NCBI GenBank assembly: GCA_014799475.1
Contig: JAAVHX010000037.1
Location: forward strand, 1-62,263
Direction: 5' to 3'
Length of the DNA stretch: 62,263 nucleotides
DNA from: Clostridiales bacterium
GTDB lineage: Bacteria; Bacillota; Clostridia; Oscillospirales; Oscillospiraceae
The notes under the pieces were generated by a model. The model did no database searches, was not told where the DNA came from, and saw nothing but the letters and a program-made list of their open reading frames with translations. Position numbers and translations under genes: made by a program. Below, piece after piece: positions 1 to 62,263 of the stretch; within the stretch, counting starts at the first letter, position 1, and each line of letters starts with the position of its first letter.

Positions 1-359
1 TCATATTTTGTGCCATCGCTCTTATCAATCAAGATGATAAATTCCTGCCGATGGTCAAACAGATTCAATATACATTCGGCTTCTGCCTTGCTAAGCCCAT
101 AAATTTCACTATCCGTATGCCTGCTTTTATCTTCTCCTCCTGCGGTTAATACCCGTTCCCAATCATATAGGACAGGTCGGAGAACAGCCTCAAAAAGAGA
201 TTCTTTGTTTTCATAGTAGGAATAGATAAGCCCCGTAGGAATTTTAGCTTGTTTAGCAATATTCCGCATAGCAGCCGATTTATATCCCTTATCAAAAAAC
301 TCTTGCAAAGCAGCTTTTAATATATTTTCTCGTATATCATCTTTCAATACCTGAGCCAT
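1..359 (-). CDS. TetR/AcrR-family transcriptional regulator, partial (C-terminus off the left edge)
   Basis: Read from the minus strand, an ATG at 359 opens a frame that runs off the window edge after 119 codons. The N-terminus (MAQVLKDDIRENILKAA...) is a TetR helix-turn-helix: helix 1, then FFDKGYKSAAMRNIAKQAKI, then the family signature PTGLIYSYYENKESLFEAVL. The ligand-binding C-terminal domain is mostly outside the window, so the inducer and targets cannot be told. A GAGGG ribosome site lies five bases before the ATG. The gene is AT-rich compared with the 60% GC flank, in keeping with an acquired segment. A palindrome over its own promoter (376-391) suggests autorepression; that part is inference. 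Confidence 0.85.
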   Translation of the reverse strand, partial: MAQVLKDDIRENILKAALQEFFDKGYKSAAMRNIAKQAKIPTGLIYSYYENKESLFEAVLRPVLYDWERVLTAGGEDKSRHTDSEIYGLSKAEAECILNLFDHRQEFIILIDKSDGTKY

Positions 360-375
360 TTCTATCCCTCTAATT

Positions 376-419
376 TTGAACTTCTGTTCAATTATATTCT
401 TTGATTACATATTTGTCAA
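376..419 (-). promoter_or_regulatory. Promoter and palindromic operator of the TetR gene
   Basis: On the minus strand there is TTGACA (414-419), a 17-bp spacer and TATAAT (391-396), a consensus sigma-A promoter. Directly downstream is the palindrome TTGAAC-TTCT-GTTCAA (376-391), placed where a TetR dimer would block transcription start. Autorepression is inferred from position. Confidence 0.75.
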
Positions 420-460
420 GTCCTGTGTGAAACTAACTTGCAAATATTTTCAGAGAGGTC

Positions 461-505
461 TTAGGGGCGAAAGTCCCTAACAAGCGAATTTGGATAACCA
501 AATTC
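461..505. repeat. Two short adjacent inverted repeats
   Basis: TTAGGG/CCCTAA (461-466 and 475-480, 8-base loop) and GAATTTGG/CCAAATTC (486-493 and 498-505, 4-base loop) sit side by side between the TetR promoter and the 3' end of the hypothetical gene. No T-run follows on either strand, so they do not look like simple terminators. They may be the end structure of a mobile element. The rest of 420-559 shows nothing else. Confidence 0.4.
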
Positions 506-559
506 AGTGCTTGGTAAGACATTGCAGCCTTTACACCAACTTAAATATTTATAAGATTT

Positions 560-1639
560 TTAGCGAGGATGTTCGTCTTTTATCTTTTTTTCTTCTTCTT
601 TCCATGCTCTTTCATACATTTCTTTATACTTATAATTACCCCCGCTTGCATATTTTCTCATTAAACCAACCTCAAATAATCCATCCCACCGAACATGTAT
701 ATGGTCAAATCGATGGTAATTTAATTCGTCTGTACATATTGGCAATACTGCTTTTTCATCATTTTCTTTCATCAAATAGTATGGATATTGGCATTGCAAA
801 ACAGTACGGTTTTGTTCAATTTTACTTGATTCTTTGTCCCAACATAGCAATAAAAATTGCACACTATTAAACCTAAATACATAGGAAATTTTTAAATCTG
901 GAAAATTTTCTTTTTCTATATCTTCATTCAAAATAATTTGTCCCGTTTCATAGTTTATGTTTCTTATCGTACTGTTTGAATAAAAAAATGGGTTTTTACC
1001 CCAACGTAATTTAAGGTTTCCAAACATAGCATCGGGAACAGGAGAAACATTAACAGCAATTCCACACAAAACAGTTATGTTTACTTTAGGGATAGTATCA
1101 TTAGAATTCATAAGAAATTGTTTTATTTCTTCATCAAAAAATGAGCAATCTTCTTTATGTGACCGCATATCATTATAAGCATATTCCAATAGCATTTTTT
1201 GAATCATGACATAGTCATATTCTATTTCAACCCTGTCATTTTCACTATAGGTTTGAATAAAATATTTCGCTATAAAATCCTTGGCATAACTAAATGCTTC
1301 AGATATATAATCTGTCAATAAAGTGTTTTTTAAAGTTGTATCCAACATTTTGGAAATCTCACCAGAAATATTACTACTCACACCTCCAGAGAAAGACGCC
1401 TTAATAAAATTTAGAATATTAAATCCACTTTCCGCTTGTGCTTCTATTTCTGTAAGAATTTTTGCTGCTCTTTCTTTATTTTCTTCTTTACTCCAATCCA
1501 ACCTGCCTCCATTAACAATGTCAATATAGTCTTGTGCTGTTGGCTCGTCGAAATATATGACCTTTATAAATATTGGCAAAGTGTCACTTTTCCTTATGTG
1601 AAGTGCCCCTTGGCAGTCCTTTGTTTTGTGTTCCGGCAT
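560..1639 (-). CDS. Hypothetical protein, DUF6414-like
   Basis: A 359-residue, AT-rich gene. I chose the ATG at 1639 (MPEHKTKDCQG...) because GGTGGAG lies about ten bases upstream and the frame further upstream has the composition of a shadow. The N-terminal third contains the phrase VIYFDEPTAQDYIDIVNGGR and a region with SGGVSSNISGEIS followed by NTLLTDYI, resembling DUF6414 proteins, whose function is unknown. The C-terminal two thirds is acidic and soluble with no signal peptide or membrane segment. DUF6414-like genes are common in accessory islands, and this one lies in the AT-rich segment that ends at a broken rhamnosidase gene. The family assignment is from memory and moderate; the start could lie further inside (around residue 25). 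Confidence 0.55.
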   Translation of the reverse strand: MPEHKTKDCQGALHIRKSDTLPIFIKVIYFDEPTAQDYIDIVNGGRLDWSKEENKERAAKILTEIEAQAESGFNILNFIKASFSGGVSSNISGEISKMLDTTLKNTLLTDYISEAFSYAKDFIAKYFIQTYSENDRVEIEYDYVMIQKMLLEYAYNDMRSHKEDCSFFDEEIKQFLMNSNDTIPKVNITVLCGIAVNVSPVPDAMFGNLKLRWGKNPFFYSNSTIRNINYETGQIILNEDIEKENFPDLKISYVFRFNSVQFLLLCWDKESSKIEQNRTVLQCQYPYYLMKENDEKAVLPICTDELNYHRFDHIHVRWDGLFEVGLMRKYASGGNYKYKEMYERAWKEEEKKIKDEHPR

Positions 1640-1841
1640 CCTTTGGCTGTCTCCACCCTTCGGTATTTCAATGCTCGGATCGGCGAAGCTGCCCCTGCGC
1701 AATTCTCCGTCGCTGTGCGGTCCCAAATCTACGGCGCATAACGCCGCCGGTCAGAGAGCCGGTTGTGCGTTGCCAAATAGCGATTTTGCCACATTGCGCC
1801 AAGGCGGTCGAAAGCAAAGCTTCAATTACCACAAGCAGTTC

Positions 1842-1878
1842 AACCGCCCTGTGCCGGTTTCGGCACAGGGCGGTTTTT
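1842..1878 (+). terminator. Strong rho-independent terminator at the segment junction
   Basis: A perfect 15-bp stem (1842-1856 with 1861-1875) closed by GTTT is followed by a T-run on the plus strand. The rhamnosidase remnant begins in its T-tract. The stretch 1640-1841 upstream holds no gene I can support. Confidence 0.8.
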
Positions 1879-2115
1879 GACCCCTTCTATCGGGTGCTCT
1901 CCATCGAGCCGCGCCCCGGCGGACATTTTACTCATGCGGGCTTGTCCTACGACAGCATATATGGTACAGTGGAGAGTAAGTGGGAGCGCAGGGACGGCAA
2001 AACTGTGCACACCATCACCATTCCCGCCAACTGCACAGCGGAAATTGAGCTCCACTCCGACACGGGGAAAACCGTGGGGGCGGGTATCCACATCTTTGAG
2101 GAGGAAACGACATGA
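1876..2115 (+). pseudogene. 3' remnant of an alpha-L-rhamnosidase (GH78)
   Basis: The frame ending at 2115 encodes about 79 residues matching the extreme C-terminus of bacterial alpha-L-rhamnosidases: SIEPRPGGHFTHAGLSYDSIYG, then a beta-rich tail with IPANCTAEIEL. The catalytic domain (normally several hundred residues) is absent. The recognisable part begins in the T-tract of the 1842-1878 terminator, so the gene was cut by insertion or deletion at that point. Its stop overlaps the start of the GH3 gene by ATGA, which indicates that the two were once an operon for plant glycoside or rhamnoside breakdown. Without promoter or start it is presumed dead. Confidence 0.75.
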
Positions 2116-4457
2116 ATATCCCCGAGATCGTTGCTAAAATGACACTGGAGGACAAGATCAGCCTGTGCACCGGGGCGGACTTCTGGCACAGCAAGGCCAT
2201 GGAGCAATACGGTATCCCCGCCTTTATGATGTCCGACGGCCCCCACGGCCTGCGCTGCCAGAGCGGCGAGGCGGACATGATCGGCATCAACGACTCCCAG
2301 CCCGCCACCTGCTTCCCCACGGCGGTGACCGCCGGGGCGGCCTGGGACGTGGAGCTGTACGCCGCCGAGGGCGCGGCCATCGGAGAGGAGGCGCTGTCCT
2401 ATGGGGTGGACGTGGTGCTGGGTCCAGGCTGCAACATCAAGCGCAACCCCCTGTGCGGACGAAATTTTGAGTACATCTCCGAGGACCCGTACCTGGCCGG
2501 CAAGCTGGCCGCCTCCTTCATCCGAGGGCTCCAGGGGACAGGCGTATCCACCAGCCTGAAGCACTTTGCCGCCAATAATCAGGAATACAAGCGGCAGAAC
2601 GGCGACAGTCAGGTGGATCAGCGGGCCCTGCGGGAGATCTACCTGGCCCCCTTCGAGACCGCCGTGAAGGAGGGCCGGCCGGACACGGTGATGTGCTCCT
2701 ACAACAAGATCAACGGCGTCCACGCCAGCGACAACCGCTGGCTGCTCACCGACGTTTTGCGGGATGAGTGGGGCTTTGACGGCATGGTGGTCACCGACTG
2801 GGGGGCGCTGCGGGACCGCATTGAGGGCTTTAAGGCCGGGTGCGACCTGAATATGCCCGGCGGCTCCAAGTTCATGGAGAAGGCCGCGCGGGAGGCGGTG
2901 AAAAACGGGACGCTGGACGAAGCGGACATCGATGCGTCCGTGGCGCGCATCCTCACCTTGGCATTCCGGGCGGCGGAGCGAAAAAAGGGCGGCTCCTTCA
3001 ACGCGGGCGCCCACCACGAGCTGGCCCGGAAGGTGGCGGAGGAGGGTGCGGTGCTGCTGAAAAACGAGGGCGGCATCCTCCCCGTCAAGGGGTCAGATAT
3101 GGCCCTCATCGGCTATATGGCCAAGGAGTTCCGCTACCAAGGCGCGGGCTCCAGCCACATCAACCCCACCAGGCTGACCAGCCTTGTGGATGCCCTGCCC
3201 GACGTGCCCTACACCCCCTGCGGCGACAGGGACGGCAGCGCCACCGAGGCGGAGCTGTCCGCCGCCGCCCAGGCGGCGAAGGGGGCCAAGGTGGCCGTGG
3301 TGGTGGCGGGCCTGCCGGATTCCTACGAGTCCGAGGGCTTTGATCGGCCCGGCATGGCCATGCCGGAGGGCCACATCCGCATGATCGAGGCGGTGGCCGC
3401 CGCCAACCCCAACACGGTGGTGGTGCTGCTGGGCGGCAGCCCCATGGAGCTGCCCTGGTGCGACAAGGTGAAGGCCAGCCTGTACATGGGCCTGCCCGGA
3501 CAGGCGGGGGGCGAAACCTGCGCCAACCTGCTCACGGGCAAAGCGGTTCCCAGCGGCAAACTCACTGAAAGCTGGCCCCTCTCTTGCGATGGCGTGATTT
3601 CCAAGGACACCTTCGGGCAGAAAAACACGGAGTACCGGGAGAGCGTCTACGTGGGTTACCGCTATTACGACAAGGCAAAAAAAGCGGTACGCTTTCCCTT
3701 CGGCCATGGGCTGAGCTACACCGAGTTCGCCTACAGTGATTTGGAGGTGATGGACAACACCGTATCCGTCACCGTGACCAACATCGGCACACACCCCGGC
3801 GCGGAGGTGGCCCAGCTCTACATCGCGCCGCCCAAGGGCGGGCTCCACCGCCCGGAGCAGGAGCTGAAGGGCTTCTCCCGAGTGGAGCTGGCCCCCGGTG
3901 AGGGCAAGCGGGTGAGCTTCCCCTTGGACAGCCGCAGCTTCGCGGTGTGGGACGGCAGCTGGAAAACCCCCGGCGGCACCTATGAAATTCGTGTGGGCGC
4001 GTCCAGCCGGGACATCCGGCTCACTGGCAGCTTGGAGGTGCCGGGCGAGGCCATCCCCGCCCCGGATTGGCAGGCCGGAAGCTGGTACGAGACCATGGCG
4101 GGCGCGCCCTCTCGGGAGGAATGGGAACGGGCCATGGGACACTCTGTGCCCATCGTCCCCGAGCTGAAAAAGGGGCAGTTCACCCTGGACAGCACCTGCA
4201 TGGAGATGAAAGGCAGCTCGCTGGTGATGAAGCTCCAGTACAAGGTCACCGAGCACATTGTCGCCAAGGGCTTCGGCGGGAAAAAGGATTACTCCGACCC
4301 CGCCTTCAAGATGATGATGACCTGCGCCACCGACTGCCCCATGCGGGCCACCGTCATCAGCGCGGGCGGCTCCATGACCGAAGGGGTGGCCCAGGGCTTG
4401 GTGGAGATGGCCAACGGGCATTTCATCCGGGGTTTGCGGGCAATGCGGAAAAAATGA
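2112..4457 (+). CDS. Beta-glucosidase-type glycoside hydrolase, family GH3
   Basis: A 781-residue retaining exo-hydrolase expected to remove terminal beta-linked sugars from oligosaccharides or plant glycosides. The TIM-barrel domain (about 1-310) has KHFAANNQE, SYNKING and the nucleophile motif VVTDWG with Asp229; the alpha/beta sandwich (about 315-530) and a fibronectin-III-like domain (about 550-660, with GAEVAQLYI) follow. About 110 extra C-terminal residues extend past the Fn3 domain. There is no signal peptide, so it is probably cytoplasmic and acts on imported glycosides. The ATG overlaps the stop of the rhamnosidase remnant, so its original operon and promoter have been lost. It may now depend on a promoter inside the remnant, which I could not identify. 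Substrate is not deducible from sequence. Confidence 0.92.
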   Translation: MNIPEIVAKMTLEDKISLCTGADFWHSKAMEQYGIPAFMMSDGPHGLRCQSGEADMIGINDSQPATCFPTAVTAGAAWDVELYAAEGAAIGEEALSYGVDVVLGPGCNIKRNPLCGRNFEYISEDPYLAGKLAASFIRGLQGTGVSTSLKHFAANNQEYKRQNGDSQVDQRALREIYLAPFETAVKEGRPDTVMCSYNKINGVHASDNRWLLTDVLRDEWGFDGMVVTDWGALRDRIEGFKAGCDLNMPGGSKFMEKAAREAVKNGTLDEADIDASVARILTLAFRAAERKKGGSFNAGAHHELARKVAEEGAVLLKNEGGILPVKGSDMALIGYMAKEFRYQGAGSSHINPTRLTSLVDALPDVPYTPCGDRDGSATEAELSAAAQAAKGAKVAVVVAGLPDSYESEGFDRPGMAMPEGHIRMIEAVAAANPNTVVVLLGGSPMELPWCDKVKASLYMGLPGQAGGETCANLLTGKAVPSGKLTESWPLSCDGVISKDTFGQKNTEYRESVYVGYRYYDKAKKAVRFPFGHGLSYTEFAYSDLEVMDNTVSVTVTNIGTHPGAEVAQLYIAPPKGGLHRPEQELKGFSRVELAPGEGKRVSFPLDSRSFAVWDGSWKTPGGTYEIRVGASSRDIRLTGSLEVPGEAIPAPDWQAGSWYETMAGAPSREEWERAMGHSVPIVPELKKGQFTLDSTCMEMKGSSLVMKLQYKVTEHIVAKGFGGKKDYSDPAFKMMMTCATDCPMRATVISAGGSMTEGVAQGLVEMANGHFIRGLRAMRKK

Positions 4458-4489
4458 GGCGTAGAAGTTGTTATGGCCCTCTGCCTTTC

Positions 4490-4843
4490 TCAGAATTTGT
4501 CCGCCAGCGCCGCCGCCTGAACGCAGCCATCCGTTTTTTCAATGTCACCCACATTCAGGACGCCGGGAACCAGCACCTCGCCCACCATTTTCCACTTCAT
4601 CAGCGCGGCGGAGCGCTCCAGAGGAACGCGCACGCCGTCCATGACGGACAGATCGTCCTCCTCACAGCAGGCGATGAGGCCGCACTCCTTGCCCGCGATG
4701 TCCTTGCCGCCCACCACAAAGGAGAACAGCCGGTCAATGACGCCCTTGATCTGCGCCGGGATGGAGTACCAGTACACCGTCATGGCAAAGCTGTTGCCGC
4801 CCTTGCGGGGGCTTCCGGTGATGACTACGATTTTCTTACCCAT
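4490..4843 (-). CDS. Flavodoxin-family NAD(P)H/FMN reductase-like protein with internal in-frame deletion
   Basis: The start at 4843 has GGGAG about ten bases upstream. The N-terminus MGKKIVVITGSPRKGGNSF is the flavodoxin-fold FMN phosphate loop. It is followed directly, after residues AMT, by VYWYSIPAQIKGVIDRLFSF, which normally lies about 70 residues further on. The C-terminus (CGLIACCEEDDLS...VLNVGDI) is normal. Related proteins are about 180-190 residues; this one is 117. The missing part would include helix 1, strand 2 and the Cys-containing loop. The reading frame is kept, so this is either a deletion allele in decay or a minimal protein; FMN binding is doubtful. It is convergent with the GH3 gene, whose stop is 33 bases away. 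Confidence 0.75.
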   Translation of the reverse strand: MGKKIVVITGSPRKGGNSFAMTVYWYSIPAQIKGVIDRLFSFVVGGKDIAGKECGLIACCEEDDLSVMDGVRVPLERSAALMKWKMVGEVLVPGVLNVGDIEKTDGCVQAAALADKF

Positions 4844-4953
4844 AATAAATACTCTCCCTGTTGATTTTTCAGCCGTCTTGACTTCGTTCCCGGCTCGTAT
4901 TATCATATTAACATGAATCGGCAAAATGACAAGTACGCACATTAAGGTGCGAT

Positions 4954-4980
4954 AAAAGGACTGCCATAGGCAGTCCTTTT
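4954..4980. terminator. Symmetric terminator between flavodoxin promoter region and the kinase/binding-protein operon
   Basis: AAAAGGACTGCC-ATA-GGCAGTCCTTTT, a perfect 12-bp stem with A and T flanks usable in both directions. It most likely ends the minus-strand operon whose last gene stops at 5024. Confidence 0.85.
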
Positions 4981-5023
4981 ATGTTTGGACACCAGGGCAG
5001 CCGAAGGCTGCCCCTGAAAATAC

Positions 5024-6310
5024 TCAAAACCCTTCAGCGCCCAACTCCCTGGCCGCGGCGATCCGGTATTCGTCCATCAGGGCCACACAGCCGGCCGCGT
5101 CCACCTCGCCCTGAAGCAGCTTCTCCACCGCCGCCCCCATCCCCTGCTGGGTATAGCCGATGATTTTCGGGTTTGCCGTACTGGCCCGCCCGTGGAGGGA
5201 GATGGAGCCCTGCGCCTCGGTGACCATATCCGACTGTATATTGGTGGTCTGGCCCTTGAAGCAGCTCACCGTGGAAATGCCGTCAAACGCCTTGTTATAG
5301 TTTTCACTCTGGACGCAGAAGGACAAAAACTCCAGCGCCTCCTCCACATGATCGCCTTGTTGATTGACCATCATCATATTCAGGTTCCCGCCCTCATAGG
5401 TGCCGGAGGGCTCTGTATTCATGAATACGGGCATCAGGGCAAAATCCTCTTTGGAGTAAGTTCCGCCCTCCCCCAGGTCGGTGTCGAACCATGTGTCCCA
5501 GATATTGATCATCACACACTCCCCGGAGGCCATGGCATGGCTCAGATCATCCCAGTCACGGCCGGCATAGTTCTCTCCGAACCAGCCCTTTTCCCCCGCG
5601 TCCGCCAGCCATTCCACCATATCCCATACCTCCGGAATATCGGCATAGGTGATCTCGTTTCGATTCAGGCGGACCAGAAGCTCCGGGTCATCGGCAAAGA
5701 TGGGGTCCAGGGCAAACTGATAGTTCCAGTGGCAGCTTTGGAACGACCAGCACAGGGGAGTGTACCCGATGGACTTCAGGGCCTGGCACAGGGCGTCAAA
5801 CTCCGCCTGCGTGGCGGCTGGGCGCAGGCCCAGAGCGTCCAGGATGGTCTTATTGTAATAGCAGCCGGAGACAGAGTTTTCCCAAAAGGGCAGGCCCAAA
5901 AGGTGTCCCTCACCGTCCTGGCAGTATGCCCTGGCGCCGTCGGTCAGGTCCGACACCCACGCTTCCTCGTCCAGGCGGACAAACTGGCCCTCCCCATCCA
6001 GCGTGTTCAACCCGGAATCATTGAAGTGGAACAGAATGTCCGGGGCTTCCTCGGAGGAAAAAGCTTCCCGCAGGCTGGCGTCATAGCTTGCGTCCGCGTC
6101 GTCCAGGCCAATGACGCGAAGGTGACATCCGCCGCTCTGCTCGTAGAGCTGGAATATCTGCTGGATATAGGCTTTTTCCATGTCCTCTTTTTTGCCCATG
6201 ATCGTGAGCGTGACCTTCCCGTCATCCTGTCTGCCTCCGGAGGCCGGACTGCACGCTGTGAGCAGAAGCAATATCGCGAAAAACAGGGCTGTCAATCTTG
6301 CTCTCATCAT
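5024..6310 (-). CDS. ABC-type sugar-binding lipoprotein, orphan (no permeases), coupled to a sensor kinase
   Basis: A 428-residue extracellular solute-binding protein. The signal peptide ends in the lipobox LLTAC with lipidated Cys20. The mature part has the family-1 pattern: an N-lobe with VTLTIMGKK, a DILFHFNDSG loop, then LLGLPFWENSVSGCYYNK. The start overlaps the end of the upstream kinase by four bases (ATGA), so the two are translationally coupled. No permease or ATPase gene is near. With an operon partner that is a membrane sensor, the likely role is to present a ligand to the kinase rather than to transport; this is inference. It could also serve a transporter elsewhere. The ligand is probably a sugar or oligosaccharide but cannot be named. 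Confidence 0.88.
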   Translation of the reverse strand: MMRARLTALFFAILLLLTACSPASGGRQDDGKVTLTIMGKKEDMEKAYIQQIFQLYEQSGGCHLRVIGLDDADASYDASLREAFSSEEAPDILFHFNDSGLNTLDGEGQFVRLDEEAWVSDLTDGARAYCQDGEGHLLGLPFWENSVSGCYYNKTILDALGLRPAATQAEFDALCQALKSIGYTPLCWSFQSCHWNYQFALDPIFADDPELLVRLNRNEITYADIPEVWDMVEWLADAGEKGWFGENYAGRDWDDLSHAMASGECVMINIWDTWFDTDLGEGGTYSKEDFALMPVFMNTEPSGTYEGGNLNMMMVNQQGDHVEEALEFLSFCVQSENYNKAFDGISTVSCFKGQTTNIQSDMVTEAQGSISLHGRASTANPKIIGYTQQGMGAAVEKLLQGEVDAAGCVALMDEYRIAAARELGAEGF

Positions 6311-9279
6311 TCCGTACTTCCTTCGTTTCCGTTCTGGGCCGGGATGTCCGCAGCCTGCGAACCTTGTTCGCCGCGCAGGCGCCCCAGCAGGGCCTTCACC
6401 GCGTCCATATCAATGGGCTTGGCCAGATGTCCGTTCATACCGGCGTCCAGGGCATTGCGCACGTCCTCGGCAAAGGCGTTGGCGGTCATGGCCACAATGG
6501 GGATGCTCTCCGCCCTGGGGTGGCCGCAGGAGCGGATCTCCCGTGTGGCCTCATACCCGTTCATCACCGGCATCTGCACATCCATCAGGATCATGTCGTA
6601 ATGCCCCGGTTCAGAACCCAGGAACATCTCCACCGCCTCCTGCCCGTTGACCGCCAGCTCACACTGGGCGCCTTCCATGTCCATCATCTCGAACAGGATC
6701 TCGGCGTTCAGCTCGTTGTCCTCCGCCACCAGGAACCGCAGCCCTTTCAAAACGTCCTCCATGTCCGGGAACGCTTCCTCTGTTTCGCGAGTTGCGTACA
6801 GGCTTTTCAGCGTCTGCTGGAACGTGGAGACAAAGAAGGGCTTGGGCATAAAGGCGTCAACGCCCGCCGAGCGCGCCTCGTCCTCGATCTCGCTCCAGTC
6901 GTAGGAGGTCATCACAATAACTGGGACATCCTCCCCTACCCTGCTCCGGATCTGCCGGACAGTCTCCACGCCGCCCATCCCCGGCATGATCCAGTCCATC
7001 AGGATCACATGGAAGCCCTCGTTCTTCTCCAGGGCCCGGGTCACGGCTTCCACTCCCGCCTTCCGTTCGGTCTCATAGGACACATCCACTCCGGTCCCCT
7101 GCATCATCGCCTGGACGTCCAGACAGATCTCTTCCTCATCGTCCACGGTCAGCAGCCGGGAGACCCCATGGCTTTTCCAGAAGTCCTCTTCGTCAGCCTG
7201 GCCCTGCTCCGGCCGGGCAAAGGACAGGTCCACCGTAAATACGCTTCCCTCGCCCTGACGGCTGGTCACGGCAATGACCCCGCCCATCAGCTCGACCAGA
7301 TTTTTGGTAATGGCCATGCCCAGGCCGGTCCCTTGTATGCCGCTGGTGGTGGAGTTGACCTCCCGGGCGAAGGGATCGAATACGATTTTGACAAATTCCT
7401 CGCTCATCCCCATCCCATTATCCGCTACCACAAACCGCAGCTTGGAAAACTGGGGCGATGTCCGGGGCAGCTCCTCCACCGTGCATATGATCTCACCGCC
7501 CGCCTGGGTATACTTGATGGCGTTGGACAGCAGATTGATCAAGATCTGGTTGAGCCGCAGTTTGTCACCCAATAACCGCTCTGCGGGACGGCCCTTGGTG
7601 CGGAACTCAAAGAACTGGCCCTTGGCCTTGGCCTGGGGCAGGAGGATGGTATACAGCTCCTCCATCAGCTCGGGAAGATGGAACACGGCGACATTCAAGG
7701 TTGTTTTCCCGCTTTCGATCTTGCTCATATCCAGCACATCGTTAATCAGGCTGAGCAGATGCTGACTGGAGGCGGAGATCTTTCGGGTATACTCCCGCAC
7801 CTTTTCCGCGTTGTCCGCGTCCTTGGCGAGCAGAGCCGCAAAGCCCACAATGGCGTTCATAGGAGTGCGGATGTCGTGGGACATATTGGAGAGGAAGTGG
7901 CTCTTGGCTTTGTTGGCGCTTTCCGCGGCGGCCAGGGCCTCCTCCAGGCTCCGGCTCATGTTCCGCTCCCTGGTGCGGTCGGACATGACCACCACGAATT
8001 TCTCCACACCCTGAATGTCTTCCCGATAGATCGTCTCATAAAACCAGCGCCGTTCGCCGGTGACCTGATGGATGTGCTCCCGTTCCCAATACTGGCTGCC
8101 ATGGATGGGGATGGCCGTCAGATCTCCGATTGTGAAGCTGTAGCTTTCGCTGGATGAACTGTCTTCCAGCAGATGGATATTTTCCAATATCCTGACCTGG
8201 GGAATGCCCAGCAGACGCTCCACATTTGGGCTGAGGTAGTCCACCTTCAGCGTCCCTCCGTCCAGCATGAGGAAAATGTCATCCACATTGTTGGACAGCG
8301 TATCGAACATCCGCTCCCGGTAACGCAGCTCCAGGGCGCTTTTTTTCGTTTTCTGCCGGTAGCTGAGGACGATCCATACAACGATCAGGGCCCCCAGCAG
8401 CACAGACACCTTGGTCAGAACATCCACGGTCGCTTTCTGGATCTCCAGCATACTGGCGGAGGCCGCCGATTCCGGCACGATCCCCAGCAGGATACACTCC
8501 TCATAGCCCACAGGCTGGTAGGAGATAAAGTGGCTGACGCCGCCGATCTCACAGCGGACCACGCCGGAAACGCCGTTTTCCCAGTCCTGGCGGATCTCAG
8601 CCAACCGTTGGCCGCCCAGGTCGGAGCCGGCATTCAGATAGGAGAGGTAGTTCCCAAACGCGCTGCCGCTCTCCTGGGTGGACAACAGTACGCTTCCGTC
8701 GGTATCGACCACAAGACACATAGACTGGTCGGAAAACGCGGTGACCGCCAGGGACGCGACAATATCGGCGTTTGAGTAGCTGACCGCGATGGCGTCGTAG
8801 TCAAATCCGCGGTAGGTCCCCCGTTCAACGGGGATGGCGAACAGGGTGACCGCCTGCCGGTCGGACAGGGTTTCCATGAACATGGCGCGTTCCTGTCTCT
8901 GGAAGAGGGCGTCCCCGGCCCTTTCCAACTCGAACTGCTCCACCGTACCCTCCGGCGTGAGGCCCCGCCCATCAGAGGAGAGAAAGTAAAACTGGGTAGT
9001 GTTACAGTTCTGCAGTCTGCCTTGAGGAAATGTTGAAACTCCCTCTTCGTCCTCGATCTGAATGTGGTGCACCCAGTCGTCAAGGCTTCCCCAATTTTTC
9101 TCCAAAAAGGAGACAAAGTTATGATTGACCTGGCTGTAAACCTCCACGAGATGGTCGGCGCATTCTTCGTAGATCTGCTGGGCCACGTATCGAAAATACA
9201 GCCGGGCCATCAGCGCGACGGCAAGCCCAACCGCACATAAAGCAGCCACAGCCATCACCCACCGATACCGCAATTTCAC
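6307..9279 (-). CDS. Hybrid sensor histidine kinase with two receiver domains
   Basis: I place the start at the GTG at 9279 (VKLRYRWVMAV), preceded by GGAGAGGAG with seven bases spacing, giving 990 residues; upstream codons look non-coding. Order: membrane segment (about 8-27), extracellular Cache-like sensor (about 30-285), second membrane segment (about 290-310), a PAS-like region (about 325-460), HisKA with FLSNMSHDIRTPMNAIVGF carrying the phospho-His, HATPase with LRFVVADNGMGMS and TGLGMAITK, receiver 1 (LLTVDDEEE...ILMDWIMPG), and receiver 2 (FLVAEDNELN...ILMDVQMPVMNG). There is no DNA-binding or GGDEF output, so the signal must pass to a separate protein. It is first in an operon with the binding lipoprotein at 5024-6310, and adjacent to the polysaccharide locus, whose control it may take part in; that link is speculative. 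Confidence 0.93.
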   Translation of the reverse strand: MKLRYRWVMAVAALCAVGLAVALMARLYFRYVAQQIYEECADHLVEVYSQVNHNFVSFLEKNWGSLDDWVHHIQIEDEEGVSTFPQGRLQNCNTTQFYFLSSDGRGLTPEGTVEQFELERAGDALFQRQERAMFMETLSDRQAVTLFAIPVERGTYRGFDYDAIAVSYSNADIVASLAVTAFSDQSMCLVVDTDGSVLLSTQESGSAFGNYLSYLNAGSDLGGQRLAEIRQDWENGVSGVVRCEIGGVSHFISYQPVGYEECILLGIVPESAASASMLEIQKATVDVLTKVSVLLGALIVVWIVLSYRQKTKKSALELRYRERMFDTLSNNVDDIFLMLDGGTLKVDYLSPNVERLLGIPQVRILENIHLLEDSSSSESYSFTIGDLTAIPIHGSQYWEREHIHQVTGERRWFYETIYREDIQGVEKFVVVMSDRTRERNMSRSLEEALAAAESANKAKSHFLSNMSHDIRTPMNAIVGFAALLAKDADNAEKVREYTRKISASSQHLLSLINDVLDMSKIESGKTTLNVAVFHLPELMEELYTILLPQAKAKGQFFEFRTKGRPAERLLGDKLRLNQILINLLSNAIKYTQAGGEIICTVEELPRTSPQFSKLRFVVADNGMGMSEEFVKIVFDPFAREVNSTTSGIQGTGLGMAITKNLVELMGGVIAVTSRQGEGSVFTVDLSFARPEQGQADEEDFWKSHGVSRLLTVDDEEEICLDVQAMMQGTGVDVSYETERKAGVEAVTRALEKNEGFHVILMDWIMPGMGGVETVRQIRSRVGEDVPVIVMTSYDWSEIEDEARSAGVDAFMPKPFFVSTFQQTLKSLYATRETEEAFPDMEDVLKGLRFLVAEDNELNAEILFEMMDMEGAQCELAVNGQEAVEMFLGSEPGHYDMILMDVQMPVMNGYEATREIRSCGHPRAESIPIVAMTANAFAEDVRNALDAGMNGHLAKPIDMDAVKALLGRLRGEQGSQAADIPAQNGNEGSTE

Positions 9280-9319
9280 GGAAGCCACTCCTCTCCACAG
9301 GTCATACTTACTTTTTTCA

Positions 9320-9348
9320 AGGATACCACGAATCCCCTCAAGATTCAA
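9320..9348 (-). promoter_or_regulatory. Probable sigma-A promoter of the kinase operon
   Basis: On the minus strand TTGAAT (9343-9348), 17-bp spacer, TATCCT (9320-9325), about 40 bases before the kinase GTG. No other candidate in 9280-9454 is as good. Confidence 0.55.
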
Positions 9349-9454
9349 CCGCAAACGCCTGTCATTCCATAAAGTATCCGGGAATGGCCCATTCGCCGCC
9401 ATCCCTGTGTCGGTTCATTCAACAGGCTCACGGCGTATGGACCACCACGGCCAA

Positions 9455-9482
9455 GGCCCTCGGACGGTGAAATCCGAGGGCC
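9455..9482. terminator. Hairpin between the polysaccharide locus and the kinase operon
   Basis: GGCCCTCGGA/TCCGAGGGCC, 10-bp stem with an 8-base loop. The T-rich tract follows on the plus strand (9483-9501), yet both neighbouring genes are on the minus strand, so its role as terminator of the polysaccharide operon is plausible but not typical. Confidence 0.5.
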
Positions 9483-9514
9483 TCAAAATTTTGCTATTTT
9501 TCGGATTTCCCGCA

Positions 9515-10555
9515 TCACTGCGCAATACGTCCCTTGGAGTTCTTTTTCACCAGATTCATGCCCCAGTGCCGTTCATAGAAGTCGCAGATTTTATTGTATC
9601 GCTCCATACCCAGCAGATGCATGATTTGCTTCAGCAGCCACCGTTTTGGTTTCGTAATAAGATAATATTTCAGCATCTGCGCTTTCCCCGCGAAACGCGG
9701 TTTCAATTTCCAGATGCTTCTCTTACTGTAGCTAACCCATACCCTTTTAAACTCCGGCGCGCACTCTCCGCGCCGCCAGGGCTTTCCTACCCCAAAATAG
9801 TGAAAAATAACAACGTCAGCATAGTTATCTTTCACAGTTTCGTAAAGTTCCTCATAGCTGTAAGGAAAGTTCGCCTTATAGTAGTCCCATTTCAGCCTGC
9901 GCTCAGGCAAGTACCAGCCAAAATTATATTTTGGAGGCAGAATTTGTATCTTATTTCCGCAAACCGCACTGATCGCGTCCTGATCCGGATAGTCGAGCCG
10001 CTTATCAAAGGTATTTACAAATCGGATGATCCTTTTCCGCACTTCAAATTCCCGATAGTTTTTCAGGTCGATCAGAAGAACACCGGAGTTTATATAGCGG
10101 GCTGTCTCTCCCATATTCAAATATGCGATCCGCTGTGTCTCCAGGGCATCCCGAACGCCCGCCATGCAGTTCTCACCCAAATCCGTGGACATCAGCCCCC
10201 GCAGAGAACCGTTTACAATGGTATCGCCGTCCACATAGAGGGCCTTTTCTACCCCTTCCTCTATGATCTGGTCAATAAAAAACCTGCCGTAGATGGTATT
10301 GTCCCAGCCGTTATCAACTTTTGGATGAAATGCGGAAAAGCTGTCCCCCAGATCATGAAAGGTGGTCACCACATGGGGATAGGCCGCGGCCTGGGCCAGC
10401 AGCTTCTCCCGATTCCCCTCCGATATTCCGTTATCAATGATATAAATATGTATCCGGTCAAAGTCCTCGGCGTTATTTTCCAGCATTGAAAAGAGGCTGA
10501 CCCCCATATAAGGCGCATAGCCGTCATTCGACGCCATCAGCAAATGCAGCTCCAT
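9515..10555 (-). CDS. Family 8 glycosyltransferase
   Basis: A 346-residue cytoplasmic or membrane-associated transferase. I use the ATG at 10555 (MELHLLMASNDGYAP) with GGGGTG just upstream, although a GTG at 10582 is possible. GT8 hallmarks are the N-terminal nucleotide-binding strand, LYVDGDTIVNGSL with the metal-binding DxD (DGD), YINSGVLLIDL, and YPDQDAIS. Family members transfer glucose or galactose from UDP-sugars with retention. The C-terminal 60 residues are basic and may contact the membrane. It is the last gene of the 14-gene minus-strand polysaccharide operon. Its base composition is lower in GC than the pel core, as for the next gene upstream, suggesting this distal end was swapped in. 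Confidence 0.85.
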   Translation of the reverse strand: MELHLLMASNDGYAPYMGVSLFSMLENNAEDFDRIHIYIIDNGISEGNREKLLAQAAAYPHVVTTFHDLGDSFSAFHPKVDNGWDNTIYGRFFIDQIIEEGVEKALYVDGDTIVNGSLRGLMSTDLGENCMAGVRDALETQRIAYLNMGETARYINSGVLLIDLKNYREFEVRKRIIRFVNTFDKRLDYPDQDAISAVCGNKIQILPPKYNFGWYLPERRLKWDYYKANFPYSYEELYETVKDNYADVVIFHYFGVGKPWRRGECAPEFKRVWVSYSKRSIWKLKPRFAGKAQMLKYYLITKPKRWLLKQIMHLLGMERYNKICDFYERHWGMNLVKKNSKGRIAQ

Positions 10556-10598
10556 TTTTTCACCCCATTGCTGTCCTTTCACAATCCGGCTTCCTTAC

Positions 10599-11690
10599 TC
10601 AATTCCGGGATTTCTCACCAGCGGATTTGAGAAATTTATTGACACAGTTCTCAACTGGCCCGCAAACCGCTTCAATTATCCACGAGGACATTACACATAA
10701 AGCCATCATAAGGCAGTAAATGAACACCGGGTATTTTACCACGAAAACCAAATCGGGAAACAGCGTCAGGTAAAAGAACATATGCACAAGCCATATGTTT
10801 GTGGAGTGCTTTCCCCAGAACAGGAAGAACCGTTCCACCCGCTCACTTTTCTTCCAAAGATGGAAGCAGATAAAGAGAAAGGGTGCGGTAAGATGGACCA
10901 GCGCACTTATTCTTATCACGCAGAGAATAACAACAGTAATTGAAACGATGACAGCAAGTCGGCGGTTTGTGAAATTGATCCGCTCCGCCATGCTTTTCAC
11001 CCGCGAGATGACCCGCTCTTTCGCCAGGAGCATCCCCGTCACGTAGAAAAATGACACACGCCAGAGATCGGTAGTCTTCCTAATTAAAAAGCCCTTCCAA
11101 TAGTAGCCGGGGAAGTTCGTACTGATGAATGCCCATCTCCATTTCAGGTGACCCACATAGTACGCGCAGAAGCCGAGTCCAAATACAACAAACAGGATCT
11201 TGCTGTCCAGCTTCTTTACCAGCTTCAAATACAGCGGGGCCAGCAGCATAAACAAAACATAGGTAGAGGCAAACCACCATGCGCCATTATACGTATGCTC
11301 CAGAAGGAAGATATGTCCGAGGAACCTCAAAAAGCTTCCAGGCATTTCCTCCGAGCTTCCAACCAAAAGACTGATCCCCGTAAAAATCAGGCAGACCAGC
11401 CAGAAATGGACCAGGAAATTCAGAAGGCGCGTCCTATTCCTCCTCCGAAATTCTCCGCCTTCCATGGCGGTATACTGGAAAAACAGCGCGTACCCTGTAC
11501 ACATACAGTAAAATGGGACACAAATATCTCCCATAAGAGCGATATAGCTGATCAGCGGAATGCCTTCTTTCACCCAAATCAGCGGCGTACTGCGCACATC
11601 AGCCCCAACTCCAAAGAATAGGTGCAGCACGATCATGCCATGGATCGCTACTCCTTTTGCCATAGAGGTATCTCTTCTGCTCAGCTCCAC
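10599..11690 (-). CDS. Membrane acyltransferase, acyltransferase-3 family
   Basis: A 363-residue multipass protein with about ten hydrophobic segments, typical of OafA/WecH-like O-acetyltransferases. The family His is in the first helix (MIVLHLFFGVG). Expected to move acetyl from acetyl-CoA to a sugar hydroxyl on the nascent or lipid-linked polysaccharide. Its place in the tail of the polysaccharide operon fits a decorating role. The codon use is more AT-rich than the pel core genes. The acyl group and acceptor cannot be read from sequence. Confidence 0.82.
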   Translation of the reverse strand: MELSRRDTSMAKGVAIHGMIVLHLFFGVGADVRSTPLIWVKEGIPLISYIALMGDICVPFYCMCTGYALFFQYTAMEGGEFRRRNRTRLLNFLVHFWLVCLIFTGISLLVGSSEEMPGSFLRFLGHIFLLEHTYNGAWWFASTYVLFMLLAPLYLKLVKKLDSKILFVVFGLGFCAYYVGHLKWRWAFISTNFPGYYWKGFLIRKTTDLWRVSFFYVTGMLLAKERVISRVKSMAERINFTNRRLAVIVSITVVILCVIRISALVHLTAPFLFICFHLWKKSERVERFFLFWGKHSTNIWLVHMFFYLTLFPDLVFVVKYPVFIYCLMMALCVMSSWIIEAVCGPVENCVNKFLKSAGEKSRN

Positions 11691-11720
11691 GCAATCATCT
11701 CCTGCTTTGTTTCGCGGCGG

Positions 11721-12956
11721 TCAGCCCTCCGCAGTCTGAGCGGATTCCCCGAGAAAGCCGCAGAATCGTTCCAGTGAACCCTGCCCGGACAGCTCGTTTT
11801 GGTCGATCCGCTCCACACCCAGCCGTTCCGGATGTTCAATGGCCTGAATGATCCCGTCGGCGATCCCCTCCACGCTCAGCCCCACCAGCAGCCCCGCCCC
11901 ATAGCGGTGAATCTGTTCCACATTGCCGGAGCAGTCCGAGGCAATCACCGGCCTGCCCAGCACCATCGCCTCGGAAATGGAGGTACAGCATCCCTCATAG
12001 TGGGTGGCCTGCACATAAATGTCGCACTCCGCCATACAGGGATAGGGATTTTCCACCGCCCCCAGCAGGACAAACGACTCCTCCAGCCCGTGCTTTCGGA
12101 TCAGATGGCGGATGTTCTCCTCCTCCGGGCCTTCGCCCAGCACGTACCACTTCACGCGGTATCCCCGCGCACGCACCTGGGCCAGCGCGGGCACCGCCAG
12201 ATCGTATGCCTTTACTGGGGTGAGCCGGGCGGCGGTGAGCAGGATGACCTCCCCCGGGCGCTTGACAAACGCGGCCGGCCGGTCCTCTGCCCGCTGGGCG
12301 TCCCGCCGGATCTTTTCACAATCCAGCAGGTTATAAAAGACCTCCATCTTGCCCTCCAAATCGGGATAGGCCTGGGCAAAATGGTCCCGAATGCTCCTGG
12401 AAACGCAGTAGATTTTATCCGCCCGCTCGTAATTAGACCGCTCCAGAGCCGGGCAGTAGCCGCTGTCTATAAATTCGGTGTGCAGAAACGCGACCTTTTT
12501 CCCCGCGTTGACATGATCCATCACATAGCAGGTGGCCGCCCCCTGGATGTAAGCCACCGCCAGGTCATATCGCTCCTCCCACCGGGGGGCGCGGTCGGCC
12601 AGCAGCTTCCAGAACAGCTTTTTGAAATCCAGCCCGCCGTGACTCATCTGATATGCCGCCAGCCGACACAGATAGCCGAACCTCCGGAAGAACCAGCCGC
12701 CCAAAAAACCGCCGCGGAGGATCTCCGCCATCAGCGCCCGCTTGGCGCCCCGGTCCAGTACGGATAGAGCGCAGGGCGGGTCGTTGAGGACGGTTACCCC
12801 CTTGGGCACCTCATTGAACAGCTCGCCCCGGTTGATGACGGAAAAAAGGGAGATTTCATAGCGCTCCCGGTCCATACGCGCCAGCATGGACAGCAGGCAC
12901 CGCTCCGCCCCCGCCCGGCCCATGGTATTGATGACAAACAGAATCTTTTTCTTCAT
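11721..12956 (-). CDS. Family 4 glycosyltransferase
   Basis: A 411-residue GT-B retaining transferase. It starts with MKKKILFVINTMGRAGAERCL (glycine-rich acceptor loop); the donor-site motif is THYEGCCTSISEAMVLGRP with the two glutamates of the EX7E motif, preceded by AARLTPVKAYDLAV. GGGGAGAG lies close to the ATG. The middle of the protein (about 90-150) carries an insertion rich in aromatic residues. It follows the unknown 770-residue membrane protein after 24 bases, and is a good candidate for adding a side or capping sugar to the polymer. Donor sugar unknown. Confidence 0.87.
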   Translation of the reverse strand: MKKKILFVINTMGRAGAERCLLSMLARMDRERYEISLFSVINRGELFNEVPKGVTVLNDPPCALSVLDRGAKRALMAEILRGGFLGGWFFRRFGYLCRLAAYQMSHGGLDFKKLFWKLLADRAPRWEERYDLAVAYIQGAATCYVMDHVNAGKKVAFLHTEFIDSGYCPALERSNYERADKIYCVSRSIRDHFAQAYPDLEGKMEVFYNLLDCEKIRRDAQRAEDRPAAFVKRPGEVILLTAARLTPVKAYDLAVPALAQVRARGYRVKWYVLGEGPEEENIRHLIRKHGLEESFVLLGAVENPYPCMAECDIYVQATHYEGCCTSISEAMVLGRPVIASDCSGNVEQIHRYGAGLLVGLSVEGIADGIIQAIEHPERLGVERIDQNELSGQGSLERFCGFLGESAQTAEG

Positions 12957-12980
12957 CCATCTCTCTCCCCGCGCCGCGGG

Positions 12981-15293
12981 CTATCCTTCTTCCGCCCTCA
13001 GCTGCGCCAGCTTCTCGTCCACCTCGGTGGTGTCTTGCTCCCGCTCCAGCATCCGATCCCGGAGCTGCTCATAATAATCCAGCTCGGAGATCACGTTATA
13101 GCCGTAATCAATGGCGAAATTGTTGGGCATGAAAAGATCCTGCTCGAACTTGTAGACGACGCACTCCTCGTCCTCCAGATAGACCTCCATCTGGTCAGGG
13201 AACGCCCTGCTGTACTCCTCCAGCCAGCAGGCCAGCTTGGCTTCCAGTGCCCGCCTGTTTTCCAAATTGTTATAGTACTTCATCTCTCCGTATTGGGAAA
13301 TTCCCAGCATCTCCCGCGTGACAATGCACGCCGCGTCTGAATCAGACACCGCCTCCAGCGGGTACTCCAATCCGGTTTCCCGGATTTGGTTATAATCAAG
13401 CGGATTCTTTTCCAACACAAAAAAGATGTGATCCGTCGGTATCTCCAGATGCATATCCTCCTGATACCGCTCCATGCCGGTAATAAACTCCCAAAGCTCA
13501 TAATGGTAGCCCGCATTGCGCACCATGGACAGCTCCTCCACCGGGGACACCACCGTCCACGTCCCCCGGGGGAACTCCCGCTCCGCTTGGACGCAGGCCC
13601 TTGCCGCCAATGAGTGCTCCAAATAGTAATAGGTCTGTGCGGGAAAATACCCCAGCTGAACCGAGGCGTAAAACAGCGCCGCCGACGCGGCCAGCGCGGA
13701 AAAGCTGCCCACAGCGTCAGCTCTCCCCGGCAGAATGCGGTATAGCAGCTCCAGCGGGAACACCAGCAGTAAGGGCGCGGTATAGCCGAGGAACATGGAC
13801 ACCCGGCGTTGCTGCATCAGCTGCGGAAACCCCAGAATATAGCTGCCGTACATGACAGTCAGGACCAGCAGGAACAGCCAGATCCCAGCGCACATCCGTT
13901 CCTCAAAGGCCAGCGCTTTCCGCAGCGCCATCACCACCCAGAACACCGCAAACAGCCCCATACCGGCCCAGAACACATAGCCCCAATGGGAATTCATATC
14001 GTTAATAAGGAGTCTGCCCAGCTCCAAGAGCTTTTCCGCCGGACCGGAGGCGGATTGGGCTTTCTCCGGTTCAACCTCCTCTGGAGCTGTCTGCCCACTC
14101 TCCTCCGGCTCCTCGGTGGGCGCCGGTTCCGCGCTCTGGCTTGTGGAGCCGTTGATGACGCTCATGGCCCAGAGCATGGAACCCTGCCATTGCTTCCCCG
14201 ACGCCAGGCCCAGGATCAGCGGCAGAATGCTGAGCGCCGCAATGAGCGCTACGCAGAGCGCCAGCCGCTTTATCATATCCGGCTTCAACACCGTGCGGAT
14301 AAAGGCCACGCAGCAGCACACGCATAAAAGCACCGCCATAATCACCGTGTAAAAGTGCATGGACAGGGTAAGGGACGCGCTGAACACAAAGTAGAGGCCG
14401 TCCTCCCGTTTTTTGTCCTGTAGGAACTTCCCCAGAAAATAGACGCAGGGAAACAGGAACAGCATCCCCAGCTCCTGAGGCAGGGTGTAAATCGCACGGT
14501 AGCCAAAGTCATAACCTGTGAAATCAGAGACGCAGTAGATCACCACCGCCAGCGCCGCCGCCATCCGGGAACGGAACACCCGCCGCGCAAAGAACCAGAG
14601 CATAACCGCCAGAAGCAGGCAGTTTACCGCCCCCCAGTATCGGAAAATTACGTTCAGATGCAGTCCGGTGAGCTTGTGGAAGGCGGAGAGCATATTGTGC
14701 AGCCCGAAGGGATAAACGCCGTTATAAAAGATGTCCCCCTGCTCCATCCAGTTGACCCACTCATGGTGCACATACATATCGGAGGTCAGGTAGGCATAGT
14801 TGTCGAACACCAGCGGCCATTTGTACCAGATCAGCCCGCCCAGCGCCGCCAGCGCCACAAGGCACGCGGCCGCCTGCGTGGGGCTGGGCCGCCATTTTTT
14901 ATCCTGAAGCGCTGCCTTACAGCTTTGCATCCGCCTCCGGACCGCCTGCTTTGCCAGCAGCCCCAGTTTGTACTGGCCGCTTCCCACCAACGCCAGCCAC
15001 CGCAGCGCCGACTGGGCCGCGTCCCGGTAGGAGACGTGCTTCACAAGCTTCAAATAGACCAGCGCCACCGTTAGGAGCGCAATCACCAGCGTGACGGTAT
15101 TGTAAATGTGCAGCAAGCCCAGTAGGTATACACAGCTGATCACCACCACATAGGAGGCGATCAGTGCCTTGAGGGCGTTCTCCCCGGCGTTTTCCCCCCA
15201 CAGTGGGCGGCCCATCAGCTTTGCGGGGATGAAAACCAGGTATAGCAGAAAGAAAAAGGCGAACTGAATGAAATAGAGCACACTGTTCACCAT
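12981..15293 (-). CDS. Large polytopic membrane protein of unknown function within the pel-type operon
   Basis: The ATG at 15293 (MVNSVLYFIQFAFFF) with AGAAGGGGG just upstream gives 770 residues. About a dozen hydrophobic helices span roughly residues 1-25, 45-100 and 150-520, interrupted by an extracytoplasmic Pro/Glu-rich loop (about 385-420), and a soluble C-terminal domain of about 200 residues follows, ending in a charged coiled-coil-like tail (YYEQLRDRMLEREQD...). The architecture recalls GT-C (GT39-like) glycosyltransferases or polymer-ligase-type proteins, but I do not see a convincing conserved DE/DD motif in the first loop. It lies 14 bases after pelE. Standard Pel systems have no such component, so it may be a locus-specific transferase or secretion partner. 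Confidence 0.85.
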   Translation of the reverse strand: MVNSVLYFIQFAFFFLLYLVFIPAKLMGRPLWGENAGENALKALIASYVVVISCVYLLGLLHIYNTVTLVIALLTVALVYLKLVKHVSYRDAAQSALRWLALVGSGQYKLGLLAKQAVRRRMQSCKAALQDKKWRPSPTQAAACLVALAALGGLIWYKWPLVFDNYAYLTSDMYVHHEWVNWMEQGDIFYNGVYPFGLHNMLSAFHKLTGLHLNVIFRYWGAVNCLLLAVMLWFFARRVFRSRMAAALAVVIYCVSDFTGYDFGYRAIYTLPQELGMLFLFPCVYFLGKFLQDKKREDGLYFVFSASLTLSMHFYTVIMAVLLCVCCCVAFIRTVLKPDMIKRLALCVALIAALSILPLILGLASGKQWQGSMLWAMSVINGSTSQSAEPAPTEEPEESGQTAPEEVEPEKAQSASGPAEKLLELGRLLINDMNSHWGYVFWAGMGLFAVFWVVMALRKALAFEERMCAGIWLFLLVLTVMYGSYILGFPQLMQQRRVSMFLGYTAPLLLVFPLELLYRILPGRADAVGSFSALAASAALFYASVQLGYFPAQTYYYLEHSLAARACVQAEREFPRGTWTVVSPVEELSMVRNAGYHYELWEFITGMERYQEDMHLEIPTDHIFFVLEKNPLDYNQIRETGLEYPLEAVSDSDAACIVTREMLGISQYGEMKYYNNLENRRALEAKLACWLEEYSRAFPDQMEVYLEDEECVVYKFEQDLFMPNNFAIDYGYNVISELDYYEQLRDRMLEREQDTTEVDEKLAQLRAEEG

Positions 15294-15307
15294 ACAAAGA
15301 CCCCCTT

Positions 15308-16216
15308 CTATTTCGCCAGCCAGAACCGCACGATCCGCAGCCCCTCTTCCGACAGGGAGACGCTGGACCCGGTCAGCCGCTTCAGCGCCTCGTCGAACTC
15401 CTCGCTTTTCCCCAGAGCGTACTTGATGTACATCACGTTCAGATGGGACTCCTCCGCCTCGGGCAGCCGCTCCAGGGACAGCTCCGCCCACTCCTCGGCT
15501 TCCTTGAACCTGCCAACGCCGTGCAGGGCGCGCACCATGGCGGCATAGTACGCCGGTGTGATCGCCTCCGGGTGGTTTTTCTCCAGATTCTCAACCAGCC
15601 CGATGACCATATACAGGTACTTGTCCCCCTCCACCTTCAGCAGACCGCCGCTGTTCAAGATGCGCAGCACCGCGTCCAGCAGCTCCTGGTTGGCCTGTAG
15701 ATCGGTGCGATCCTTGTCGTAAGCCACTTGCAGGCCGTTCAGTTCCGTGGCAAACCGGCCCAGCACGTCCGTCAGGGCGGTGGCGGCGTAATGGGCGGTC
15801 TCGGAGTCATCGTTCTCCGCCGCCTTGCGCACCAGCGCAAGGTTCTCCCTGGCGTCCAGCCGCAGCATATTCAGCATGGCCCGCCGCTTGTCCCTGGTGC
15901 CGGATACGGCCAGTACCTCCTCCAGGGGCAGCAGCTCCAGCTCCCGCTCCTTATCCACGGGCTGGAGGAACTTCTTCCGGGTCTTGTCGATGCTCAGGTT
16001 CTCGTAGTCCACCTCTCCCTTCCGGAGCACAAGGTCCACCAGAAAGCTGAACAGGAAGCACAGGATCCCCACCACCGGGCACAGCACCATCGTGACGCCC
16101 CGCTGGAACACGTAGCTAGAGCGTTTTTTCAGCCACATCGCCACCATATACACCACTGATATTGCGGTGTTGAGCAGCACGATCCAAAGGATCACTATAT
16201 TACTGTTGAAGCCCAT
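15308..16216 (-). CDS. pelE: PelE-like membrane protein with TPR region
   Basis: A 302-residue protein with two N-terminal membrane helices (about 7-28 and 39-62), then a soluble alpha-helical part with TPR-like repeats (about 110-290, for example YAATALTDVLGRF and YYAAMVRALHGVGRFKEAEEW). PelE in known Pel systems has the same design (two helices plus TPRs, about 300-330 residues) and links PelD, PelF and PelG into the inner-membrane synthase complex. Its start overlaps pelD by 17 bases, the neighbour order pelF-pelG-pelD-pelE being decisive for the call; sequence alone would be weak. Its TPRs face the cytoplasm by analogy. Confidence 0.75.
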   Translation of the reverse strand: MGFNSNIVILWIVLLNTAISVVYMVAMWLKKRSSYVFQRGVTMVLCPVVGILCFLFSFLVDLVLRKGEVDYENLSIDKTRKKFLQPVDKERELELLPLEEVLAVSGTRDKRRAMLNMLRLDARENLALVRKAAENDDSETAHYAATALTDVLGRFATELNGLQVAYDKDRTDLQANQELLDAVLRILNSGGLLKVEGDKYLYMVIGLVENLEKNHPEAITPAYYAAMVRALHGVGRFKEAEEWAELSLERLPEAEESHLNVMYIKYALGKSEEFDEALKRLTGSSVSLSEEGLRIVRFWLAK

Positions 16217-18401
16217 CCGCCAAAACCGCCTCGCTCTTTATTCCGTTATTGTTCAGTTTTTTCACCACAAAGGACGAATCCGCATAATTCGCGTGGACCA
16301 GGATGTATACATACGCGTCCTCATCTTTGAGCTTGCCCAGCCGGTCATCCTCACGGGTCAGCAGCTTGAGCCGGTTGCTCAGCGCTTCCAGAGCCTCGCC
16401 CTGGGCATCCACGCGGATCAGGCTGTAGTCCGCCTCCTCATACTGCGCGGAGCCCAGTTTTTCCTCCATCCGCTGCCGGAACGCCTCCGGGAGCAGGATA
16501 TCCGTGCCAGGATAATATTTCCGGTCCCGTCCCGCCTCCTCATAGCGGTAGCTGCGCTCCAGGCTGGCGGTGATGATCCGGGACAGCACCAGGAACAGAT
16601 CCTTCTGATAGACGTTCAGCTGGTCAAACTTCATATTCCACAGCATAATGATGTAGATCATCCGGCCACCGGAATAGATGGGTGCGGCCATTCTGGGCAT
16701 CTCGGAGCCTACGGTGCGGTCCACATAAATGCCCGGCTCCCCCAGCACACGGCGCAGCTCCGGGTAGTCGTCCAGCCGGAAGGCCCGCTTCATCCCCAAT
16801 GCCTCCTGCCCGGTGGCGCCGGACAGGTGAAAATATCCCTCCTGTCCCGCCCGGTAGAGACTGACATCCTTCACCTTCATGATCTTCTGCACTACGCCCA
16901 GGGAGGACTGCGCCACCTTCTCCGGATCCAGCACGTCCAGCTCCGAGACAATGCTGTACACCTTCCCGATGCTGTCCCCGTAATTCAACAGGCGCTGCTC
17001 AAAGGCGTGCTTGATTTCCACATTGGTATTGTCCACCTCATAGAGCATATCGTACTCTTCCTGAATATCATTCGCCCGCTCCTCCTGCTCCCGGAGGCGG
17101 AGCTTAAAGCGCAGGATGGTATAGGAGACGATGATGGCAAGGATGAGGTAAAACAAAAAGCCGAAGATAAACGGATACTGGGCAATCAGGGTAGAAAACC
17201 CCAGCCCGGTATGCCGCATGGCAAAATACAGATTTGCCCCCGTGGCCAGCACCACGGCCAGCACGCTGTGCCCCACGCCCAATCCAATGGCGGCGATCAG
17301 AATATACAGCAGCATGAAATCCACCCGCTCGAACAGCTCCATGGATCCCAGCGTATTGACCAAAAGCAGCGACACCAGAAACAGCGCCAGATTTTCCACC
17401 AGCCGCTTCCCACTGGCGGCAACCATGCGCAGGTCGTCCTTCCAGCGCTTTTTGCCCCTGTTTTTCTCTTCCGCCTGGGCAGCCTTGTCCCGCTCCACCA
17501 GGTATTCGCTATTTTTATCTACAAACGCGAAGGTGCGCGCCAGGCCGGTGGACAGCTCTACATGGGGCGCGTAGGAGAACTCGGCGGCAAACCGGCTCCC
17601 ATCCAAGGAGAGGCAGCCCTCCTCCTCCCACTCCCGCGCCCGCACGGGATGCCCGCACAGATCCTGAAGCCGCTCGGCAAGCTCCTTGTCCGAAACCACC
17701 GACGCGCCCTCCACCTGGTAGAGAAGCTCCTGGGGGCGCGGATTGCAAAGGGCCTTGTACACCGCGTCCACCGCGTCCGACACATAGATCGCCATGGATC
17801 GGACGGGATCTTCCCGCTGAATCGTCCCGCTTATTTTTCCATCCAGGCAGAGCTGCTCCATGGGATTGAGCTTCTCATACAAAAAGTGGGAGGGCCCATA
17901 CACCTCTGGAAAGCGCAGGATGGTGACCGCCGTGACCGCGTCATGGTAGAGCCGGCACAGGCACTCGCCGCTGTAAGCCGTCATCCCCGCCGACCCCGCG
18001 GGCTTCGGCTCCCGCTCCGGCGCCAGCCTTTCCCCGGCATTCCCGCCAAACACCGCCATGCTGGACAGGTAGAGGAAACGCTTCACCCCATATGCCTTTG
18101 CCCAGATCAGCACATTGCTCAGATCGGCGGCGTATTGGGCGGAGGTCCTGTCCTTTTCCCAGTCATATCCATCGTCCTGCGCGCCCAAAAACACGATGGC
18201 ATCGGGCAGGACGCTGCGGATGATGTATTTCACCGCCACATCGCCAGGCTCGAACTCATAGATGCTGTGGGCGGGCAGCCGTATCGCCTTCATCTTGGAA
18301 TTTTTCCCCGCGATGGTATAGATCTCGCACTGTTCCCGGCGCAGACGCTCAATCAGGTAATTCATCATAAAGCCGTATGAACCGACCACCAGAACCTTCA
18401 T
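16200..18401 (-). CDS. pelD: PelD-like c-di-GMP receptor fused to an N-terminal SDR/epimerase-type domain
   Basis: A 733-residue fusion. Residues 1-290 are an extended SDR fold: VLVVGSYGFMMNYLIERL (degenerate GxxGxxG), FLYLSSMAVFGG, and Y-S-G-E in place of YxxxK, so catalysis is doubtful. Four membrane helices follow (about 325-435), then a coiled stretch, a GAF domain (about 470-625) and a degenerate GGDEF-type domain without a GG(D/E)EF signature. Near its end, REDD (R683-D686) matches the RxxD inhibitory-site motif by which PelD binds c-di-GMP. PelD normally has four helices, GAF and degenerate GGDEF, and gates polymer synthesis by PelF/PelG. ATGA overlap with pelG; overlap of 17 bases with pelE. 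The SDR part is the unusual feature. Confidence 0.82.
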   Translation of the reverse strand: MKVLVVGSYGFMMNYLIERLRREQCEIYTIAGKNSKMKAIRLPAHSIYEFEPGDVAVKYIIRSVLPDAIVFLGAQDDGYDWEKDRTSAQYAADLSNVLIWAKAYGVKRFLYLSSMAVFGGNAGERLAPEREPKPAGSAGMTAYSGECLCRLYHDAVTAVTILRFPEVYGPSHFLYEKLNPMEQLCLDGKISGTIQREDPVRSMAIYVSDAVDAVYKALCNPRPQELLYQVEGASVVSDKELAERLQDLCGHPVRAREWEEEGCLSLDGSRFAAEFSYAPHVELSTGLARTFAFVDKNSEYLVERDKAAQAEEKNRGKKRWKDDLRMVAASGKRLVENLALFLVSLLLVNTLGSMELFERVDFMLLYILIAAIGLGVGHSVLAVVLATGANLYFAMRHTGLGFSTLIAQYPFIFGFLFYLILAIIVSYTILRFKLRLREQEERANDIQEEYDMLYEVDNTNVEIKHAFEQRLLNYGDSIGKVYSIVSELDVLDPEKVAQSSLGVVQKIMKVKDVSLYRAGQEGYFHLSGATGQEALGMKRAFRLDDYPELRRVLGEPGIYVDRTVGSEMPRMAAPIYSGGRMIYIIMLWNMKFDQLNVYQKDLFLVLSRIITASLERSYRYEEAGRDRKYYPGTDILLPEAFRQRMEEKLGSAQYEEADYSLIRVDAQGEALEALSNRLKLLTREDDRLGKLKDEDAYVYILVHANYADSSFVVKKLNNNGIKSEAVLADGLQQ

Positions 18402-19870
18402 CGTGATCCCTCCTGCCCTTCCTTCCGGAATTTATAAATCGTAGTCACGCTGTGCGCCCCGCGGGACCTCACCCGGGGCACGATCCTGCCCTTCCCGAAA
18501 ATGTGGTCATCCAGGTGGATCAAAATATGCCGGATGCGGAAAAAGCAGACCGTAAACGCGCACAGCCCGCCAAAGGCCGCCCCCAGCCCCGCCTGCGCGG
18601 GCGGCAGCTTCGCCGCGACCAGGCTGCCCGCCGTGACGCCGACCAGCAGCGTAAAGCCCACCGCGGCCGCCCCCCATACATCGTTGAGATAATACAGGTA
18701 GATCATCAGACACTGGACCAAATAGATGATCATATAGGCCACGGACAGCACCGGATACATGGTCATCGTCAGGCCCTCGATGCCCAGCCTGGGCAGCACC
18801 GTGATGGCGGCCAGATACACCAGGATGTTTACAATGGACTGGATCTGGATGATGTACAGCGTCTCCCGGCGCAGGGTCTCGACCATATCCCGCTTGGCGC
18901 GCCGAATGTCCTTGTCCGCCGCGCCCACTACCGATTCGCAGTAGGTTTTGTACGCCGTGTGGAATTTCGTTTCCACATTTACCACAAAGATCACCTGGAT
19001 GGAGATATTGCTCAGCATGGCCAGATAGGTCGCCATGTCATAGGTGGGCGCGGACCAGAACACATTGGCCACAACGATGCTGAAATGGGAACAGAACCAA
19101 AACACAAAATTGTGAGCGTAAAGCCCCATCACGTAGAACTCATTGGCCAGGAGCAACGGCAGGTTCTTTTTCAGGCTGCCCAGCAGCTCCCAGCCCTTTT
19201 CACCATGCACCGGGAACGTACGCCGGATGTGGGTGCACATCAGCATGGCGATCAGCGTGAAGCCCACCGCCAGCGACAGCAGGATAATATCCCGCATGGG
19301 AAGCAGCTTCCAATACACGCACACACAGGCCAGCAGAAGGCTGACAGCGAAGCTCCCCAGGAAGCTGTAGGTGATCCTCCGATACTCTTTTAAAATGGTG
19401 GCAATGCTCATGTAAAAGAACGTGAAGGACAGCCCGGAAAAAAAGATATACGCGATAAAGATGTAATAGAGCGGCAGATGGCCCACCCAGTACATGGCGC
19501 AGCCAAAGGGGATCCCCAGCAGGGCCGTCAGGCCGGCCACCAGCAGGTTTCCCGCCTCCACCGCGGAGGCGATCCCGTCGTAGTCCTCGCTGTACACCTT
19601 GTCCGCCATGTGCTTGGACAGCAGGATATTCACCCCGGCCACCAGGATGAGGGCAAATATGAAGACGTACAGGATGGTGGAGCTGAGCACCTCCCTGTCG
19701 CGATAGGTCATCTCCGCGTAGGGCGGCAGCAGATACATCAGGTTCAGCGCCAGAATGACGATCAGGTTTGGCCCAATGGTGACTATGGTGGCATAGGCCC
19801 CCGCGAAAATGGTGCTGAACACGCTCCGCTTTTTGAACAGCCGCTTTAACTCAAAGCCAATTCCCGCCAT
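18398..19870 (-). CDS. pelG: PelG-like polysaccharide transporter (MOP superfamily)
   Basis: A 490-residue, roughly 12-helix membrane protein starting MAGIGFELKRLFKKRSVFSTIFAG, which closely follows the PelG opening. PelG is thought to move the Pel polymer, made by PelF, across the membrane. Charged loops such as RRAKRDMVETLRRETLYIIQ lie between helices. Its ATG and the pelF stop share one base (TAATG), and its own stop overlaps pelD by four bases, so PelF, PelG and PelD are made in a coupled fashion. A separate Wzx-type flippase lies at the other end of the locus. Confidence 0.9.
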   Translation of the reverse strand: MAGIGFELKRLFKKRSVFSTIFAGAYATIVTIGPNLIVILALNLMYLLPPYAEMTYRDREVLSSTILYVFIFALILVAGVNILLSKHMADKVYSEDYDGIASAVEAGNLLVAGLTALLGIPFGCAMYWVGHLPLYYIFIAYIFFSGLSFTFFYMSIATILKEYRRITYSFLGSFAVSLLLACVCVYWKLLPMRDIILLSLAVGFTLIAMLMCTHIRRTFPVHGEKGWELLGSLKKNLPLLLANEFYVMGLYAHNFVFWFCSHFSIVVANVFWSAPTYDMATYLAMLSNISIQVIFVVNVETKFHTAYKTYCESVVGAADKDIRRAKRDMVETLRRETLYIIQIQSIVNILVYLAAITVLPRLGIEGLTMTMYPVLSVAYMIIYLVQCLMIYLYYLNDVWGAAAVGFTLLVGVTAGSLVAAKLPPAQAGLGAAFGGLCAFTVCFFRIRHILIHLDDHIFGKGRIVPRVRSRGAHSVTTIYKFRKEGQEGSR

Positions 19871-21288
19871 TATGTACTCGCCTCCCCTTCAAACTGCCGG
19901 TAAAGCTCGTGGTATGCCGCGGTGACCTGTTGATTTCGATAAAATTCCCGGGTCCGGATCCTGCCCACATTTCCCATTTCCGCCCGCAGCGCCTCGTCTC
20001 CGGCCAGCTCTGCGATGGCATCCGCGATCCTGTCCACGCCCATCACCGGCACAACGATCCCGCTTCTCCCCAGGCGGTCCCTCTCGTTGCCGTACAGCAG
20101 CTCATAGCAGCCGCCCACATCGGTGACGATGCAGGGCTTGGCGGCGGCCATGGCCTCCAGGATGCTCAACGGCTGGCCCTCGGAAATGCTGGTCAAAATT
20201 ATCATGTCCATCTTTCCCAGATAGTCCCGTATGTCCACCAGTCCGGTGAAGATAACATCCTTCACCTGGAAGGTCTCAATGACCTCCAGGCACTCCTCGT
20301 AATACTCCGGGTTCTCGTCCGTGGGACCCATAATATACAGCCGCAGGGACGGGACCTTCGCCTTGGCCAGCGCAAAGGCGTTGATCATCGTCTTGACGTC
20401 CTTGATGGGCACCACCCGGAGCAGCGCGCCCACATTGATGTATGGATCGTCCGGCTCCTTCTCCGCAATGCCCTCCAGCCGCTCCATATACACGCCGTTG
20501 GCGATGACCCTGGTTTTCTCCTTCGGGCATCCCAGCTCCAACTGGATCTTCCGCGCGGAGTCGAACAGGGAGATCACCTGCTCCGCGCAGTCATAGATGC
20601 AGCCGGACAGGGTGTAAAAGTAGCGGATCCAGATGTCCTTAAAGATGCCCTGGGTCCAGTCCACCTTGATGATCTCCTCCTCCCGCTCCCGGGTATAAAT
20701 CCCGTGCTCGGTGAGGATCACCGGCTTGTTATATAAATAGTGCCCCTTGCACGCCAGGACCCCGGCGTAACCCGTGGAGATGGCGTGGTAGCAGTCCGCC
20801 TCGGCCACCGGGGCTTTCAGCACCGTGAACAGCGGCAGATACAGCGAGCGCATACTCCACAAAAAATCGGTGAAGGTACACTGGGAATACTTCTCCACAT
20901 AGAGATCCTGCACCACCTCAAAAAAGGCGCTCCCCATCAGGACATCGTTGACCGACAGGTCTTTCCGGTCAAAGAAGCGGAACAGGCCCGGCCAGTCCAC
21001 GTCCTGCCCGAACAGCAGCTTGCGGAAGCAGGCCTTTTCCTCCTCGTTCACTGTCGTCTTTTTCCGGAACCATTTCACCACGTCTTTGTCGTTGAGGTAG
21101 CACTCCCGGAGCTCCGCCACATTGGCGGGCAGCTCATACCGGAACTGCCCGCTCTGCTCCCTGTCCGGCAGAACGGTGTAGATGGTGAAGTCGATGTGCG
21201 GACTGGCCTCCAGCAGCATCTGCACCCAGCTGGAAACGCCGCCCACCACGTAGGGGTAGCACCCCTCCACAAACATCGCCACGTTCAT
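19870..21288 (-). CDS. pelF: PelF-like polymerising glycosyltransferase (GT4)
   Basis: A 472-residue cytosolic GT-B enzyme. The N-terminus VAMFVEGCYPYVVGGVSSW is typical of PelF, as is the long N-lobe with HAISTGYAGVLA and VILTEHGIYTRERE. The donor motif ISEGQPLSILEAMAAAKPC supplies the EX7E glutamates. PelF polymerises UDP-activated N-acetylhexosamine (GalNAc/GlcNAc in Pel). The neighbours agree: a WbpP/PelX-like 4-epimerase three genes upstream would supply UDP-GalNAc, and pelG, pelD and pelE follow directly. It is 17 bases after the DUF2194 gene. Confidence 0.92.
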   Translation of the reverse strand: MNVAMFVEGCYPYVVGGVSSWVQMLLEASPHIDFTIYTVLPDREQSGQFRYELPANVAELRECYLNDKDVVKWFRKKTTVNEEEKACFRKLLFGQDVDWPGLFRFFDRKDLSVNDVLMGSAFFEVVQDLYVEKYSQCTFTDFLWSMRSLYLPLFTVLKAPVAEADCYHAISTGYAGVLACKGHYLYNKPVILTEHGIYTREREEEIIKVDWTQGIFKDIWIRYFYTLSGCIYDCAEQVISLFDSARKIQLELGCPKEKTRVIANGVYMERLEGIAEKEPDDPYINVGALLRVVPIKDVKTMINAFALAKAKVPSLRLYIMGPTDENPEYYEECLEVIETFQVKDVIFTGLVDIRDYLGKMDMIILTSISEGQPLSILEAMAAAKPCIVTDVGGCYELLYGNERDRLGRSGIVVPVMGVDRIADAIAELAGDEALRAEMGNVGRIRTREFYRNQQVTAAYHELYRQFEGEAST

Positions 21289-21305
21289 CCGACGCCCTCC
21301 TCTCC

Positions 21306-22820
21306 TTACTGCACCCTGTCCCGGAGCAAAACTGTCGCTTCCCGGTCCATTACCTTGACCAGATACGCGGTTTCCCCGATCTGGGTGACCTCGCAGTTAT
21401 TCCCGGCCACCGCCCGCTTTTCTGTCCGCACGATATAGAAACACACTTCGTCGAAGCCCTCTGTCTCAATGGAGATGTACCCCTCCCCCATCCGGATTTC
21501 CGGCTGGATCAGGACGTACCGCTTATACCGCTCCTCCGCCATGGACAGCGTCATGGCGTCCATCCAGTCTGTGTCCTGATAGATGTCGCCCATCAGCTTG
21601 GACAACTCCAGGGAATAGGCGTTCCACTCATAACCCGGGTCGGCGGCGTTCTCCCCCATGACCTCGGTCATATCCAGATAATGCACCGCCAGCCCCTGCC
21701 CGGAGACGCCGGTCTGCATTTTGAAAATACTCTCCGCCGTGCGCAGATGTCCCGAGCAGGTGCGGGGAAGCGCCAGCTCCAGCTCCCGCGTCCCCTCGGA
21801 CACCTCGCAGCCCCTGCGCCGGATCATGTTCATCAGGCTCTGGGTTTCCCGCTGGACGTCCGCCGATGGCGGGCCGTCCATTTGGGCGCTGATCACCAGC
21901 CCGTGGCGTTCACACAGCTTCACTATGGACGGCCACACAAGATCCCGCAGGAACATATTGGTGTCCCGGCTGTACAGCTCCCGGATCTGCTCCTCATAGG
22001 GATTGTCCAGAACCGGGAAGGAGTCCAGCAGGTTCACCTTGGCGTTGACCACCGGGTACACAAAGACATCCTCTGCGCAGGACAGCAGCCCCGTCAGGAT
22101 CCCCATACCGCATTCCCCGGTCAGGAAATCGCCGTTGATCACATAAAACCGGCCCTCGCCGTACCGTTTCTCCCAGATAAGCGGGATCAGATCCTTCCGC
22201 TCTTTATTGTCCTGCGCCCACTCCACCATCAGCTTTCCGCATCTGGCGTCCACCGTCACCTTGGACACAGTACACGTCAGGCCGTTGTGATACACCTGGC
22301 CCTGGATCAGCAGCTTCTCCGACAGCAGGATCCCATCGATCTCCGTGCGTCCTTCGTCGTGCAGCACACCGATGGTCTTGTTCCGCTCCTGCGCGTCCGT
22401 TCCCGTCATAATGTGCGCAAAGATCAGCTTCTTGCCCTCCTGGGCATATCGCAGCAGCGCGTCCCCATCGCCGATCTCGTCCCAGCTTTCCGCGGTGACG
22501 ATAATGACATCGAGGCGCTCCGCCTGCTCCGCGGTGATCTCCTCCACGGTGAAAAATACCCCATAGGTCTTCTTGAGATTCGCCAGCAGCTCCGTCATCT
22601 CCTGGGCGCCGCTTTCCCCCTGGCGGCCGCACACCACGGCGATCTCCGGCTCCGCCGCCTCCCATGCGTCCACCGCATTGTAATCCTGCGGCATCAAGAT
22701 GGGCGTCAGCCACTCATAAATCCCCAGGTTTACCGACAGATTTCCCGCCATGATCAAGTAAAACACCAACATCGCCGCAAATGACAGGATGCAGGCCACA
22801 TAGTCAGATCGTTTTAACAT
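21306..22820 (-). CDS. Membrane-anchored DUF2194 protein, PelA deacetylase-like
   Basis: A 504-residue protein with one N-terminal anchor (about 9-29) and a large extracytoplasmic part. The first half (about 60-270) looks like a Rossmann-type or glutamine-amidotransferase-like domain (EIAVVCGRQ, LDVIIVTAESWDEIG, FAHIMTG), and the second half (about 285-500) has LVISAQMDGPPSADV and a C-terminal beta domain. This arrangement and position match the DUF2194-type protein that stands in for PelA deacetylase in Gram-positive pel clusters; deacetylation would create positive charge on the polymer. I do not see a clear NodB HxxxH motif, so activity is not certain. No PelA-type glycoside hydrolase domain is present. 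Confidence 0.7.
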   Translation of the reverse strand: MLKRSDYVACILSFAAMLVFYLIMAGNLSVNLGIYEWLTPILMPQDYNAVDAWEAAEPEIAVVCGRQGESGAQEMTELLANLKKTYGVFFTVEEITAEQAERLDVIIVTAESWDEIGDGDALLRYAQEGKKLIFAHIMTGTDAQERNKTIGVLHDEGRTEIDGILLSEKLLIQGQVYHNGLTCTVSKVTVDARCGKLMVEWAQDNKERKDLIPLIWEKRYGEGRFYVINGDFLTGECGMGILTGLLSCAEDVFVYPVVNAKVNLLDSFPVLDNPYEEQIRELYSRDTNMFLRDLVWPSIVKLCERHGLVISAQMDGPPSADVQRETQSLMNMIRRRGCEVSEGTRELELALPRTCSGHLRTAESIFKMQTGVSGQGLAVHYLDMTEVMGENAADPGYEWNAYSLELSKLMGDIYQDTDWMDAMTLSMAEERYKRYVLIQPEIRMGEGYISIETEGFDEVCFYIVRTEKRAVAGNNCEVTQIGETAYLVKVMDREATVLLRDRVQ

Positions 22821-22836
22821 TTCCCTCCGCCCTTTA

Positions 22837-23811
22837 TTATGACAGATATTCCTTGTACCAGCCGATAGTCAGGGCCAGTCCCCGCGCAAAGTCGAAGTCC
22901 GGGTGGTAGTCCAGCAGTCTCCGCGCCTTGCTGATGTCCGCGTGGGAGTGGCGCACATCCCCCGCTCTGGGCTGGACGAACTCGGGCTCCATCTGTACGC
23001 CCAGCGCCGCGCAGATGTCCCGATACACATCAAGGATGGTGTCGCGCCCGCCGCAGGCGACATTGAACACCTCGCCCGCCGCCGCCGGCGCGGTACACGC
23101 CTTCAGGTTCGCCTCGATGACGTTTTCGATGTAGGTAAAGTCCCTGGATTGCAGCCCGTCCCCGTGGATCCGGGGGCGCTGCCCCCGCAGCAGCAGCCGG
23201 ACAAACAGCGGGATCACCGCTGCGTAGGCGGAGTCCGGGTCCTGCCGCCGACCAAACACGTTAAAATAGCGCAGCCCCACCGTCTCCAGCCCGTACAGCT
23301 TGGTGTAGAGCTTGGCGTATTCCTCGTCCGCCCGCTTGGTCAGCGCGTAGGGGGACAGTACGGCGCCCTCGTCTCCCTCGCGCTTGGGGAGCGTCTGGGA
23401 ATCGCCGTACACCGACGAGGAGGAGGCGTATACAAACCGCTTTACCCCCGTCTCCTTTGCCGCCTCCAGCATATTCAGTGTTCCCCGGATGTTGATCTCC
23501 TCGTAGAGCAGCGGCAGCTGGATGCTCCTCGGCACGCTGCCCCAGGCCGCCTGATGGAGCACATAATCCGCCCCCGCGCACACCTCCCGGCACGTCTCCA
23601 GGTCCCGGATGTCCCCCCGGAGGAAGCGGAACTCGCCCAGCCCGGACAGCCCCGCCAGATTCTCCTCCCTGCCCGTGGACAAATCGTCCAGGCAGCGCAC
23701 AGCGCACCCTTTGTTCAGCAGCGCTTCACACAGGTTCGACCCGATAAAACCGGCGCCGCCGGTGACGACCACCACGGTGCCCTTTGGAAACACGACCTCC
23801 TGATAGCTCAC
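22837..23811 (-). CDS. UDP-N-acetylglucosamine 4-epimerase, WbpP/PelX-like (extended SDR)
   Basis: A 324-residue NAD-dependent epimerase: TGGAGFIGSNL (NAD loop), HQAAWGSVPRSI, SSSSVYGDS, catalytic YALTK (YxxxK), and LRYFNVFGRRQDPDSAYAAVIP. The phrases HQAA-GSVPRS and NVFGRRQDP mark the WbpP group that interconverts UDP-GlcNAc and UDP-GalNAc, unlike GalE. PelX plays this role in some pel operons. It would feed UDP-GalNAc to PelF and to the 6-dehydrogenase at the head of the operon. It overlaps the stop of the GT2 gene by four bases. Confidence 0.85.
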   Translation of the reverse strand: MSYQEVVFPKGTVVVVTGGAGFIGSNLCEALLNKGCAVRCLDDLSTGREENLAGLSGLGEFRFLRGDIRDLETCREVCAGADYVLHQAAWGSVPRSIQLPLLYEEINIRGTLNMLEAAKETGVKRFVYASSSSVYGDSQTLPKREGDEGAVLSPYALTKRADEEYAKLYTKLYGLETVGLRYFNVFGRRQDPDSAYAAVIPLFVRLLLRGQRPRIHGDGLQSRDFTYIENVIEANLKACTAPAAAGEVFNVACGGRDTILDVYRDICAALGVQMEPEFVQPRAGDVRHSHADISKARRLLDYHPDFDFARGLALTIGWYKEYLS

Positions 23812-24743
23812 AGCAGTTCCCTCCTTCCTGCCTCCGCGGCATCATGCAGCAGTATCACATCCAGCTCCTCAAAGCGCGCCCTGCGCATCCGGCTGATCTG
23901 AAGGGACAGCAGCCCAAAGCAGAATAGCTGGGCGCCAAACAGGATCAGCACCGCCGCCAGCACCGGCAGCCCATTCCCCCAGCGCACGGCGCTTATGGTG
24001 CCGTACAAGGCCCCCACCAGGACCAGCGCCGTGCCGCAGCTCCCAAACACCCGCATGGGGTGGAACAGCAGGATCACATTCAGGATCAGCAGGATGGTTC
24101 GCAGCCCGTCCCGGACCTGCTTGACGGAGCTTTTGCCCACCCGCTTGCGCACGATGATCGGCACCTCTCCGCCCAGATAGCCCTCCTCCTGCATCAACAG
24201 GGTGGTCACGGTGGACGCCCCAAACCCCTGCGGCAGCAGGGACAGGTATTTCAGCAGCACGCCCCGCCGGAACGCCCGCAGACCCGAGTTGAAATCCGTG
24301 GGGTTCTGGCGGGCAAACACCCGCAGGAAAACGCGCAGGATAGCCTTTCCCAGCGCCCTGCCGGGATCCTCATAGGAGTCCTTCCCCCGCACACCGATGC
24401 AGTAGTCCAGGTCCCTCTGCCAAAGCTCCTCCACCACCCGGACCAGATCCTCCGGCCGGTGCTGCCCGTCGGCGTCGTACCAGGCGATGACCTCCCCCTC
24501 CGCCAACCGGGCCCCGGTCTTGATGGCCGCGCCGTAGCCCCTGTTCCGCCCATGGCGGATCAGCCGGACCTCCGGGAAAGCGGCGGCCTTTTCCGCCGTG
24601 TCGTCCAAGGAGCCGTCGTCCACCACGATGATCTCCGTCTCCTCCAGATCCACAAACGCGATCAGCTCCTCCAGAGCCGCCGCAATCCCCTCGCCCTCGT
24701 TATAGGCCGGGATAATCACGCTCAGCCGCTTATGTACGCTCAT
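23808..24743 (-). CDS. Family 2 glycosyltransferase with C-terminal membrane helices
   Basis: The ATG at 24743 gives MSVHKRLSVIIPAYNEGEGI and 311 residues. GT-A features: VVDDGSLDDT, WYDADGQHRPEDL (DxD) and NPTDFNSGLRAFRR. Two hydrophobic helices near the C-terminus (about 233-255 and 263-290) resemble dolichyl/undecaprenyl-phosphate glycosyltransferases (DPM1/GtrB group), which load a sugar onto a lipid carrier. The start lies inside the preceding gene (14-base overlap). Such an enzyme could supply lipid-linked sugar for the unknown GT-C-like membrane protein; this is inference. Confidence 0.85.
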   Translation of the reverse strand: MSVHKRLSVIIPAYNEGEGIAAALEELIAFVDLEETEIIVVDDGSLDDTAEKAAAFPEVRLIRHGRNRGYGAAIKTGARLAEGEVIAWYDADGQHRPEDLVRVVEELWQRDLDYCIGVRGKDSYEDPGRALGKAILRVFLRVFARQNPTDFNSGLRAFRRGVLLKYLSLLPQGFGASTVTTLLMQEEGYLGGEVPIIVRKRVGKSSVKQVRDGLRTILLILNVILLFHPMRVFGSCGTALVLVGALYGTISAVRWGNGLPVLAAVLILFGAQLFCFGLLSLQISRMRRARFEELDVILLHDAAEAGRRELL

Positions 24744-25653
24744 CTTGCCGCCCCTCCGCGCTCCGCCGCAGCCGCGGCAGCCGCCGTTTTCTGTCTCTCC
24801 AGATCCGCCTGGCAACGTAATACAGCCGGAGGCGGAACCGCCTGCGCTCCTCTTTGCTCAGCCGTTTTTTCAAATAGCGGTAATACTCTTTGAAATACTT
24901 CCCGTAGTATTCCAACTGCCACGGCTTCAGCTTGCCCATGTAATGGACGATCACCGGGTCCTCCTTGTCGTGCCGCAGCTTCAGCACAAACAGCAGCAGG
25001 TTCCACGCCGTTCCATAGCCGGTGTTGAAATTGTAAATCCGCGGGGCAAGCAGGAAGTCCTCTTGGAAATAGAGGTTCATCACATCCTGGTCCGGGTAGG
25101 AGGTCCTGTCCCGGTACTCCTCCAAAAGACCGATGAAGCGGTCCAGGGAAAAGTCCGCGCGCATTTTCTCCAGGTTGAACAGCAGCACGCCGGAATTGAC
25201 ATAGTCATAGCTCTCCGGCAGGCCGATGGCCGCCTTCTTGTCCGACAGCATATGGTTGACGGCGTGATCCGCGATCCCCACCAGGGCTTTCCCCTGGAAA
25301 TCCATCTCATACAGCGGCGAGATGTCCCCCCGGATCAGGATGTCCGGGTCCAGATACAGCACCCGCTCCTCCGTCTCCGGCAGCAGCGCTCCGCACAGGA
25401 ACCGATAGTACATCTCTTTCGGGAAATATCCGAACACGGGGGCGTCCCGGAACGCCGTCCCATCTACAAAGATGGGGAAGAACCGTCCGCCGTGCTCCGC
25501 CATATATCGTTGAAGCTGCCCCCTGCTCTCCTCCGATACGTCTGAGTAGAGCAGGTACAGGTCCACCGGCTCCGGTCCCTGGGCATACAGTGAGTCCAGC
25601 ATCACAAACAGGGGCCGGATATATTTCTCGTTCAGCGTCACCAGAATATTCAT
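24730..25653 (-). CDS. Family 8 glycosyltransferase
   Basis: 307 residues with all GT8 marks: MNILVTLNEKYIRPLFVML, VLYLDPDILIRGDI (DPD metal site), YVNSGVLLFNLEKM, SYPDQDVMNLYF, and VIVHYMGKLKPW (the C-terminal donor-site HxGxxKPW). The tail is very basic (RRRFRLRLYYVARRIWRDRK), suited to binding acidic lipids. It uses UDP-hexose with retention in the family. Located between the GT4 and GT2 genes and overlapping the latter. GC-rich like the pel core, unlike the GT8 at the distal end. Confidence 0.88.
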   Translation of the reverse strand: MNILVTLNEKYIRPLFVMLDSLYAQGPEPVDLYLLYSDVSEESRGQLQRYMAEHGGRFFPIFVDGTAFRDAPVFGYFPKEMYYRFLCGALLPETEERVLYLDPDILIRGDISPLYEMDFQGKALVGIADHAVNHMLSDKKAAIGLPESYDYVNSGVLLFNLEKMRADFSLDRFIGLLEEYRDRTSYPDQDVMNLYFQEDFLLAPRIYNFNTGYGTAWNLLLFVLKLRHDKEDPVIVHYMGKLKPWQLEYYGKYFKEYYRYLKKRLSKEERRRFRLRLYYVARRIWRDRKRRLPRLRRSAEGRQDERT

Positions 25654-25672
25654 CTGTCTCTCCCTCGATCCC

Positions 25673-26749
25673 CTACAGCGCGTTCAGCAGCGCCTCCCAC
25701 TGGTCCAGCACGGCGCGCAGGGAGAACCGGCCCACTGACAGCCTGGCCCGCTCCCCCAGCTCTTGGCGAAGCTGCTCCGAGCCCATCAGCCGGCGCAGCC
25801 CCTGGGCAAATCCGGCGCAGTCCCCCACGGGAAACAGGAAACCGTCCTCCCCGTCTGTGACAATATCCCGGGGCCCGGCCTTACAGGCAAAGCTGACCAC
25901 CGGCCTGCCGTACGCCATGGCCTCGATGAGCACCATGCCGAAGCCCTCGTCCCGGGAGGGCAGCGCGAAGATCCCCGCCTGCCGGTACAGGGCGCCCATA
26001 TCCGCCGCCTGCCCGGGCAGCTCCACCCGGCGCAGCCCCAGCGCCTCGCGCCGCGCCTCCAGCGCCTGCCGCTCCTCGCCCTCGCCCACGATGCGCAGCG
26101 TCCAGTCCGGGAACTCGGCCTCCACCTCGGCCCAGCTCTCCAGCAGGAGGTCAAAGCCCTTGGCCCGGGTCAACCGCCCCGCGGCCAGCACCAGCCGCCC
26201 CCCAACGTCCTCCCGGACCGCGTCCTCGAAGGGATTGGGGTTGTATATCTGGCACAGCCTGCCCCGGATCTTCAGATTCTCCTCGTAATACGCCCGGTCC
26301 TCTTGGGTGAGCACCAGCACGACATGGGAAAACCGCGCCGCCAGCCGCATGGCCACCCGGCGAAGCCGGTTGTTCTTGCGGAAATGATAGTAAAAATTGA
26401 AGTGCTCCCATGCAATCCGCTTTATCCCTGGCAGGCCCGCCGTGGCCGGCAGGCTGTACAGCGTCAGGATCAGATCCACGTCCACCAGGACAGGCAGCGC
26501 TTCCTCCCTGACGGCCCTGCGCAGCCCGCGCACCGTCCGCAGATGCTGGACCACCGTGCCGGGATAGTCGTCTCCGAGACGGCGGAACGTGATCCTGCCG
26601 TCCAGCGGGAAGGCCAGCTCGTCCTTCCCCCACACGCTGATCACCACCACCTGATGGCCCCGCTCCGCCAGGCCATTGGCAATCTGCTGGAGCACCCGCT
26701 CGGTGCCGCCCGCGTTGCTCATATTGCCGATCAAAAAGCCGATCCTCAT
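25673..26749 (-). CDS. Family 4 glycosyltransferase
   Basis: The chosen ATG at 26749 (MRIGFLIGNMSNAGGTERVL) gives 358 residues; upstream codons overlap the previous gene. Acceptor-side glycine loop SNAGGTERV; core LAAGRLTRAKGFDLLL; donor motif SRDEGFGMVLIEAMAYGRP with both EX7E glutamates. Typical GT4 transferase of exopolysaccharide loci. It is the second gene of the operon, 13 bases after the 6-dehydrogenase. Donor and acceptor unknown; a uronic acid or HexNAc transfer would fit the neighbours. Confidence 0.87.
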   Translation of the reverse strand: MRIGFLIGNMSNAGGTERVLQQIANGLAERGHQVVVISVWGKDELAFPLDGRITFRRLGDDYPGTVVQHLRTVRGLRRAVREEALPVLVDVDLILTLYSLPATAGLPGIKRIAWEHFNFYYHFRKNNRLRRVAMRLAARFSHVVLVLTQEDRAYYEENLKIRGRLCQIYNPNPFEDAVREDVGGRLVLAAGRLTRAKGFDLLLESWAEVEAEFPDWTLRIVGEGEERQALEARREALGLRRVELPGQAADMGALYRQAGIFALPSRDEGFGMVLIEAMAYGRPVVSFACKAGPRDIVTDGEDGFLFPVGDCAGFAQGLRRLMGSEQLRQELGERARLSVGRFSLRAVLDQWEALLNAL

Positions 26750-26762
26750 CCCGCGTTTTCCC

Positions 26763-28088
26763 CTACAGCCGCCAGTAGCAGCAGCCCGCTTCCTCATACT
26801 GCCGCCGGTCATAGATCCCCTTGACGTCCACCAGCAGCCGCTGGGGCAGCTCCGGCCTGTAATAGCCGGCCCAGTCCTCCGGCGTGTAGTCCCGGAACTG
26901 CCGGTGGGCCACCGCCACGATCACCGCGTCCAGGCTGCCCTTCTCCACCCGCTCCAGCGGGGTGAGCTCCACGCCGTAGAGCGCCTTCGCCGCCTCCGCG
27001 TCTGCGGCGGGGTCCACAATGACAGGGCAGGCCTGGTATTCCTCCAGCTCCCGCACAATGTCAATCACCTTGGTGTTGCGCACGTCGGGGCAGTTCTCCT
27101 TGAAGGTGAAGCCGAACACACCGATCCGCGCCCCCTTGATGGGCACGCCCAGACCAATGAGCTTTTTCACCGCGCAGCCCGCGATATACACACCCATGTT
27201 ATCGTTGATCCGGCGCCCCGCCAAAATGACCTCGGAGTGGTAGCCCAGCCGCTGGGCCTGGTAGGTCAGGTAGTACGGGTCGATCCCAATGCAGTGCCCG
27301 CCCACGATGCCCGGCTGAAAGTCCAGAAAGTTCCACTTCGTGCCCGCCGCCCGCAGCACGTCCTGGGTGTCGATCCCCATTTTGTGGAAGATGATGGACA
27401 GTTCGTTCATAAAGGCGATGTTGATGTCCCGCTGGGAATTTTCGATCACCTTGGCCGCTTCCGCCACCATGATGCTCTCCGCCCGGTACACCCCCGCCTT
27501 CACCACCAGTTCGTACACCTTGGCCACCAGCTCCCGGGTCTGCTCATCGCAGCCGCTGACGATCTTCACGATGTTGTCCAGCCTATGTACCCGGTCGCCG
27601 GGGTTGATCCGCTCCGGGGAGTAGCCCACTTTGAAATCCTTCTGATAAACCAGTCCCGATTCCCGTTCCAGGATGGGGACGCAGACCTCCTCCGTCAGCC
27701 CCGGGTAGACCGTGGACTCATAGACCACCACGGCCCCCGGCTTCATGTGCCGGCCCAGCAGCGCGCTGGCGCTGATCAGCGGCTTGAGGTCAGGTATTTT
27801 GCTCTCGTCAATGGGCGTGGGAACGGCCACAATAAAAAAGCCCGCCTCGTCCAGATCGGTCTCGTCCGCCGTAAAGCGGACCGCGCTGCCGCGCAGCATC
27901 TCCGCCCCCACCTCTCCGGTCACGTCAACCCCCGCGCGCAGGCTTTGGATCTTAGCTTCATTGATGTCAAAGCCTACCACATCTACGTGCCGGGAAAAGT
28001 TCACGGCAATGGGAAGCCCCACATACCCCAGGCCGACAACGCACAAGCTGCGCCGCCTGTCGATCAAATCCTCATATAAGCAATTCAT
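26763..28088 (-). CDS. UDP-N-acetylhexosamine 6-dehydrogenase (WbpO/TviB-like)
   Basis: 441 residues from the ATG at 28088, with AGGAG about ten bases upstream; a TTG at 28118 is the only other start. NAD motif VVGLGYVGLPIAV; VPTPIDESKIPDL; ESTVYPGLTEE; catalytic Cys in GGHCIGIDPYYLT; FGFTFKENCPDVRNTK. This pattern belongs to the WbpO/TviB/VipA group that oxidises UDP-GalNAc or UDP-GlcNAc to the uronic acid, rather than to plain UDP-glucose dehydrogenases. As first gene of the operon it implies that the product contains an acidic aminosugar, unlike classical cationic Pel. The upstream leader is about 100 bases without a clear minus-strand promoter. Confidence 0.87.
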   Translation of the reverse strand: MNCLYEDLIDRRRSLCVVGLGYVGLPIAVNFSRHVDVVGFDINEAKIQSLRAGVDVTGEVGAEMLRGSAVRFTADETDLDEAGFFIVAVPTPIDESKIPDLKPLISASALLGRHMKPGAVVVYESTVYPGLTEEVCVPILERESGLVYQKDFKVGYSPERINPGDRVHRLDNIVKIVSGCDEQTRELVAKVYELVVKAGVYRAESIMVAEAAKVIENSQRDINIAFMNELSIIFHKMGIDTQDVLRAAGTKWNFLDFQPGIVGGHCIGIDPYYLTYQAQRLGYHSEVILAGRRINDNMGVYIAGCAVKKLIGLGVPIKGARIGVFGFTFKENCPDVRNTKVIDIVRELEEYQACPVIVDPAADAEAAKALYGVELTPLERVEKGSLDAVIVAVAHRQFRDYTPEDWAGYYRPELPQRLLVDVKGIYDRRQYEEAGCCYWRL

Positions 28089-28197
28089 CGCGGCTCGCTC
28101 TCCTCTCTCTTTTTCCAATCACGGGTCCTCCCAAACCCGGACGGCGGATATATCGCGTTTTGCTCCGCCCCCTCCGCTTCGGCGGAAATTCTACCTC

Positions 28198-28226
28198 TTG
28201 CAAAATATCGACCGGTGTATTATCAT
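28198..28226 (+). promoter_or_regulatory. Sigma-A promoter of the flippase gene
   Basis: TTGCAA (28198-28203), 17-bp spacer, TATCAT (28221-28226), about 30 bases before the GTG at 28258 with GGGAGGG at 28244-28250. The 170-bp space between the divergent dehydrogenase and flippase genes must also hold the promoter of the long minus-strand operon, but I could not settle its position. A TAGAAT-like element lies on the minus strand near 28190. Confidence 0.6.
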
Positions 28227-28257
28227 ATCTCTCACCACGGATTGGGAGGGTTCAATT

Positions 28258-29799
28258 GTGCGAACCAAGGCTCTGCTGAAAAACGGAATGATCATCCTGA
28301 TCGTTCAGCTGCTTTCCTATGGCATGGATTTTGTATGCCGCTGGGCCTTTATTGCCAACCTTTCCATGGACTATGTTGGAGTCAAGGGGCTGTTCTCCAA
28401 CACGCTGGAGCTCCTCTCCCTTACGGAGCTGGGCTTGGGCACAGTGATCGTCTACAGCCTTTACGCCCCCCTTGCCGCCGGGGATAAACGCAAAATCCTC
28501 GCCCTGCTCCAGTTCTACAAGAAAGCTTACCTTGCCATCGCTTGCCTCGTGGGCGGGATCGGGGTGCTGCTTACCCCATTCCTTCCCCATCTGATCAAGG
28601 ACTCGCCGGATATCGACCACCTGTATACGATTTTTCTTCTCTATTTGGCCAACTCTGTCGTGTCTTACTTTTTTACCTATAAAACCGCGCTGTTCCTGGC
28701 CGACCAAAAGCTTTATGTTACAACACTGTGGAACTGCGGCATGAACGCCCTGCGAAGCATCGTGCAAATCGCCATCCTGTTCCTCACCAAAAACTACCTG
28801 CTGTTTTTGGCCGTAAAAATTCCGTTTACCTTGGCGGGCAATCTCACTTTATCCAAACGGGCTGAGAAAACTTATCCGTTTCTGATGTCGGGCAGCCGGC
28901 CCGCTCTGACCGGGGATGAGAAAAAATCCCTCCTGCGGAACGTTTTTGCCATGTTTGGCCACCGAAGCGGGGCCACCATCCTCAACTCCACCGATAACCT
29001 GGTCATCAGCCGCTTTATCGGTCTCGCCGCCGTGGCCATCAACGACACTTATGCGATGATCCTCAATATGGTTCACTTACTTGTAAACCAGATGTTTTCC
29101 GCGCTCACGGCCAGCGTGGGCAATCTGAACGCCACCGAGTCCGCTGAAACCTCCTACCGGGTGTTCCGGATCCTCCATTTCTGCGGCTTCTGGTTTTACA
29201 CCTTCTGCGCCACCTGTCTGTTTGTGCTGCTCAACCCATTTATTGAACTGGTCTTTGGGGCGCGGTTCCTGTTTGATCCGCTGATCGTCGCGATCATCTG
29301 CCTGAATTTCTACATCATCGGCATCCGCAAGGTGCCGCTGATCTTCAAAGAGTCCATGGGGCTGCTTTGGCAGGATTGGTACGCCCCCCTTCTGGAGGTG
29401 TGCATCAACCTCACGGTATCCATCGCCCTGGCCTGCTGGTATGGCGTCATCGGTGTATATGTGGGGACCACCGTATGTATGCTGGCCACATCCTTCTGGA
29501 TGGAGCCCTATGTGCTGTTCCGGCACGGCCTGAAGCGCTCCTGGGGGGCGTTTTGGCGCACCAATCTCAAGTATTTTGCGGTTTCGTTTCTCACCGTCGC
29601 GCTGACCTATTTGGGCGGGATGCTGTATCAGGGGCCGCTTCTGGCTGAGCTGGCCGTCAAGGGTCTCTTGTGCCTGATGATCCCCAACGCGCTGCTGTTT
29701 TTGCTGTTCCGCCGCTCGGAGGAATTTGCCGGGTTCCTGTCCAAGCTCAAAGCAGTGCTGCCCAAACAGCGATTTGTGAACAAAACAAACATTTTGTAA
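28258..29799 (+). CDS. Wzx-like polysaccharide flippase (MOP superfamily)
   Basis: A GTG start at 28258 with GGGAGGG seven bases upstream gives 513 residues. Twelve to fourteen hydrophobic helices, with the Wzx-style N-terminus KNGMIILIVQLLSYGMDFVC and STDNLVISRFIGLAAV in the middle. Flippases of this type move undecaprenyl-linked sugar units outward. It stands alone on the plus strand, divergent from the polysaccharide operon, and is the only plus-strand gene of the locus. With PelG also present there are two different MOP transporters, one presumably for lipid-linked units, the other for the Pel-type chain. No Wzy polymerase was identified with certainty. Confidence 0.88.
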   Translation: MRTKALLKNGMIILIVQLLSYGMDFVCRWAFIANLSMDYVGVKGLFSNTLELLSLTELGLGTVIVYSLYAPLAAGDKRKILALLQFYKKAYLAIACLVGGIGVLLTPFLPHLIKDSPDIDHLYTIFLLYLANSVVSYFFTYKTALFLADQKLYVTTLWNCGMNALRSIVQIAILFLTKNYLLFLAVKIPFTLAGNLTLSKRAEKTYPFLMSGSRPALTGDEKKSLLRNVFAMFGHRSGATILNSTDNLVISRFIGLAAVAINDTYAMILNMVHLLVNQMFSALTASVGNLNATESAETSYRVFRILHFCGFWFYTFCATCLFVLLNPFIELVFGARFLFDPLIVAIICLNFYIIGIRKVPLIFKESMGLLWQDWYAPLLEVCINLTVSIALACWYGVIGVYVGTTVCMLATSFWMEPYVLFRHGLKRSWGAFWRTNLKYFAVSFLTVALTYLGGMLYQGPLLAELAVKGLLCLMIPNALLFLLFRRSEEFAGFLSKLKAVLPKQRFVNKTNIL

Positions 29800-29826
29800 C
29801 AGTCTCTCGTATAACGTTCAAATTAT

Positions 29827-29872
29827 AACACATATGTAGAGAAATGCAAGGGGGCATTTTGCTATATGTGTT
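29827..29872. repeat. Long AT-rich hairpin downstream of the flippase
   Basis: AACACATATGTAG (29827-29839) pairs with CTATATGTGTT (29862-29872) with one bulge, and inside it AAATGC/GCATTT closes an AAGGGG loop. No T-run of note follows on either strand. It might end flippase transcription or be a recombinase site, since a tyrosine recombinase gene ends 265 bases away. In the remaining stretch to 30136 I see no gene or other clear element. Confidence 0.5.
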
Positions 29873-30136
29873 TACCAATTCCCATATCCTGCTGGAAATT
29901 TTCCAATTTTTGCGCGGCTTTTTTGACGCCGCCACTCCCCAGCAGAAATGGGGGTTTTGTCCGTTTGTCCAAATCAGAAAAGTTGTTGGCAAATCCCATT
30001 TTTTCAGCGGCCAGAGCCCGATTTGCTGGCCGCATTTCTTTATGTTTGAACGCGAATGGCGTCGGAATCCGCCGCGGGCCAGCCCCCGCCTTGAAACAAC
30101 AGCCACCAAATGTTTGTTTTGTGCAGATCGGAAACA

Positions 30137-30982
30137 TCAACACACCAGCCTCAACCGTTCCAGCTGCTGGATATGCTCTCTGCCGGTGGTGATCAGATAG
30201 AGCCTTGTGGTGTTGATAGAGCTGTGCCCCAGCACGTCGGCCAGCCTGACAATATCCCGGCTTGCGCGGTAAAATTCCGTGGCGAACAGATGGCGCAGGT
30301 TGTGGGGGAATACCTTGGAGGGCTCCACCTCCGCGTGGCGGCACAGCCATTTCATCTCCCGCCAGATCTGATGGCGGCAGAGGCCCTTTCCGCTTTTGGT
30401 GAGAAATATCTCGCCAAAAGCGATCTTTTGCTTTTTGGTGTATTTGAGGAGCTTGCGGCACAGTTTGCTCGGCAGCATGATCGTGCGGATCTTCCCCTTC
30501 AGGCTGATCTCCGCCCGGCCCGTCCGCGCCGTCTCCACCGTGATATAGCGCAGCTCCGACACCCGTATCCCTGTGGCGCAGATGGTTTCGATCAGCAGCT
30601 CCAGGCGGATCTTCCCCAGCTCCCGCGCCGTGGCCAGCAGCCGCTCATAGTCCCCCCGGGTCAGCTCCCGGCGCGGCTCCCGGAAGATCCGGCGCTGGAC
30701 GCGGAGGAACTTCACCCTGCACTCGTCCCAGCCAAGAAAGCGGAACAAGCCGTTTGCCGCCGCCAGCATGGAATTGACCGTCACAGCGGCGTACCCCTCC
30801 TTTTGAAGGTGCTCCTTCCACCGCGCCGCCCGCTCCTTGGTCATCGGTTCGTCCCCCAGCCACTGGCTGAGCGCGCGCACATCCCGGAGATATTTTTTGA
30901 TCGTCCCCGCGCTCCGGTCCTCCTCCCTCAGCATCCGCTCAAATGCCGCGATCTGTTTTGCCGTAATCTGTCTTTTCCTCAT
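30137..30982 (-). CDS. Tyrosine recombinase/integrase (XerC-like)
   Basis: A 281-residue recombinase. N-terminal SAM-like DNA-binding domain (about 1-95, SAGTIKKYLRDVRALSQWL). Catalytic domain with Arg in ATGIRVSELRYI, a beta-hairpin Lys in LKGKIRTIMLP, HNLRHLFAT (HxxR), GHSSINTTRLYL with the second His and the nucleophile Tyr. AGGAGG precedes the ATG by seven bases. No excisionase, relaxase or phage gene is nearby. Its place right at the boundary of the polysaccharide locus suggests a role in DNA inversion or locus exchange, as lone recombinases do beside surface-polymer loci in other gut bacteria; that is inference. It is GC-rich like the chromosome. Confidence 0.9.
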   Translation of the reverse strand: MRKRQITAKQIAAFERMLREEDRSAGTIKKYLRDVRALSQWLGDEPMTKERAARWKEHLQKEGYAAVTVNSMLAAANGLFRFLGWDECRVKFLRVQRRIFREPRRELTRGDYERLLATARELGKIRLELLIETICATGIRVSELRYITVETARTGRAEISLKGKIRTIMLPSKLCRKLLKYTKKQKIAFGEIFLTKSGKGLCRHQIWREMKWLCRHAEVEPSKVFPHNLRHLFATEFYRASRDIVRLADVLGHSSINTTRLYLITTGREHIQQLERLRLVC

Positions 30983-31088
30983 AGTTTGGTCCTCCTAACC
31001 CTTATTTGTGTTCCCCTGCCCCTATTAGTTTGCCCCAAACAGGCGCTATGATCCGGCCCCTGCCGCCGCATTTCCTATTCCCCGCCCC

Positions 31089-31117
31089 TTGACGGACGGC
31101 CCGCCTTGCGATAAGAT
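31089..31117 (+). promoter_or_regulatory. Sigma-A promoter of the DUF362 gene
   Basis: TTGACG (31089-31094), 17-bp spacer, TAAGAT (31112-31117), about 37 bases before the ATG at 31155. Confidence 0.7.
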
Positions 31118-31154
31118 ATAGGTGACTTTTATTTTGAATATGAGGAGAATCGCT

Positions 31155-32018
31155 ATGAAATCCACCGTCTACTTCACCCGCGACCTCACTCCCGCCGCCA
31201 TGCTCCGCCTGTATGACGCCCTGGGCGTCACTCTGGAGGGGAAGGTGGCCGTCAAGCTCCACTCCGGCGAGCCCGGAAACCAGAACTTCATCCGCCCCGA
31301 CTTCATGAAGCCCATGATCGACAAGGTGGGCGGCGCCATCGTGGAGTGCAACACTGCCTATGACGGCGGGCGCAACACCACCCACGCCCACTGGGCCACC
31401 ATCAAGAGCCACGGCTGGTCCGCCATCGCCCCGGTGGACCTGATGGACGCGGAGGCCGACATGGAGCTGCCCATTCCCAATGGCAAAGTCATCCAGAAAA
31501 ACTTCGTGGGAGCCAACCTGGCCAACTACGACTCCCTGCTGGTGCTCAGCCACTTCAAGGGCCACCCCATGGGCGGCTTCGGCGGCGCGCTGAAAAACAT
31601 CTCCATCGGCATCGCCTCCTCCCGCGGCAAGCAGTATATCCACGGCGCGGGGGATATGGACAAGTTCTGGGATGCCGACCACGACTCCTTCCTGGAGTCC
31701 ATGGCGGACGCGGCCTGGTCCATCCACAACCGCTTCCAGGGCAAGGTGGCCTATATCAACATCATGAAGAATATGTCTGTGGACTGCGACTGCTGCGCCG
31801 TGGCCGAGGACCCCAAGATCGGCGACATCGGCATCCTGGCCTGCCTGGATCCGGTGGCGCTGGATCAGGCGTGCCTGGACCTGGTGTACCAGTCCGACGA
31901 CCCGGGCAAGGCCGACCTCATTAAGCGCATTGAGTCCCGCAACGGCGTCCACACCGTGGAGGCCGCCGCCGCGCTGGGCATTGGCAGCCGGGAGTATGAG
32001 CTGGTTACGCTGGACTAA
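31155..32018 (+). CDS. DUF362-domain protein
   Basis: 287 residues from the ATG at 31155, with AGGAG seven bases upstream. It shows the DUF362 run: VAVKLHSGEPGNQNFIRPDF, ECNTAYDGGRNTT, LVLSHFKGHPMGGFGGALKNI, and a late Cys cluster DCDCCAVAEDPKIGDIG, followed by DPVALDQACLDLV. Long members of the family carry a C-terminal ferredoxin domain; this one does not, though the Cys cluster may hold a metal. Function in the family is not established. It is a single-gene unit with its own promoter and a strong terminator. Confidence 0.85.
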   Translation: MKSTVYFTRDLTPAAMLRLYDALGVTLEGKVAVKLHSGEPGNQNFIRPDFMKPMIDKVGGAIVECNTAYDGGRNTTHAHWATIKSHGWSAIAPVDLMDAEADMELPIPNGKVIQKNFVGANLANYDSLLVLSHFKGHPMGGFGGALKNISIGIASSRGKQYIHGAGDMDKFWDADHDSFLESMADAAWSIHNRFQGKVAYINIMKNMSVDCDCCAVAEDPKIGDIGILACLDPVALDQACLDLVYQSDDPGKADLIKRIESRNGVHTVEAAAALGIGSREYELVTLD

Positions 32019-32067
32019 AGAAGCGCGGCCCGCGGCGTGACAACGCCGCGCTCTTGAAGCCTAAACA

Positions 32068-32110
32068 AAATGAAAGCCCCCCGGCTTACGCCGGAGGGCT
32101 TTCATTTTTT
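32068..32110 (+). terminator. Terminator of the DUF362 gene
   Basis: An 18-bp imperfect stem (AAATGAAAGCCCCC...), TTAC loop and T6 run. A second hairpin (AGCGCGGC/GCCGCGCT) lies just upstream at 32022-32051. Confidence 0.85.
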
Positions 32111-32133
32111 GAGAAAAGAGAGAGGGAGGAGAT

Positions 32134-32267
32134 TGTCTGGTTTTGTACCTGACGTGATTATAATACCAGACCTGTCCCCAGAAATGTTGGACGATTTGCG
32201 AACCTTTTGTGAAGATTTCATGAACGCGTCGGGAGGGTGGCGCCGGCCTCAGCGCCGACCCCGGTAG
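32134..32267 (+). CDS. Doubtful small ORF
   Basis: A TTG-initiated frame of 44 residues (MSGFVPDVIIIPDLSPEMLDDL...) follows GGGAGGAG after the DUF362 terminator. The ribosome site is unusually close to the start and the frame ends inside the 3' end of the convergent dacF-type gene. Its acidic, amphipathic middle looks protein-like, but there is no support beyond that. Confidence 0.15.
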
Positions 32268-33610
32268 CCGCCCGCGCCCACCCGGCGGCTTCCCCGGCTG
32301 TAGCGCCTGCGGGCCTTCCGCTTAGGCAGCACCACCGTCAGAAAAAAAACCAATGTTAAAGCCAGCACCACGCCCGTCGCCGCCAGCGCCTTCACCCACC
32401 ATTTCCCCCAGTACTCCTGGATCTGCTGGATGGTGTACAGGAAGTTGGAGCGCTCCACGCTGTCCATGGCCACCATGTCCAGCGTGCCGTAGGTGACGCC
32501 GTCATACTGAAGCGTAATGGTGCCCAGCTTATCCCCGGCGGCCACGGGGGCCTCGACGGACTCGGGGAGCTCCACCAGCAGCTCCGCCCGCTTGGGGTCG
32601 TAGTCCGAGGGCATGGTGGCCTCGATCTTCCCCACCGGCTGGGCCATCACGTAGTCCGCCTCGTCGGACAGGGTGACCGCCACCTCCCGCAGGACGTTCT
32701 CGGTGTCCTGATCCAGCAGGGTGATCCGGTGGAAGTTGTCAAAGGCCCACTCCAGCAGACGCTTGCTCTCAGAGAAGGAAAATTTGTGCCCGGTGCCCTG
32801 CTCGTCCTCGGTGCCCAGCACCACGCAGTAAAAGGTGCGGCCCAGCTCGTCCACGGCGGCGGAGGCCAGACAGCGCCCCGCCTCGCCGGTGTAGCCCGTC
32901 TTGATGCCGATGGCCTTGGCGTATGTATAGCCCGTGCCGGCGTAATAGCCAGTCAGCAGGCCGTTGGAGCTGTAGATAATCCGGGACTCCTGGAGGTTGG
33001 TGGCCGGGAGCTCATAGGAGGGGGAGCGGACGATGGAGCGGAAGGTCTCGTTCTGCATGGCGGCAAAGGCCATAAGGTAGATGTCATAGGCGGTGGTGTA
33101 ATGCTCCGGGTCGTGGAGGCCGTGGGGGTTGGCGAAGCGGGTGTCCTCCATGCCCAGCTCCTGGGCCTTGGCGTTCATCCGGACCACAAACTCCGCCGAG
33201 GTGCCCGCCACCGCCTCGGACAGGATGTTGCACGCCTCATTGCCGGAGGGCAGCAGGTCGCAGTAAAGCAGATCCAATATGGTCAGCTGCTCCCCTGCCT
33301 TGATGCCCGCGGTGGAGCTGTCCCAGGGCAGATCCACCGCCTGGGCGGAGGCGGTGACCTGGGTGCTCAGGGAGATCTCGCCCGCCGCCACCGCGTCCAG
33401 CACCACCAGCGAGGTCATGATCTTGGTGATGGAGGCGGGGTACATCCGCTGGCGGGCGTTGAGCTCATAGAGTATCTCGCCGCTGTCCCCGTCCACGATG
33501 ATGACGGCCCGGGCCTGGGGCTGGGGGTCCTCCAGCGCCAGGGCGGGGCATACCAAGGACAGGGCCATGAGCCCCGCTAAAAGCAGAGAAAGAAAACGAT
33601 ATTTTTTCAT
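32249..33610 (-). CDS. D-alanyl-D-alanine carboxypeptidase (DacF/PBP5 type)
   Basis: 453 residues from the ATG at 33610 (MKKYRFLSLLLAG), with GGGAG seven bases upstream. A signal peptide is followed by the penicillin-binding fold: SITK with Ser60 and Lys63, SGNEACNIL (SxN motif), and GIKTGYTGEAG (KTG motif). A PBP5_C-like beta domain follows (about 290-390), then a C-terminal membrane helix (about 408-430) and a very basic cytoplasmic tail (RKARRRYSRGSRR). It trims the terminal D-Ala of peptidoglycan pentapeptides; in spore-formers relatives act on cortex or vegetative wall. A structured repeat sits in its leader. Confidence 0.92.
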   Translation of the reverse strand: MKKYRFLSLLLAGLMALSLVCPALALEDPQPQARAVIIVDGDSGEILYELNARQRMYPASITKIMTSLVVLDAVAAGEISLSTQVTASAQAVDLPWDSSTAGIKAGEQLTILDLLYCDLLPSGNEACNILSEAVAGTSAEFVVRMNAKAQELGMEDTRFANPHGLHDPEHYTTAYDIYLMAFAAMQNETFRSIVRSPSYELPATNLQESRIIYSSNGLLTGYYAGTGYTYAKAIGIKTGYTGEAGRCLASAAVDELGRTFYCVVLGTEDEQGTGHKFSFSESKRLLEWAFDNFHRITLLDQDTENVLREVAVTLSDEADYVMAQPVGKIEATMPSDYDPKRAELLVELPESVEAPVAAGDKLGTITLQYDGVTYGTLDMVAMDSVERSNFLYTIQQIQEYWGKWWVKALAATGVVLALTLVFFLTVVLPKRKARRRYSRGSRRVGAGGYRGRR

Positions 33611-33637
33611 AGGAATCTCCCGCAATCTATGATATAA

Positions 33638-33714
33638 TGTAGGGGCGCACCTTGCGCGCCCGTCTGTCGATTGGGCGTTTCCGTGATATGCGGGCGCACA
33701 TCGCGCGCCCTACA
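33638..33714. repeat. Palindromic MITE-like element in the dacF-type leader
   Basis: The ends TGTAGGGGCGCACCTTGCGC (33638-33657) and its near-complement ending CGCGCCCTACA (33704-33714) form an imperfect inverted repeat of about 25 bases around a 27-base centre. Each arm contains GCGCAC...GCGCGCCC. The form (GTAGGGGCGCAC...GCCCTACA) is that of small dispersed repeats in related genomes. It lies between the dacF-type promoter and start codon and would be transcribed as a hairpin. Confidence 0.65.
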
Positions 33715-33742
33715 GGGAAAAAGAAATGTCTATACGATTTAG

Positions 33743-33781
33743 ATTATAACAGAAACTTTTCCCCGGCGCAACTGGGGAAAA
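33743..33781 (-). promoter_or_regulatory. Promoter and palindrome for the dacF-type gene
   Basis: On the minus strand TTGCGC (33766-33771), 17-bp spacer, TATAAT (33743-33748). TTTTCCCC-N9-GGGGAAAA (33757-33781) overlaps the -35 element, so it may be a regulator site. The plus-strand comEA-like gene starts 30 bases further on and could also be affected. Confidence 0.6.
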
Positions 33782-33810
33782 CAGGCTTTTGCGGATAAGG
33801 AGGGAGCAAT

Positions 33811-34188
33811 ATGCGCCTGACACGGCCAGGCCGCCGGATGGCAGCGCTCATCATGACGGCTGGGGCCGTCATGAGCCTGTGCTTCGCTCAGCGAAGCACA
33901 AAAATGACTCCGCTCCCGGCGCTCCCCCACGATCCGCCCGCCATGGCACAGGCCAGCCGGGAAGGACTGGTTGACGTGAACACCGCCGGACTGGACGAGC
34001 TGATGACCCTGCCCGGCATCGGCGAGGTCCGCGCCCAGGCCATTCTGGACGACCGGGAGGCCAACGGCCCCTACCGCTACCCGGAAAATTTGATCCGGGT
34101 GAAGGGGATCGGAGAGGGCATACTGAGCCAAATTTTAGATCAAACCACAGCAGGAGGTGAAGGCGATGCCCAAAATCTTAGTGGTTGA
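33811..34188 (+). CDS. ComEA-like helix-hairpin-helix protein
   Basis: 125 residues with an AAGGAGGGA site five bases before the ATG. One N-terminal membrane segment (about 9-26), a short linker, then a ComEA-type domain: VDVNTAGLDELMTLPGIGEVRAQAI and YPENLIRVKGIGEGILSQIL (two helix-hairpin-helix motifs). ComEA binds DNA outside the membrane during uptake; short stand-alone versions like this are common in Clostridia without comEC/comF beside them, so competence is not implied. Its last 23 bases overlap the response regulator gene, which places it in the same transcript as the two-component system. Confidence 0.85.
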   Translation: MRLTRPGRRMAALIMTAGAVMSLCFAQRSTKMTPLPALPHDPPAMAQASREGLVDVNTAGLDELMTLPGIGEVRAQAILDDREANGPYRYPENLIRVKGIGEGILSQILDQTTAGGEGDAQNLSG

Positions 34189-34858
34189 CGACGAGCGCGT
34201 CATGGTAAAAGGCATCAAATTCAATTTGGAAAACGAGGGCTATCAGGTGGACACCGGCTCCGACGGCGAGGAGGCGGTGGACAAGGCCCGCATGGGGCAG
34301 TATGACCTCATCATATTGGATCTGATGATGCCCAAGATCGACGGCCTACAGGCGTGCATGAAAATACGGGAGTTCTCCAATGTGCCCATCATCATGCTCA
34401 CGGCAAAGGGCGAGGACACCGATAAGATCATCGGCTTCGAGTGCGGGGCGGACGACTACATCACCAAGCCCTTCAACATCCTGGAGCTGAAAGCCCGGAT
34501 CCGGGCGCTGCTCCGTCGGGCGGGGGCCGCCGCCCAGCAGCAGCGGGAAGCCGACCGCCTGACCCAGGGGAGCATCACCCTGGATCTGTTGGAGCGGGCC
34601 GCCTGGCGGGACGGGGAGCCTGTGGATCTGACCGCCAAGGAATTTGACCTGATGGTGCTGCTGATGCAGAATCCGGGCCGGGTGTACAGCCGGGAAAACC
34701 TGCTGAATCTGGTGTGGGGCTATGAGTATATCGGGGAGTTCCGCACGGTGGACGTGCATATCCGCCGCCTGCGGGAAAAACTGGAGCCCGACCCCGCCAA
34801 CCCGGAGCACATCCTGACCAAGTGGGGCGTGGGCTACTATTTAGCAAATAACGCGTGA
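34166..34858 (+). CDS. OmpR/PhoB-family response regulator
   Basis: 230 residues from the ATG at 34166, with AGGAGGTG upstream inside the preceding gene. Receiver domain (1-120): acidic pair Asp8-Asp9, phospho-acceptor in LIILDLMMPK, and the conserved Lys in ITKPF. Winged helix (about 130-228) with LTAKEFDLMVLLMQNPGRVYS and VDVHIRRLREKLE. It pairs with the sensor kinase 190 bases downstream. It resembles WalR/PhoP-type regulators; its targets are unknown, although the neighbouring carboxypeptidase and germination-type lipoprotein point to the cell envelope. Confidence 0.93.
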   Translation: MPKILVVDDERVMVKGIKFNLENEGYQVDTGSDGEEAVDKARMGQYDLIILDLMMPKIDGLQACMKIREFSNVPIIMLTAKGEDTDKIIGFECGADDYITKPFNILELKARIRALLRRAGAAAQQQREADRLTQGSITLDLLERAAWRDGEPVDLTAKEFDLMVLLMQNPGRVYSRENLLNLVWGYEYIGEFRTVDVHIRRLREKLEPDPANPEHILTKWGVGYYLANNA

Positions 34859-35048
34859 GGAATACAACTGGGGCCCCCGCGAAAGCCCAGCCGTTAGGCG
34901 GGTTTCGTGGGGAAACGAGACGCAGCAGAGCCGTTAAGCGGCAAAGCCGCGTCAGGCCTAAGCCGCGCAAAGCGCGGCCCACGGCGGACGAGCTTTTCCC
35001 AAAGGGAGAAGCGAGTGAGCGCAGCTTGCGGCGAGGAGGTGAGAGCGT
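34859..35048. repeat. GC-rich structured intergenic element between regulator and kinase
   Basis: 190 bases without an ORF inside an otherwise tight operon. They contain several short inverted pairs, for example GCCGTTAGGC-type and GCCGCG...CGCGGC segments, and end in the kinase ribosome site AGGAGGTG. Composition and punctuation (GAAGCGAGTGAGCGCAG) resemble the element at 61.7 kb. Confidence 0.4.
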
Positions 35049-36494
35049 ATGGCCGAGGCAAAACAGCACAAGAGGGCAGTCCCCTTCTACCGCAGCATCC
35101 AGGCCAAATATGCCCTGACCTACCTTCTGGTGGTGGCGGTCATCCTCATCGTGCTGAACACCTATCCTGTGCTCATGGCGGAGAACATGGTGTTCACCTC
35201 CAAGGAGAGCACCCTGAAGCGGCAGGCGCTGGTCATCGGCTCCACCCTGGCGGTGTCGGAGAACCTCACCCGGGAGAGCGTGGAGCAGACCATGGCCCTT
35301 CTGGAGGAGGCCCAGGGCACCCGGGTGCTGGTCACCGACGCCTCCGGCCTCATCCTGTACGACAGCTCCACCCTGGACAACCGCCTGGGCGACTATGCCC
35401 TGATGGGGGAAGTGACAGCGGCCCTGCGAGGGCACGATGCCTCCCGCTCAGAGTACCGGGACAGGGCCATCCGCACCCGGGCGGCGGTTCCGGTGGTGTA
35501 CCATGGCACGACCCTGGGGGCGGTGTACCTCTATGAATACGACACGGAGCAGGCGGAGGTGCTGCTGTCCATTTTGTCCAACCTGCGGTACATCTCCATC
35601 GTCATCTGCGTGGTGGCGCTGGTGCTGGTGCTGCTGCTGTCCAAGACCCTTACCCGGAACACCGTCCGGCTGCTGTCCGCCATCCGCCATGTGCGGGAGG
35701 GCGAGTACAGCCACCGGGTGGAGTCCCAGGGCCGGGACGAGATGGCCCAATTGGCGGACGAGTTCAACCAGCTCACCGACCGCCTCCAGACCACCGAGGA
35801 GGCCCGGCGGCGGTTTGTGTCCGACGCCTCCCACGAGCTGAAAACCCCCCTGGCCTCCATCCGTCTGCTCACCGACTCCATTCTGCAAAACGAATCGGTG
35901 GATATGGCCACGGTGCGGGATTTCGTGGCCGACATCGGCGACGAGGCGGAGCGCCTCACCCGCATCAGCGAGCATCTGCTGGCCCTGACCCGGCTGGACG
36001 CCGGGGCGGAGCGCACCCCCGAGCCGGTGGAGCTGGGGCGGGTGGCGGAGAAGGTGGCCCATCTCCTCTCCCCCGTGGCCCAAACGGCGGACGTGGAGCT
36101 GCGGTGCAGCCTGGAGCCCGCCTGCGCCCTCATGGCCACGGAGGACGACCTGTACCAGGTGGCCTTCAATCTGGTGGAAAACGCCATCAAGTACAACCTC
36201 CCCGGCGGGAGGGTGGACATCGTGGTGCGCCGCCAGGGGGATCGCGTGGCGCTCATCGTGTCCGACACCGGCATGGGCATCCCGGCCGACGACCTGCCCA
36301 AGGTCTTTGACCGCTTCTACCGGGTGGACAAGGCCCGGTCACGGGCGGCGGGGGGCACCGGGCTGGGGCTGTCCATCGCCCGGGACACCGCCCGGGTTCA
36401 CGGCGGGGACATCACCGCGGGGCCCAACCCGGCCGGCCGGGGCACCCGGTTCGAGGCGGAGTTTCCCGCCCTGCGAGAGGGGGATGGCACATGA
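35049..36494 (+). CDS. Sensor histidine kinase
   Basis: 481 residues. Two membrane helices (about 20-42 and 180-200) bracket an extracellular PAS/Cache-like domain of about 135 residues. Then HAMP (about 200-255), HisKA with SDASHELKTPLASIRLL (phospho-His), and HATPase_c with NLVENAIKYN, VSDTGMGIPADDLPKVFDRFYRVDKARSRAAGGTGLGLSI split over the N, G1, F and G2 boxes. It phosphorylates the regulator encoded just upstream. Its stop overlaps the lipoprotein gene by four bases. Confidence 0.93.
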   Translation: MAEAKQHKRAVPFYRSIQAKYALTYLLVVAVILIVLNTYPVLMAENMVFTSKESTLKRQALVIGSTLAVSENLTRESVEQTMALLEEAQGTRVLVTDASGLILYDSSTLDNRLGDYALMGEVTAALRGHDASRSEYRDRAIRTRAAVPVVYHGTTLGAVYLYEYDTEQAEVLLSILSNLRYISIVICVVALVLVLLLSKTLTRNTVRLLSAIRHVREGEYSHRVESQGRDEMAQLADEFNQLTDRLQTTEEARRRFVSDASHELKTPLASIRLLTDSILQNESVDMATVRDFVADIGDEAERLTRISEHLLALTRLDAGAERTPEPVELGRVAEKVAHLLSPVAQTADVELRCSLEPACALMATEDDLYQVAFNLVENAIKYNLPGGRVDIVVRRQGDRVALIVSDTGMGIPADDLPKVFDRFYRVDKARSRAAGGTGLGLSIARDTARVHGGDITAGPNPAGRGTRFEAEFPALREGDGT

Positions 36495-37381
36495 AAAAAA
36501 CCGCTGTCTGGCTGCTGCTGGCCGCCTTGCTGCTGGCGCTGGCCTCCGGCTGCAACCGCGCCGGCCAGGAGGAGGAACAGGGCCTGATGCTGTGGTTCCC
36601 CACCGACCCGGACCAGGAGCGGCTGTCCGCCGCTCTGGACAGCTGTCCGTACCGGGGCGAGAGCCCGTCCATCCCCGGCCTGCTGGCCGCCCTGCTGGCG
36701 GGGCCGCCGTCGGAGTCCTCCGGGCTGGTTGCCGCCATCCCCGCCGGGACGCGGGTTCTGAGCTGGTCGCTGGACAACCGGGTGGTCGATGTGGAGCTGT
36801 CCGCTGCCTACGCGGAACTGGTGGGCATCGACCTGACCCTGGCGGACTACTGCATCACCCTCACCCTGACGCAGCTTCCGGGGGTGGACGGGGTGCGCGT
36901 CACCGCCAACGGCGGAGGGCAGTCCTACCGGGACCGGCAGGCGCTCTACCCCGGGGACGTGCTGTTCTCCGGCGCGGAGGAGGTGCCGGTGGAGGTCACC
37001 GCCGCCCTCTACTTCCGCCGGGAGGGCGGGGACTCCCTGGGCTATGAGCTGCGGACCTTCCGGCTGACCGAGGACAATGTGCCCGCCAAGGCGGTGCTCA
37101 CCGCCCTCATCGCCGGCCCGGAGGACAAGGGGCTGGTCCCCCTGCTGCCCAGCCAGCTGACGGTGCGCTCCGCCTGGGTGGACGAGGGCGTCTGCATCGC
37201 CGACCTGTCCGCCCACCTGCTGGAGATCCCGGAGGAGGAACGGGCGCTGGCCGTGGAATCCATTGTGGAGACGCTGCGCAGCCTGGACACCGTGGATCAG
37301 GTGCAGCTTTTGATCGAGGGGGAGCCCGCGGAGGGATCCGGCGGACCGGACACGGCCCGGGCGGCCGGCCCCTCGGAGTAA
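36491..37381 (+). CDS. GerMN-domain lipoprotein
   Basis: 296 residues with a lipoprotein signal peptide ending LASGC (Cys21). Two GerMN domains are visible (about 55-150 and 165-275), each with a block such as LLAALLAGPPSES or VLTALIAGPEDKG and a later VVDVELSAAY or VCIADLSAHL. GerM in Bacillus takes part in sporulation and germination and is envelope-located. Coupling to the kinase by ATGA suggests that it modulates the sensor or is its regulated partner, as lipoproteins in LytS/YycH-like operons do; this is inference. The C-terminal 15 residues are Gly/Pro/Ala-rich and probably disordered. Confidence 0.85.
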   Translation: MKKTAVWLLLAALLLALASGCNRAGQEEEQGLMLWFPTDPDQERLSAALDSCPYRGESPSIPGLLAALLAGPPSESSGLVAAIPAGTRVLSWSLDNRVVDVELSAAYAELVGIDLTLADYCITLTLTQLPGVDGVRVTANGGGQSYRDRQALYPGDVLFSGAEEVPVEVTAALYFRREGGDSLGYELRTFRLTEDNVPAKAVLTALIAGPEDKGLVPLLPSQLTVRSAWVDEGVCIADLSAHLLEIPEEERALAVESIVETLRSLDTVDQVQLLIEGEPAEGSGGPDTARAAGPSE

Positions 37382-37428
37382 ATATACAACGGCCTTTGGC
37401 CAAAACTATAATAAAAGGAGAGAGCAAC

Positions 37429-38703
37429 ATGAATTTCGACACCAACTGCCTCCACGCGGGCTACCGCCCCGGCAACGGAGAACCCCGGAACATCCCCATC
37501 ATCCAGTCCACCACCTTCCGCTATGAGACCAGCGCGGATATGGGCAAGCTGTTCGACCTGGAGGCGTCCGGCTACTTCTACACCCGCCTGCAAAACCCCA
37601 CCAGCGACATGGTGGCGGCCCGGCTGTGCGCCCTGGAGGGGGGCACGGCGGCCATGCTGCTGTCCTCAGGACAGGCGGCGTCCTTCTTCTCCATATTCAA
37701 CATCGCCTCGGCGGGGGATCACATCGTGTCCTCCTCCACCATTTACGGCGGCACCTACAACCTGTTCGCCGTCACCATGAAGCGGATGGGCATCGAGTTC
37801 ACCTTCATCGACCCGGACTGCTCCGAAGACGAGCTGGACGCCGCCTTCCGGCCCAACACGAAGGCCCTGTTCGGCGAGACCATCGCCAACCCGGCCCTGA
37901 CGGTGCTGGACATCGAGAAGTTCGCCCGGGCCGCCCACGCCCACGGCGTACCCCTCATCGTGGACAACACCTTCGCCACCCCCGCCCTGTGCCGCCCCTT
38001 TGAGTGGGGCGCGGACATCGTCACCCACTCCACCACCAAGTACCTGGACGGCCACGCCGCCGCCGTGGGCGGGGCCATCGTGGACTCGGGCAATTTCGAC
38101 TGGACCGCCCACGCGGACAAGTACCCCGGCCTGACCACCCCCGACGACAGCTACCACGGCGTGACCTACACCGAGCGGTTCGGCCAGGGGGGCGCTTACG
38201 TCACCAAGGCGGTGGTGCAGCTCATGCGGGACTTCGGCTCCACCCCCGCCCCCATGAACGCCTGGCTGCTGGGCATGGGCATGGAGACCCTCCCCCTGCG
38301 GATGGCCAAACACTGCGCCAACGCCCAGGCGGTGGCCCAGTGGCTGCAAACCCACGAAAAGGTGGCCTGGGTTCGGTATGCCGGCCTGCCCGGGGACAAA
38401 TACTATGACCTGGCGCAGAAGTACCTGCCCCACGGCTGCTGCGGGGTGGTCTCCTTCGGCGTCAAGGGCGGACGGGCCGCCGCGGAGCGGTTCATGGCGG
38501 GACTGAAGCTGGCCTCCATCGCCACCCATGTGGCGGACGCCAAGACCTGCGTGCTCCACCCCGCCTCCGCCACCCACCGGCAGATGAACGACGCGGAGCT
38601 GGTGGCCGCCGGGGTATCCCCCGACCTGGTGCGCCTGTCCGTGGGCATCGAGGATCTGGACGACCTGATCGCCGACCTGGGCCAGGCGTTGAAGCAGGTG
38701 TAA
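37429..38703 (+). CDS. O-acetylhomoserine sulfhydrylase / Cys-Met metabolism PLP enzyme
   Basis: 424 residues from the ATG at 37429 with AAAGGAG upstream. Fold-type I PLP enzyme of the Cys/Met family: LHAGYRPGNGEPRNIPIIQSTT split over the start, ALEGGTAAMLLSSGQAA, VDNTFATPALCRPFEWGADIV, and HSTTKYLDGH with the PLP lysine. Length (about 425) and ASATHRQM near the C-terminus fit O-acetylhomoserine aminocarboxypropyltransferases, which make homocysteine from O-acetylhomoserine and sulfide. No riboswitch or T-box was seen in the short leader. A bare 47-base gap separates it from the GerMN gene; it ends at a strong terminator. Confidence 0.9.
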   Translation: MNFDTNCLHAGYRPGNGEPRNIPIIQSTTFRYETSADMGKLFDLEASGYFYTRLQNPTSDMVAARLCALEGGTAAMLLSSGQAASFFSIFNIASAGDHIVSSSTIYGGTYNLFAVTMKRMGIEFTFIDPDCSEDELDAAFRPNTKALFGETIANPALTVLDIEKFARAAHAHGVPLIVDNTFATPALCRPFEWGADIVTHSTTKYLDGHAAAVGGAIVDSGNFDWTAHADKYPGLTTPDDSYHGVTYTERFGQGGAYVTKAVVQLMRDFGSTPAPMNAWLLGMGMETLPLRMAKHCANAQAVAQWLQTHEKVAWVRYAGLPGDKYYDLAQKYLPHGCCGVVSFGVKGGRAAAERFMAGLKLASIATHVADAKTCVLHPASATHRQMNDAELVAAGVSPDLVRLSVGIEDLDDLIADLGQALKQV

Positions 38704-38720
38704 GCTTTGTGACCGGAAAG

Positions 38721-38747
38721 CGGAGCGGCCACGCCGCTCCGTTTTTT
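38721..38747 (+). terminator. Terminator after the sulfhydrylase gene
   Basis: CGGAGCGGC-CAC-GCCGCTCCG followed by T6. Confidence 0.88.
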
Positions 38748-38768
38748 CGGGAAATTTTAAAATTCCCC

Positions 38769-38799
38769 TTGACCTTTCACCAAGTGGAAGGTGTACCAT
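38769..38799 (+). promoter_or_regulatory. MerR-type promoter with a 19-bp spacer
   Basis: TTGACC (38769-38774), a 19-bp spacer and TACCAT (38794-38799). The dyad CCTTTCACCAAGTGGAAGG fills the spacer. Over-long spacers with a central dyad are the mark of promoters twisted into activity by MerR proteins, and the next gene encodes one. Confidence 0.75.
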
Positions 38800-38823
38800 G
38801 GCCTCAATGAGGGAGGGAAAACG

Positions 38824-39474
38824 ATGAAGATCAATCAGGTGGAGCAGCTGGTGGGCATCACCAAGGGCAACATCCGCTTCTATGAAAAGGAAGGGCTGCT
38901 CACCCCCGGGCGCAATAATGACAACGGCTACCGGGACTACAGCGACGCCGACGTGGCGTGGCTGAAAAAAATCAAGCTGCTGCGGATGCTGGACGTGCCC
39001 ATTGAGGAGATCCTGCGCCTCAAGTCCGGGGCCCTTACCCTTGAGGACGCCATGGGGCGGCACATCATCCAGCTGGAGCGCAGGCAGGCCAACCTGGCGG
39101 CGGCCCAGGCCGTGTGCGCCCAGATCCGGGACAGCCGCAGCCAGTTGGACGGGCTGGACGCGGACGGGGTGCTGGCATCCATGGAGCGGCAGGAACAGGA
39201 GGGCACAAAGTTTATGAACGTGGGAAAACAGGACAAATTGACCCGGTATGTCAGCCCCGTTGGGGCGGCGGTGATGGTGCTGGCCATGATGGCGGCGTTC
39301 ATCGCCCTGATCGTGTGGGGGTTCACCGTGGACGCGGCGGACGCGCCCCCCATCGGGGTCATCATCGCGCTGGCGGCCATTCCGGTGATCGTCATCATCG
39401 GCGTGCTGGCGGCGCTGTACCAGCGCATCAAGCAGATCAGAGGAGGGGAAGAAGATGCTGCTGCTCAATATTGA
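38824..39474 (+). CDS. MerR-family regulator with C-terminal membrane helices
   Basis: 216 residues from the ATG at 38824 with GAGGGAGGG upstream. MerR winged helix (1-70: MKINQVEQLVGITKGNIRFYEKEGLL, YRDYSDADVAWL), a dimerising coiled coil (about 75-130), a short linker, and two membrane helices (about 145-167 and 177-197). Such membrane-tethered MerR proteins are frequent in Clostridia and little studied. It probably controls its own promoter and the co-transcribed YbjQ-family gene, whose start it overlaps by 20 bases. The signal might be sensed in the membrane. Confidence 0.88.
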   Translation: MKINQVEQLVGITKGNIRFYEKEGLLTPGRNNDNGYRDYSDADVAWLKKIKLLRMLDVPIEEILRLKSGALTLEDAMGRHIIQLERRQANLAAAQAVCAQIRDSRSQLDGLDADGVLASMERQEQEGTKFMNVGKQDKLTRYVSPVGAAVMVLAMMAAFIALIVWGFTVDAADAPPIGVIIALAAIPVIVIIGVLAALYQRIKQIRGGEEDAAAQY

Positions 39475-39766
39475 CCACATCCCCGGACGGGAGATCGAGG
39501 CGCTGGCCCTGGTGAAGGGCTCGGTGGTCCAGTGCAAGAGCGTCGGCAAAGACTTCATGGCTGGCATGAAAACCTTCGTGGGCGGGGAGATCGAGAGCTA
39601 CACCGATATGCTCAACGAGGCCCGGCAGCTGGCCACCAAGCGGATGGTGGACGAGGCGGAAAAGCTGGGCGCGGACGCGGTTGTGAACGTCCGCTATGCC
39701 TCCGCGTCCATCATGCAGGGTGCGGCAGAGATCACCGTGTACGGTACCGCGGTCAGGTATAAGTAA
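39455..39766 (+). CDS. YbjQ-family (DUF74) protein
   Basis: 103 residues. DUF74 pattern: MLLLNIDHIPGREIEALALVKG, a central helix with EARQLATKRMVDEAEKLGADAVVNVRY, and a final beta strand GAAEITVYGTAVRY. The family forms small pentameric rings and is often called heavy-metal-binding, without firm proof. Co-transcribed with the membrane MerR regulator. Confidence 0.88.
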   Translation: MLLLNIDHIPGREIEALALVKGSVVQCKSVGKDFMAGMKTFVGGEIESYTDMLNEARQLATKRMVDEAEKLGADAVVNVRYASASIMQGAAEITVYGTAVRYK

Positions 39767-39839
39767 AGCACGGCAGCAGCCTTTGACCTGCTGTAAGCTT
39801 TGCGAAAACACGGATCCTGCCGAAAAATGTAAAATAAGC

Positions 39840-39868
39840 TTGACACATAATGTAAAGCGTGCTATACT
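39840..39868 (+). promoter_or_regulatory. Consensus promoter of the ABC exporter operon with TGTAA boxes
   Basis: TTGACA (39840-39845), 17-bp spacer, TATACT (39863-39868). TGTAAA occurs at 39828-39833 and 39852-39857, and GTAAAG-N4-CCTTAC at 39876-39891, an arrangement that suggests a dimeric repressor site. The bound regulator is not encoded next door. Confidence 0.7.
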
Positions 39869-39916
39869 CCGATCGTAAAGCGAACCTTACATCATTTTCC
39901 AAGGGAGAGATTGACT

Positions 39917-40630
39917 ATGCTTCGCATCGAACACTATTCCAAAACCTACCCTGGAGGGAAAAGGGCCGTGGACGACCTGACCCTCCATGTGCGCCCCGGC
40001 GAGATCTACGGCTTCATCGGCCACAACGGGGCGGGCAAGACCACCACCCTGCGGGCCTGCGCGGGCGTGATGGACTTCACTGAGGGCACCATCACCATCG
40101 ACGGCCACGACGTGAAAAAGGATCCGGTGGGGGCCAAGCGGGTCACTGCCTTCCTGCCCGACAACCCGGACCTGTACGAGTTCATGAAGGGCATCGACTA
40201 CCTGAACTTCATCGCCGACCTCTACGACATCCCGGCGGAGCAGCGCACGAAGGACATCGGCAAATTCGGCGACGCCTTTGAGCTGACGGGCAACCTGGGC
40301 TCCCCCATCGGCAGCTATTCCCACGGGATGCGCCAGAAGCTGGCCCTCATCTCCGCCTTTATCCGCCGGCCCCGCCTGCTTATCTTAGATGAGCCCTTCG
40401 TGGGCCTGGATCCCTCCGCCTCCCACCTGATGAAGGGCTTTCTGGCCGACCTGTGCCAGAGCGGCTCGGCGGTATTTTTCTCCACCCATGTGCTGGAGGT
40501 GGCGGAAAAGCTGTGCCACCAGATCGCCATCATCAAGGACGGGCGGCTGGTGAAGTCCGGCCCCACCGACGCGCTGGTGGGCGACTCCTCCCTGGAGAAC
40601 GTGTTCCTGGAGCTGGAGGGAGAGCAATGA
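39917..40630 (+). CDS. ABC transporter ATP-binding protein
   Basis: 237 residues from the ATG at 39917. Walker A GHNGAGKTTT, signature SHGMRQKLALI, Walker B LLILDEPFVGLD, and the H-loop STHVLEVAEKL. It belongs to the ABC-2-type exporter group (CcmA/YxlF-like). It drives the permease whose start overlaps its stop by ATGA. Substrate unknown. Confidence 0.92.
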   Translation: MLRIEHYSKTYPGGKRAVDDLTLHVRPGEIYGFIGHNGAGKTTTLRACAGVMDFTEGTITIDGHDVKKDPVGAKRVTAFLPDNPDLYEFMKGIDYLNFIADLYDIPAEQRTKDIGKFGDAFELTGNLGSPIGSYSHGMRQKLALISAFIRRPRLLILDEPFVGLDPSASHLMKGFLADLCQSGSAVFFSTHVLEVAEKLCHQIAIIKDGRLVKSGPTDALVGDSSLENVFLELEGEQ

Positions 40631-42222
40631 AAAAGTTCTTCGCGCTGCTGAAGGTCAGCGTCAAGTCCATGCTGCTGTCCTCCACCAATACCCCGGGCCG
40701 GAGCCGCAAGAAGGCGGCCTCCGGCATCGGAGCCATCCTGCTCATCGCCTTTCTGGGGCTGTACCTGTCCGGCCTGTACAGCTTTATGCTGATGGAGGTG
40801 CTGGCTCCCGTCCACATGGAGGTGCTGGTGTTCATCTTCATGGGCATCGCCGCGCTGGCCATGGGGCTGCTGTTCACCACCTTCGCGGTGAAGGGCGTGG
40901 TGTTCGGCGGCAAGGACAACGACCTGCTGCTGAGTATGCCTGTGTCCTCCACCGTGCTGATGGCCAGCCGGATCATGGCCATCTACCTGGAGAACCTGCT
41001 GTTCTCCTTCTTCGTGCTGGGCCCCGCCGGGGCGGTGTGCGCCTTTTTGACCCAGAGTGGGGTGGGCCATAATCTGCTGTTCTGGGTGCGGCTGCTCATT
41101 GCCGTGCTGGCCCTCCCCCTGCTGGACACGGCGCTGTCCGTGCTGTTCGGGGCGCTGGTGGCCTTTCTGTCCGCAAAGGTATCCAAGGGCGGGGCGCTGG
41201 GGCAGAACATCGTCATGGCGCTGTACATGGTGGCGGTATTCTGGTTCTCCTTCAACCTCAGCGGCATGATCGAGGATCTGGCCGCCAACGCCGTCGGAAT
41301 CAAAGACTCTCTGAGCTGGGCCGCCCCCATCCTGTGGATGGGCGACGGCATCCTGGGCGACTGGAAGCTGCTGCTGGCCTTCGTTGCCTGCTGCGCCGTC
41401 CCCCTCGCGCTGGTGGTGTTCGGGCTGGGCAAGGTGTACCGTCAGGCGGTCACCGCCTTCGCCGCCCGCTCCGCCCGGAACGACTACAAGCTGTCCGCCC
41501 AGTCCGCGTCGGGCCAGACAAAGGCCCTGCTGGCCAAGGAGGCCAAGCGCTTCTTCGGCACCCCCATGTATCTGTGGAACTGCGGCCTCGGCCTCATTAT
41601 GCTGCTGGCGGCGGGTGTCGCGGCGCTGGTGATGCGGGACGACCTGCGGGCATTCATCGCCATGACCGGGGGGCTCCTGCCCGTGCTCCCCATAGCGGCG
41701 GCGGTGATGGGCTTCTGCCTGTGCACCTGCATCATCACGGCCCCCGCCATCAGCCTGGAGGGCAAATATCTCTGGATCCTGCGGGAGGCCCCCATGGATG
41801 AGAGCGCCCTGCTGTGGATCAAGGTGGGCTTCCAGCTCCTGCTCAGCCTGCCCTGCACCGTCATCGCCGGCGTGTGCATCGCCATCGCCGTGGAACTGTC
41901 CGCGTGGCAGGGGGCGGTGCTGGTGGTCTCCATGCTGGTCTTTGCCGTGGGCCAGGCGGTGTTCGGAATGCTCATGGGCCTGTGCTTCCCCAAGCTGGAC
42001 GCGGTGAACGAGACGGTGGTGATGAAGCAGTCCCTGGCCGCCTTCCTGGGGATGTTCGTGCCCATGGCGGCGCTGGGCCTGTGCGGGCTGCTGTACTGGC
42101 TGGGCGGCAAGGTGGCGGAGTGGGCCGCGCTGGCCTTCCCCATCGCCCTGCTGGCCGTGTTGACCGCGCTGTGTACCGTCCTCCTTGTCAAGCGGGGGCC
42201 GGCCATGCTGAAGGCGCTGTGA
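40627..42222 (+). CDS. ABC-2-type transporter permease
   Basis: The ATG at 40627 (MKKFFALLKVSVKSMLLSS) gives 531 residues with about 12 hydrophobic helices: pairs at 30-80, 100-165, 185-215, then a cytoplasmic segment with ALLAKEAKRFFGTPMYLWN (a repeated exporter-type N-terminal motif), and a second set to the C-terminus. The length and internal repeat suggest two six-helix halves. The exported substrate cannot be predicted. It ends just before a strong terminator. Confidence 0.88.
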   Translation: MKKFFALLKVSVKSMLLSSTNTPGRSRKKAASGIGAILLIAFLGLYLSGLYSFMLMEVLAPVHMEVLVFIFMGIAALAMGLLFTTFAVKGVVFGGKDNDLLLSMPVSSTVLMASRIMAIYLENLLFSFFVLGPAGAVCAFLTQSGVGHNLLFWVRLLIAVLALPLLDTALSVLFGALVAFLSAKVSKGGALGQNIVMALYMVAVFWFSFNLSGMIEDLAANAVGIKDSLSWAAPILWMGDGILGDWKLLLAFVACCAVPLALVVFGLGKVYRQAVTAFAARSARNDYKLSAQSASGQTKALLAKEAKRFFGTPMYLWNCGLGLIMLLAAGVAALVMRDDLRAFIAMTGGLLPVLPIAAAVMGFCLCTCIITAPAISLEGKYLWILREAPMDESALLWIKVGFQLLLSLPCTVIAGVCIAIAVELSAWQGAVLVVSMLVFAVGQAVFGMLMGLCFPKLDAVNETVVMKQSLAAFLGMFVPMAALGLCGLLYWLGGKVAEWAALAFPIALLAVLTALCTVLLVKRGPAMLKAL

Positions 42223-42228
42223 TTTGAT

Positions 42229-42264
42229 GAAGCCCCTCCGCACTTCGTGCGGAGGGGCTTCTTT
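42229..42264 (+). terminator. Terminator of the ABC exporter operon
   Basis: A perfect 15-bp stem (42229-42243 with 42247-42261), three-base loop, then TTTG. Confidence 0.85.
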
Positions 42265-42327
42265 GTTGACACCGGCGGGACAAACGTTTATAATCAGGTA
42301 ACAGACAAACAGGAAAGGGGCATGGGC

Positions 42328-43182
42328 ATGGCAGAACAAGAAAATATGGCCGGGAAGCTTTATCTCGTGCCCACCCCCATTGGAAACCTGGGGGACATCT
42401 CCCGCCGGGCCGCCGAGACCTTGGGGTCGGCGGATTTCATCGCCGCCGAAGACACCCGGGTGACGGTGAAGCTGCTCAACCATCTGGAGCTGAAAAAGCC
42501 CATGGTGATCTATCACCGGCACAACTGCGAGACCGTCGGCCCCGCCATCCTCCAACGGCTGGAGGCGGGCGAGACCTGCGCCCTGGTCACCGACGCGGGC
42601 ACCCCCGCCATCTCCGACCCCGGGGAGGATCTGGTCGCCCTGTGCGCCGCCCACGGGGTGGCGGTGGAATCCATCCCCGGCCCCTGCGCGCTGACCGTGG
42701 CGCTGTCCGTGTCCGGCCTGCCAACGGGGCGGTTCACCTTTGAGGGCTTCCTGCCCCTAAACAAGAAAAACCGCCGGGCCCAGCTGGACGCCCTGGCGGG
42801 GGAAGAGCGCACCATGATCTTCTACGAGGCCCCCCACAAGCTGCGCGCCACCCTAGGCGATCTGGCGGCGGTTTTCGGCTCGGACCGGCCCATGGCGGTC
42901 TGCCGGGAGCTGACCAAGCTCCACGAGGAGGTGCTGCGCCTCCCCATCGGGGAAGCGGTGGAGCATTTCGCCGCCCGGGAGCCCCGGGGGGAGTTTGTGC
43001 TGGTGGTGGGAGGGTGCCCGCCCCGGGACGAGGCGCCGGACGGCGACGCCGCCCTGGCCCGGGCGGAGCAGCTTCGCCGGGAGGGACTGCCGCTCAAGGA
43101 GGCGGCGGCACGGGCGGCGGAGGAGTTTGGCGTGCGCAAGCGCCTGCTTTACAACCAAATCACGGAAAAAGAGGGACGGTGA
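42328..43182 (+). CDS. rsmI: 16S rRNA 2'-O-ribose C1402 methyltransferase RsmI
   Basis: 284 residues from the ATG at 42328; the ATG at 42322 is an alternative. GAAAGGGG precedes both. Tetrapyrrole-methylase fold: LVPTPIGNLGDIS, IAAEDTRVT, VTDAGTPAISDPGEDL, ESIPGPCALTVALSVSGLP, FYEAPHKLRATL. RsmI methylates the ribose of C1402 in the ribosomal P site from SAM. Length is standard. It has its own unit between two terminators; the 43183-43365 gap downstream shows only AT-rich sequence. Confidence 0.95.
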   Translation: MAEQENMAGKLYLVPTPIGNLGDISRRAAETLGSADFIAAEDTRVTVKLLNHLELKKPMVIYHRHNCETVGPAILQRLEAGETCALVTDAGTPAISDPGEDLVALCAAHGVAVESIPGPCALTVALSVSGLPTGRFTFEGFLPLNKKNRRAQLDALAGEERTMIFYEAPHKLRATLGDLAAVFGSDRPMAVCRELTKLHEEVLRLPIGEAVEHFAAREPRGEFVLVVGGCPPRDEAPDGDAALARAEQLRREGLPLKEAAARAAEEFGVRKRLLYNQITEKEGR

Positions 43183-43365
43183 ACCCTCCAAGCATCCGGC
43201 CGCAAAAATAACCTGATCCTGGAAATTTTCCTGGAAGCTCTTACCTGTATCGCCAACAGTTGGAAATGATAACAATTTGTATAATATTTCTGGGAATTCT
43301 TGGAGGTCAAATACCACGCGAATCATGTCGAAACGGCAGGGTTTCCCAAAAAATTTTTCCGACAA

Positions 43366-43390
43366 AAAAGCCGCCTTTTCGGCGGCTTTT
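43366..43390. terminator. Bidirectional terminator between rsmI and the AbrB-type gene
   Basis: AAAAGCCGCC-TTTTC-GGCGGCTTTT, a 10-bp perfect stem with A and T tails, serving convergent genes. Confidence 0.88.
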
Positions 43391-43412
43391 CTCACAACAT
43401 AGGGCAGGGGAA

Positions 43413-43655
43413 TTATTTGCCGCTCAGGTCTTTCAAGCAGCCGGTGCAGATATTTTTCCCCTTGAAAGCCGTGATTTCCCGGGAATCCCCGCAGAAAATG
43501 CAGGCAGGTTGGTACTTGTTCAGAATGATGGACGAGCCGTCTACATAGATCTCCAGTGGGTCACGCTCCGCGATGTCCAGAGTGCGGCGCAGCTCGATCG
43601 GCAGCACGATGCGCCCCAATTCGTCGACTTTTCGGACAATTCCGGTCGCTTTCAT
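43413..43655 (-). CDS. AbrB/SpoVT-family transition-state regulator with zinc-type Cys pairs
   Basis: 80 residues from the ATG at 43655 with AGGAGG upstream. Residues 1-45 are the swapped-hairpin AbrB DNA-binding domain (MKATGIVRKVDELGRIVLPI, ELRRTLDIAERDPLEIYV). The C-terminal half has CIFC and CTGC, a likely zinc-binding pair, typical of the clostridial form. These proteins repress stationary-phase and sporulation genes during growth. It sits beside spmA/spmB, divergently transcribed, and has a near-consensus promoter. Confidence 0.9.
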   Translation of the reverse strand: MKATGIVRKVDELGRIVLPIELRRTLDIAERDPLEIYVDGSSIILNKYQPACIFCGDSREITAFKGKNICTGCLKDLSGK

Positions 43656-43712
43656 GTTCGAAATCCTCCTTGCACCATGCAATGAATTTTTTACATCACA
43701 CACTACAACATC

Positions 43713-43740
43713 ATTATAACATAACGTATAACTTTGTCAA
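43713..43740 (-). promoter_or_regulatory. Promoter of the AbrB-type gene
   Basis: On the minus strand TTGACA (43735-43740), 16-bp spacer, TATAAT (43713-43718). Confidence 0.8.
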
Positions 43741-43870
43741 TCAAAAAATTGGAGAAAATGCGTAATTATTGGAATTGCTGTCGAATCATACCATGCCCCC
43801 CTGATTTTGGGACATGATTTTGTCCGCCGCACCGTATATATGGGGCAACGGGCAAAGGGGGAAGCAAGCT

Positions 43871-44446
43871 ATGGCGATGTCGCTGATCTGGACGGTGATG
43901 GTGGGGGCGGCCATCCTGTGCGGCCTGGCCACGGGGAACGGCCCGGCGGTGGCCAAGGGCGCACTGGACGGCGCCGCCGCCGGGGTGGAGCTGTGCCTGT
44001 CCATGATGGGGGTGCTATGCCTGTGGATGGGGGTCATGGAGGTGATGGAGCGCTCCGGGATCGCCCGGGGGCTGTCCAGACTGCTGCGGCCCGCCATACG
44101 CCGGCTGTACCCGGACTTCGCCCGGGACGGCAAGGTGATGGACGCGGTGAGCGCCAACCTGTCCGCCAACCTGCTGGGCCTGGGCAACGCCGCCACCCCC
44201 CTGGGGCTGGAGGCCGCCCGCCTCATGGCGGAGCGCACCCCCGGCGTGGCGTCGGACGGGCTTTGCATGCTGGTGGTGACCAACACCGCCTCCCTCCAGC
44301 TCATCCCCACCACGGTGGCCAGCGTCCGGGCGGCGGCGGGGAGCGCCAACCCCTTTGACATCCTGCCCGCGGTGTGGCTGGCGTCCACCGTGTCCATCGC
44401 GGTGGGGGTGACGGCGGCGAAGCTGTTCGCCCGTGTGTGGAGGTGA
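43871..44446 (+). CDS. spmA: Spore maturation protein A
   Basis: 191 residues from the ATG at 43871. Nucleoside-recognition (Gate) membrane domain: LCLSMMGVLCLWMGVMEVME, NLSANLLGLGNAATPLGLEA, and VVTNTASLQLIPTT. SpmA works with SpmB in forespore dehydration and heat resistance in Bacillus. Five or so membrane helices. It is four bases before spmB. A sporulation-sigma promoter may lie in 43745-43860, but I could not define one. Confidence 0.93.
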   Translation: MAMSLIWTVMVGAAILCGLATGNGPAVAKGALDGAAAGVELCLSMMGVLCLWMGVMEVMERSGIARGLSRLLRPAIRRLYPDFARDGKVMDAVSANLSANLLGLGNAATPLGLEAARLMAERTPGVASDGLCMLVVTNTASLQLIPTTVASVRAAAGSANPFDILPAVWLASTVSIAVGVTAAKLFARVWR

Positions 44447-44450
44447 AGAG

Positions 44451-44969
44451 ATGGATCTGATCTTCACCATGCTGGTACCCTTCCTGATGCTGGCGGTGGC
44501 CCTGTGGGGCCTGGTCAAGCGGGTGGATCTGTGGGGGGCGCTGACCGACGGGGCGGAAAAGGGCCTGAAGGTGTCCCTGCGCATCATGCCGCCCCTGATT
44601 GGCCTGCTGACGGCGGTGTATATGCTCCGGGCCTCCGGGGCGCTGGAGCTTTTAGGCCAGGCGGTGGGGCCGCTGCTGTCGGCGGTGGGCATCCCGGCGG
44701 AGACCATCGGGCTGCTGCTGGTGCGTCCGGTGAGCGGCTCGGCCGCTCTCGGCGTGGGTGCGGAGCTCATCGAGACCTACGGCCCCGACTCCCTGGTGGG
44801 GCGGACGGCGGCGGTGATGCTGGGCTCTACCGAGACCACGTTCTATACGATAGCGGTATACTTCGGGGCGGCGAAAGTGGGCAAGACCCGCTACGCCGTC
44901 CCGGCGGCGCTGTGCGCGGACATCGCCGGGTTCCTGGCCGCGTCCTGGGCGGTAAGACTGCTGTTTTGA
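44451..44969 (+). CDS. spmB: Spore maturation protein B
   Basis: 172 residues from the ATG at 44451 with GGAGG upstream. It shares the Gate domain with SpmA: VSLRIMPPLIGLLTAVYMLRASG, LVRPVSGSAALGVGAELI and MLGSTETTFYTIAVYFGA. Canonical gene order spmA-spmB and usual length. Confidence 0.93.
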   Translation: MDLIFTMLVPFLMLAVALWGLVKRVDLWGALTDGAEKGLKVSLRIMPPLIGLLTAVYMLRASGALELLGQAVGPLLSAVGIPAETIGLLLVRPVSGSAALGVGAELIETYGPDSLVGRTAAVMLGSTETTFYTIAVYFGAAKVGKTRYAVPAALCADIAGFLAASWAVRLLF

Positions 44970-44973
44970 GCTT

Positions 44974-45123
44974 TTATGGTTCCTCCTGATCCAGGACGGT
45001 CAACTTTGACTCAGAGGCGCAGAGGTACATCTCCTCACAGTCCCGCTGGGCTTCGATCAATATCTGGATGGCTTTTTCTGTATTCCGCATAAGATGGAGG
45101 TACATTTCTTTATAGTCTGGCAT
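44974..45123 (-). CDS. Small hypothetical protein
   Basis: 49 residues from the ATG at 45123, about nine bases after AGGAGG; an ATG at 45129 is too close to that site. The sequence is helical and charged (MPDYKEMYLHLMRNTEKAIQ, then EAQRDCEEMYL). No family is recognised. Divergent from a ribbon-helix-helix gene, with shared TTAGCA boxes between them, so the two probably belong together. Similar small proteins occur next to phage or plasmid-type regulators; a role cannot be assigned. Confidence 0.6.
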   Translation of the reverse strand: MPDYKEMYLHLMRNTEKAIQILIEAQRDCEEMYLCASESKLTVLDQEEP

Positions 45124-45149
45124 ACCCATCACCTCCTTTTGTTTATCTA

Positions 45150-45205
45150 ATATTAGCAAAGTTTAGCACAGATTGTCAAGCATATGCTAAACAATGTTTT
45201 ATAAT
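45150..45205. promoter_or_regulatory. Divergent promoter region with three TTAGCA boxes
   Basis: On the minus strand TTGACA (45174-45179), 18-bp spacer, TAATAT (45150-45155) drives the 49-residue gene. On the plus strand TATAAT at 45200-45205 is the -10 element for the ribbon-helix-helix gene, with a poor -35. TTAGCA occurs at 45153 and 45162, and TGCTAAA at 45185-45191, where it is part of the palindrome AGCATATGCT. The boxes flank the minus -35, as expected for a ribbon-helix-helix operator. Confidence 0.65.
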
Positions 45206-45226
45206 GTTATACAAGAGGTGAGACAG

Positions 45227-45379
45227 ATGGCGAAAACTGAAACACAAATTGGTATTCGTGTAACTTATGAATTTAAGGCCCGCCTTGAAGCACAAGCACA
45301 AAAGGAACGACGTTCCGTTGCAAATTTAATTTATAAAGTAATGGAAGAGTACCTGGAACAGCAGGAAAAAGAGGCATAA
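45227..45379 (+). CDS. Ribbon-helix-helix (Arc/CopG-like) DNA-binding protein
   Basis: 50 residues, AGAGGTGAG before the ATG. TQIGIRVTYEFKARLEAQA forms the beta strand and helix A, and RRSVANLIYKVMEEYLEQQ helix B of an Arc-type fold. Such dimers bind paired operator boxes, and three TTAGCA boxes lie in front. Probably represses itself and the divergent small gene. It could be the antitoxin-like half of a pair, but no toxin family is recognised in the partner. Confidence 0.8.
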   Translation: MAKTETQIGIRVTYEFKARLEAQAQKERRSVANLIYKVMEEYLEQQEKEA

Positions 45380-45412
45380 AAACTCCCCACCCGGACGGGT
45401 GGGGAGTTTTTC
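45379..45412 (+). terminator. Terminator of the ribbon-helix-helix gene
   Basis: AACTCCCCACCCG-GA-CGGGTGGGGAGTT with a T run. It also faces the convergent EF-G-like gene. Confidence 0.85.
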
Positions 45413-45421
45413 GTATCCGAT

Positions 45422-47491
45422 TTATTCCTCCGCCATGGCCTTTGCGGCGGCGATGGCCTTCTCCTGGGCGGCGGGGGGGCAGTCCTCGTAACGCACGAAG
45501 TGCAGCGTGAAGGAGCCCCTGGACTGGGTCATGGCCCGCAGGTCGATGGCGTAGGTGGTCATCTCGGCCATGGGCACCTCGGCGTCCAGCGTCTGGTAGC
45601 CGTTGCCGGCGGAGTTCATGCCCATCACGCGGCCCCGGCGCTTGGTGATGTCGCCCATGACATCGCCCATGTAGCTGTCGGGGATGGTGACCTTCAGCTC
45701 GCCCACCGGCTCCAGCAGCACGGGGGATGCCTCGGGCAGGGCGGCCTTATAGGCCAGTTGGGCGGCGGTCTTGAAGGCGATTTCGGAGGAGTCCACCGGG
45801 TGGTAGCTTCCGTCGTACAGCGTGGCCTTCAGGTTGACCATGGGATAGCCCGCCAGCACGCCGTGGACGCAGGCTTCCCGCAGGCCCTTTTCCACGGCGG
45901 GGAAGAAGTTCTTGGGCACCGCGCCGCCGACCACTTCCTCGCAGAACTCCATAGACTCGCTCTCGCAGGGCTCGAAGCGGATCCACACATCGCCGAACTG
46001 GCCGGAACCGCCGGTCTGCTTCTTGTGGCGGCCCTGCTTGGATACCGGCTTGCGGATCTTCTCGCGGTAGGCCACGCGGGGCTCGGACAGCTCCGCGTCC
46101 ACGTTGAAGCGGCTCTTCAGCTTGCTCACCAGCACGTCCATCTGGATGTCGCCGGCGGTGGTGATCACCATCTGGTGGGTCTCGGCGTTGTTCACCACGG
46201 TGAAGGTGGGGTCTTCCTCGTTCAGGCGGCCCAGGCCGGCGGCGATCTTGTCCTCCTGGCCCCGGGTCTTGGGGGCGATGGCCTTGGAGAAGTTGGGTTC
46301 GGCGAAGGGGATGGGGTCCAGCTTGATGAACTTGCGCTGGTCGCACAGGGTGTCGCCGGTCTTGACGCGGTCCATCTTGCCGATGGCGCCGATGTCGCCG
46401 CAGCCCAGCTCCTTGACCTCCTCGCTCTTCTTGCCGCGCATGGTATACAGGCGGCCCAGCTTCTCGTTGGCGCCGGTGGTGGCATTCACCAGGGTCATGT
46501 CGGAGGAGATGTCGCCGGAGAGCACCTTGACGAAGGAGAACTTGCCATACTGGTCGGCCACGGTCTTAAACACGAACGCGGCGGGGACGGCGCCCTGGGA
46601 GACGATGAAGTCCTCGGGCTCGCCGTTCTTGTCGGTGCCGGAGGCGGGGACGCCCTCCAGGGGGTTGGGCAGCAGGTCCACGATCATGTCCAGCAGCATC
46701 AGGGTGCCCAGGCCGGTGAAGGCGGAGCCGCACACCACGGGCACCAGGGAGCAGTCCTTCACGCCGGCGCGCAGGCCCTGCATGATCTCGGCGTAGGTGA
46801 ATTCCTCACCGCCGAAGAACTTCTCCATGAACTCCTCACTGGTCTCGGCCACGGACTCCATCAGCTGGTCGTAGATCTCGTTGATAACGTCCACCTTGTC
46901 CTCGGGGATGGGGATCTCCTTGCGCTTGCTGCCGGCCGGCTCAAAGGCGCGCTTGTGGAGCACGTCCACCACGCCGGTGACCTTCTTGCTGGCGTCCCAG
47001 ATGGGGACTACCAGGGGCGCTACGCTCTTGCCAAAACGCTCCCGCAGGGCATCAAAGGCGGCGTTGAAGTCGATGTTGTCCTCGTCCATCTTGGAGATAT
47101 AGACGATGCGGGGCAGCTTGCGGTCCTCCAACAGCTGCCAGCCGCGCTCGGTGCCCACGGACATACCGCCCTTGGCGGCGCACACCAGCACGCCCGCGTC
47201 GGCCACAGACAGGCACTCGGCCACCTCGCCGGCGAAATCGAAGTTGCCGGGGGCGTCCAGCACGTTGATTTTGCAGCCGTTATACTCCACGGGGGCGATG
47301 GCGGCGGAGATGGAGATCTGGCGCTTGGTCTCCTCGGCGTCGTAGTCGCAGACGGTGCTGCCGTCGGTGGTCCTGCCCATGCGGGCGATGGCGCCGGTCA
47401 TGTGGAGAAAACTCTCGACCAGGGTGGTTTTACCGTTGCCGCCGTGGCCTAACAGACAGATATTTCGGATGCTGTGGGGAGAATAGCTCAT
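45422..47491 (-). CDS. EF-G-like translation GTPase (paralogue with altered G motifs)
   Basis: 689 residues from the ATG at 47491, AAGGAG upstream. Five EF-G domains are present: G domain (1-270), domain II (about 290-370), and III-V with SGQFGDVWIRFEPC and RRGRVMGMNSAGNGYQTLDAEVP. The G motifs depart from true EF-G: GHGGNGKTTL for AHIDAGKTT, DAPGN for DTPGH (the catalytic His is Asn), and SKMD for NKMD. It is therefore not the housekeeping fusA but one of the EF-G-like paralogues known in Firmicutes, whose function is unclear (ribosome rescue, recycling or stress have been considered). Stand-alone gene with a good promoter. Confidence 0.9.
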   Translation of the reverse strand: MSYSPHSIRNICLLGHGGNGKTTLVESFLHMTGAIARMGRTTDGSTVCDYDAEETKRQISISAAIAPVEYNGCKINVLDAPGNFDFAGEVAECLSVADAGVLVCAAKGGMSVGTERGWQLLEDRKLPRIVYISKMDEDNIDFNAAFDALRERFGKSVAPLVVPIWDASKKVTGVVDVLHKRAFEPAGSKRKEIPIPEDKVDVINEIYDQLMESVAETSEEFMEKFFGGEEFTYAEIMQGLRAGVKDCSLVPVVCGSAFTGLGTLMLLDMIVDLLPNPLEGVPASGTDKNGEPEDFIVSQGAVPAAFVFKTVADQYGKFSFVKVLSGDISSDMTLVNATTGANEKLGRLYTMRGKKSEEVKELGCGDIGAIGKMDRVKTGDTLCDQRKFIKLDPIPFAEPNFSKAIAPKTRGQEDKIAAGLGRLNEEDPTFTVVNNAETHQMVITTAGDIQMDVLVSKLKSRFNVDAELSEPRVAYREKIRKPVSKQGRHKKQTGGSGQFGDVWIRFEPCESESMEFCEEVVGGAVPKNFFPAVEKGLREACVHGVLAGYPMVNLKATLYDGSYHPVDSSEIAFKTAAQLAYKAALPEASPVLLEPVGELKVTIPDSYMGDVMGDITKRRGRVMGMNSAGNGYQTLDAEVPMAEMTTYAIDLRAMTQSRGSFTLHFVRYEDCPPAAQEKAIAAAKAMAEE

Positions 47492-47558
47492 AATTGTTCC
47501 ACTCCTTAAACGATTAGTGCCCGGCCCCCACGGGGCGGCCAAAGCGTCACTGAAAACA

Positions 47559-47587
47559 ATTATACAATAATCCCCGCAGTTTGGCAA
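47559..47587 (-). promoter_or_regulatory. Promoter of the EF-G-like gene
   Basis: On the minus strand TTGCCA (47582-47587), 17-bp spacer, TATAAT (47559-47564), leaving a leader of about 60 bases that has a GC-rich hairpin near 47515-47540. Confidence 0.75.
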
Positions 47588-47631
47588 CGGTTATTTGATA
47601 AATTTGACGAATCTTTTTTTGCTGCAACGCG

Positions 47632-47666
47632 GGAAGGACCGGGCCGCGGCGCGGCCCGGTCCTTCC
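47632..47666. terminator. Perfect 16-bp hairpin after the TipAS-type regulator
   Basis: Arms 47632-47647 and 47651-47666 are perfectly complementary around a 3-base loop. The T-run is weak on the minus strand, but the position just after the regulator's stop supports terminator function. Confidence 0.7.
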
Positions 47667-47671
47667 AGTCG

Positions 47672-48406
47672 TTACCTCTTGCAGTACGAGGCAATGGCGT
47701 CGCTCATCTTCTGGGCGGTGCCGGGGCCGTACTTGTCCAAATTCTCCCTGAACCGGGGGTCATTGACGTAGCTCTCCCCCAGACAGGCCAGGATGCCGTC
47801 GGTGCAGTTGTAGTGGTATTGGGTGATGTGGGCCTGCCAGCGTTTCACCAGGGCCTGCCCCTCCTCCCCCTCCGGGTCGGTGCACTTGCCAAAGGCGGTG
47901 AAGATCTCCTCCATCTCGGCGTTGATCTGGGCCTCCTGCTCGGGGGTGTATTTGGCGTGTTTCTCCCGGCTCTCCAGGAACGCCTCGGTGTTGCCCCAGC
48001 GCTCCGCCGCCTCCGCGGCATACCGCTCCTTTACCGCCTCCCAGTCCGCCTGGGTGGGCTTGGGTCTCTCATCGTACATTGCGATACCTCCAATCGTCTC
48101 GTCCACCAGCCGCAGCATATCGTCCAGCCGCCGCCGCTTCATCAACAGCAGCGTCCGGTGCTTTTGCAGGGCCTCGGTGCGGTCGTTGTCGGGGGCGTCC
48201 AGGATGCGCCCGATCTGCTCCAGCGGCACGTCCAGCTCACGGTAGAACAGGATCTGCTGCAAAGACGCCATGGCCGTCTCATCGTAGAACCGATACCCGG
48301 CCTGGGTGGTCTCCGACGGTTTCAGCAGTCCGATCTCATCGTACCAGCGCAGTGTCCGCACACTAACGCCCGCTCGGCGCGCCGCCTCACTGACGGATAA
48401 TCTCAT
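47672..48406 (-). CDS. MerR-family regulator with TipAS effector domain
   Basis: 244 residues from the ATG at 48406. MerR winged helix (MRLSVSEAARRAGVSVRTLR, YDEIGLLKPSETTQAGYRFY), coiled-coil dimer helix (about 75-110), and a TipAS drug-binding domain (about 125-244) with YTPEQEAQINAEMEEIFTAF and YHYNCTDGILACLGESYV. TipA proteins bind thiopeptides and other ligands and activate multidrug or stress genes. It is autoregulated if the 19-bp-spacer promoter in front is its own. No transporter is adjacent on the same strand. Confidence 0.92.
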   Translation of the reverse strand: MRLSVSEAARRAGVSVRTLRWYDEIGLLKPSETTQAGYRFYDETAMASLQQILFYRELDVPLEQIGRILDAPDNDRTEALQKHRTLLLMKRRRLDDMLRLVDETIGGIAMYDERPKPTQADWEAVKERYAAEAAERWGNTEAFLESREKHAKYTPEQEAQINAEMEEIFTAFGKCTDPEGEEGQALVKRWQAHITQYHYNCTDGILACLGESYVNDPRFRENLDKYGPGTAQKMSDAIASYCKR

Positions 48407-48429
48407 CGCCGTTCGCCTCCTCGAAAAGC

Positions 48430-48460
48430 ACTGTAACCCATGACGTAACGGGAGAGTCAA
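48430..48460 (-). promoter_or_regulatory. MerR-type promoter with a 19-bp spacer for the TipAS-type gene
   Basis: On the minus strand TTGACT (48455-48460), 19-bp spacer, TACAGT (48430-48435); the spacer holds CTCCCGTTACGTCATGGG, a dyad of the TipA-like kind. Confidence 0.75.
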
Positions 48461-48482
48461 GGGGGTTTTCAAAAATTTTTTC

Positions 48483-48511
48483 TGTACACGGGCCAAAAGC
48501 TGTGGTAGAAT
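48483..48511 (+). promoter_or_regulatory. Promoter of the queT leader
   Basis: TGTACA (48483-48488), 17-bp spacer, TAGAAT (48506-48511) with a TG extension, placed just before the structured leader. Confidence 0.55.
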
Positions 48512-48516
48512 GCCTG

Positions 48517-48625
48517 TGACCGACCTCCACTTCGGTCCAAACGGCGGGCAGAGAGCCGCGAGGGGGAAAGCGCGTTCCCCTTCGGAAGGGACGCCCGCCG
48601 CTGCGTCAATGCGCTGACGCTCTAA
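48517..48625 (+). ncRNA. Candidate preQ1 riboswitch (possibly class III) upstream of queT
   Basis: A leader of about 110 bases is strongly structured: GACCG...CGGTC (48518-48537), then CGGCGGGC pairing with GCCCGCCG around an inner hairpin, then GCGTCA-ATGCGC-TGACGC (48603-48620) just before the ribosome site at 48631-48637. QueT transporters of Firmicutes are commonly controlled by preQ1 riboswitches, and class III is known from this bacterial group. I cannot confirm the conserved core from memory, so the class is uncertain. Confidence 0.5.
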
Positions 48626-48646
48626 ACATAAAGGAGGTTTTCTGTG

Positions 48647-49177
48647 ATGCGCAAATTTTCTGTCCTTGACCTGGTCCTGGCCGCCATGGCGGCGGCACTG
48701 TACGCCCTGCTGGGGTACTTCGGCGACATTTTGCAGCTCACCTTCGGCCCCATCCAGTGCCGGATCGCCGAGGCGCTCACCGTTCTGCCCTTCCTGTTCC
48801 CGGCCACAGCGCCAGGACTGGCCATCGGCTGTCTTATCACCAACCTGCTGTCCCCCTACGGGCCCATCGACGTGATCTTCGGCACCCTGGCCACCGCCAT
48901 CGCCGCCTGGCTCGCCGCAAAAATGCCCCGGTGGTATCTGGCGGCCCTGCCTCCCATCATCGTCAACGCCATCATCCTGCCCCCCATGTGGGCCTGGGCG
49001 GAGGTGGGAACCGTCAACGCCGCCTTCTGGACGGCCTGCGGCTTCAACGCGGTGACCTTCATCATCGGCGAGGCGCTGGCCTGCTATGTGCTGGGCACGG
49101 TGCTGCTCAAGGCGCTGGCCCAAGTCGGCTACCTCAAACCCATCATGCGCCAGGCGGCGCAGGCGCCATCAGTTTAA
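48647..49177 (+). CDS. queT: QueT-family queuosine-precursor transporter
   Basis: 176 residues from the ATG at 48647, nine bases after AAGGAGG (a GTG three bases earlier is possible). About six membrane helices, with LDLVLAAMAAALYALLGYFG, IQCRIAEALTVLPFLFP and NLLSPYGPIDVIFGTLAT, which are QueT marks. It acts as ECF-type S-component to import preQ1 or a related queuosine precursor with a shared energising module not in this window. Flanked by a candidate riboswitch and a terminator. Confidence 0.92.
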   Translation: MRKFSVLDLVLAAMAAALYALLGYFGDILQLTFGPIQCRIAEALTVLPFLFPATAPGLAIGCLITNLLSPYGPIDVIFGTLATAIAAWLAAKMPRWYLAALPPIIVNAIILPPMWAWAEVGTVNAAFWTACGFNAVTFIIGEALACYVLGTVLLKALAQVGYLKPIMRQAAQAPSV

Positions 49178-49185
49178 CGTGAAAG

Positions 49186-49216
49186 CCCTGGGTGGTGGAG
49201 CACCCAGGGTTTTTTT
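49186..49216 (+). terminator. Terminator of queT
   Basis: CCCTGGGTG-GTGGAG-CACCCAGGG followed by T7. Confidence 0.88.
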
Positions 49217-49221
49217 GTCGC

Positions 49222-49273
49222 GTCATTGCCGGCACAGCCGGCAACGACTGCTCGGGCGGCGCCATGCGCCGCC
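49222..49273. repeat. Hairpin-pair repeat (GTCATTG...CAACGAC family)
   Basis: GTCATTGCCGGC-ACA-GCCGGCAACGAC (49222-49247) and GGCGGCGC-CAT-GCGCCGCC (49255-49273). The first shares its outer GTCATTG/CAACGAC frame with hairpins at 52.75 and 52.81 kb while the stem sequence differs. The region to 49341 holds no gene. Confidence 0.55.
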
Positions 49274-49341
49274 TTGGTGGAGCGCCCGGGGCCTTTATTT
49301 GATTTAACCAGGAAAAACCAGTCTCGCGTCATTCCGAAGCC

Positions 49342-49998
49342 TCATGCCCTTTTGGCCGTCCTCATTTTCATCTTCTGATACCGCTTCGTGGTGTAAATCC
49401 ACAGCGACAGCGCATAGGAGGCGTACAGCATCAGTGCCGTAACCAGGAGGACCATCATGATTGCGGCGGGCGAGCCCGTCCGCAAAAACGCTGTGCCCAT
49501 CCCTGAGTTCGAGATCAGGCCAATCGGGATCAGGCACCACATCATAGCGCTGGTGCAGATCTCGTTTTTGAAAAAGTATCCGCTGGGGATGCCGGCGCAT
49601 AGGAACAAGACGCCAAACCAAGCGCCCAAAACATAGCTCGGCATGACGTCTGCCAGTGTAAACTGGTGGATCGCGGCGGAGGCGGCGCACGCGGCAAAGC
49701 TTATGACGGAAATCGCGGCCAGCAGCAAGGCGCAGAACATATACCGGCTCAGCACGATGTCGCGGTTTGTAATGGGCAGGACGGGGAGGTAGTCCTTCCA
49801 ATCGCTTTGCTCTTCCGCCTTGACAATCTCGGTGAGGACAGCGACGCCCATCATTGGAAGACAGAGCGCGATATATCTCGCACCGTCATTGGGCAGCAGC
49901 AGAATCACAGCAATCAAAAGCAGCGCACTGGCGGCCCTGTACAGCGGACCAAACTGCTTTTTGAATACGATAAAATCTTTAGAAACCAGTCCTGTCAT
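49342..49998 (-). CDS. ABC-2-type transporter permease
   Basis: 218 residues with six hydrophobic helices (about 20-40, 45-65, 95-118, 125-145, 150-170, 178-200), of the small YtrC/D-like or ABC2_membrane type; MTGLVSKDFIVFKKQF is the usual exporter N-terminus. It overlaps the stop of the ATPase gene by four bases (ATGA). In YtrA-type operons such pumps respond to cell-wall antibiotics; the substrate here is unknown. Confidence 0.85.
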   Translation of the reverse strand: MTGLVSKDFIVFKKQFGPLYRAASALLLIAVILLLPNDGARYIALCLPMMGVAVLTEIVKAEEQSDWKDYLPVLPITNRDIVLSRYMFCALLLAAISVISFAACAASAAIHQFTLADVMPSYVLGAWFGVLFLCAGIPSGYFFKNEICTSAMMWCLIPIGLISNSGMGTAFLRTGSPAAIMMVLLVTALMLYASYALSLWIYTTKRYQKMKMRTAKRA

Positions 49999-50855
49999 GT
50001 CCGCTCCCCCCTGATGTATAAAAGCATGATGTCGTCAAGGGCGGCGGGGTCAACGATACATCCGGGGTATTTCCTGGCGATGCCCGCACGGTCCGCCACC
50101 AAAACCTGGTACTCATAGTCCTGCCTGCGCCACGCGACGATGTCTTCTTTGTCCATGTTCGCGAATTGCTCCGCCCCGCAGTGAACGATCCCATAATGAT
50201 AAACCAGCTCGTCCTTTGGCTTGCAGAACAGCAGCTTCCCCTCATAGAGAAACGCGACATAGTCCGCAATTTTTTCCAGGTCGCTGGTGATGTGCGAGGA
50301 AAACAGCACACTGTTTCTCTCGTCCTGGACAAAATCAAGAAGCAGGTCAAGGATCTCGTCCCGCATCACAGGGTCCAGGCCGCTGGTCGCCTCATCCAGC
50401 AGCAGCAGTTTGGAATGGTGCGCCAGGGCAATCGCAAAGTTCAGCTTGACCTTCATCCCCTTTGAAAAGGTCCATATCTCCTGCCCTTTCGGAAGATTGA
50501 ATTTTTGAATGAGCGCACGAAATTGCTCCCTGTCCCAATGGGTATAGATGCGGCCCATCACCGTTTCAATATCGGAAATGGTAAACATACGGGGGAGGTT
50601 ACAGGTATCCTGCACCATGCCGATGCTTTGCTTGAGCTCTTTTTCATGAATGATATTGTCTTTTCCAAAAACGCGGATTTCGCCGCCGTCCTTTTCAATG
50701 GCATGGATAATCAGATCGATCGTGGTGGTTTTCCCCGCCCCGTTTTCGCCAATCAAGCCCATAATTGCCCCGCTGGGTACGGTCAGGGACAGCCCGTCCA
50801 GGCAGAATCCGGGATAGCGTTTCGTCAGCTTGTCTATTTGCAGAATTGCATCCAT
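49995..50855 (-). CDS. ABC transporter ATP-binding protein
   Basis: 286 residues. Walker A GENGAGKTTT, signature FSKGMKVKLNFAIA (Q replaced by K, as often in this group), Walker B LLLLDEATSGLD, H-loop SSHITSDLEKI. A C-terminal accessory domain (about 215-286) follows. It is the YtrB-like partner of the permease and lies three bases after the GntR-type regulator. Confidence 0.92.
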   Translation of the reverse strand: MDAILQIDKLTKRYPGFCLDGLSLTVPSGAIMGLIGENGAGKTTTIDLIIHAIEKDGGEIRVFGKDNIIHEKELKQSIGMVQDTCNLPRMFTISDIETVMGRIYTHWDREQFRALIQKFNLPKGQEIWTFSKGMKVKLNFAIALAHHSKLLLLDEATSGLDPVMRDEILDLLLDFVQDERNSVLFSSHITSDLEKIADYVAFLYEGKLLFCKPKDELVYHYGIVHCGAEQFANMDKEDIVAWRRQDYEYQVLVADRAGIARKYPGCIVDPAALDDIMLLYIRGERT

Positions 50856-50858
50856 AAA

Positions 50859-51236
50859 TCACCCCTCCTCCTGATAAAACATGGTCAGCAGCTCCACCAA
50901 TTTGCCCAGCGGTATTCCGCACGTCCGCCCAATATCGGCCGCCTGCTGCAAATGGTTTTCCGCCTGCCGCTGCTGCTCCTCCTGGACAAAGTCCCGGTTC
51001 TGCGCCGACACAAAGCTCCCCCGCCCCACGGTGGTTTCAATAAAACCATCGCGCTGAAGCTCCTCGTATGCCCTTTGGACCGTAATCACGCTGATATGCA
51101 GGGATTTTGCCAGGGCCCGCATGGATGGAATGGCGTCGCCTGTCTGCAGTTCGCCGCGCATAATCATCGCTTTGAATTGCGATGTGATCTGTTCATAGAT
51201 CGGCTTGCTGGTATTGCTGCTGATGATAATCTCCAC
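50859..51236 (-). CDS. GntR-family regulator, YtrA type
   Basis: 125 residues from the GTG at 51236 (VEIIISSNTSKPIYEQI). A short GntR protein: winged helix with AIPSMRALAKSLHISVITVQRAYEEL and GFIETTVGRGSFVS, then a small dimerising helix, no large effector domain, which defines the YtrA subgroup. It heads the ABC operon and faces a perfect promoter with a palindrome at +1, so autorepression with induction by a membrane-active compound is likely. An ATG at 51278 lies inside the operator and is a poor choice. Confidence 0.88.
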   Translation of the reverse strand: MEIIISSNTSKPIYEQITSQFKAMIMRGELQTGDAIPSMRALAKSLHISVITVQRAYEELQRDGFIETTVGRGSFVSAQNRDFVQEEQQRQAENHLQQAADIGRTCGIPLGKLVELLTMFYQEEG

Positions 51237-51256
51237 GCAAAACACCCGTCCTATAG

Positions 51257-51305
51257 TGTACTCATTTGATAAGTACATTATAGGGCGGGTGTTGGCGCTT
51301 GTCAA
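51257..51305 (-). promoter_or_regulatory. Promoter and operator of the YtrA-type operon
   Basis: On the minus strand TTGACA (51300-51305), 17-bp spacer, TATAAT (51277-51282). The near-palindrome TGTACTCATTTGATAAGTACA (51257-51277, arms TGTACT/AGTACA) abuts the -10, an ideal repressor position. Confidence 0.85.
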
Positions 51306-51312
51306 GGCTTAT

Positions 51313-52692
51313 CTATGCCCACGCCTCTTTTAATAAAGCGGCGGCCTCGGCCAGCTCCCCCTCGGTCAGCCCCGCAAAGCCCAGCACCACGGTGGAGGGT
51401 TTTGGCTCCACCCCATGACAGTAACGGCTCAGGGGGTGGATGCCCACCGACTTGGCCGCCGCCCGTGCCACCAGCTCCCCCTCTGAGAACCGGGGAAGCG
51501 TCACCAGGAAGTGCAGCCCCGCATCCGCCCCAGAGATGGTCACGCCGGGAATCTCCCTCAGCGCCTCGGTAAACAGGGCGCATTTTTTGCGGTACAGGTT
51601 CCCCGTCCGCCGCAGGTGCCGCCCGTACAGCCCCTGGGCCAGAAAGCGCCGCAAGCTCTCCTGCTCAAACCGGGAGACGGTACACGCCCCATGGGAAAAG
51701 GTGGCACGGTAGCGCTCCAGCAGCTCGGGCGGCAGGATCATATACGCCACGCGGATGGCCGGGGCGATGGAGCGGGAAAAGGTGCCCATATACACCACCC
51801 GCCCCGCCCGGTCAAGCCCTTGCAAGGCCGGTATGGGCCGGGAGGAGTAGCGGAACTCGCTGTCGTAATCGTCCTCGATGAGGAAGCGGCCGGGGGCGGA
51901 CGCCGCCCAGTGGAGGAGCCGGCTGCGCCGTCCGGCGGGCATGGTCACCCCCAGCGGGAACTGGTGGGACGGGGTGACGTAGGCCAGCCCCGCGCCGGAA
52001 CGCTCCAGCGCCTCCGGGCACATCCCCTCCCCGTTCACAGGGATGGGAACGGCTTCCCGCCCGTGGAGGGAGGCGGCGGCGTAGGCGGCGGGGTAGCCCG
52101 GGTCCTCCAGGGCGATGGCCTTCTGTTCGGGCAGGAGCTGGAGCAGGAGGGACAGCAGATAATCCGCCCCCGCCCCCACCACCACCTGCTCCGGGGTACA
52201 GCAAACCCCCCGGTACTGGGCCAGCAGCTCGGCCAGGGCGGCGCGCAGGGGCAGATCGCCTTGGGGGTGGCCCCGCTGAAGCAGCCCCGGGTTTTCGTAC
52301 ACCGCCTCCTTGGTGATCCGCGCCCAGGAGGAGAAGGGGAACACCGACGTATCCACCGCCGAGGTGGAGCAGTCATAGGCCCACTTGGGCGCAGGGGGCG
52401 GGGCCGCCTCTGAGACCGACGCCGGCGCGGCGGGGGACGGGGGCAGCAGATCGGCGCATACGTAGCCGCTGCGGGGGCGGGCTACCACGTAGCCCTCCGC
52501 CGCCAGCAGGGAGTAGGCCGTTTCCACGGTGCTCATGCTCACCCCGGCCAAGGCACACAGCCGCCGCTTGGAGGGCAGCTTGCTCCCCGGGGACAGCGCC
52601 CCGGACTGGATGGCGGCGGCGATGTGGCGGTAGAGCTGGTCGTACAGCGGCGCGTCTTCGGTAAATACGGGGAGGGGGAAGGAGTCGGGCAT
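51313..52692 (-). CDS. MocR/PdxR-type regulator (GntR winged helix fused to aminotransferase fold) lacking the PLP lysine
   Basis: 459 residues. Winged helix (about 15-80: LYDQLYRHIAAAIQSGALSP, LAGVSMSTVETAYSLLAAEG), linker, then a fold-type I aminotransferase domain (about 110-455) with VVVGAGADYLLSLLLQ, EDPGYPAAY and IEDDYDSEFRY. The site that carries the PLP Schiff-base lysine in GabR/PdxR (TFSK) reads MGTFSRSIAPAIRVAYM, so Lys is Arg. It may bind PLP without a Schiff base or bind another ligand. It is divergent from an ECF S-component gene; a regulator-transporter pair for vitamin B6 or a related compound is the simplest reading, but unproven. Confidence 0.9.
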   Translation of the reverse strand: MPDSFPLPVFTEDAPLYDQLYRHIAAAIQSGALSPGSKLPSKRRLCALAGVSMSTVETAYSLLAAEGYVVARPRSGYVCADLLPPSPAAPASVSEAAPPPAPKWAYDCSTSAVDTSVFPFSSWARITKEAVYENPGLLQRGHPQGDLPLRAALAELLAQYRGVCCTPEQVVVGAGADYLLSLLLQLLPEQKAIALEDPGYPAAYAAASLHGREAVPIPVNGEGMCPEALERSGAGLAYVTPSHQFPLGVTMPAGRRSRLLHWAASAPGRFLIEDDYDSEFRYSSRPIPALQGLDRAGRVVYMGTFSRSIAPAIRVAYMILPPELLERYRATFSHGACTVSRFEQESLRRFLAQGLYGRHLRRTGNLYRKKCALFTEALREIPGVTISGADAGLHFLVTLPRFSEGELVARAAAKSVGIHPLSRYCHGVEPKPSTVVLGFAGLTEGELAEAAALLKEAWA

Positions 52693-52747
52693 AGGGGATG
52701 GCCTCCTTTGGTAAATCGTAACAGGGCGTTATGGGGCGGCACACCTT

Positions 52748-52864
52748 GGAACGTCATTGGGGCTGCGCCCCAACGACCGTTCCGGGCGTCTTCGACGCCC
52801 CAGGGGCCGTCATTGGGCCTGCGGCCCAACAACTGGCCCGTGTGTGGGGCTACGCCCCACACAC
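52748..52864. repeat. Array of four consecutive hairpins with three-base loops
   Basis: Hairpins at 52748-52783 (nested GGAACG...CGTTCC around TTGGGGC-TGC-GCCCCAA), 52784-52800 (GGGCGTC-TTC-GACGCCC), 52804-52839 (nested GGGCC...GGCCC around TTGGGCC-TGC-GGCCCAA) and 52840-52864 (GTGTGTGGGGC-TAC-GCCCCACACAC). Nothing else is seen between 52700 and the S-component promoter. Confidence 0.7.
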
Positions 52865-52887
52865 TATCTGACCCTATAAAAAAGTCG

Positions 52888-52926
52888 AAAACTGAGTCTG
52901 GAAACCATGCCAGTTTTTATTATAAT
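52888..52926 (+). promoter_or_regulatory. -10 element and candidate MocR operator upstream of the S-component
   Basis: TATAAT at 52921-52926 with no good -35 at 17 bp, and AAAACTG-N16-CAGTTTT (52888-52894, 52911-52917) across the -35 zone. A weak -35 with a dyad over it suggests an activated promoter. Confidence 0.5.
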
Positions 52927-52977
52927 AGCACCAGAACGAGGGGTTGTCAAACGAGGCCCCGGAAGGAGTTGGAAGCT

Positions 52978-53604
52978 ATGAATCCTGAAACTGAAAAACT
53001 GCTGCACGAAAAGCTGGTCCGCGAGGAAAAGCTGCGCAAGCTGACCTTTGCGGCCATGATGACGGCGCTGGTTTTCGTGAGCAATTATCTGCGTATTGTC
53101 CTGCCCATCGCGGTGGGGGGCGTTACCGCTTTCACCTTGGCCAATATTATGTGCACGCTGTCCGGCCTGATGCTGGGGCCCTGGTGGGGCCTTGCTGCCG
53201 CCGGACTTGGCTCCGCCCTGTATGATTTGACGAATCCTGTTTATGCGGTGGAGGCCCCCATCACCTTCTTTACCAAGGGGACTTATGGCCTGGTGGCTGG
53301 ACTGGTGCTGTACTATGTGTTTGTCAAGCAGCTGAAACAGGAGCGGAGCGGATACTTGCCCATGGTGGCGTCCGCCCTCTGTGCGGCGGTGGCCTTTTTG
53401 GCGATCTATTCCGTGAAGGTCTATTTTTACAACGGGATGCTGGTGCAGGGGTTCACCGAACCGGTCCAGTGCTGGGCACTGATCGTGGCAAAGCTGCCCG
53501 CCACGCTGGTCAACGGCGCCCTCGCTGTGATCTTTGCCCCCATCCTGGGCGTAGCGCTCCACAAGGCGCTGAAAGCGGCCCACTTGGAGATAAATCCGGC
53601 ATAA
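52978..53604 (+). CDS. ECF transporter S-component
   Basis: 208 residues from the ATG at 52978 with GGAAGGAG upstream. A cytoplasmic N-terminal helix, then six membrane helices with LRKLTFAAMMTALVFVSNYL and the ECF-type IMCTLSGLMLGPWWGLAAAGLGSALYD broken by a loop. It captures a vitamin or similar small molecule for import with a shared EcfAA'T module. The adjacent MocR gene, a PLP-related regulator, hints at a B6 vitamer, though the specificity cannot be read directly. Confidence 0.88.
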   Translation: MNPETEKLLHEKLVREEKLRKLTFAAMMTALVFVSNYLRIVLPIAVGGVTAFTLANIMCTLSGLMLGPWWGLAAAGLGSALYDLTNPVYAVEAPITFFTKGTYGLVAGLVLYYVFVKQLKQERSGYLPMVASALCAAVAFLAIYSVKVYFYNGMLVQGFTEPVQCWALIVAKLPATLVNGALAVIFAPILGVALHKALKAAHLEINPA

Positions 53605-53622
53605 GCCGTTGCAGCTGACAAA

Positions 53623-53653
53623 AAACCGGGTGCGTTCCACACGCACCCGGTTT
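53623..53653. terminator. Terminator between the S-component and mnmA
   Basis: AAACCGGGTGCGT-TCCAC-ACGCACCCGGTTT, a perfect 13-bp stem serving convergent genes. Confidence 0.88.
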
Positions 53654-53654
53654 C

Positions 53655-54743
53655 CTATTTGACCACTTCCACAATGGTGCCGCCCCCCAGTACGGCTCCG
53701 TTTTCGTCGTATGCCACCGCCGCCTGCCCGGGCGTCACCGCCCGCTGGGGCTGGGCAAAGCTGAGCCGCACCCGCTCCCCTTCCGGGCACACCGTGACAG
53801 GCTGCTCTGTCTGGCGGTAGCGGGTCTTGGCCAGGGCCGGGAAGGGCTCTTCCGGCAGTTCAATAAGCCAGTTCCAGCCCGCCGCCACACAGCCACTGGA
53901 GTACAGCGCCTCCTCCGGGCCCACGGTGACGGTGTTGTCCGCCATGCACTTATCGCACACGTAGATGCGTCCCGACGACGACACCCCCACCCCCCGGCGC
54001 TGGCCGATGGTGAGCCCCGCCGCGCCCCGGTGGCGGCCCACCACCTTCCCTGCCTGGTCGATGATGTCCCCGACGGGATAGGTTTTCCCGGTGTAGCGCT
54101 CCATAAAGGCCAGGTAGTCCCCGTCCGGGACGAAGCAGATGTCCTGGCTGTCGTGCTTGCGGGCGTTGACGAAACCCTCCCGCTCCGCGATCTGCCGCAC
54201 CTCCCCCTTGGTCAGCCCGCCCAGCGGGAACAGGGTGCGGCCCAGCTGTTCCCGGGGGATGGGGTAGAGCACATAGCTCTGATCCCGGCTCAGGTCAGCG
54301 GCCTTGGTCATGCGAAAACCCCCCGCCCCGTCGTCCACGATTTGGGCGTAGTGGCCGGTGGCGATGTAGTCGCACCCCAGCTCCAGCGCCCGGCGGTGCA
54401 GCTTGTCGAATTTCAAAAAGCGGTTGCAGTCGATGCAGGGGTTGGGGGTCTCCCCCCGCTCGTAGGCGTCCACAAAGCGCCGGATCACCTTCTCCTCAAA
54501 CTCATCGGAGAAGTTGAATACATAGTGGGGAATGCCCATGCGGCGGGCCACCTCCCGGGCGTCCTCCACGTCGTCCAGGGTGCAGCAGGGGTGGCCCTTG
54601 TCCAGCCCCACCGCTTCGTTGCCGAACAGCTTCATGGTGACCCCAATGCACTCGTACCCCTGCTCTTGAAGGAGGTACGCCGCCACGCTGGAGTCCACCC
54701 CGCCGCTCATGGCCACCAGCACCCGCTTTTTGCTCCGCTCCAT
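53655..54743 (-). CDS. mnmA: tRNA-specific 2-thiouridylase MnmA
   Basis: 362 residues from the ATG at 54743 with AAGAAGGTG upstream; the GTG at 54752 is an alternative. PP-loop VAMSGGVDSSVAAYLL, catalytic Cys in NPCIDCNRFLKF, second active Cys in DICFVPDGDY, and the C-terminal beta-barrel (about 285-362, with VTPGQAAVAYD). It thiolates U34 of Glu, Gln and Lys tRNAs with sulfur from a cysteine desulfurase, not encoded here. It has a TATAAT at 54776-54781 on the minus strand. Confidence 0.95.
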   Translation of the reverse strand: MERSKKRVLVAMSGGVDSSVAAYLLQEQGYECIGVTMKLFGNEAVGLDKGHPCCTLDDVEDAREVARRMGIPHYVFNFSDEFEEKVIRRFVDAYERGETPNPCIDCNRFLKFDKLHRRALELGCDYIATGHYAQIVDDGAGGFRMTKAADLSRDQSYVLYPIPREQLGRTLFPLGGLTKGEVRQIAEREGFVNARKHDSQDICFVPDGDYLAFMERYTGKTYPVGDIIDQAGKVVGRHRGAAGLTIGQRRGVGVSSSGRIYVCDKCMADNTVTVGPEEALYSSGCVAAGWNWLIELPEEPFPALAKTRYRQTEQPVTVCPEGERVRLSFAQPQRAVTPGQAAVAYDENGAVLGGGTIVEVVK

Positions 54744-54852
54744 GCCGCTCACCTTCTTTGTGCTCTTTATGAGGCATTATACCACACAGTTCCCGATTTG
54801 GAAAGAACCCATGCCCTGGTCAAAAAATCCAGAAAAATTTTTGCGGGTGCTC

Positions 54853-54980
54853 TTGACAAATCGGTTAGCATATGCTATCCTTATCTCATCAGTTAGCTAC
54901 CGCAAACTGCAAAGCTTTTCCTCCAATGTTTCGAACCGGGAGACCGCCCGCGCCGCAAGGTGCGGGCGGTCTCTTTTCCT
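54853..54980 (+). ncRNA. Candidate small RNA unit: consensus promoter, about 90 bases, terminator, no ORF
   Basis: TTGACA (54853-54858), 17-bp spacer and TATCCT (54876-54881) point to a start near 54888. A perfect 12-bp terminator stem (54940-54951 with 54962-54973) and T4 end it. Between them are only about 55 bases, with CAGTT...AACTG pairing near the 5' end and no ribosome site or plausible ORF. The spacer contains the palindrome TAGCATATGCTA, which recurs in part at the ribbon-helix-helix promoter (45.18 kb). Downstream on the plus strand there is no gene, only the convergent ABC operon. It might instead be a leader whose gene was lost. Confidence 0.45.
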
Positions 54981-54992
54981 TCAGAGATCAAA

Positions 54993-55021
54993 AGCGGCCC
55001 TCACCTACCGTGAGGGCCGCT
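54993..55021 (-). terminator. Terminator of the tryptophan ABC operon
   Basis: AGCGGCCCTCAC-CTACC-GTGAGGGCCGCT, followed on the minus strand by TTTT, just after the stop at 55033. Confidence 0.85.
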
Positions 55022-55032
55022 CTCATGCGTTT

Positions 55033-55833
55033 TCAATCGGACAGCAGGATCCGGTCGTTGTCCAGATCCTTCCCTGTCCCCGCCTTAAAGCGGCGGAGCA
55101 GGTCATCCACCGTCATGCCCGCGCGCTCCTGGCCGGAGACGTCCAGCACGATGTTTCCGTCCGCCATCATCAGCGTGCGGTTTCCCAGCTCCAGCGCCTG
55201 CCTCATGTTGTGGGTCACCATCAGGCAGGTGATCTGGTTCTCCGCGATGATAGTCCGGGTGAGCTCCAGCACCTTTTCCGCCGTGCCCGGGTCCAGGGCG
55301 GCGGTGTGCTCGTCCAGCAGCAGCAGCTTGGGGGTGACCAGGGTAGCCATGAGCAGGGTGAGCGCCTGACGCTGGCCGCCGGACAGCAGGCCCACCGGCT
55401 GGCGCATCCGATCCTCCAACCCCATACCCAGCAGCTTCAGCTTCTCGGCAAAAAATTCCTTATCCTTTTTCGTGATCCGGCTGAACGGGGCCTTGCCCTG
55501 GGCCGAGCGCAGATAGGCCAGGGCGAGGTTCTCCTCGATGGTCATCGACGGCGCGGTGCCCCGCAGGGGGTCCTGGAACAGCCGCCCGATCACGCGGCTG
55601 CGCTTGTGGTCAGGGGTAAAGGTGATGTCCTTTCCGTCCAGCGCAATGGAACCGCTGTCCACATAGAAGCTGCCCGCGATGGCGTTCAAAAGGGTGGATT
55701 TGCCCGCCCCGTTGGAGCCGATGATGGAGGCGAAATCCCCGGGCCGGAGATGCAAAGACACATGGGACAGCGCTGTCTTTTCGTTGATGGTGCCAGGATT
55801 GAAGGTCTTGGAGATGTCCACAATGTTCAGCAT
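55033..55833 (-). CDS. ABC transporter ATP-binding protein (tryptophan/aromatic, TrpZ-like)
   Basis: 266 residues. Walker A GSNGAGKSTLL, Q-loop FQDPLRGTAP, signature LSGGQRQALTLLMA, Walker B LLLLDEHTAALDP (Glu-His rather than Glu-Pro), H-loop VTHNMRQALELG. It is the ATPase of the three-gene importer controlled by the T-box upstream. Last gene of the operon, one base after the permease. Confidence 0.9.
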   Translation of the reverse strand: MLNIVDISKTFNPGTINEKTALSHVSLHLRPGDFASIIGSNGAGKSTLLNAIAGSFYVDSGSIALDGKDITFTPDHKRSRVIGRLFQDPLRGTAPSMTIEENLALAYLRSAQGKAPFSRITKKDKEFFAEKLKLLGMGLEDRMRQPVGLLSGGQRQALTLLMATLVTPKLLLLDEHTAALDPGTAEKVLELTRTIIAENQITCLMVTHNMRQALELGNRTLMMADGNIVLDVSGQERAGMTVDDLLRRFKAGTGKDLDNDRILLSD

Positions 55834-55834
55834 A

Positions 55835-56761
55835 TCAGCGTCCCCCCTTCCGGAGCGCGGTAAGCCTGCGCTTCTCGAGGCCCACGCCCTCCTTGATGGT
55901 GGGGGCCGCGATGGCCAGCGCCACCACGATGGCGATGAACAGCCTCAGGCATTCGATGGGTACGATCTTAGTGTAAAACACCCAGGCGTAAATAAAGCGG
56001 TAAATGATGGAACCCGCCATGACGGCCAGGATGCCGCGGCCGATGGAGCGGCGGCCCAACACCGTCTCGCCGATGATGAGGCAGGCAAGGCCGATGACCA
56101 CGATCCCGGTGCCCGAATTGATGTCCACGGTTTTCTGATACTGGCCCACCACGGCCCCTGACAGGGCGGTGAGGGCGTTGGAGACGCACAGCCCCACCGT
56201 GACGGTGTAGGCCGGGTTGACGGAGGACGCCCGCACCATGTCCCGGTTGTCGCCGGTGGCCCGGATGGACAGGCCCAGCCGGGTGCCCAGGAACAGGTAC
56301 AGCAGCACTCCGGCCAGGATGGTGATCCCGCCGGACAGGATCAGCTTGTACCAGTCCCCGATGATGTCGGTATCTACCACGTCCCGCAGCATGGTGAACA
56401 CGGTGTCCACCCGGAGCAGGCTGGCGCTGGAGCTGCGGCCCATGGCCAGGAAGTTCACGGTGTACAACCCCGTGTTGGTGATGATACCCGCCAGGATGGA
56501 GGGCACCCCCATACGGGTCTGCAAGAAGGCGGTGACGAAGCCGGCGCAAGCCCCGGCCAGCATGGCCGCCGGGATGGCCAGGATGGGGTGCCCCGCCGCC
56601 GCCATGGTCACCGACACCGCCGCCCCCAGCACGAAGCAGCCATCGGTGGTCAGGTCGGCCACATCCAGGATGCGATAGCTCAAAAACAGGGCCATGGCCA
56701 CCAGGGCGTACTGGAAGCCCAGATCCAGGGCGGTTTGTGAAATCAGAAGGATCGCTCCCAT
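55835..56761 (-). CDS. ABC transporter permease (BPD_transp_2, TrpY-like)
   Basis: 308 residues with eight or nine membrane helices and the branched-chain/nucleoside-type permease pattern: YALVAMALFLSYRILDVADLTTDGCF, GILAVMAGSIIYRFIYAW, IGETVLGRRSIGRG. The phrase ADLTTDGCF is typical of permeases that partner ABC_sub_bind proteins. It is the membrane channel of the presumed tryptophan importer. Confidence 0.9.
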   Translation of the reverse strand: MGAILLISQTALDLGFQYALVAMALFLSYRILDVADLTTDGCFVLGAAVSVTMAAAGHPILAIPAAMLAGACAGFVTAFLQTRMGVPSILAGIITNTGLYTVNFLAMGRSSSASLLRVDTVFTMLRDVVDTDIIGDWYKLILSGGITILAGVLLYLFLGTRLGLSIRATGDNRDMVRASSVNPAYTVTVGLCVSNALTALSGAVVGQYQKTVDINSGTGIVVIGLACLIIGETVLGRRSIGRGILAVMAGSIIYRFIYAWVFYTKIVPIECLRLFIAIVVALAIAAPTIKEGVGLEKRRLTALRKGGR

Positions 56762-56775
56762 GGGTGTCTGCCTCC

Positions 56776-57822
56776 TTAATCCTCGGTAGTCTGCACCTCC
56801 ACCACGGTGCCCATGCTGCTGAACACGGAATAGTCGGCCTTCAGCTCAGCGGCGGTCTCGGTGTTGACGGTGATGATGCCGCCGTCCATCAGGTAGTAGT
56901 CCTCCAGACCGCCCATGCCCTTGGTAATGGCCTCATAGGCCAGGTCGGCGGTGCGGGCGCCAAGATCCGTGTAATTCACGCCGCAGGTGGCAAAGGCGCC
57001 GTTGCGCACGAAGGAATCCGCCCCGGTGTAGTGGGGGATGCCCGCCTTGGCCAGATCCTCGTAGATGGCCAGCTCGGCCACGGCGATGACGTTGTCGGTG
57101 GGGGTGAACACGGCGTCCACACCGGCGGCGATGAGGGCGGAGGCGGCGGCCACCACCTCGTCATTGGTATTGGCGGTCTGCTCCACATAGGCGATACCCT
57201 TGTTGTCCAGATAAGCCTTGGCGTCGGCGATGGGCTTGACGGAGTTGGGCTCGGACAGGGAGTACAGCAGGCCCACCTTGGACACATCCGGGTTCTGGGC
57301 CAGCATCATGTCAAAGATAAGGGCGGTGTTCAGCGCGTCGCTGGTGCCGGTCACGTAGTCGATGCCGGCGAGCTCAGCCGCCTCGGGGTCGGAAATGGCG
57401 GCGTACACCACCGGGGTCTTGGTCTCCTCGGCGCTGGAGGCGGCGATCTGGGCCGCGGTGGTGGCAATGGGGATGATGGCGTCCACCTTGTCCGCGATGG
57501 CCTGGTCGGCCAGCTGCTTCAGCACGGTCTGGTCGTTCTGCTGGCCGCAGGTGATGTCGTACTCGATCTTCACGCCGTTATCGGCGGCGATCTTGTCCAG
57601 TTCGGCGGCCACAGCCTTGGCGATCTCGTCCAGAGAGGGATGGTCGAACTGCTTGATGATGGCCACCTTGTAGGTGGTGTCGCCGGAGGGCTGCTGGGTC
57701 TGTTCCCCCTGGGGCGGCTGGCTGTCCTGGGTCTTGCCGCTGGAGCAGGCGCACAGCGAAAGGGTCATGGCCGCGGCGGCGGCAAGGGCAAAGAACTTCT
57801 TGACGATGTTGTGCTTTTTCAT
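56776..57822 (-). CDS. ABC substrate-binding lipoprotein (TrpX-like)
   Basis: 348 residues from the ATG at 57822 with GGAGGAAAA upstream. The lipobox LCAC lipidates Cys26, followed by an acidic Gln/Pro-rich linker. ABC_sub_bind fold: YKVAIIKQFDHPSLDEIAKA, DAIIPIATTAAQIAAS, PVVYAAISDPEAAELAG, and AVFTPTDNVI. Members of the family bind tryptophan or other aromatic amino acids; the UGG specifier of the T-box in front makes tryptophan the likely ligand. First gene of the operon. Confidence 0.92.
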   Translation of the reverse strand: MKKHNIVKKFFALAAAAAMTLSLCACSSGKTQDSQPPQGEQTQQPSGDTTYKVAIIKQFDHPSLDEIAKAVAAELDKIAADNGVKIEYDITCGQQNDQTVLKQLADQAIADKVDAIIPIATTAAQIAASSAEETKTPVVYAAISDPEAAELAGIDYVTGTSDALNTALIFDMMLAQNPDVSKVGLLYSLSEPNSVKPIADAKAYLDNKGIAYVEQTANTNDEVVAAASALIAAGVDAVFTPTDNVIAVAELAIYEDLAKAGIPHYTGADSFVRNGAFATCGVNYTDLGARTADLAYEAITKGMGGLEDYYLMDGGIITVNTETAAELKADYSVFSSMGTVVEVQTTED

Positions 57823-57900
57823 GGTGTTTTCCTCCACATATTTTATTTTGGATGGCAGATGACCCGAATTTTGCCGGGATCCGGGGAGGAAAGGCAAACA

Positions 57901-58180
57901 AAAAAGCTCTTGCCCCACATGGGACAAAAGCTGTTGCTTCTGCGATACCACCCAAATTGACGTTAAAAACGTCCACTCGCTTACGCGTACCATCATACGC
58001 GCCCCGATGGATAACGGGTGGGAAACCCGTCGGTCCCTACTTGGCCCTATGCCGTTCGGTCCGCCCTCCGAAGTCCATTCGCCAGCCGCTCGCCGCCCCG
58101 TTCCCACCATCGGGGGCTCTCTGAAGGTCTGCCATGCCGGTTACTTCTCTCCGTCACTGGTTTGTGCTGTTTGGTTGTTG
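57901..58180 (-). ncRNA. T-box riboswitch, tryptophan specifier
   Basis: On the minus strand, stem I begins near 58165 with an AGAGAG segment, GGTGGGAACGGGG follows, and the specifier loop reads GAATGGACTTC with UGG (Trp) at 58077-58075. The T-box core is GGGTGGTATCGC (57953-57942). The terminator AGCTTTTGTCCC-ATG-TGGGGCAAGAGCT with a T6 run occupies 57901-57933. Uncharged tRNA-Trp binding would favour the antiterminator and allow synthesis of the ABC importer. Confidence 0.9.
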
Positions 58181-58185
58181 TCGTT

Positions 58186-58214
58186 ATTATATGCGGGGGA
58201 GCGGCATTTGTCAA
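58186..58214 (-). promoter_or_regulatory. Consensus promoter of the T-box leader
   Basis: On the minus strand TTGACA (58209-58214), 17-bp spacer, TATAAT (58186-58191). Confidence 0.88.
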
Positions 58215-58250
58215 CCCCCTTTTTTAAGAAATTTTTACCGCATTAAAGCA

Positions 58251-58281
58251 GGAAAGCCCCGGGGCTCACCCGGGGCTTTCC
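58251..58281 (-). terminator. Terminator after the small hypothetical gene
   Basis: GGAAAGCCCCGGG and CCCGGGGCTTTCC form a 13-bp stem with a 5-base loop just after the stop at 58291. The flank is T-rich on the minus strand. Confidence 0.75.
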
Positions 58282-58290
58282 GCGCTCCGC

Positions 58291-58671
58291 TCAACGCAGC
58301 GGGAGTTTGTCCTTGTTCACCACAAAATAGGTCATGCTGGTGATGGGCACGCCGCCCTTCTCATAGCGGCCAAAGCCCCACGCACGATCTTGCCGATCCA
58401 TCAGAAGCTTGAAAACGATAAGGCCAAAAAATCGCCCCGCCTGCTCTGTGTTCTTGCCGCAGGCATAATAAAGGGGCTCATAGGGCGTGCCTGTCCAGTC
58501 ATGGCCGGGGATCCATCCGGCGGTACTCACCTCATCGTCGCCGATGGCCTCGTTAATGGCCTCCACTACCCGCTCATAGTCGGCGTCCGACAGCTTACCG
58601 CGCCAAAAATTAAATTCTTGCTCATGGGGCAAGTCCTCCACTAACGCGTCGCGATCAAAAGACCACAGCAT
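58291..58671 (-). CDS. Hypothetical protein
   Basis: 126 residues, starting MLWSFDRDALVEDLPHEQEF, soluble, rich in aromatic residues, with a central segment GWIPGHDWTGTPYEPLYYAC and a C-terminal beta-like part (VPITSMTYFVVNKD). No family is recognised. It looks like a small alpha/beta protein of mobile or phage-derived context rather than a membrane or DNA-binding protein. It is 13 bases downstream of the DUF1413-like gene and probably in the same transcript. Confidence 0.7.
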   Translation of the reverse strand: MLWSFDRDALVEDLPHEQEFNFWRGKLSDADYERVVEAINEAIGDDEVSTAGWIPGHDWTGTPYEPLYYACGKNTEQAGRFFGLIVFKLLMDRQDRAWGFGRYEKGGVPITSMTYFVVNKDKLPLR

Positions 58672-58684
58672 ATTTTTCGCCTCC

Positions 58685-59038
58685 TTATTTTTTCACATAC
58701 CACATGGTGTTTGTCTTGTCCTTTCCCTCCACCGTCACGTTGGTGATTGAACCTTTCTCCACTTCTTTGTAATAGGTCTTGCCCAGGTTCAGCTTGATCC
58801 CCTTGCTCATTGTCCAATCCACCCCGAACAGCGCCCGAATGGAAAACCTCTTCCCGCTTGGCAGGGCGTCTACCCGTTCCAGCAGGCTTTTGTATGCGCT
58901 CACAAAGCCGTCGTTGGGCAGCACCATCGCCCGGATATAGAGCGGCACCGAGAGATTCAGCTTTGCCGCCTCACCGGACAAATACTGCATTTCCTCCCCG
59001 TTGAACATGACCTGGACATTGGTTTTTCCATCTTCCAT
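58685..59038 (-). CDS. Small protein with a DUF1413-like C-terminal half
   Basis: 117 residues. The first half (MEDGKTNVQVMFNGEEMQYL, LNLSVPLYIRAMVL) resembles a ribbon-helix-helix region; the second half has ALPSGKRFSIRALFGVDW and KLNLGKTYYKEVEKGSI, matching the DUF1413 pattern (LPSGxxF...LF...LGKxF). Function of that family is unknown. The C-terminus MWYVKK is beta-like. Together with the next gene it forms a two-gene unit whose AT-rich upstream stretch differs from the surroundings. Confidence 0.7.
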   Translation of the reverse strand: MEDGKTNVQVMFNGEEMQYLSGEAAKLNLSVPLYIRAMVLPNDGFVSAYKSLLERVDALPSGKRFSIRALFGVDWTMSKGIKLNLGKTYYKEVEKGSITNVTVEGKDKTNTMWYVKK

Positions 59039-59097
59039 TTTCTGATACCCCTTTCTATTTTCCGGTTCTCATACTTATTTTCCGTGTCTTTGATTTT

Positions 59098-59126
59098 ATT
59101 GTGCCATGTTAATAAATTATTGTCAA
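59098..59126 (-). promoter_or_regulatory. Promoter of the small two-gene unit
   Basis: On the minus strand TTGACA (59121-59126), 17-bp spacer, CACAAT (59098-59103). The remaining 59127-59288 is AT-rich, then GC-rich with AGCGGCG/CGCCGCT pairing at 59253-59286; no gene is seen there. Confidence 0.6.
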
Positions 59127-59288
59127 TAGTATTTCTAAATATTTTTATTCTTTATTTAAAACTTTACATTTTAATTCTTTGCGGCCCAACGCTCCTTCTT
59201 TCAGCGCCCAGGTTTAAAGGTTGACCGTGCCCGCTCCCGCCCATAAGATCCGAAGCGGCGCCCAGGTCTGTGCCCGGACGCCGCTCTT

Positions 59289-60320
59289 TTACCACTTATT
59301 CTCCACTTTTTCCGCAAATCCCATCAGATCCCTGACTTCAAGCCTTGTCCCGTCGTCCAGCACCGCCGTGCCGCTGAACCGCCCGAACACCTGGTGCTGG
59401 TCGCTCTTGATGAGCTTCACATCCGTGCAGGACGCCCGGTCGAGGACGGGGACGAAGTCCATCTCAAACCGCCCATCGTCGCTGGTGAACCGCCAGGGGC
59501 TCATGTAGTCCTCTTTGCCCTCCCGCATGGGGATGCCAAAGTCCACCTGGGACAGCTTGTGGACCTTTCCCTTGTAAAACAGCATATTCTCCGTGGCGGC
59601 GGAGGTGTCGCCAAAGCCGTATCCGATGTTGAACCCGAAGTCCGCCCCGTCTACCAGCCCGGAGGCGGAGCCCCAGTACCAGGTGTTGTGATACGTCCAC
59701 ACGCCCCGGCCCCAGTCCAGCACGGCAAAGGAGCTGTCCGGCTCGAAGTGGTACTCCTCCTCGCCGATGCGTACCGTCCCGGCGGCCCGCACACAGTTGA
59801 TCTTCTGGTTGTAGTAGAAGTGGGCCTTTTTCTCGAAGGGGGTGCAGATGACCATAGACTCCTCCGGCTCGTCCGTAAGGGTAAGCTGGACGTCAATGGG
59901 CAGGTCGTCCTTGAATCTGTCCATGTGGGCGGTGAGCTGGCGCTTCCCCTCCGCCGCCTGGAACAGGATGGCGTGGCGCTTCCCGGAGCTGGCGGTGATC
60001 CCCGCCGCCGAAGTGGACGGCAATGCCGTGCGGCCCATGGGGAAAACAGACATGGGGCTTTTTGTGATCTCCCACGGCTCCCCCTCAAAGGACAGGAAGG
60101 AAATGGAATCCAGCCCCATATAGCTGTTGTCGGCAATGGTCAAGGCCACGCCGAAGCGGTCGTTCCCCACATAATAATAGTCCCATTCCTTCAGCCGGGT
60201 GGCGCCGCCCTTCACCTTTTTCCGATCGTACACGGGGAGCAGCCGCTTGGCGAAGCCCGCCCGGGTGAGGTTTCCCTGCTCGTCCAGCAGGGGGATCTGT
60301 TCCGTGATCTCGTACTGCAT
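59289..60320 (-). CDS. DUF2804-domain protein
   Basis: 343 residues with GAGGTATCTG in front of the ATG. It follows the DUF2804 pattern throughout: N-terminal ITEQIPLLDEQGNLTRAGFA, the aromatic KEWDYYYVGNDRFGVALTIAD, a central FAVLDWGRGVWTYHNTWYWG, and a beta-rich C-terminus with RFEMDFVPVLDR. The fold is probably an all-beta lipocalin/AttH-like barrel. No catalytic motif or export signal is visible. Function unknown; stand-alone gene. Confidence 0.88.
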   Translation of the reverse strand: MQYEITEQIPLLDEQGNLTRAGFAKRLLPVYDRKKVKGGATRLKEWDYYYVGNDRFGVALTIADNSYMGLDSISFLSFEGEPWEITKSPMSVFPMGRTALPSTSAAGITASSGKRHAILFQAAEGKRQLTAHMDRFKDDLPIDVQLTLTDEPEESMVICTPFEKKAHFYYNQKINCVRAAGTVRIGEEEYHFEPDSSFAVLDWGRGVWTYHNTWYWGSASGLVDGADFGFNIGYGFGDTSAATENMLFYKGKVHKLSQVDFGIPMREGKEDYMSPWRFTSDDGRFEMDFVPVLDRASCTDVKLIKSDQHQVFGRFSGTAVLDDGTRLEVRDLMGFAEKVENKW

Positions 60321-60372
60321 ACAGATACCTCCACAATTTTTTGACGCTCAATTTCACTCTTTTTGTAAAAAT

Positions 60373-60401
60373 ATTGTATCACAGTTTCTTCCCCTATCCA
60401 A
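60373..60401 (-). promoter_or_regulatory. Promoter of the DUF2804 gene
   Basis: On the minus strand TTGGAT (60396-60401), 17-bp spacer, TACAAT (60373-60378) with a TG extension. I found no clear plus-strand promoter for the ylbJ gene in 60402-60504. Confidence 0.65.
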
Positions 60402-60517
60402 GACCAATCGTCCGGTACCTTGTACCGTTTCCGGGAACTCCCCTGACTGGAAATTTTCGGGGGACAGGCAAGCTCACCCATCGCCCCGCATAATCTCTCC
60501 CCACGGAGGTGATGGCA

Positions 60518-61690
60518 TTGCTTCGGCTGCTCAAGGAAAAACGGGTACGGGACGCGCTGGTGGGACTGGCTCTGCTCATCGCCACGGCGGGGCTGGTGGC
60601 CTCGCCGGATCAGGCCATCGCCGGCGCCAAGGACGGCCTGACCCTGTGCTTCAACGTCATCGTGCCCTCCCTGTTTCCCTTCTTCGTGCTGTCCTCCCTG
60701 GTGGTGGATCTGGGCCTGGCCGCCTATCTGGGCCGGGCACTGGAGGGGTTGATGCGCCCCCTCTTCCGGGTGAGCGGAAGCTGCGCGGCGGCGGTGGCAC
60801 TGGGCTTCATCGGCGGCTACCCCGTGGGGGCGCGCACCGCCCTCCAGCTCTACCAGCAAGGGCTGTGCTCCAAAACGGAGGCGGAGCGGCTGCTGGCCTT
60901 TTGCAACAACTCTGGCCCCGCTTTCATCTTAGGGGTGGTGGGCGCAGGCATTTTTGGGGACAGCCGGGTGGGCCTTCTGCTCTACCTCACCCATGCCCTG
61001 GCGTCGCTGATCGTGGGACTGCTATTCCGTTTTTATGGCGGGTCGGAGCAAAAGCGCGCGCCCAAGTCCCATCCCAAACCCATCCAGACGGTCACTATCC
61101 CCGCCGCGTTCACAGGGGCGGTGACCCGCTCCCTTCAAAGCACGTTGAATATCTGCGCCTTTGTGGTATTTTTTGCCGTGGTGCTCCAGCTTTTGTCCGC
61201 CTACGGAATGTTCACGGCATTGGCGCAGCTGCTGTCCTTGGCCGGTTTTCAGCCGGAGTGGGCCAAGCGGTTAGTGGCGGGCCTGCTGGAGCTGTCCTCC
61301 GGCGTGTCCTCCCTGCGGGGAACCACCCAGCTGGCGGGGCGGGTGTCCATGGCGGCCTTCATGCTGGGGTGGGCTGGGCTGTCAGTCCACTGTCAAGTGC
61401 TGTCCTTCCTGGTAGACAGCGGCCTATCCGCCAAAACCTATTTGGCCGGGAAGCTGTGCCATGGGCTGGCTGCCGCCGGACTAACTTGGTGTCTCGCCCG
61501 GCTGTTCCCCCTGTCCGCCCCCGTGGCGGACTACCTGGCGGAGCAGGCGGAATCCATCGCGGCAATGGACTTTTCCACAGCGCTGGCTGCGTCCTCGCTG
61601 GCGGCGCTGGCGGGCTGGTTGATTTTGGCGGCGCTGTGCCGCTCGCTCTGGCGAAATAAGTGTGGAAATTCCGCGAAATATCGTGTATAA
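60518..61690 (+). CDS. ylbJ: Sporulation integral membrane protein, YlbJ type
   Basis: The GGAGG at 60505-60509 is eight bases before the TTG at 60518; GTG/ATG at 60509/60512 overlap or crowd that site, so I take TTG, giving 390 residues. About ten membrane helices in two Gate (nucleoside-recognition) domains: LTLCFNVIVPSLFPFFVLSSL, GFIGGYPVGARTALQLY, FCNNSGPAFILGVVGAG, and ELSSGVSSLRG. YlbJ is needed for spore cortex formation in Bacillus. Possibly expressed from a sporulation-sigma promoter not resolved here. Confidence 0.88.
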   Translation: MLRLLKEKRVRDALVGLALLIATAGLVASPDQAIAGAKDGLTLCFNVIVPSLFPFFVLSSLVVDLGLAAYLGRALEGLMRPLFRVSGSCAAAVALGFIGGYPVGARTALQLYQQGLCSKTEAERLLAFCNNSGPAFILGVVGAGIFGDSRVGLLLYLTHALASLIVGLLFRFYGGSEQKRAPKSHPKPIQTVTIPAAFTGAVTRSLQSTLNICAFVVFFAVVLQLLSAYGMFTALAQLLSLAGFQPEWAKRLVAGLLELSSGVSSLRGTTQLAGRVSMAAFMLGWAGLSVHCQVLSFLVDSGLSAKTYLAGKLCHGLAAAGLTWCLARLFPLSAPVADYLAEQAESIAAMDFSTALAASSLAALAGWLILAALCRSLWRNKCGNSAKYRV

Positions 61691-61692
61691 TA

Positions 61693-61839
61693 GAGAAGCG
61701 CGGAGCCGTCGTGAGCAAAGCGGATGGAGCGGAGCGAAAGCAAACGCCAGAGTCCCGCAGCGTGGGTCTGGTGTTTGCTTGAGTCGCAGCGAAGCCGCGC
61801 GTCGCGAACAGGCGTAACGTGACAATGGAGAAGCGCGGA
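61693..61839. repeat. Intergenic element bounded by a 12-bp direct repeat
   Basis: GAGAAGCGCGGA occurs at 61693-61704 and again at 61828-61839. Between them lies a GC-rich stretch with a long imperfect hairpin whose outer arms are GCAAAC and GTTTGC (about 61740-61779). No ORF. It resembles the element at 34.9 kb in composition. Confidence 0.55.
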
Positions 61840-61879
61840 TTTACGTCACAACACTTTACCATCTCCGGGGGGAGCCGCC

Positions 61880-62089
61880 ATGCTGTTTGATAAACATATC
61901 GAGCCCCGCTGCGCCTACTGCCAGCGAGCTACACCGCTGGACGAGGGCCAGATGATGTGCGTCAAAAAAGGGATCGTAGCCTGCGCCGGCTCCTGCCGCC
62001 GGTTCCGCTATGACCCCCTGAAGCGTACGCCGCCTAAGCCCCTGGCGGCCTCATTCGCTCACCTGAAGGACGAGGATTTCACCCTATGA
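61880..62089 (+). CDS. Small Cys-rich protein
   Basis: 69 residues. Cys pairs CAYC and a later MMCVKKGIVACAGSC suggest a bound zinc; the tail KRTPPKPLAASF is Pro/Lys-rich. Similar short proteins are widespread in Clostridia, without known function. The 3' end of the gene forms one arm of its terminator. Confidence 0.8.
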   Translation: MLFDKHIEPRCAYCQRATPLDEGQMMCVKKGIVACAGSCRRFRYDPLKRTPPKPLAASFAHLKDEDFTL

Positions 62090-62104
62090 TCCTCGTCCTT
62101 TTTT
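62066..62104 (+). terminator. Terminator overlapping the 3' end of the Cys-rich gene
   Basis: AAGGACGAGGAT (62066-62077) pairs with ATCCTCGTCCTT (62089-62100), followed by T4. Confidence 0.85.
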
Positions 62105-62115
62105 ATACAAGAAGA

Positions 62116-62143
62116 AAGCGGACAGCCTTTCGACTGTCCGCTT
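62116..62143 (-). terminator. Terminator after 5S rRNA
   Basis: AAGCGGACAG / CTGTCCGCTT with an 8-base loop, followed on the minus strand by TTCTTCTT, immediately after the 5S 3' end. Confidence 0.8.
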
Positions 62144-62150
62144 CTTTGTG

Positions 62151-62263
62151 TCGGCACTACCTATCTTCCCAGGCCGTCGCCAGCCAAGTATTTTCGGCGC
62201 GAGTGAGCTTAACTGCCGTGTTCGGGATGGGAACGGGTGGACCCTCACCGCAATCAGCACCGA
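62151..62263 (-). rRNA. rrf: 5S ribosomal RNA
   Basis: On the minus strand the conserved 5S core is present (GGTCCACCCGTTCCCATCCC, CACGGCAGTTAAGC). The 5' TCGGTGCT can pair with the 3' AGTGCCGA to form helix I, so the gene is complete or lacks at most a base or two at the window edge. The 23S and 16S genes are expected just beyond the right edge. Confidence 0.95.

Follow-up and report, generated by a model that had tools for sequence, protein, structure and literature searches.

What kind of polymer does a Pel-type locus make when its deacetylase homologue no longer carries the catalytic residues? The question is raised by a contig of 62,263 nucleotides from a Clostridiales bacterium (JAAVHX010000037.1, assembly GCA_014799475.1), referred to below as the window. 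A preliminary description had proposed a Pel-type exopolysaccharide locus with pelF, pelG, pelD and pelE in a 14-gene operon, and both profile scores and gene spacing confirm it. The window's locus encodes a Pel-type synthase and belongs to a distinct clade that is mainly clostridial and poorly known.

A Pel-type core within a larger operon

The operon runs on the minus strand from 28118 to 9515, with 14 genes and intergenic gaps of at most 30 bp, and holds true pelF, pelG, pelD and pelE together with a DUF2194 (PelADA) gene. A simple scan detected neither an operon-strand promoter nor a terminator. The flippase gene that had been assigned to the operon is present, but is divergent and lies outside it. 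The genes are as follows:

26763..28118, minus strand, nucleotide-sugar 6-dehydrogenase, TviB/WbpO-like (TIGR03026 and NF011729 scores), predicted to convert UDP-HexNAc to UDP-HexNAcA; the ATG at 28088 is a possible alternative start
25673..26812, minus strand, GT4 glycosyltransferase GT4a (PF00534, 133.9 bits)
24730..25653, minus strand, GT8 glycosyltransferase GT8a (PF01501, 114.1 bits)
23808..24743, minus strand, GT2, polyprenyl-phosphate-sugar synthase-like (sub-cut-off scores with AglJ TIGR04182 and PpgS NF058614)
22837..23811, minus strand, WbpP/TviC-like UDP-HexNAc(A) 4-epimerase (WbpP 1sb8 and TviC NF011728 scores)
21306..22820, minus strand, PelADA homologue without deacetylase catalytic residues, a pseudo-deacetylase (DUF2194, residue comparison, model)
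19870..21288, minus strand, PelF, GT4 polymerase (NF038011, 351.7 bits, cut-off 100)
18398..19870, minus strand, PelG, exporter (PF16933, 360 bits, cut-off 29)
16200..18401, minus strand, PelD, SDR domain and C-terminal c-di-GMP-type I-site, REDD (domain search, alignment)
15308..16216, minus strand, PelE (position and phmmer matches)
12981..15293, minus strand, GT-C-fold membrane glycosyltransferase (predicted fold; outside Pfam and NCBIfam families)
11721..12956, minus strand, GT4 glycosyltransferase GT4b (PF00534, 92.4 bits)
10599..11690, minus strand, acyltransferase family 3 (PF01757, 70.3 bits)
9515..10582, minus strand, GT8 glycosyltransferase GT8b (PF01501, 139.2 bits)
28258..29799, plus strand, MOP-type flippase, GTG start, divergent (MatE 20.7 bits, below the cut-off of 24.9)

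PelF and PelG thus match Pel families well above cut-off, and R291, K296, E370 and E378 of PelF are invariant across 97 rows. At its N-terminus PelD carries an epimerase/SDR domain whose cofactor motifs are altered; SDR-bearing PelD proteins have already been described in clostridia (PMC7112168). Its REDD motif near residue 683 aligns with the RxxD I-site in PelD of other loci, and all aligned PelD proteins that extend over this position have RxxD (those of L011 and L052 fall short of it). By eye, the third c-di-GMP arginine (R395 in Bacillus cereus) is apparently replaced by Lys in the window protein and in those of its nearest relatives, an observation that counts against the overall explanation offered below. 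No Pfam or NCBIfam model of PelD or PelE matched the window proteins. PelE has no curated family above cut-off; its assignment relies on gene position and on phmmer scores of 31 to 105 bits against ORFs of loci with intact PelADA.

The additional transferases and acyltransferase in which the core had been said to be embedded are recovered as GT2, GT4, GT8 and PF01757 families, and the predicted UDP-HexNAc 6-dehydrogenase and WbpP-like 4-epimerase also hold up. The dehydrogenase scores 372.4 bits with TIGR03026 (cut-off 189.8) and 500.8 bits with TviB NF011729 (cut-off 592). WbpP (1sb8, 309 bits) is the nearest solved structure to the epimerase, which reaches 279 bits with TviC NF011728 (cut-off 760). 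Both enzymes are related to those of the Vi antigen pathway at scores under the equivalog cut-offs, and TviE gave only weak matches in the window. GT4b homologues occur in many related loci, and flippase homologues lie beside pel on the opposite strand in L028, L029, L031, L033 and L034.

As far as the available text of PMC7112168 goes, the pelDEADAFG operon of B. cereus ATCC 10987 shares with the window PelD, E, ADA, F and G in one operon and the RxxD motif. The window differs in its order (ADA-F-G-D-E), in a PelADA without catalytic residues and in the added GT-C, GT2, GT4, GT8, acyltransferase, dehydrogenase and epimerase genes. The preliminary description rightly pointed to Gram-positive versions in Bacillus, though too narrowly, as pel loci of clostridia, streptococci and actinobacteria are also published.

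A contaminant contig is countered by the right flank (window 32.2-38.7 kb), whose genes correspond one by one to those of four same-genus genomes at about 45-85% identity, in one of them up to 42 kb; on the left side, a single weak match to same-genus genomes was obtained. The host had also been called spore-forming, for which we found no backing: Spo0A_C has no match in this genome, which is 87% complete, so that absence is not proven.

PelADA without its catalytic residues

The window protein belongs to the DUF2194 family, as first described (130.3 bits, cut-off 30.4); the loss of catalytic residues across its clade had been missed. It is homologous to B. cereus PelADA (9ZAU, CE26/CBM114; phmmer E 4.3e-4; PMC13254593) and about 100 residues shorter. 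In the numbering of the B. cereus protein, D263, H350 and H354 (HxxxH) and H488, all needed for catalysis, are gone. Among 100 PelADA rows compared, 14 are intact, 1 is partial and 85, including the window, are altered. None of the 85 keeps the DD pair, H354 or H488, while H350 is gone in 83 and D263 in 62 (the L044 protein is a fragment ending short of H488).

Chance loss or misalignment is ruled out by an alignment-free count and by 22 intact proteins processed identically. HPD[DEA] occurs in 0/85 altered proteins compared to 14/14 and 8/8 intact ones. HGxNH-like motifs, DD[FYL]P and any HxxxH are found in 2, 2 and 6 altered rows, respectively, and each of these four motifs in 14/14 intact rows; the same scan of the window protein detects neither an HPD nor an HGxNH-type motif. 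A decaying pseudogene is likewise ruled out by dN/dS values of 0.067-0.220 in 12 close pairs of altered PelADA, indicating purifying selection, although dS values above 1 in several pairs call for caution.

The AF2 model of the window PelADA (pLDDT 90) has a predicted N-terminal membrane helix, as in the B. cereus protein (PMC13254593), and Agd3 as top Foldseek match; 9ZAU is not among the best 50 Foldseek or VIA matches listed. Comparing the CBM114 sugar-binding residues of 9ZAU by eye was uninformative. As judged from sequences and models, altered PelADA no longer has the catalytic residues but still shows a related fold and the predicted membrane helix.

The loss across the whole clade is meaningful because B. 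cereus PelADA mutants in the MT1 and MT2 motifs make no Pel, deacetylase activity being reported as a requirement there (PMC13254593, available text). A P. aeruginosa PelA deacetylase mutant is similarly without extracellular Pel (PMC10269871, available text).

In a PelF/PelG tree, 78 altered rows and 2 of unknown status form one clade (SH-aLRT 97), mostly Lachnospiraceae and, going by database descriptions, mostly gut and rumen clostridial genomes. PelF, PelG, PelD with its I-site and PelE stay together across it. At a 90% threshold, PelF shows a single fixed difference (V387I) between the altered and intact groups, and the backbone is therefore probably unchanged. Four metagenome-assembled genomes labelled Roseburia (L056, L066, L078 and L100) sit in this clade and likely correspond to the published Roseburia clusters (Whitfield 2020, S7 Fig, PMC7112168), a match made on legend and text. 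Those clusters, like the window, have Pel genes within a larger cluster; the text examined mentions neither loss of the PelADA active site nor a GT-C protein. The titles and abstracts listed from the open-licence literature contain no report of inactive PelADA or DUF2194 with PelF, of GT-C/polyprenyl or Vi/uronic terms linked to PelF/PelG loci, or of altered-PelADA loci in connection with Roseburia and Pel. Clade-wide loss of PelADA catalytic residues in pel loci is new here.

A GT-C protein linked to altered PelADA

The GT-C gene starts near 15293 on the minus strand rather than at 15491, and its product matches 0 families in Pfam and NCBIfam. The AF2 model (pLDDT 91, pTM 0.91) gives structure matches with the GT-C fold. 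D172, H176 and H199 are invariant in 57 rows, and D172 may be the conserved acidic residue of the first external loop.

This gene is found in 50/51 altered loci whose sequence extends 7 kb or more to each side of pelF, compared to 0/22 intact loci (0/14 and 0/8), or 0/17 of the intact loci with equal flanks (11 and 6). Residue loss is one event on the tree, and its link with GT-C is therefore unreplicated. A general household role of the GT-C protein is ruled out: matches above 700 bits occur in 4/391 genomes of the class, each at a pel locus, one of them broken (G543, L116). The same survey gave distant homologues in two further genomes.

PpgS-like GT2 is present in 58 of 84 fetched altered loci, DUF2304 in 48 and GT-C, GT2 and DUF2304 together in 44, whereas GT2, DUF2304 and the full trio are each found in none of 14 intact loci. 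In two other genomes (L118 and L120) the three lie near PelF-family genes without PelG. The window GT2 scores 111.4 bits with AglJ TIGR04182, below the equivalog cut-off, and 87.2 bits with PpgS NF058614 (cut-off 370), for which the GT2 proteins of L006 and L015 score 72 and 74 bits. The sub-cut-off scores of the window GT2 count against the explanation proposed below. So do L049, with altered PelADA and no GT-C gene within 10 kb, L119, a third distant homologue with 0 partner genes in the 20 kb read, and the window itself, with no DUF2304 among its 14 operon products.

The galactosamine decoration of mycobacterial arabinogalactan is attributed to PpgS, a small membrane protein and Rv3779 (PMC3485146, available text). 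The PpgS/Rv3632/Rv3779 system shares with our loci the combination of a GT2, a small membrane protein and a membrane glycosyltransferase acting on an exported polymer; the acceptor differs, and the likeness is one of pathway logic.

Proposed product and alternative readings

We estimate at about 60% the probability that these loci make a c-di-GMP-gated GalNAc-type backbone that is not deacetylated and is glycosylated outside the membrane by the GT-C enzyme. C-di-GMP bound to PelD would switch on PelF, which would polymerise the GalNAc-type backbone for export by PelG, and PelADA, no longer deacetylating, would hold or guide the emerging chain. GT2 would put a sugar onto polyprenyl phosphate, with DUF2304 as presumed membrane partner in many relatives. 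GT4/GT8 enzymes may first extend this sugar, a flippase may turn it over, and the GT-C enzyme would transfer it to the chain outside. In the window's subclade, TviB-like and WbpP-like enzymes would supply UDP-GalNAc and UDP-GalNAcA; the side chain is therefore probably acidic there and may, in the window, carry O-acyl groups. The outcome would be a branched Pel relative that is not cationic.

In the stretches read, just four loci carry the dehydrogenase at up to about 10 kb from pelF, namely the window, L028, L029 and L034; weaker epimerase hits (71-169 bits compared to 529-544) occur in L015, L018 and L049. The confinement of the dehydrogenase to these four rules out TviB/TviC as the cause of the residue loss in PelADA, and its absence from most of the clade also weighs against our overall explanation.

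The pel genes could instead have been co-opted by a pathway of capsule or teichoic type that makes a polymer unlike Pel, with PelF adding one sugar among several and GT-C as ligase or polymerase. Five further GT2/GT4/GT8 transferase genes and the flippase would suit such a pathway, and Whitfield et al. (PMC7112168, available text) consider a Pel-unrelated polymer possible for the larger Roseburia clusters, whose function they leave open. We nonetheless think it unlikely, given the joint retention of the PelF, PelG, PelD and PelE set across the clade and the fact that PelF is the sole known polymerase family among the Pfam and NCBIfam matches listed for the operon. Ordinary cationic Pel deacetylated by another enzyme appears more improbable still. 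Three PF01522 deacetylase matches elsewhere in the window's genome could act in trans, which speaks against our preferred explanation, and in L011, a pel locus without PelADA, a PF01522 protein is encoded upstream of pelD. However, a search of the ORFs of loci L002-L106 found a CE4-type motif pattern in L011 only and in no altered locus, and the GT-C gene goes along with the residue loss.

Vi itself is alpha-1,4-GalNAcA, and in the operon pelADA-pelF is preceded by TviB- and TviC-like genes. PelF might thus make poly-alpha-1,4-GalNAcA from the UDP-GalNAcA of this pair, with O-acylation by the family 3 acyltransferase. This is the least probable of the readings: among positions otherwise 90% conserved, C4A is the sole PelF change specific to the window's five-member subclade, and the dehydrogenase has the narrow distribution given above.

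Returning to the externally glycosylated backbone, we consider it probable that the polymer of these bacteria is a decorated Pel relative, either uncharged or acidic, because the charge-giving enzyme no longer has its active site and additional glycosyltransferases are encoded beside it. The loss of the PelADA catalytic residues is the strongest reason to expect a product other than classical cationic Pel. That part of the earlier proposal of a different, branched and acidic product is supported; its acidity is suggested by the dehydrogenase of the window and three close relatives. More tentatively, synthesis may be a hybrid, in which a GT-C enzyme resembling oligosaccharyltransferases attaches lipid-linked sugars or oligosaccharides to a c-di-GMP-gated PelF/PelG backbone outside the cell membrane, on a former deacetylase turned docking platform.

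If our explanation is true, the Pel machine can also be used to build a matrix polymer of another class. The altered clade keeps the other inner-membrane Pel parts, has by its sequences lost deacetylase activity and has gained a glycosyltransferase module. This work brings to light a GT-C family outside Pfam and NCBIfam entries and turns the puzzle of the Roseburia clusters into specific tests. Hybrid synthesis, if true, would be a third fate of Pel, besides the cationic and plain GalNAc forms.

The pel operon of the window

Fourteen genes with intergenic gaps of at most 30 bp form the pel operon, and a flippase gene diverges from it. In profile searches, PelF and PelG exceed the curated cut-offs widely.

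Genes of the pel locus
28118-9515 (-): in order, nucleotide-sugar dehydrogenase, GT4, GT8, GT2, epimerase, PelADA-like protein (DUF2194 deacetylase homologue), PelF, PelG, PelD, PelE, large membrane protein, GT4, acyltransferase, GT8
28258-29799, divergent from the operon: MOP-type flippase

The hybrid sensor kinase gene at 6307-9402 (-), which begins 112 bp beyond the end of the operon and is followed by a solute-binding protein gene, could have a regulatory role. PelD has the SDR-bearing architecture of the clostridial PelD described by Whitfield et al. (PMC7112168); the cofactor motifs of the SDR appear altered and the I-site motif is REDD. Control by c-di-GMP is plausible because the genome (2.08 Mb, 87% complete) encodes two GGDEF proteins.

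Distribution and origin

Counting the window's own genome, PelG matches above cut-off are found in 6 of 250 genomes of the family set (five at 360 bits or more, the sixth a 30-bit partial match), 8/295 of the order, 15/391 of the class and 13/398 of the phylum (two partial or weak), these sets overlapping one another. The four genomes of the window's genus in the family and order sets contain no PelG match. All four are syntenic with the right flank of the window (32.2-38.7 kb); the left flank gave one weak match in them. The window lineage likely acquired the locus horizontally. A XerD-like tyrosine recombinase gene (30137-30982 (-)) adjoins the pel locus, which was not found in the four congeners. 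Within window positions 1-2000, G+C falls to 0.378, the window minimum, around a DUF6414 gene (560-1726).

The nearest PelF proteins (74-75% identity) belong to loci L027, L028, L029 and L034, from MAGs labelled Lachnospiraceae or Robinsoniella. The last three share 12 identically ordered genes with the window and also have the divergent flippase; neither the acyltransferase nor the second GT8 is one of these 12. L027 is interrupted by contig ends.

Altered PelADA and a predicted acidic sugar

PelADA proteins that have lost catalytic residues ("altered") come from one clade in a tree of 97 loci computed from PelF and PelG (LG+G4, quick search, root at L018): the 78 altered rows having both proteins group with two of unknown status (SH-aLRT 97). 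The tree, in which certain near-root forks are unresolved and several branches long, requires a single intact/altered change; seven altered rows lie outside it. Judged from these sequences, the loss is a single event. One clade member, L104, lies in Olsenella porci (Actinomycetota), which suggests transfer between phyla.

Across 12 close pairs, altered PelADA has dN/dS of 0.067 to 0.220, somewhat above PelF (0.018 to 0.128, 11 computable pairs), rough values since dS exceeds 1 in several pairs; it is low in both halves where computable (one half-value was not). A paper on S. intermedius suggests that its Pel is mostly GalNAc and neutral, with pelADA still required. This would fit a PelADA role beyond deacetylation, in a lineage different from the window's.

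Just outside the main clade, the L007 PelADA (6243-8063 (+)) keeps D262, H354 and H488 and has lost D263, H350, R458 and D491 by alignment, possibly an intermediate or a second loss. No PelADA was found in the L011 pel locus; a large Big_4 + PF01522 polysaccharide deacetylase (2-3316 (+)), upstream of pelD, is perhaps its replacement. Clade members L078 (18143-19150) and L006 (13829-15145, 16731-17951) encode Stealth, DUF4832/DUF4874 and NTP_transf_5 proteins downstream of pel.

WbpO/WbpP and TviB/TviC pairs jointly produce UDP-GalNAcA. Within about 10 kb each side of pelF, the related dehydrogenase occurs in the window, L028, L029 and L034, and more distant epimerase matches in L015, L018 and L049; a close epimerase is found in the former four and in L027, where the contig breaks off early. 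V387I is the sole fixed PelF change between altered and intact groups and C4A the sole change specific to the window subclade; because PelF has no others, we would place the predicted acidic sugar in side chains rather than the backbone.

The GT-C protein and its partners

The 770-residue membrane protein (12981-15293 (-)) matched no Pfam or NCBIfam family. Modelled as a GT-C fold (pLDDT 91, pTM 0.91), it resembles oligosaccharyltransferases, PglB, AglB, ArnT, Pmt and AftA, with modest TM-scores (0.31-0.39 by query, top rows; rmsd 4 to 8.7 in VIA), as would be expected for distant relatives. Of the 85 altered loci, counting the window, 69 carry a homologue; among the 51 that extend 7 kb or more to either side of pelF, 50 do. 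None was found in two sets of intact loci, 14 and 8 in size, in which 11 and 6 loci respectively satisfy the same flank rule. Since the early-branching L049 lacks the homologue, loss of catalysis may have preceded GT-C.

Among 84 altered loci fetched, some with members hidden by contig ends, 58 have a match to a PpgS-like GT2, 48 to DUF2304, and 44 to both together with GT-C. One intact locus, L114, gave a weak GT2 match (63 bits). The window GT2 matches AglJ over nearly the full profile; profile searches found no DUF2304 among the operon products. In L116, a broken GT-C-type pel locus, PelF (15126-15560 (+)) is truncated after 144 residues, with no PelG found beyond.

G297 and G560, class genomes with no PelG match, carry distant GT-C homologues beside PpgS-like GT2, DUF2304 and PelF-family GT4s (134 and 168 bits, cut-off 100). 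These gene groups, at L118:1802-15618 (with a MurJ-family protein) and L120:5583-16108, lack PelG and are possibly a related, unnamed polysaccharide locus. In a second place in genome G297 (L119), a GT-C homologue has none of the partner genes within 20 kb. The strongest evidence for one functional module that would act with PelF-type polymers comes from the two independent pairings in G297 and G560.
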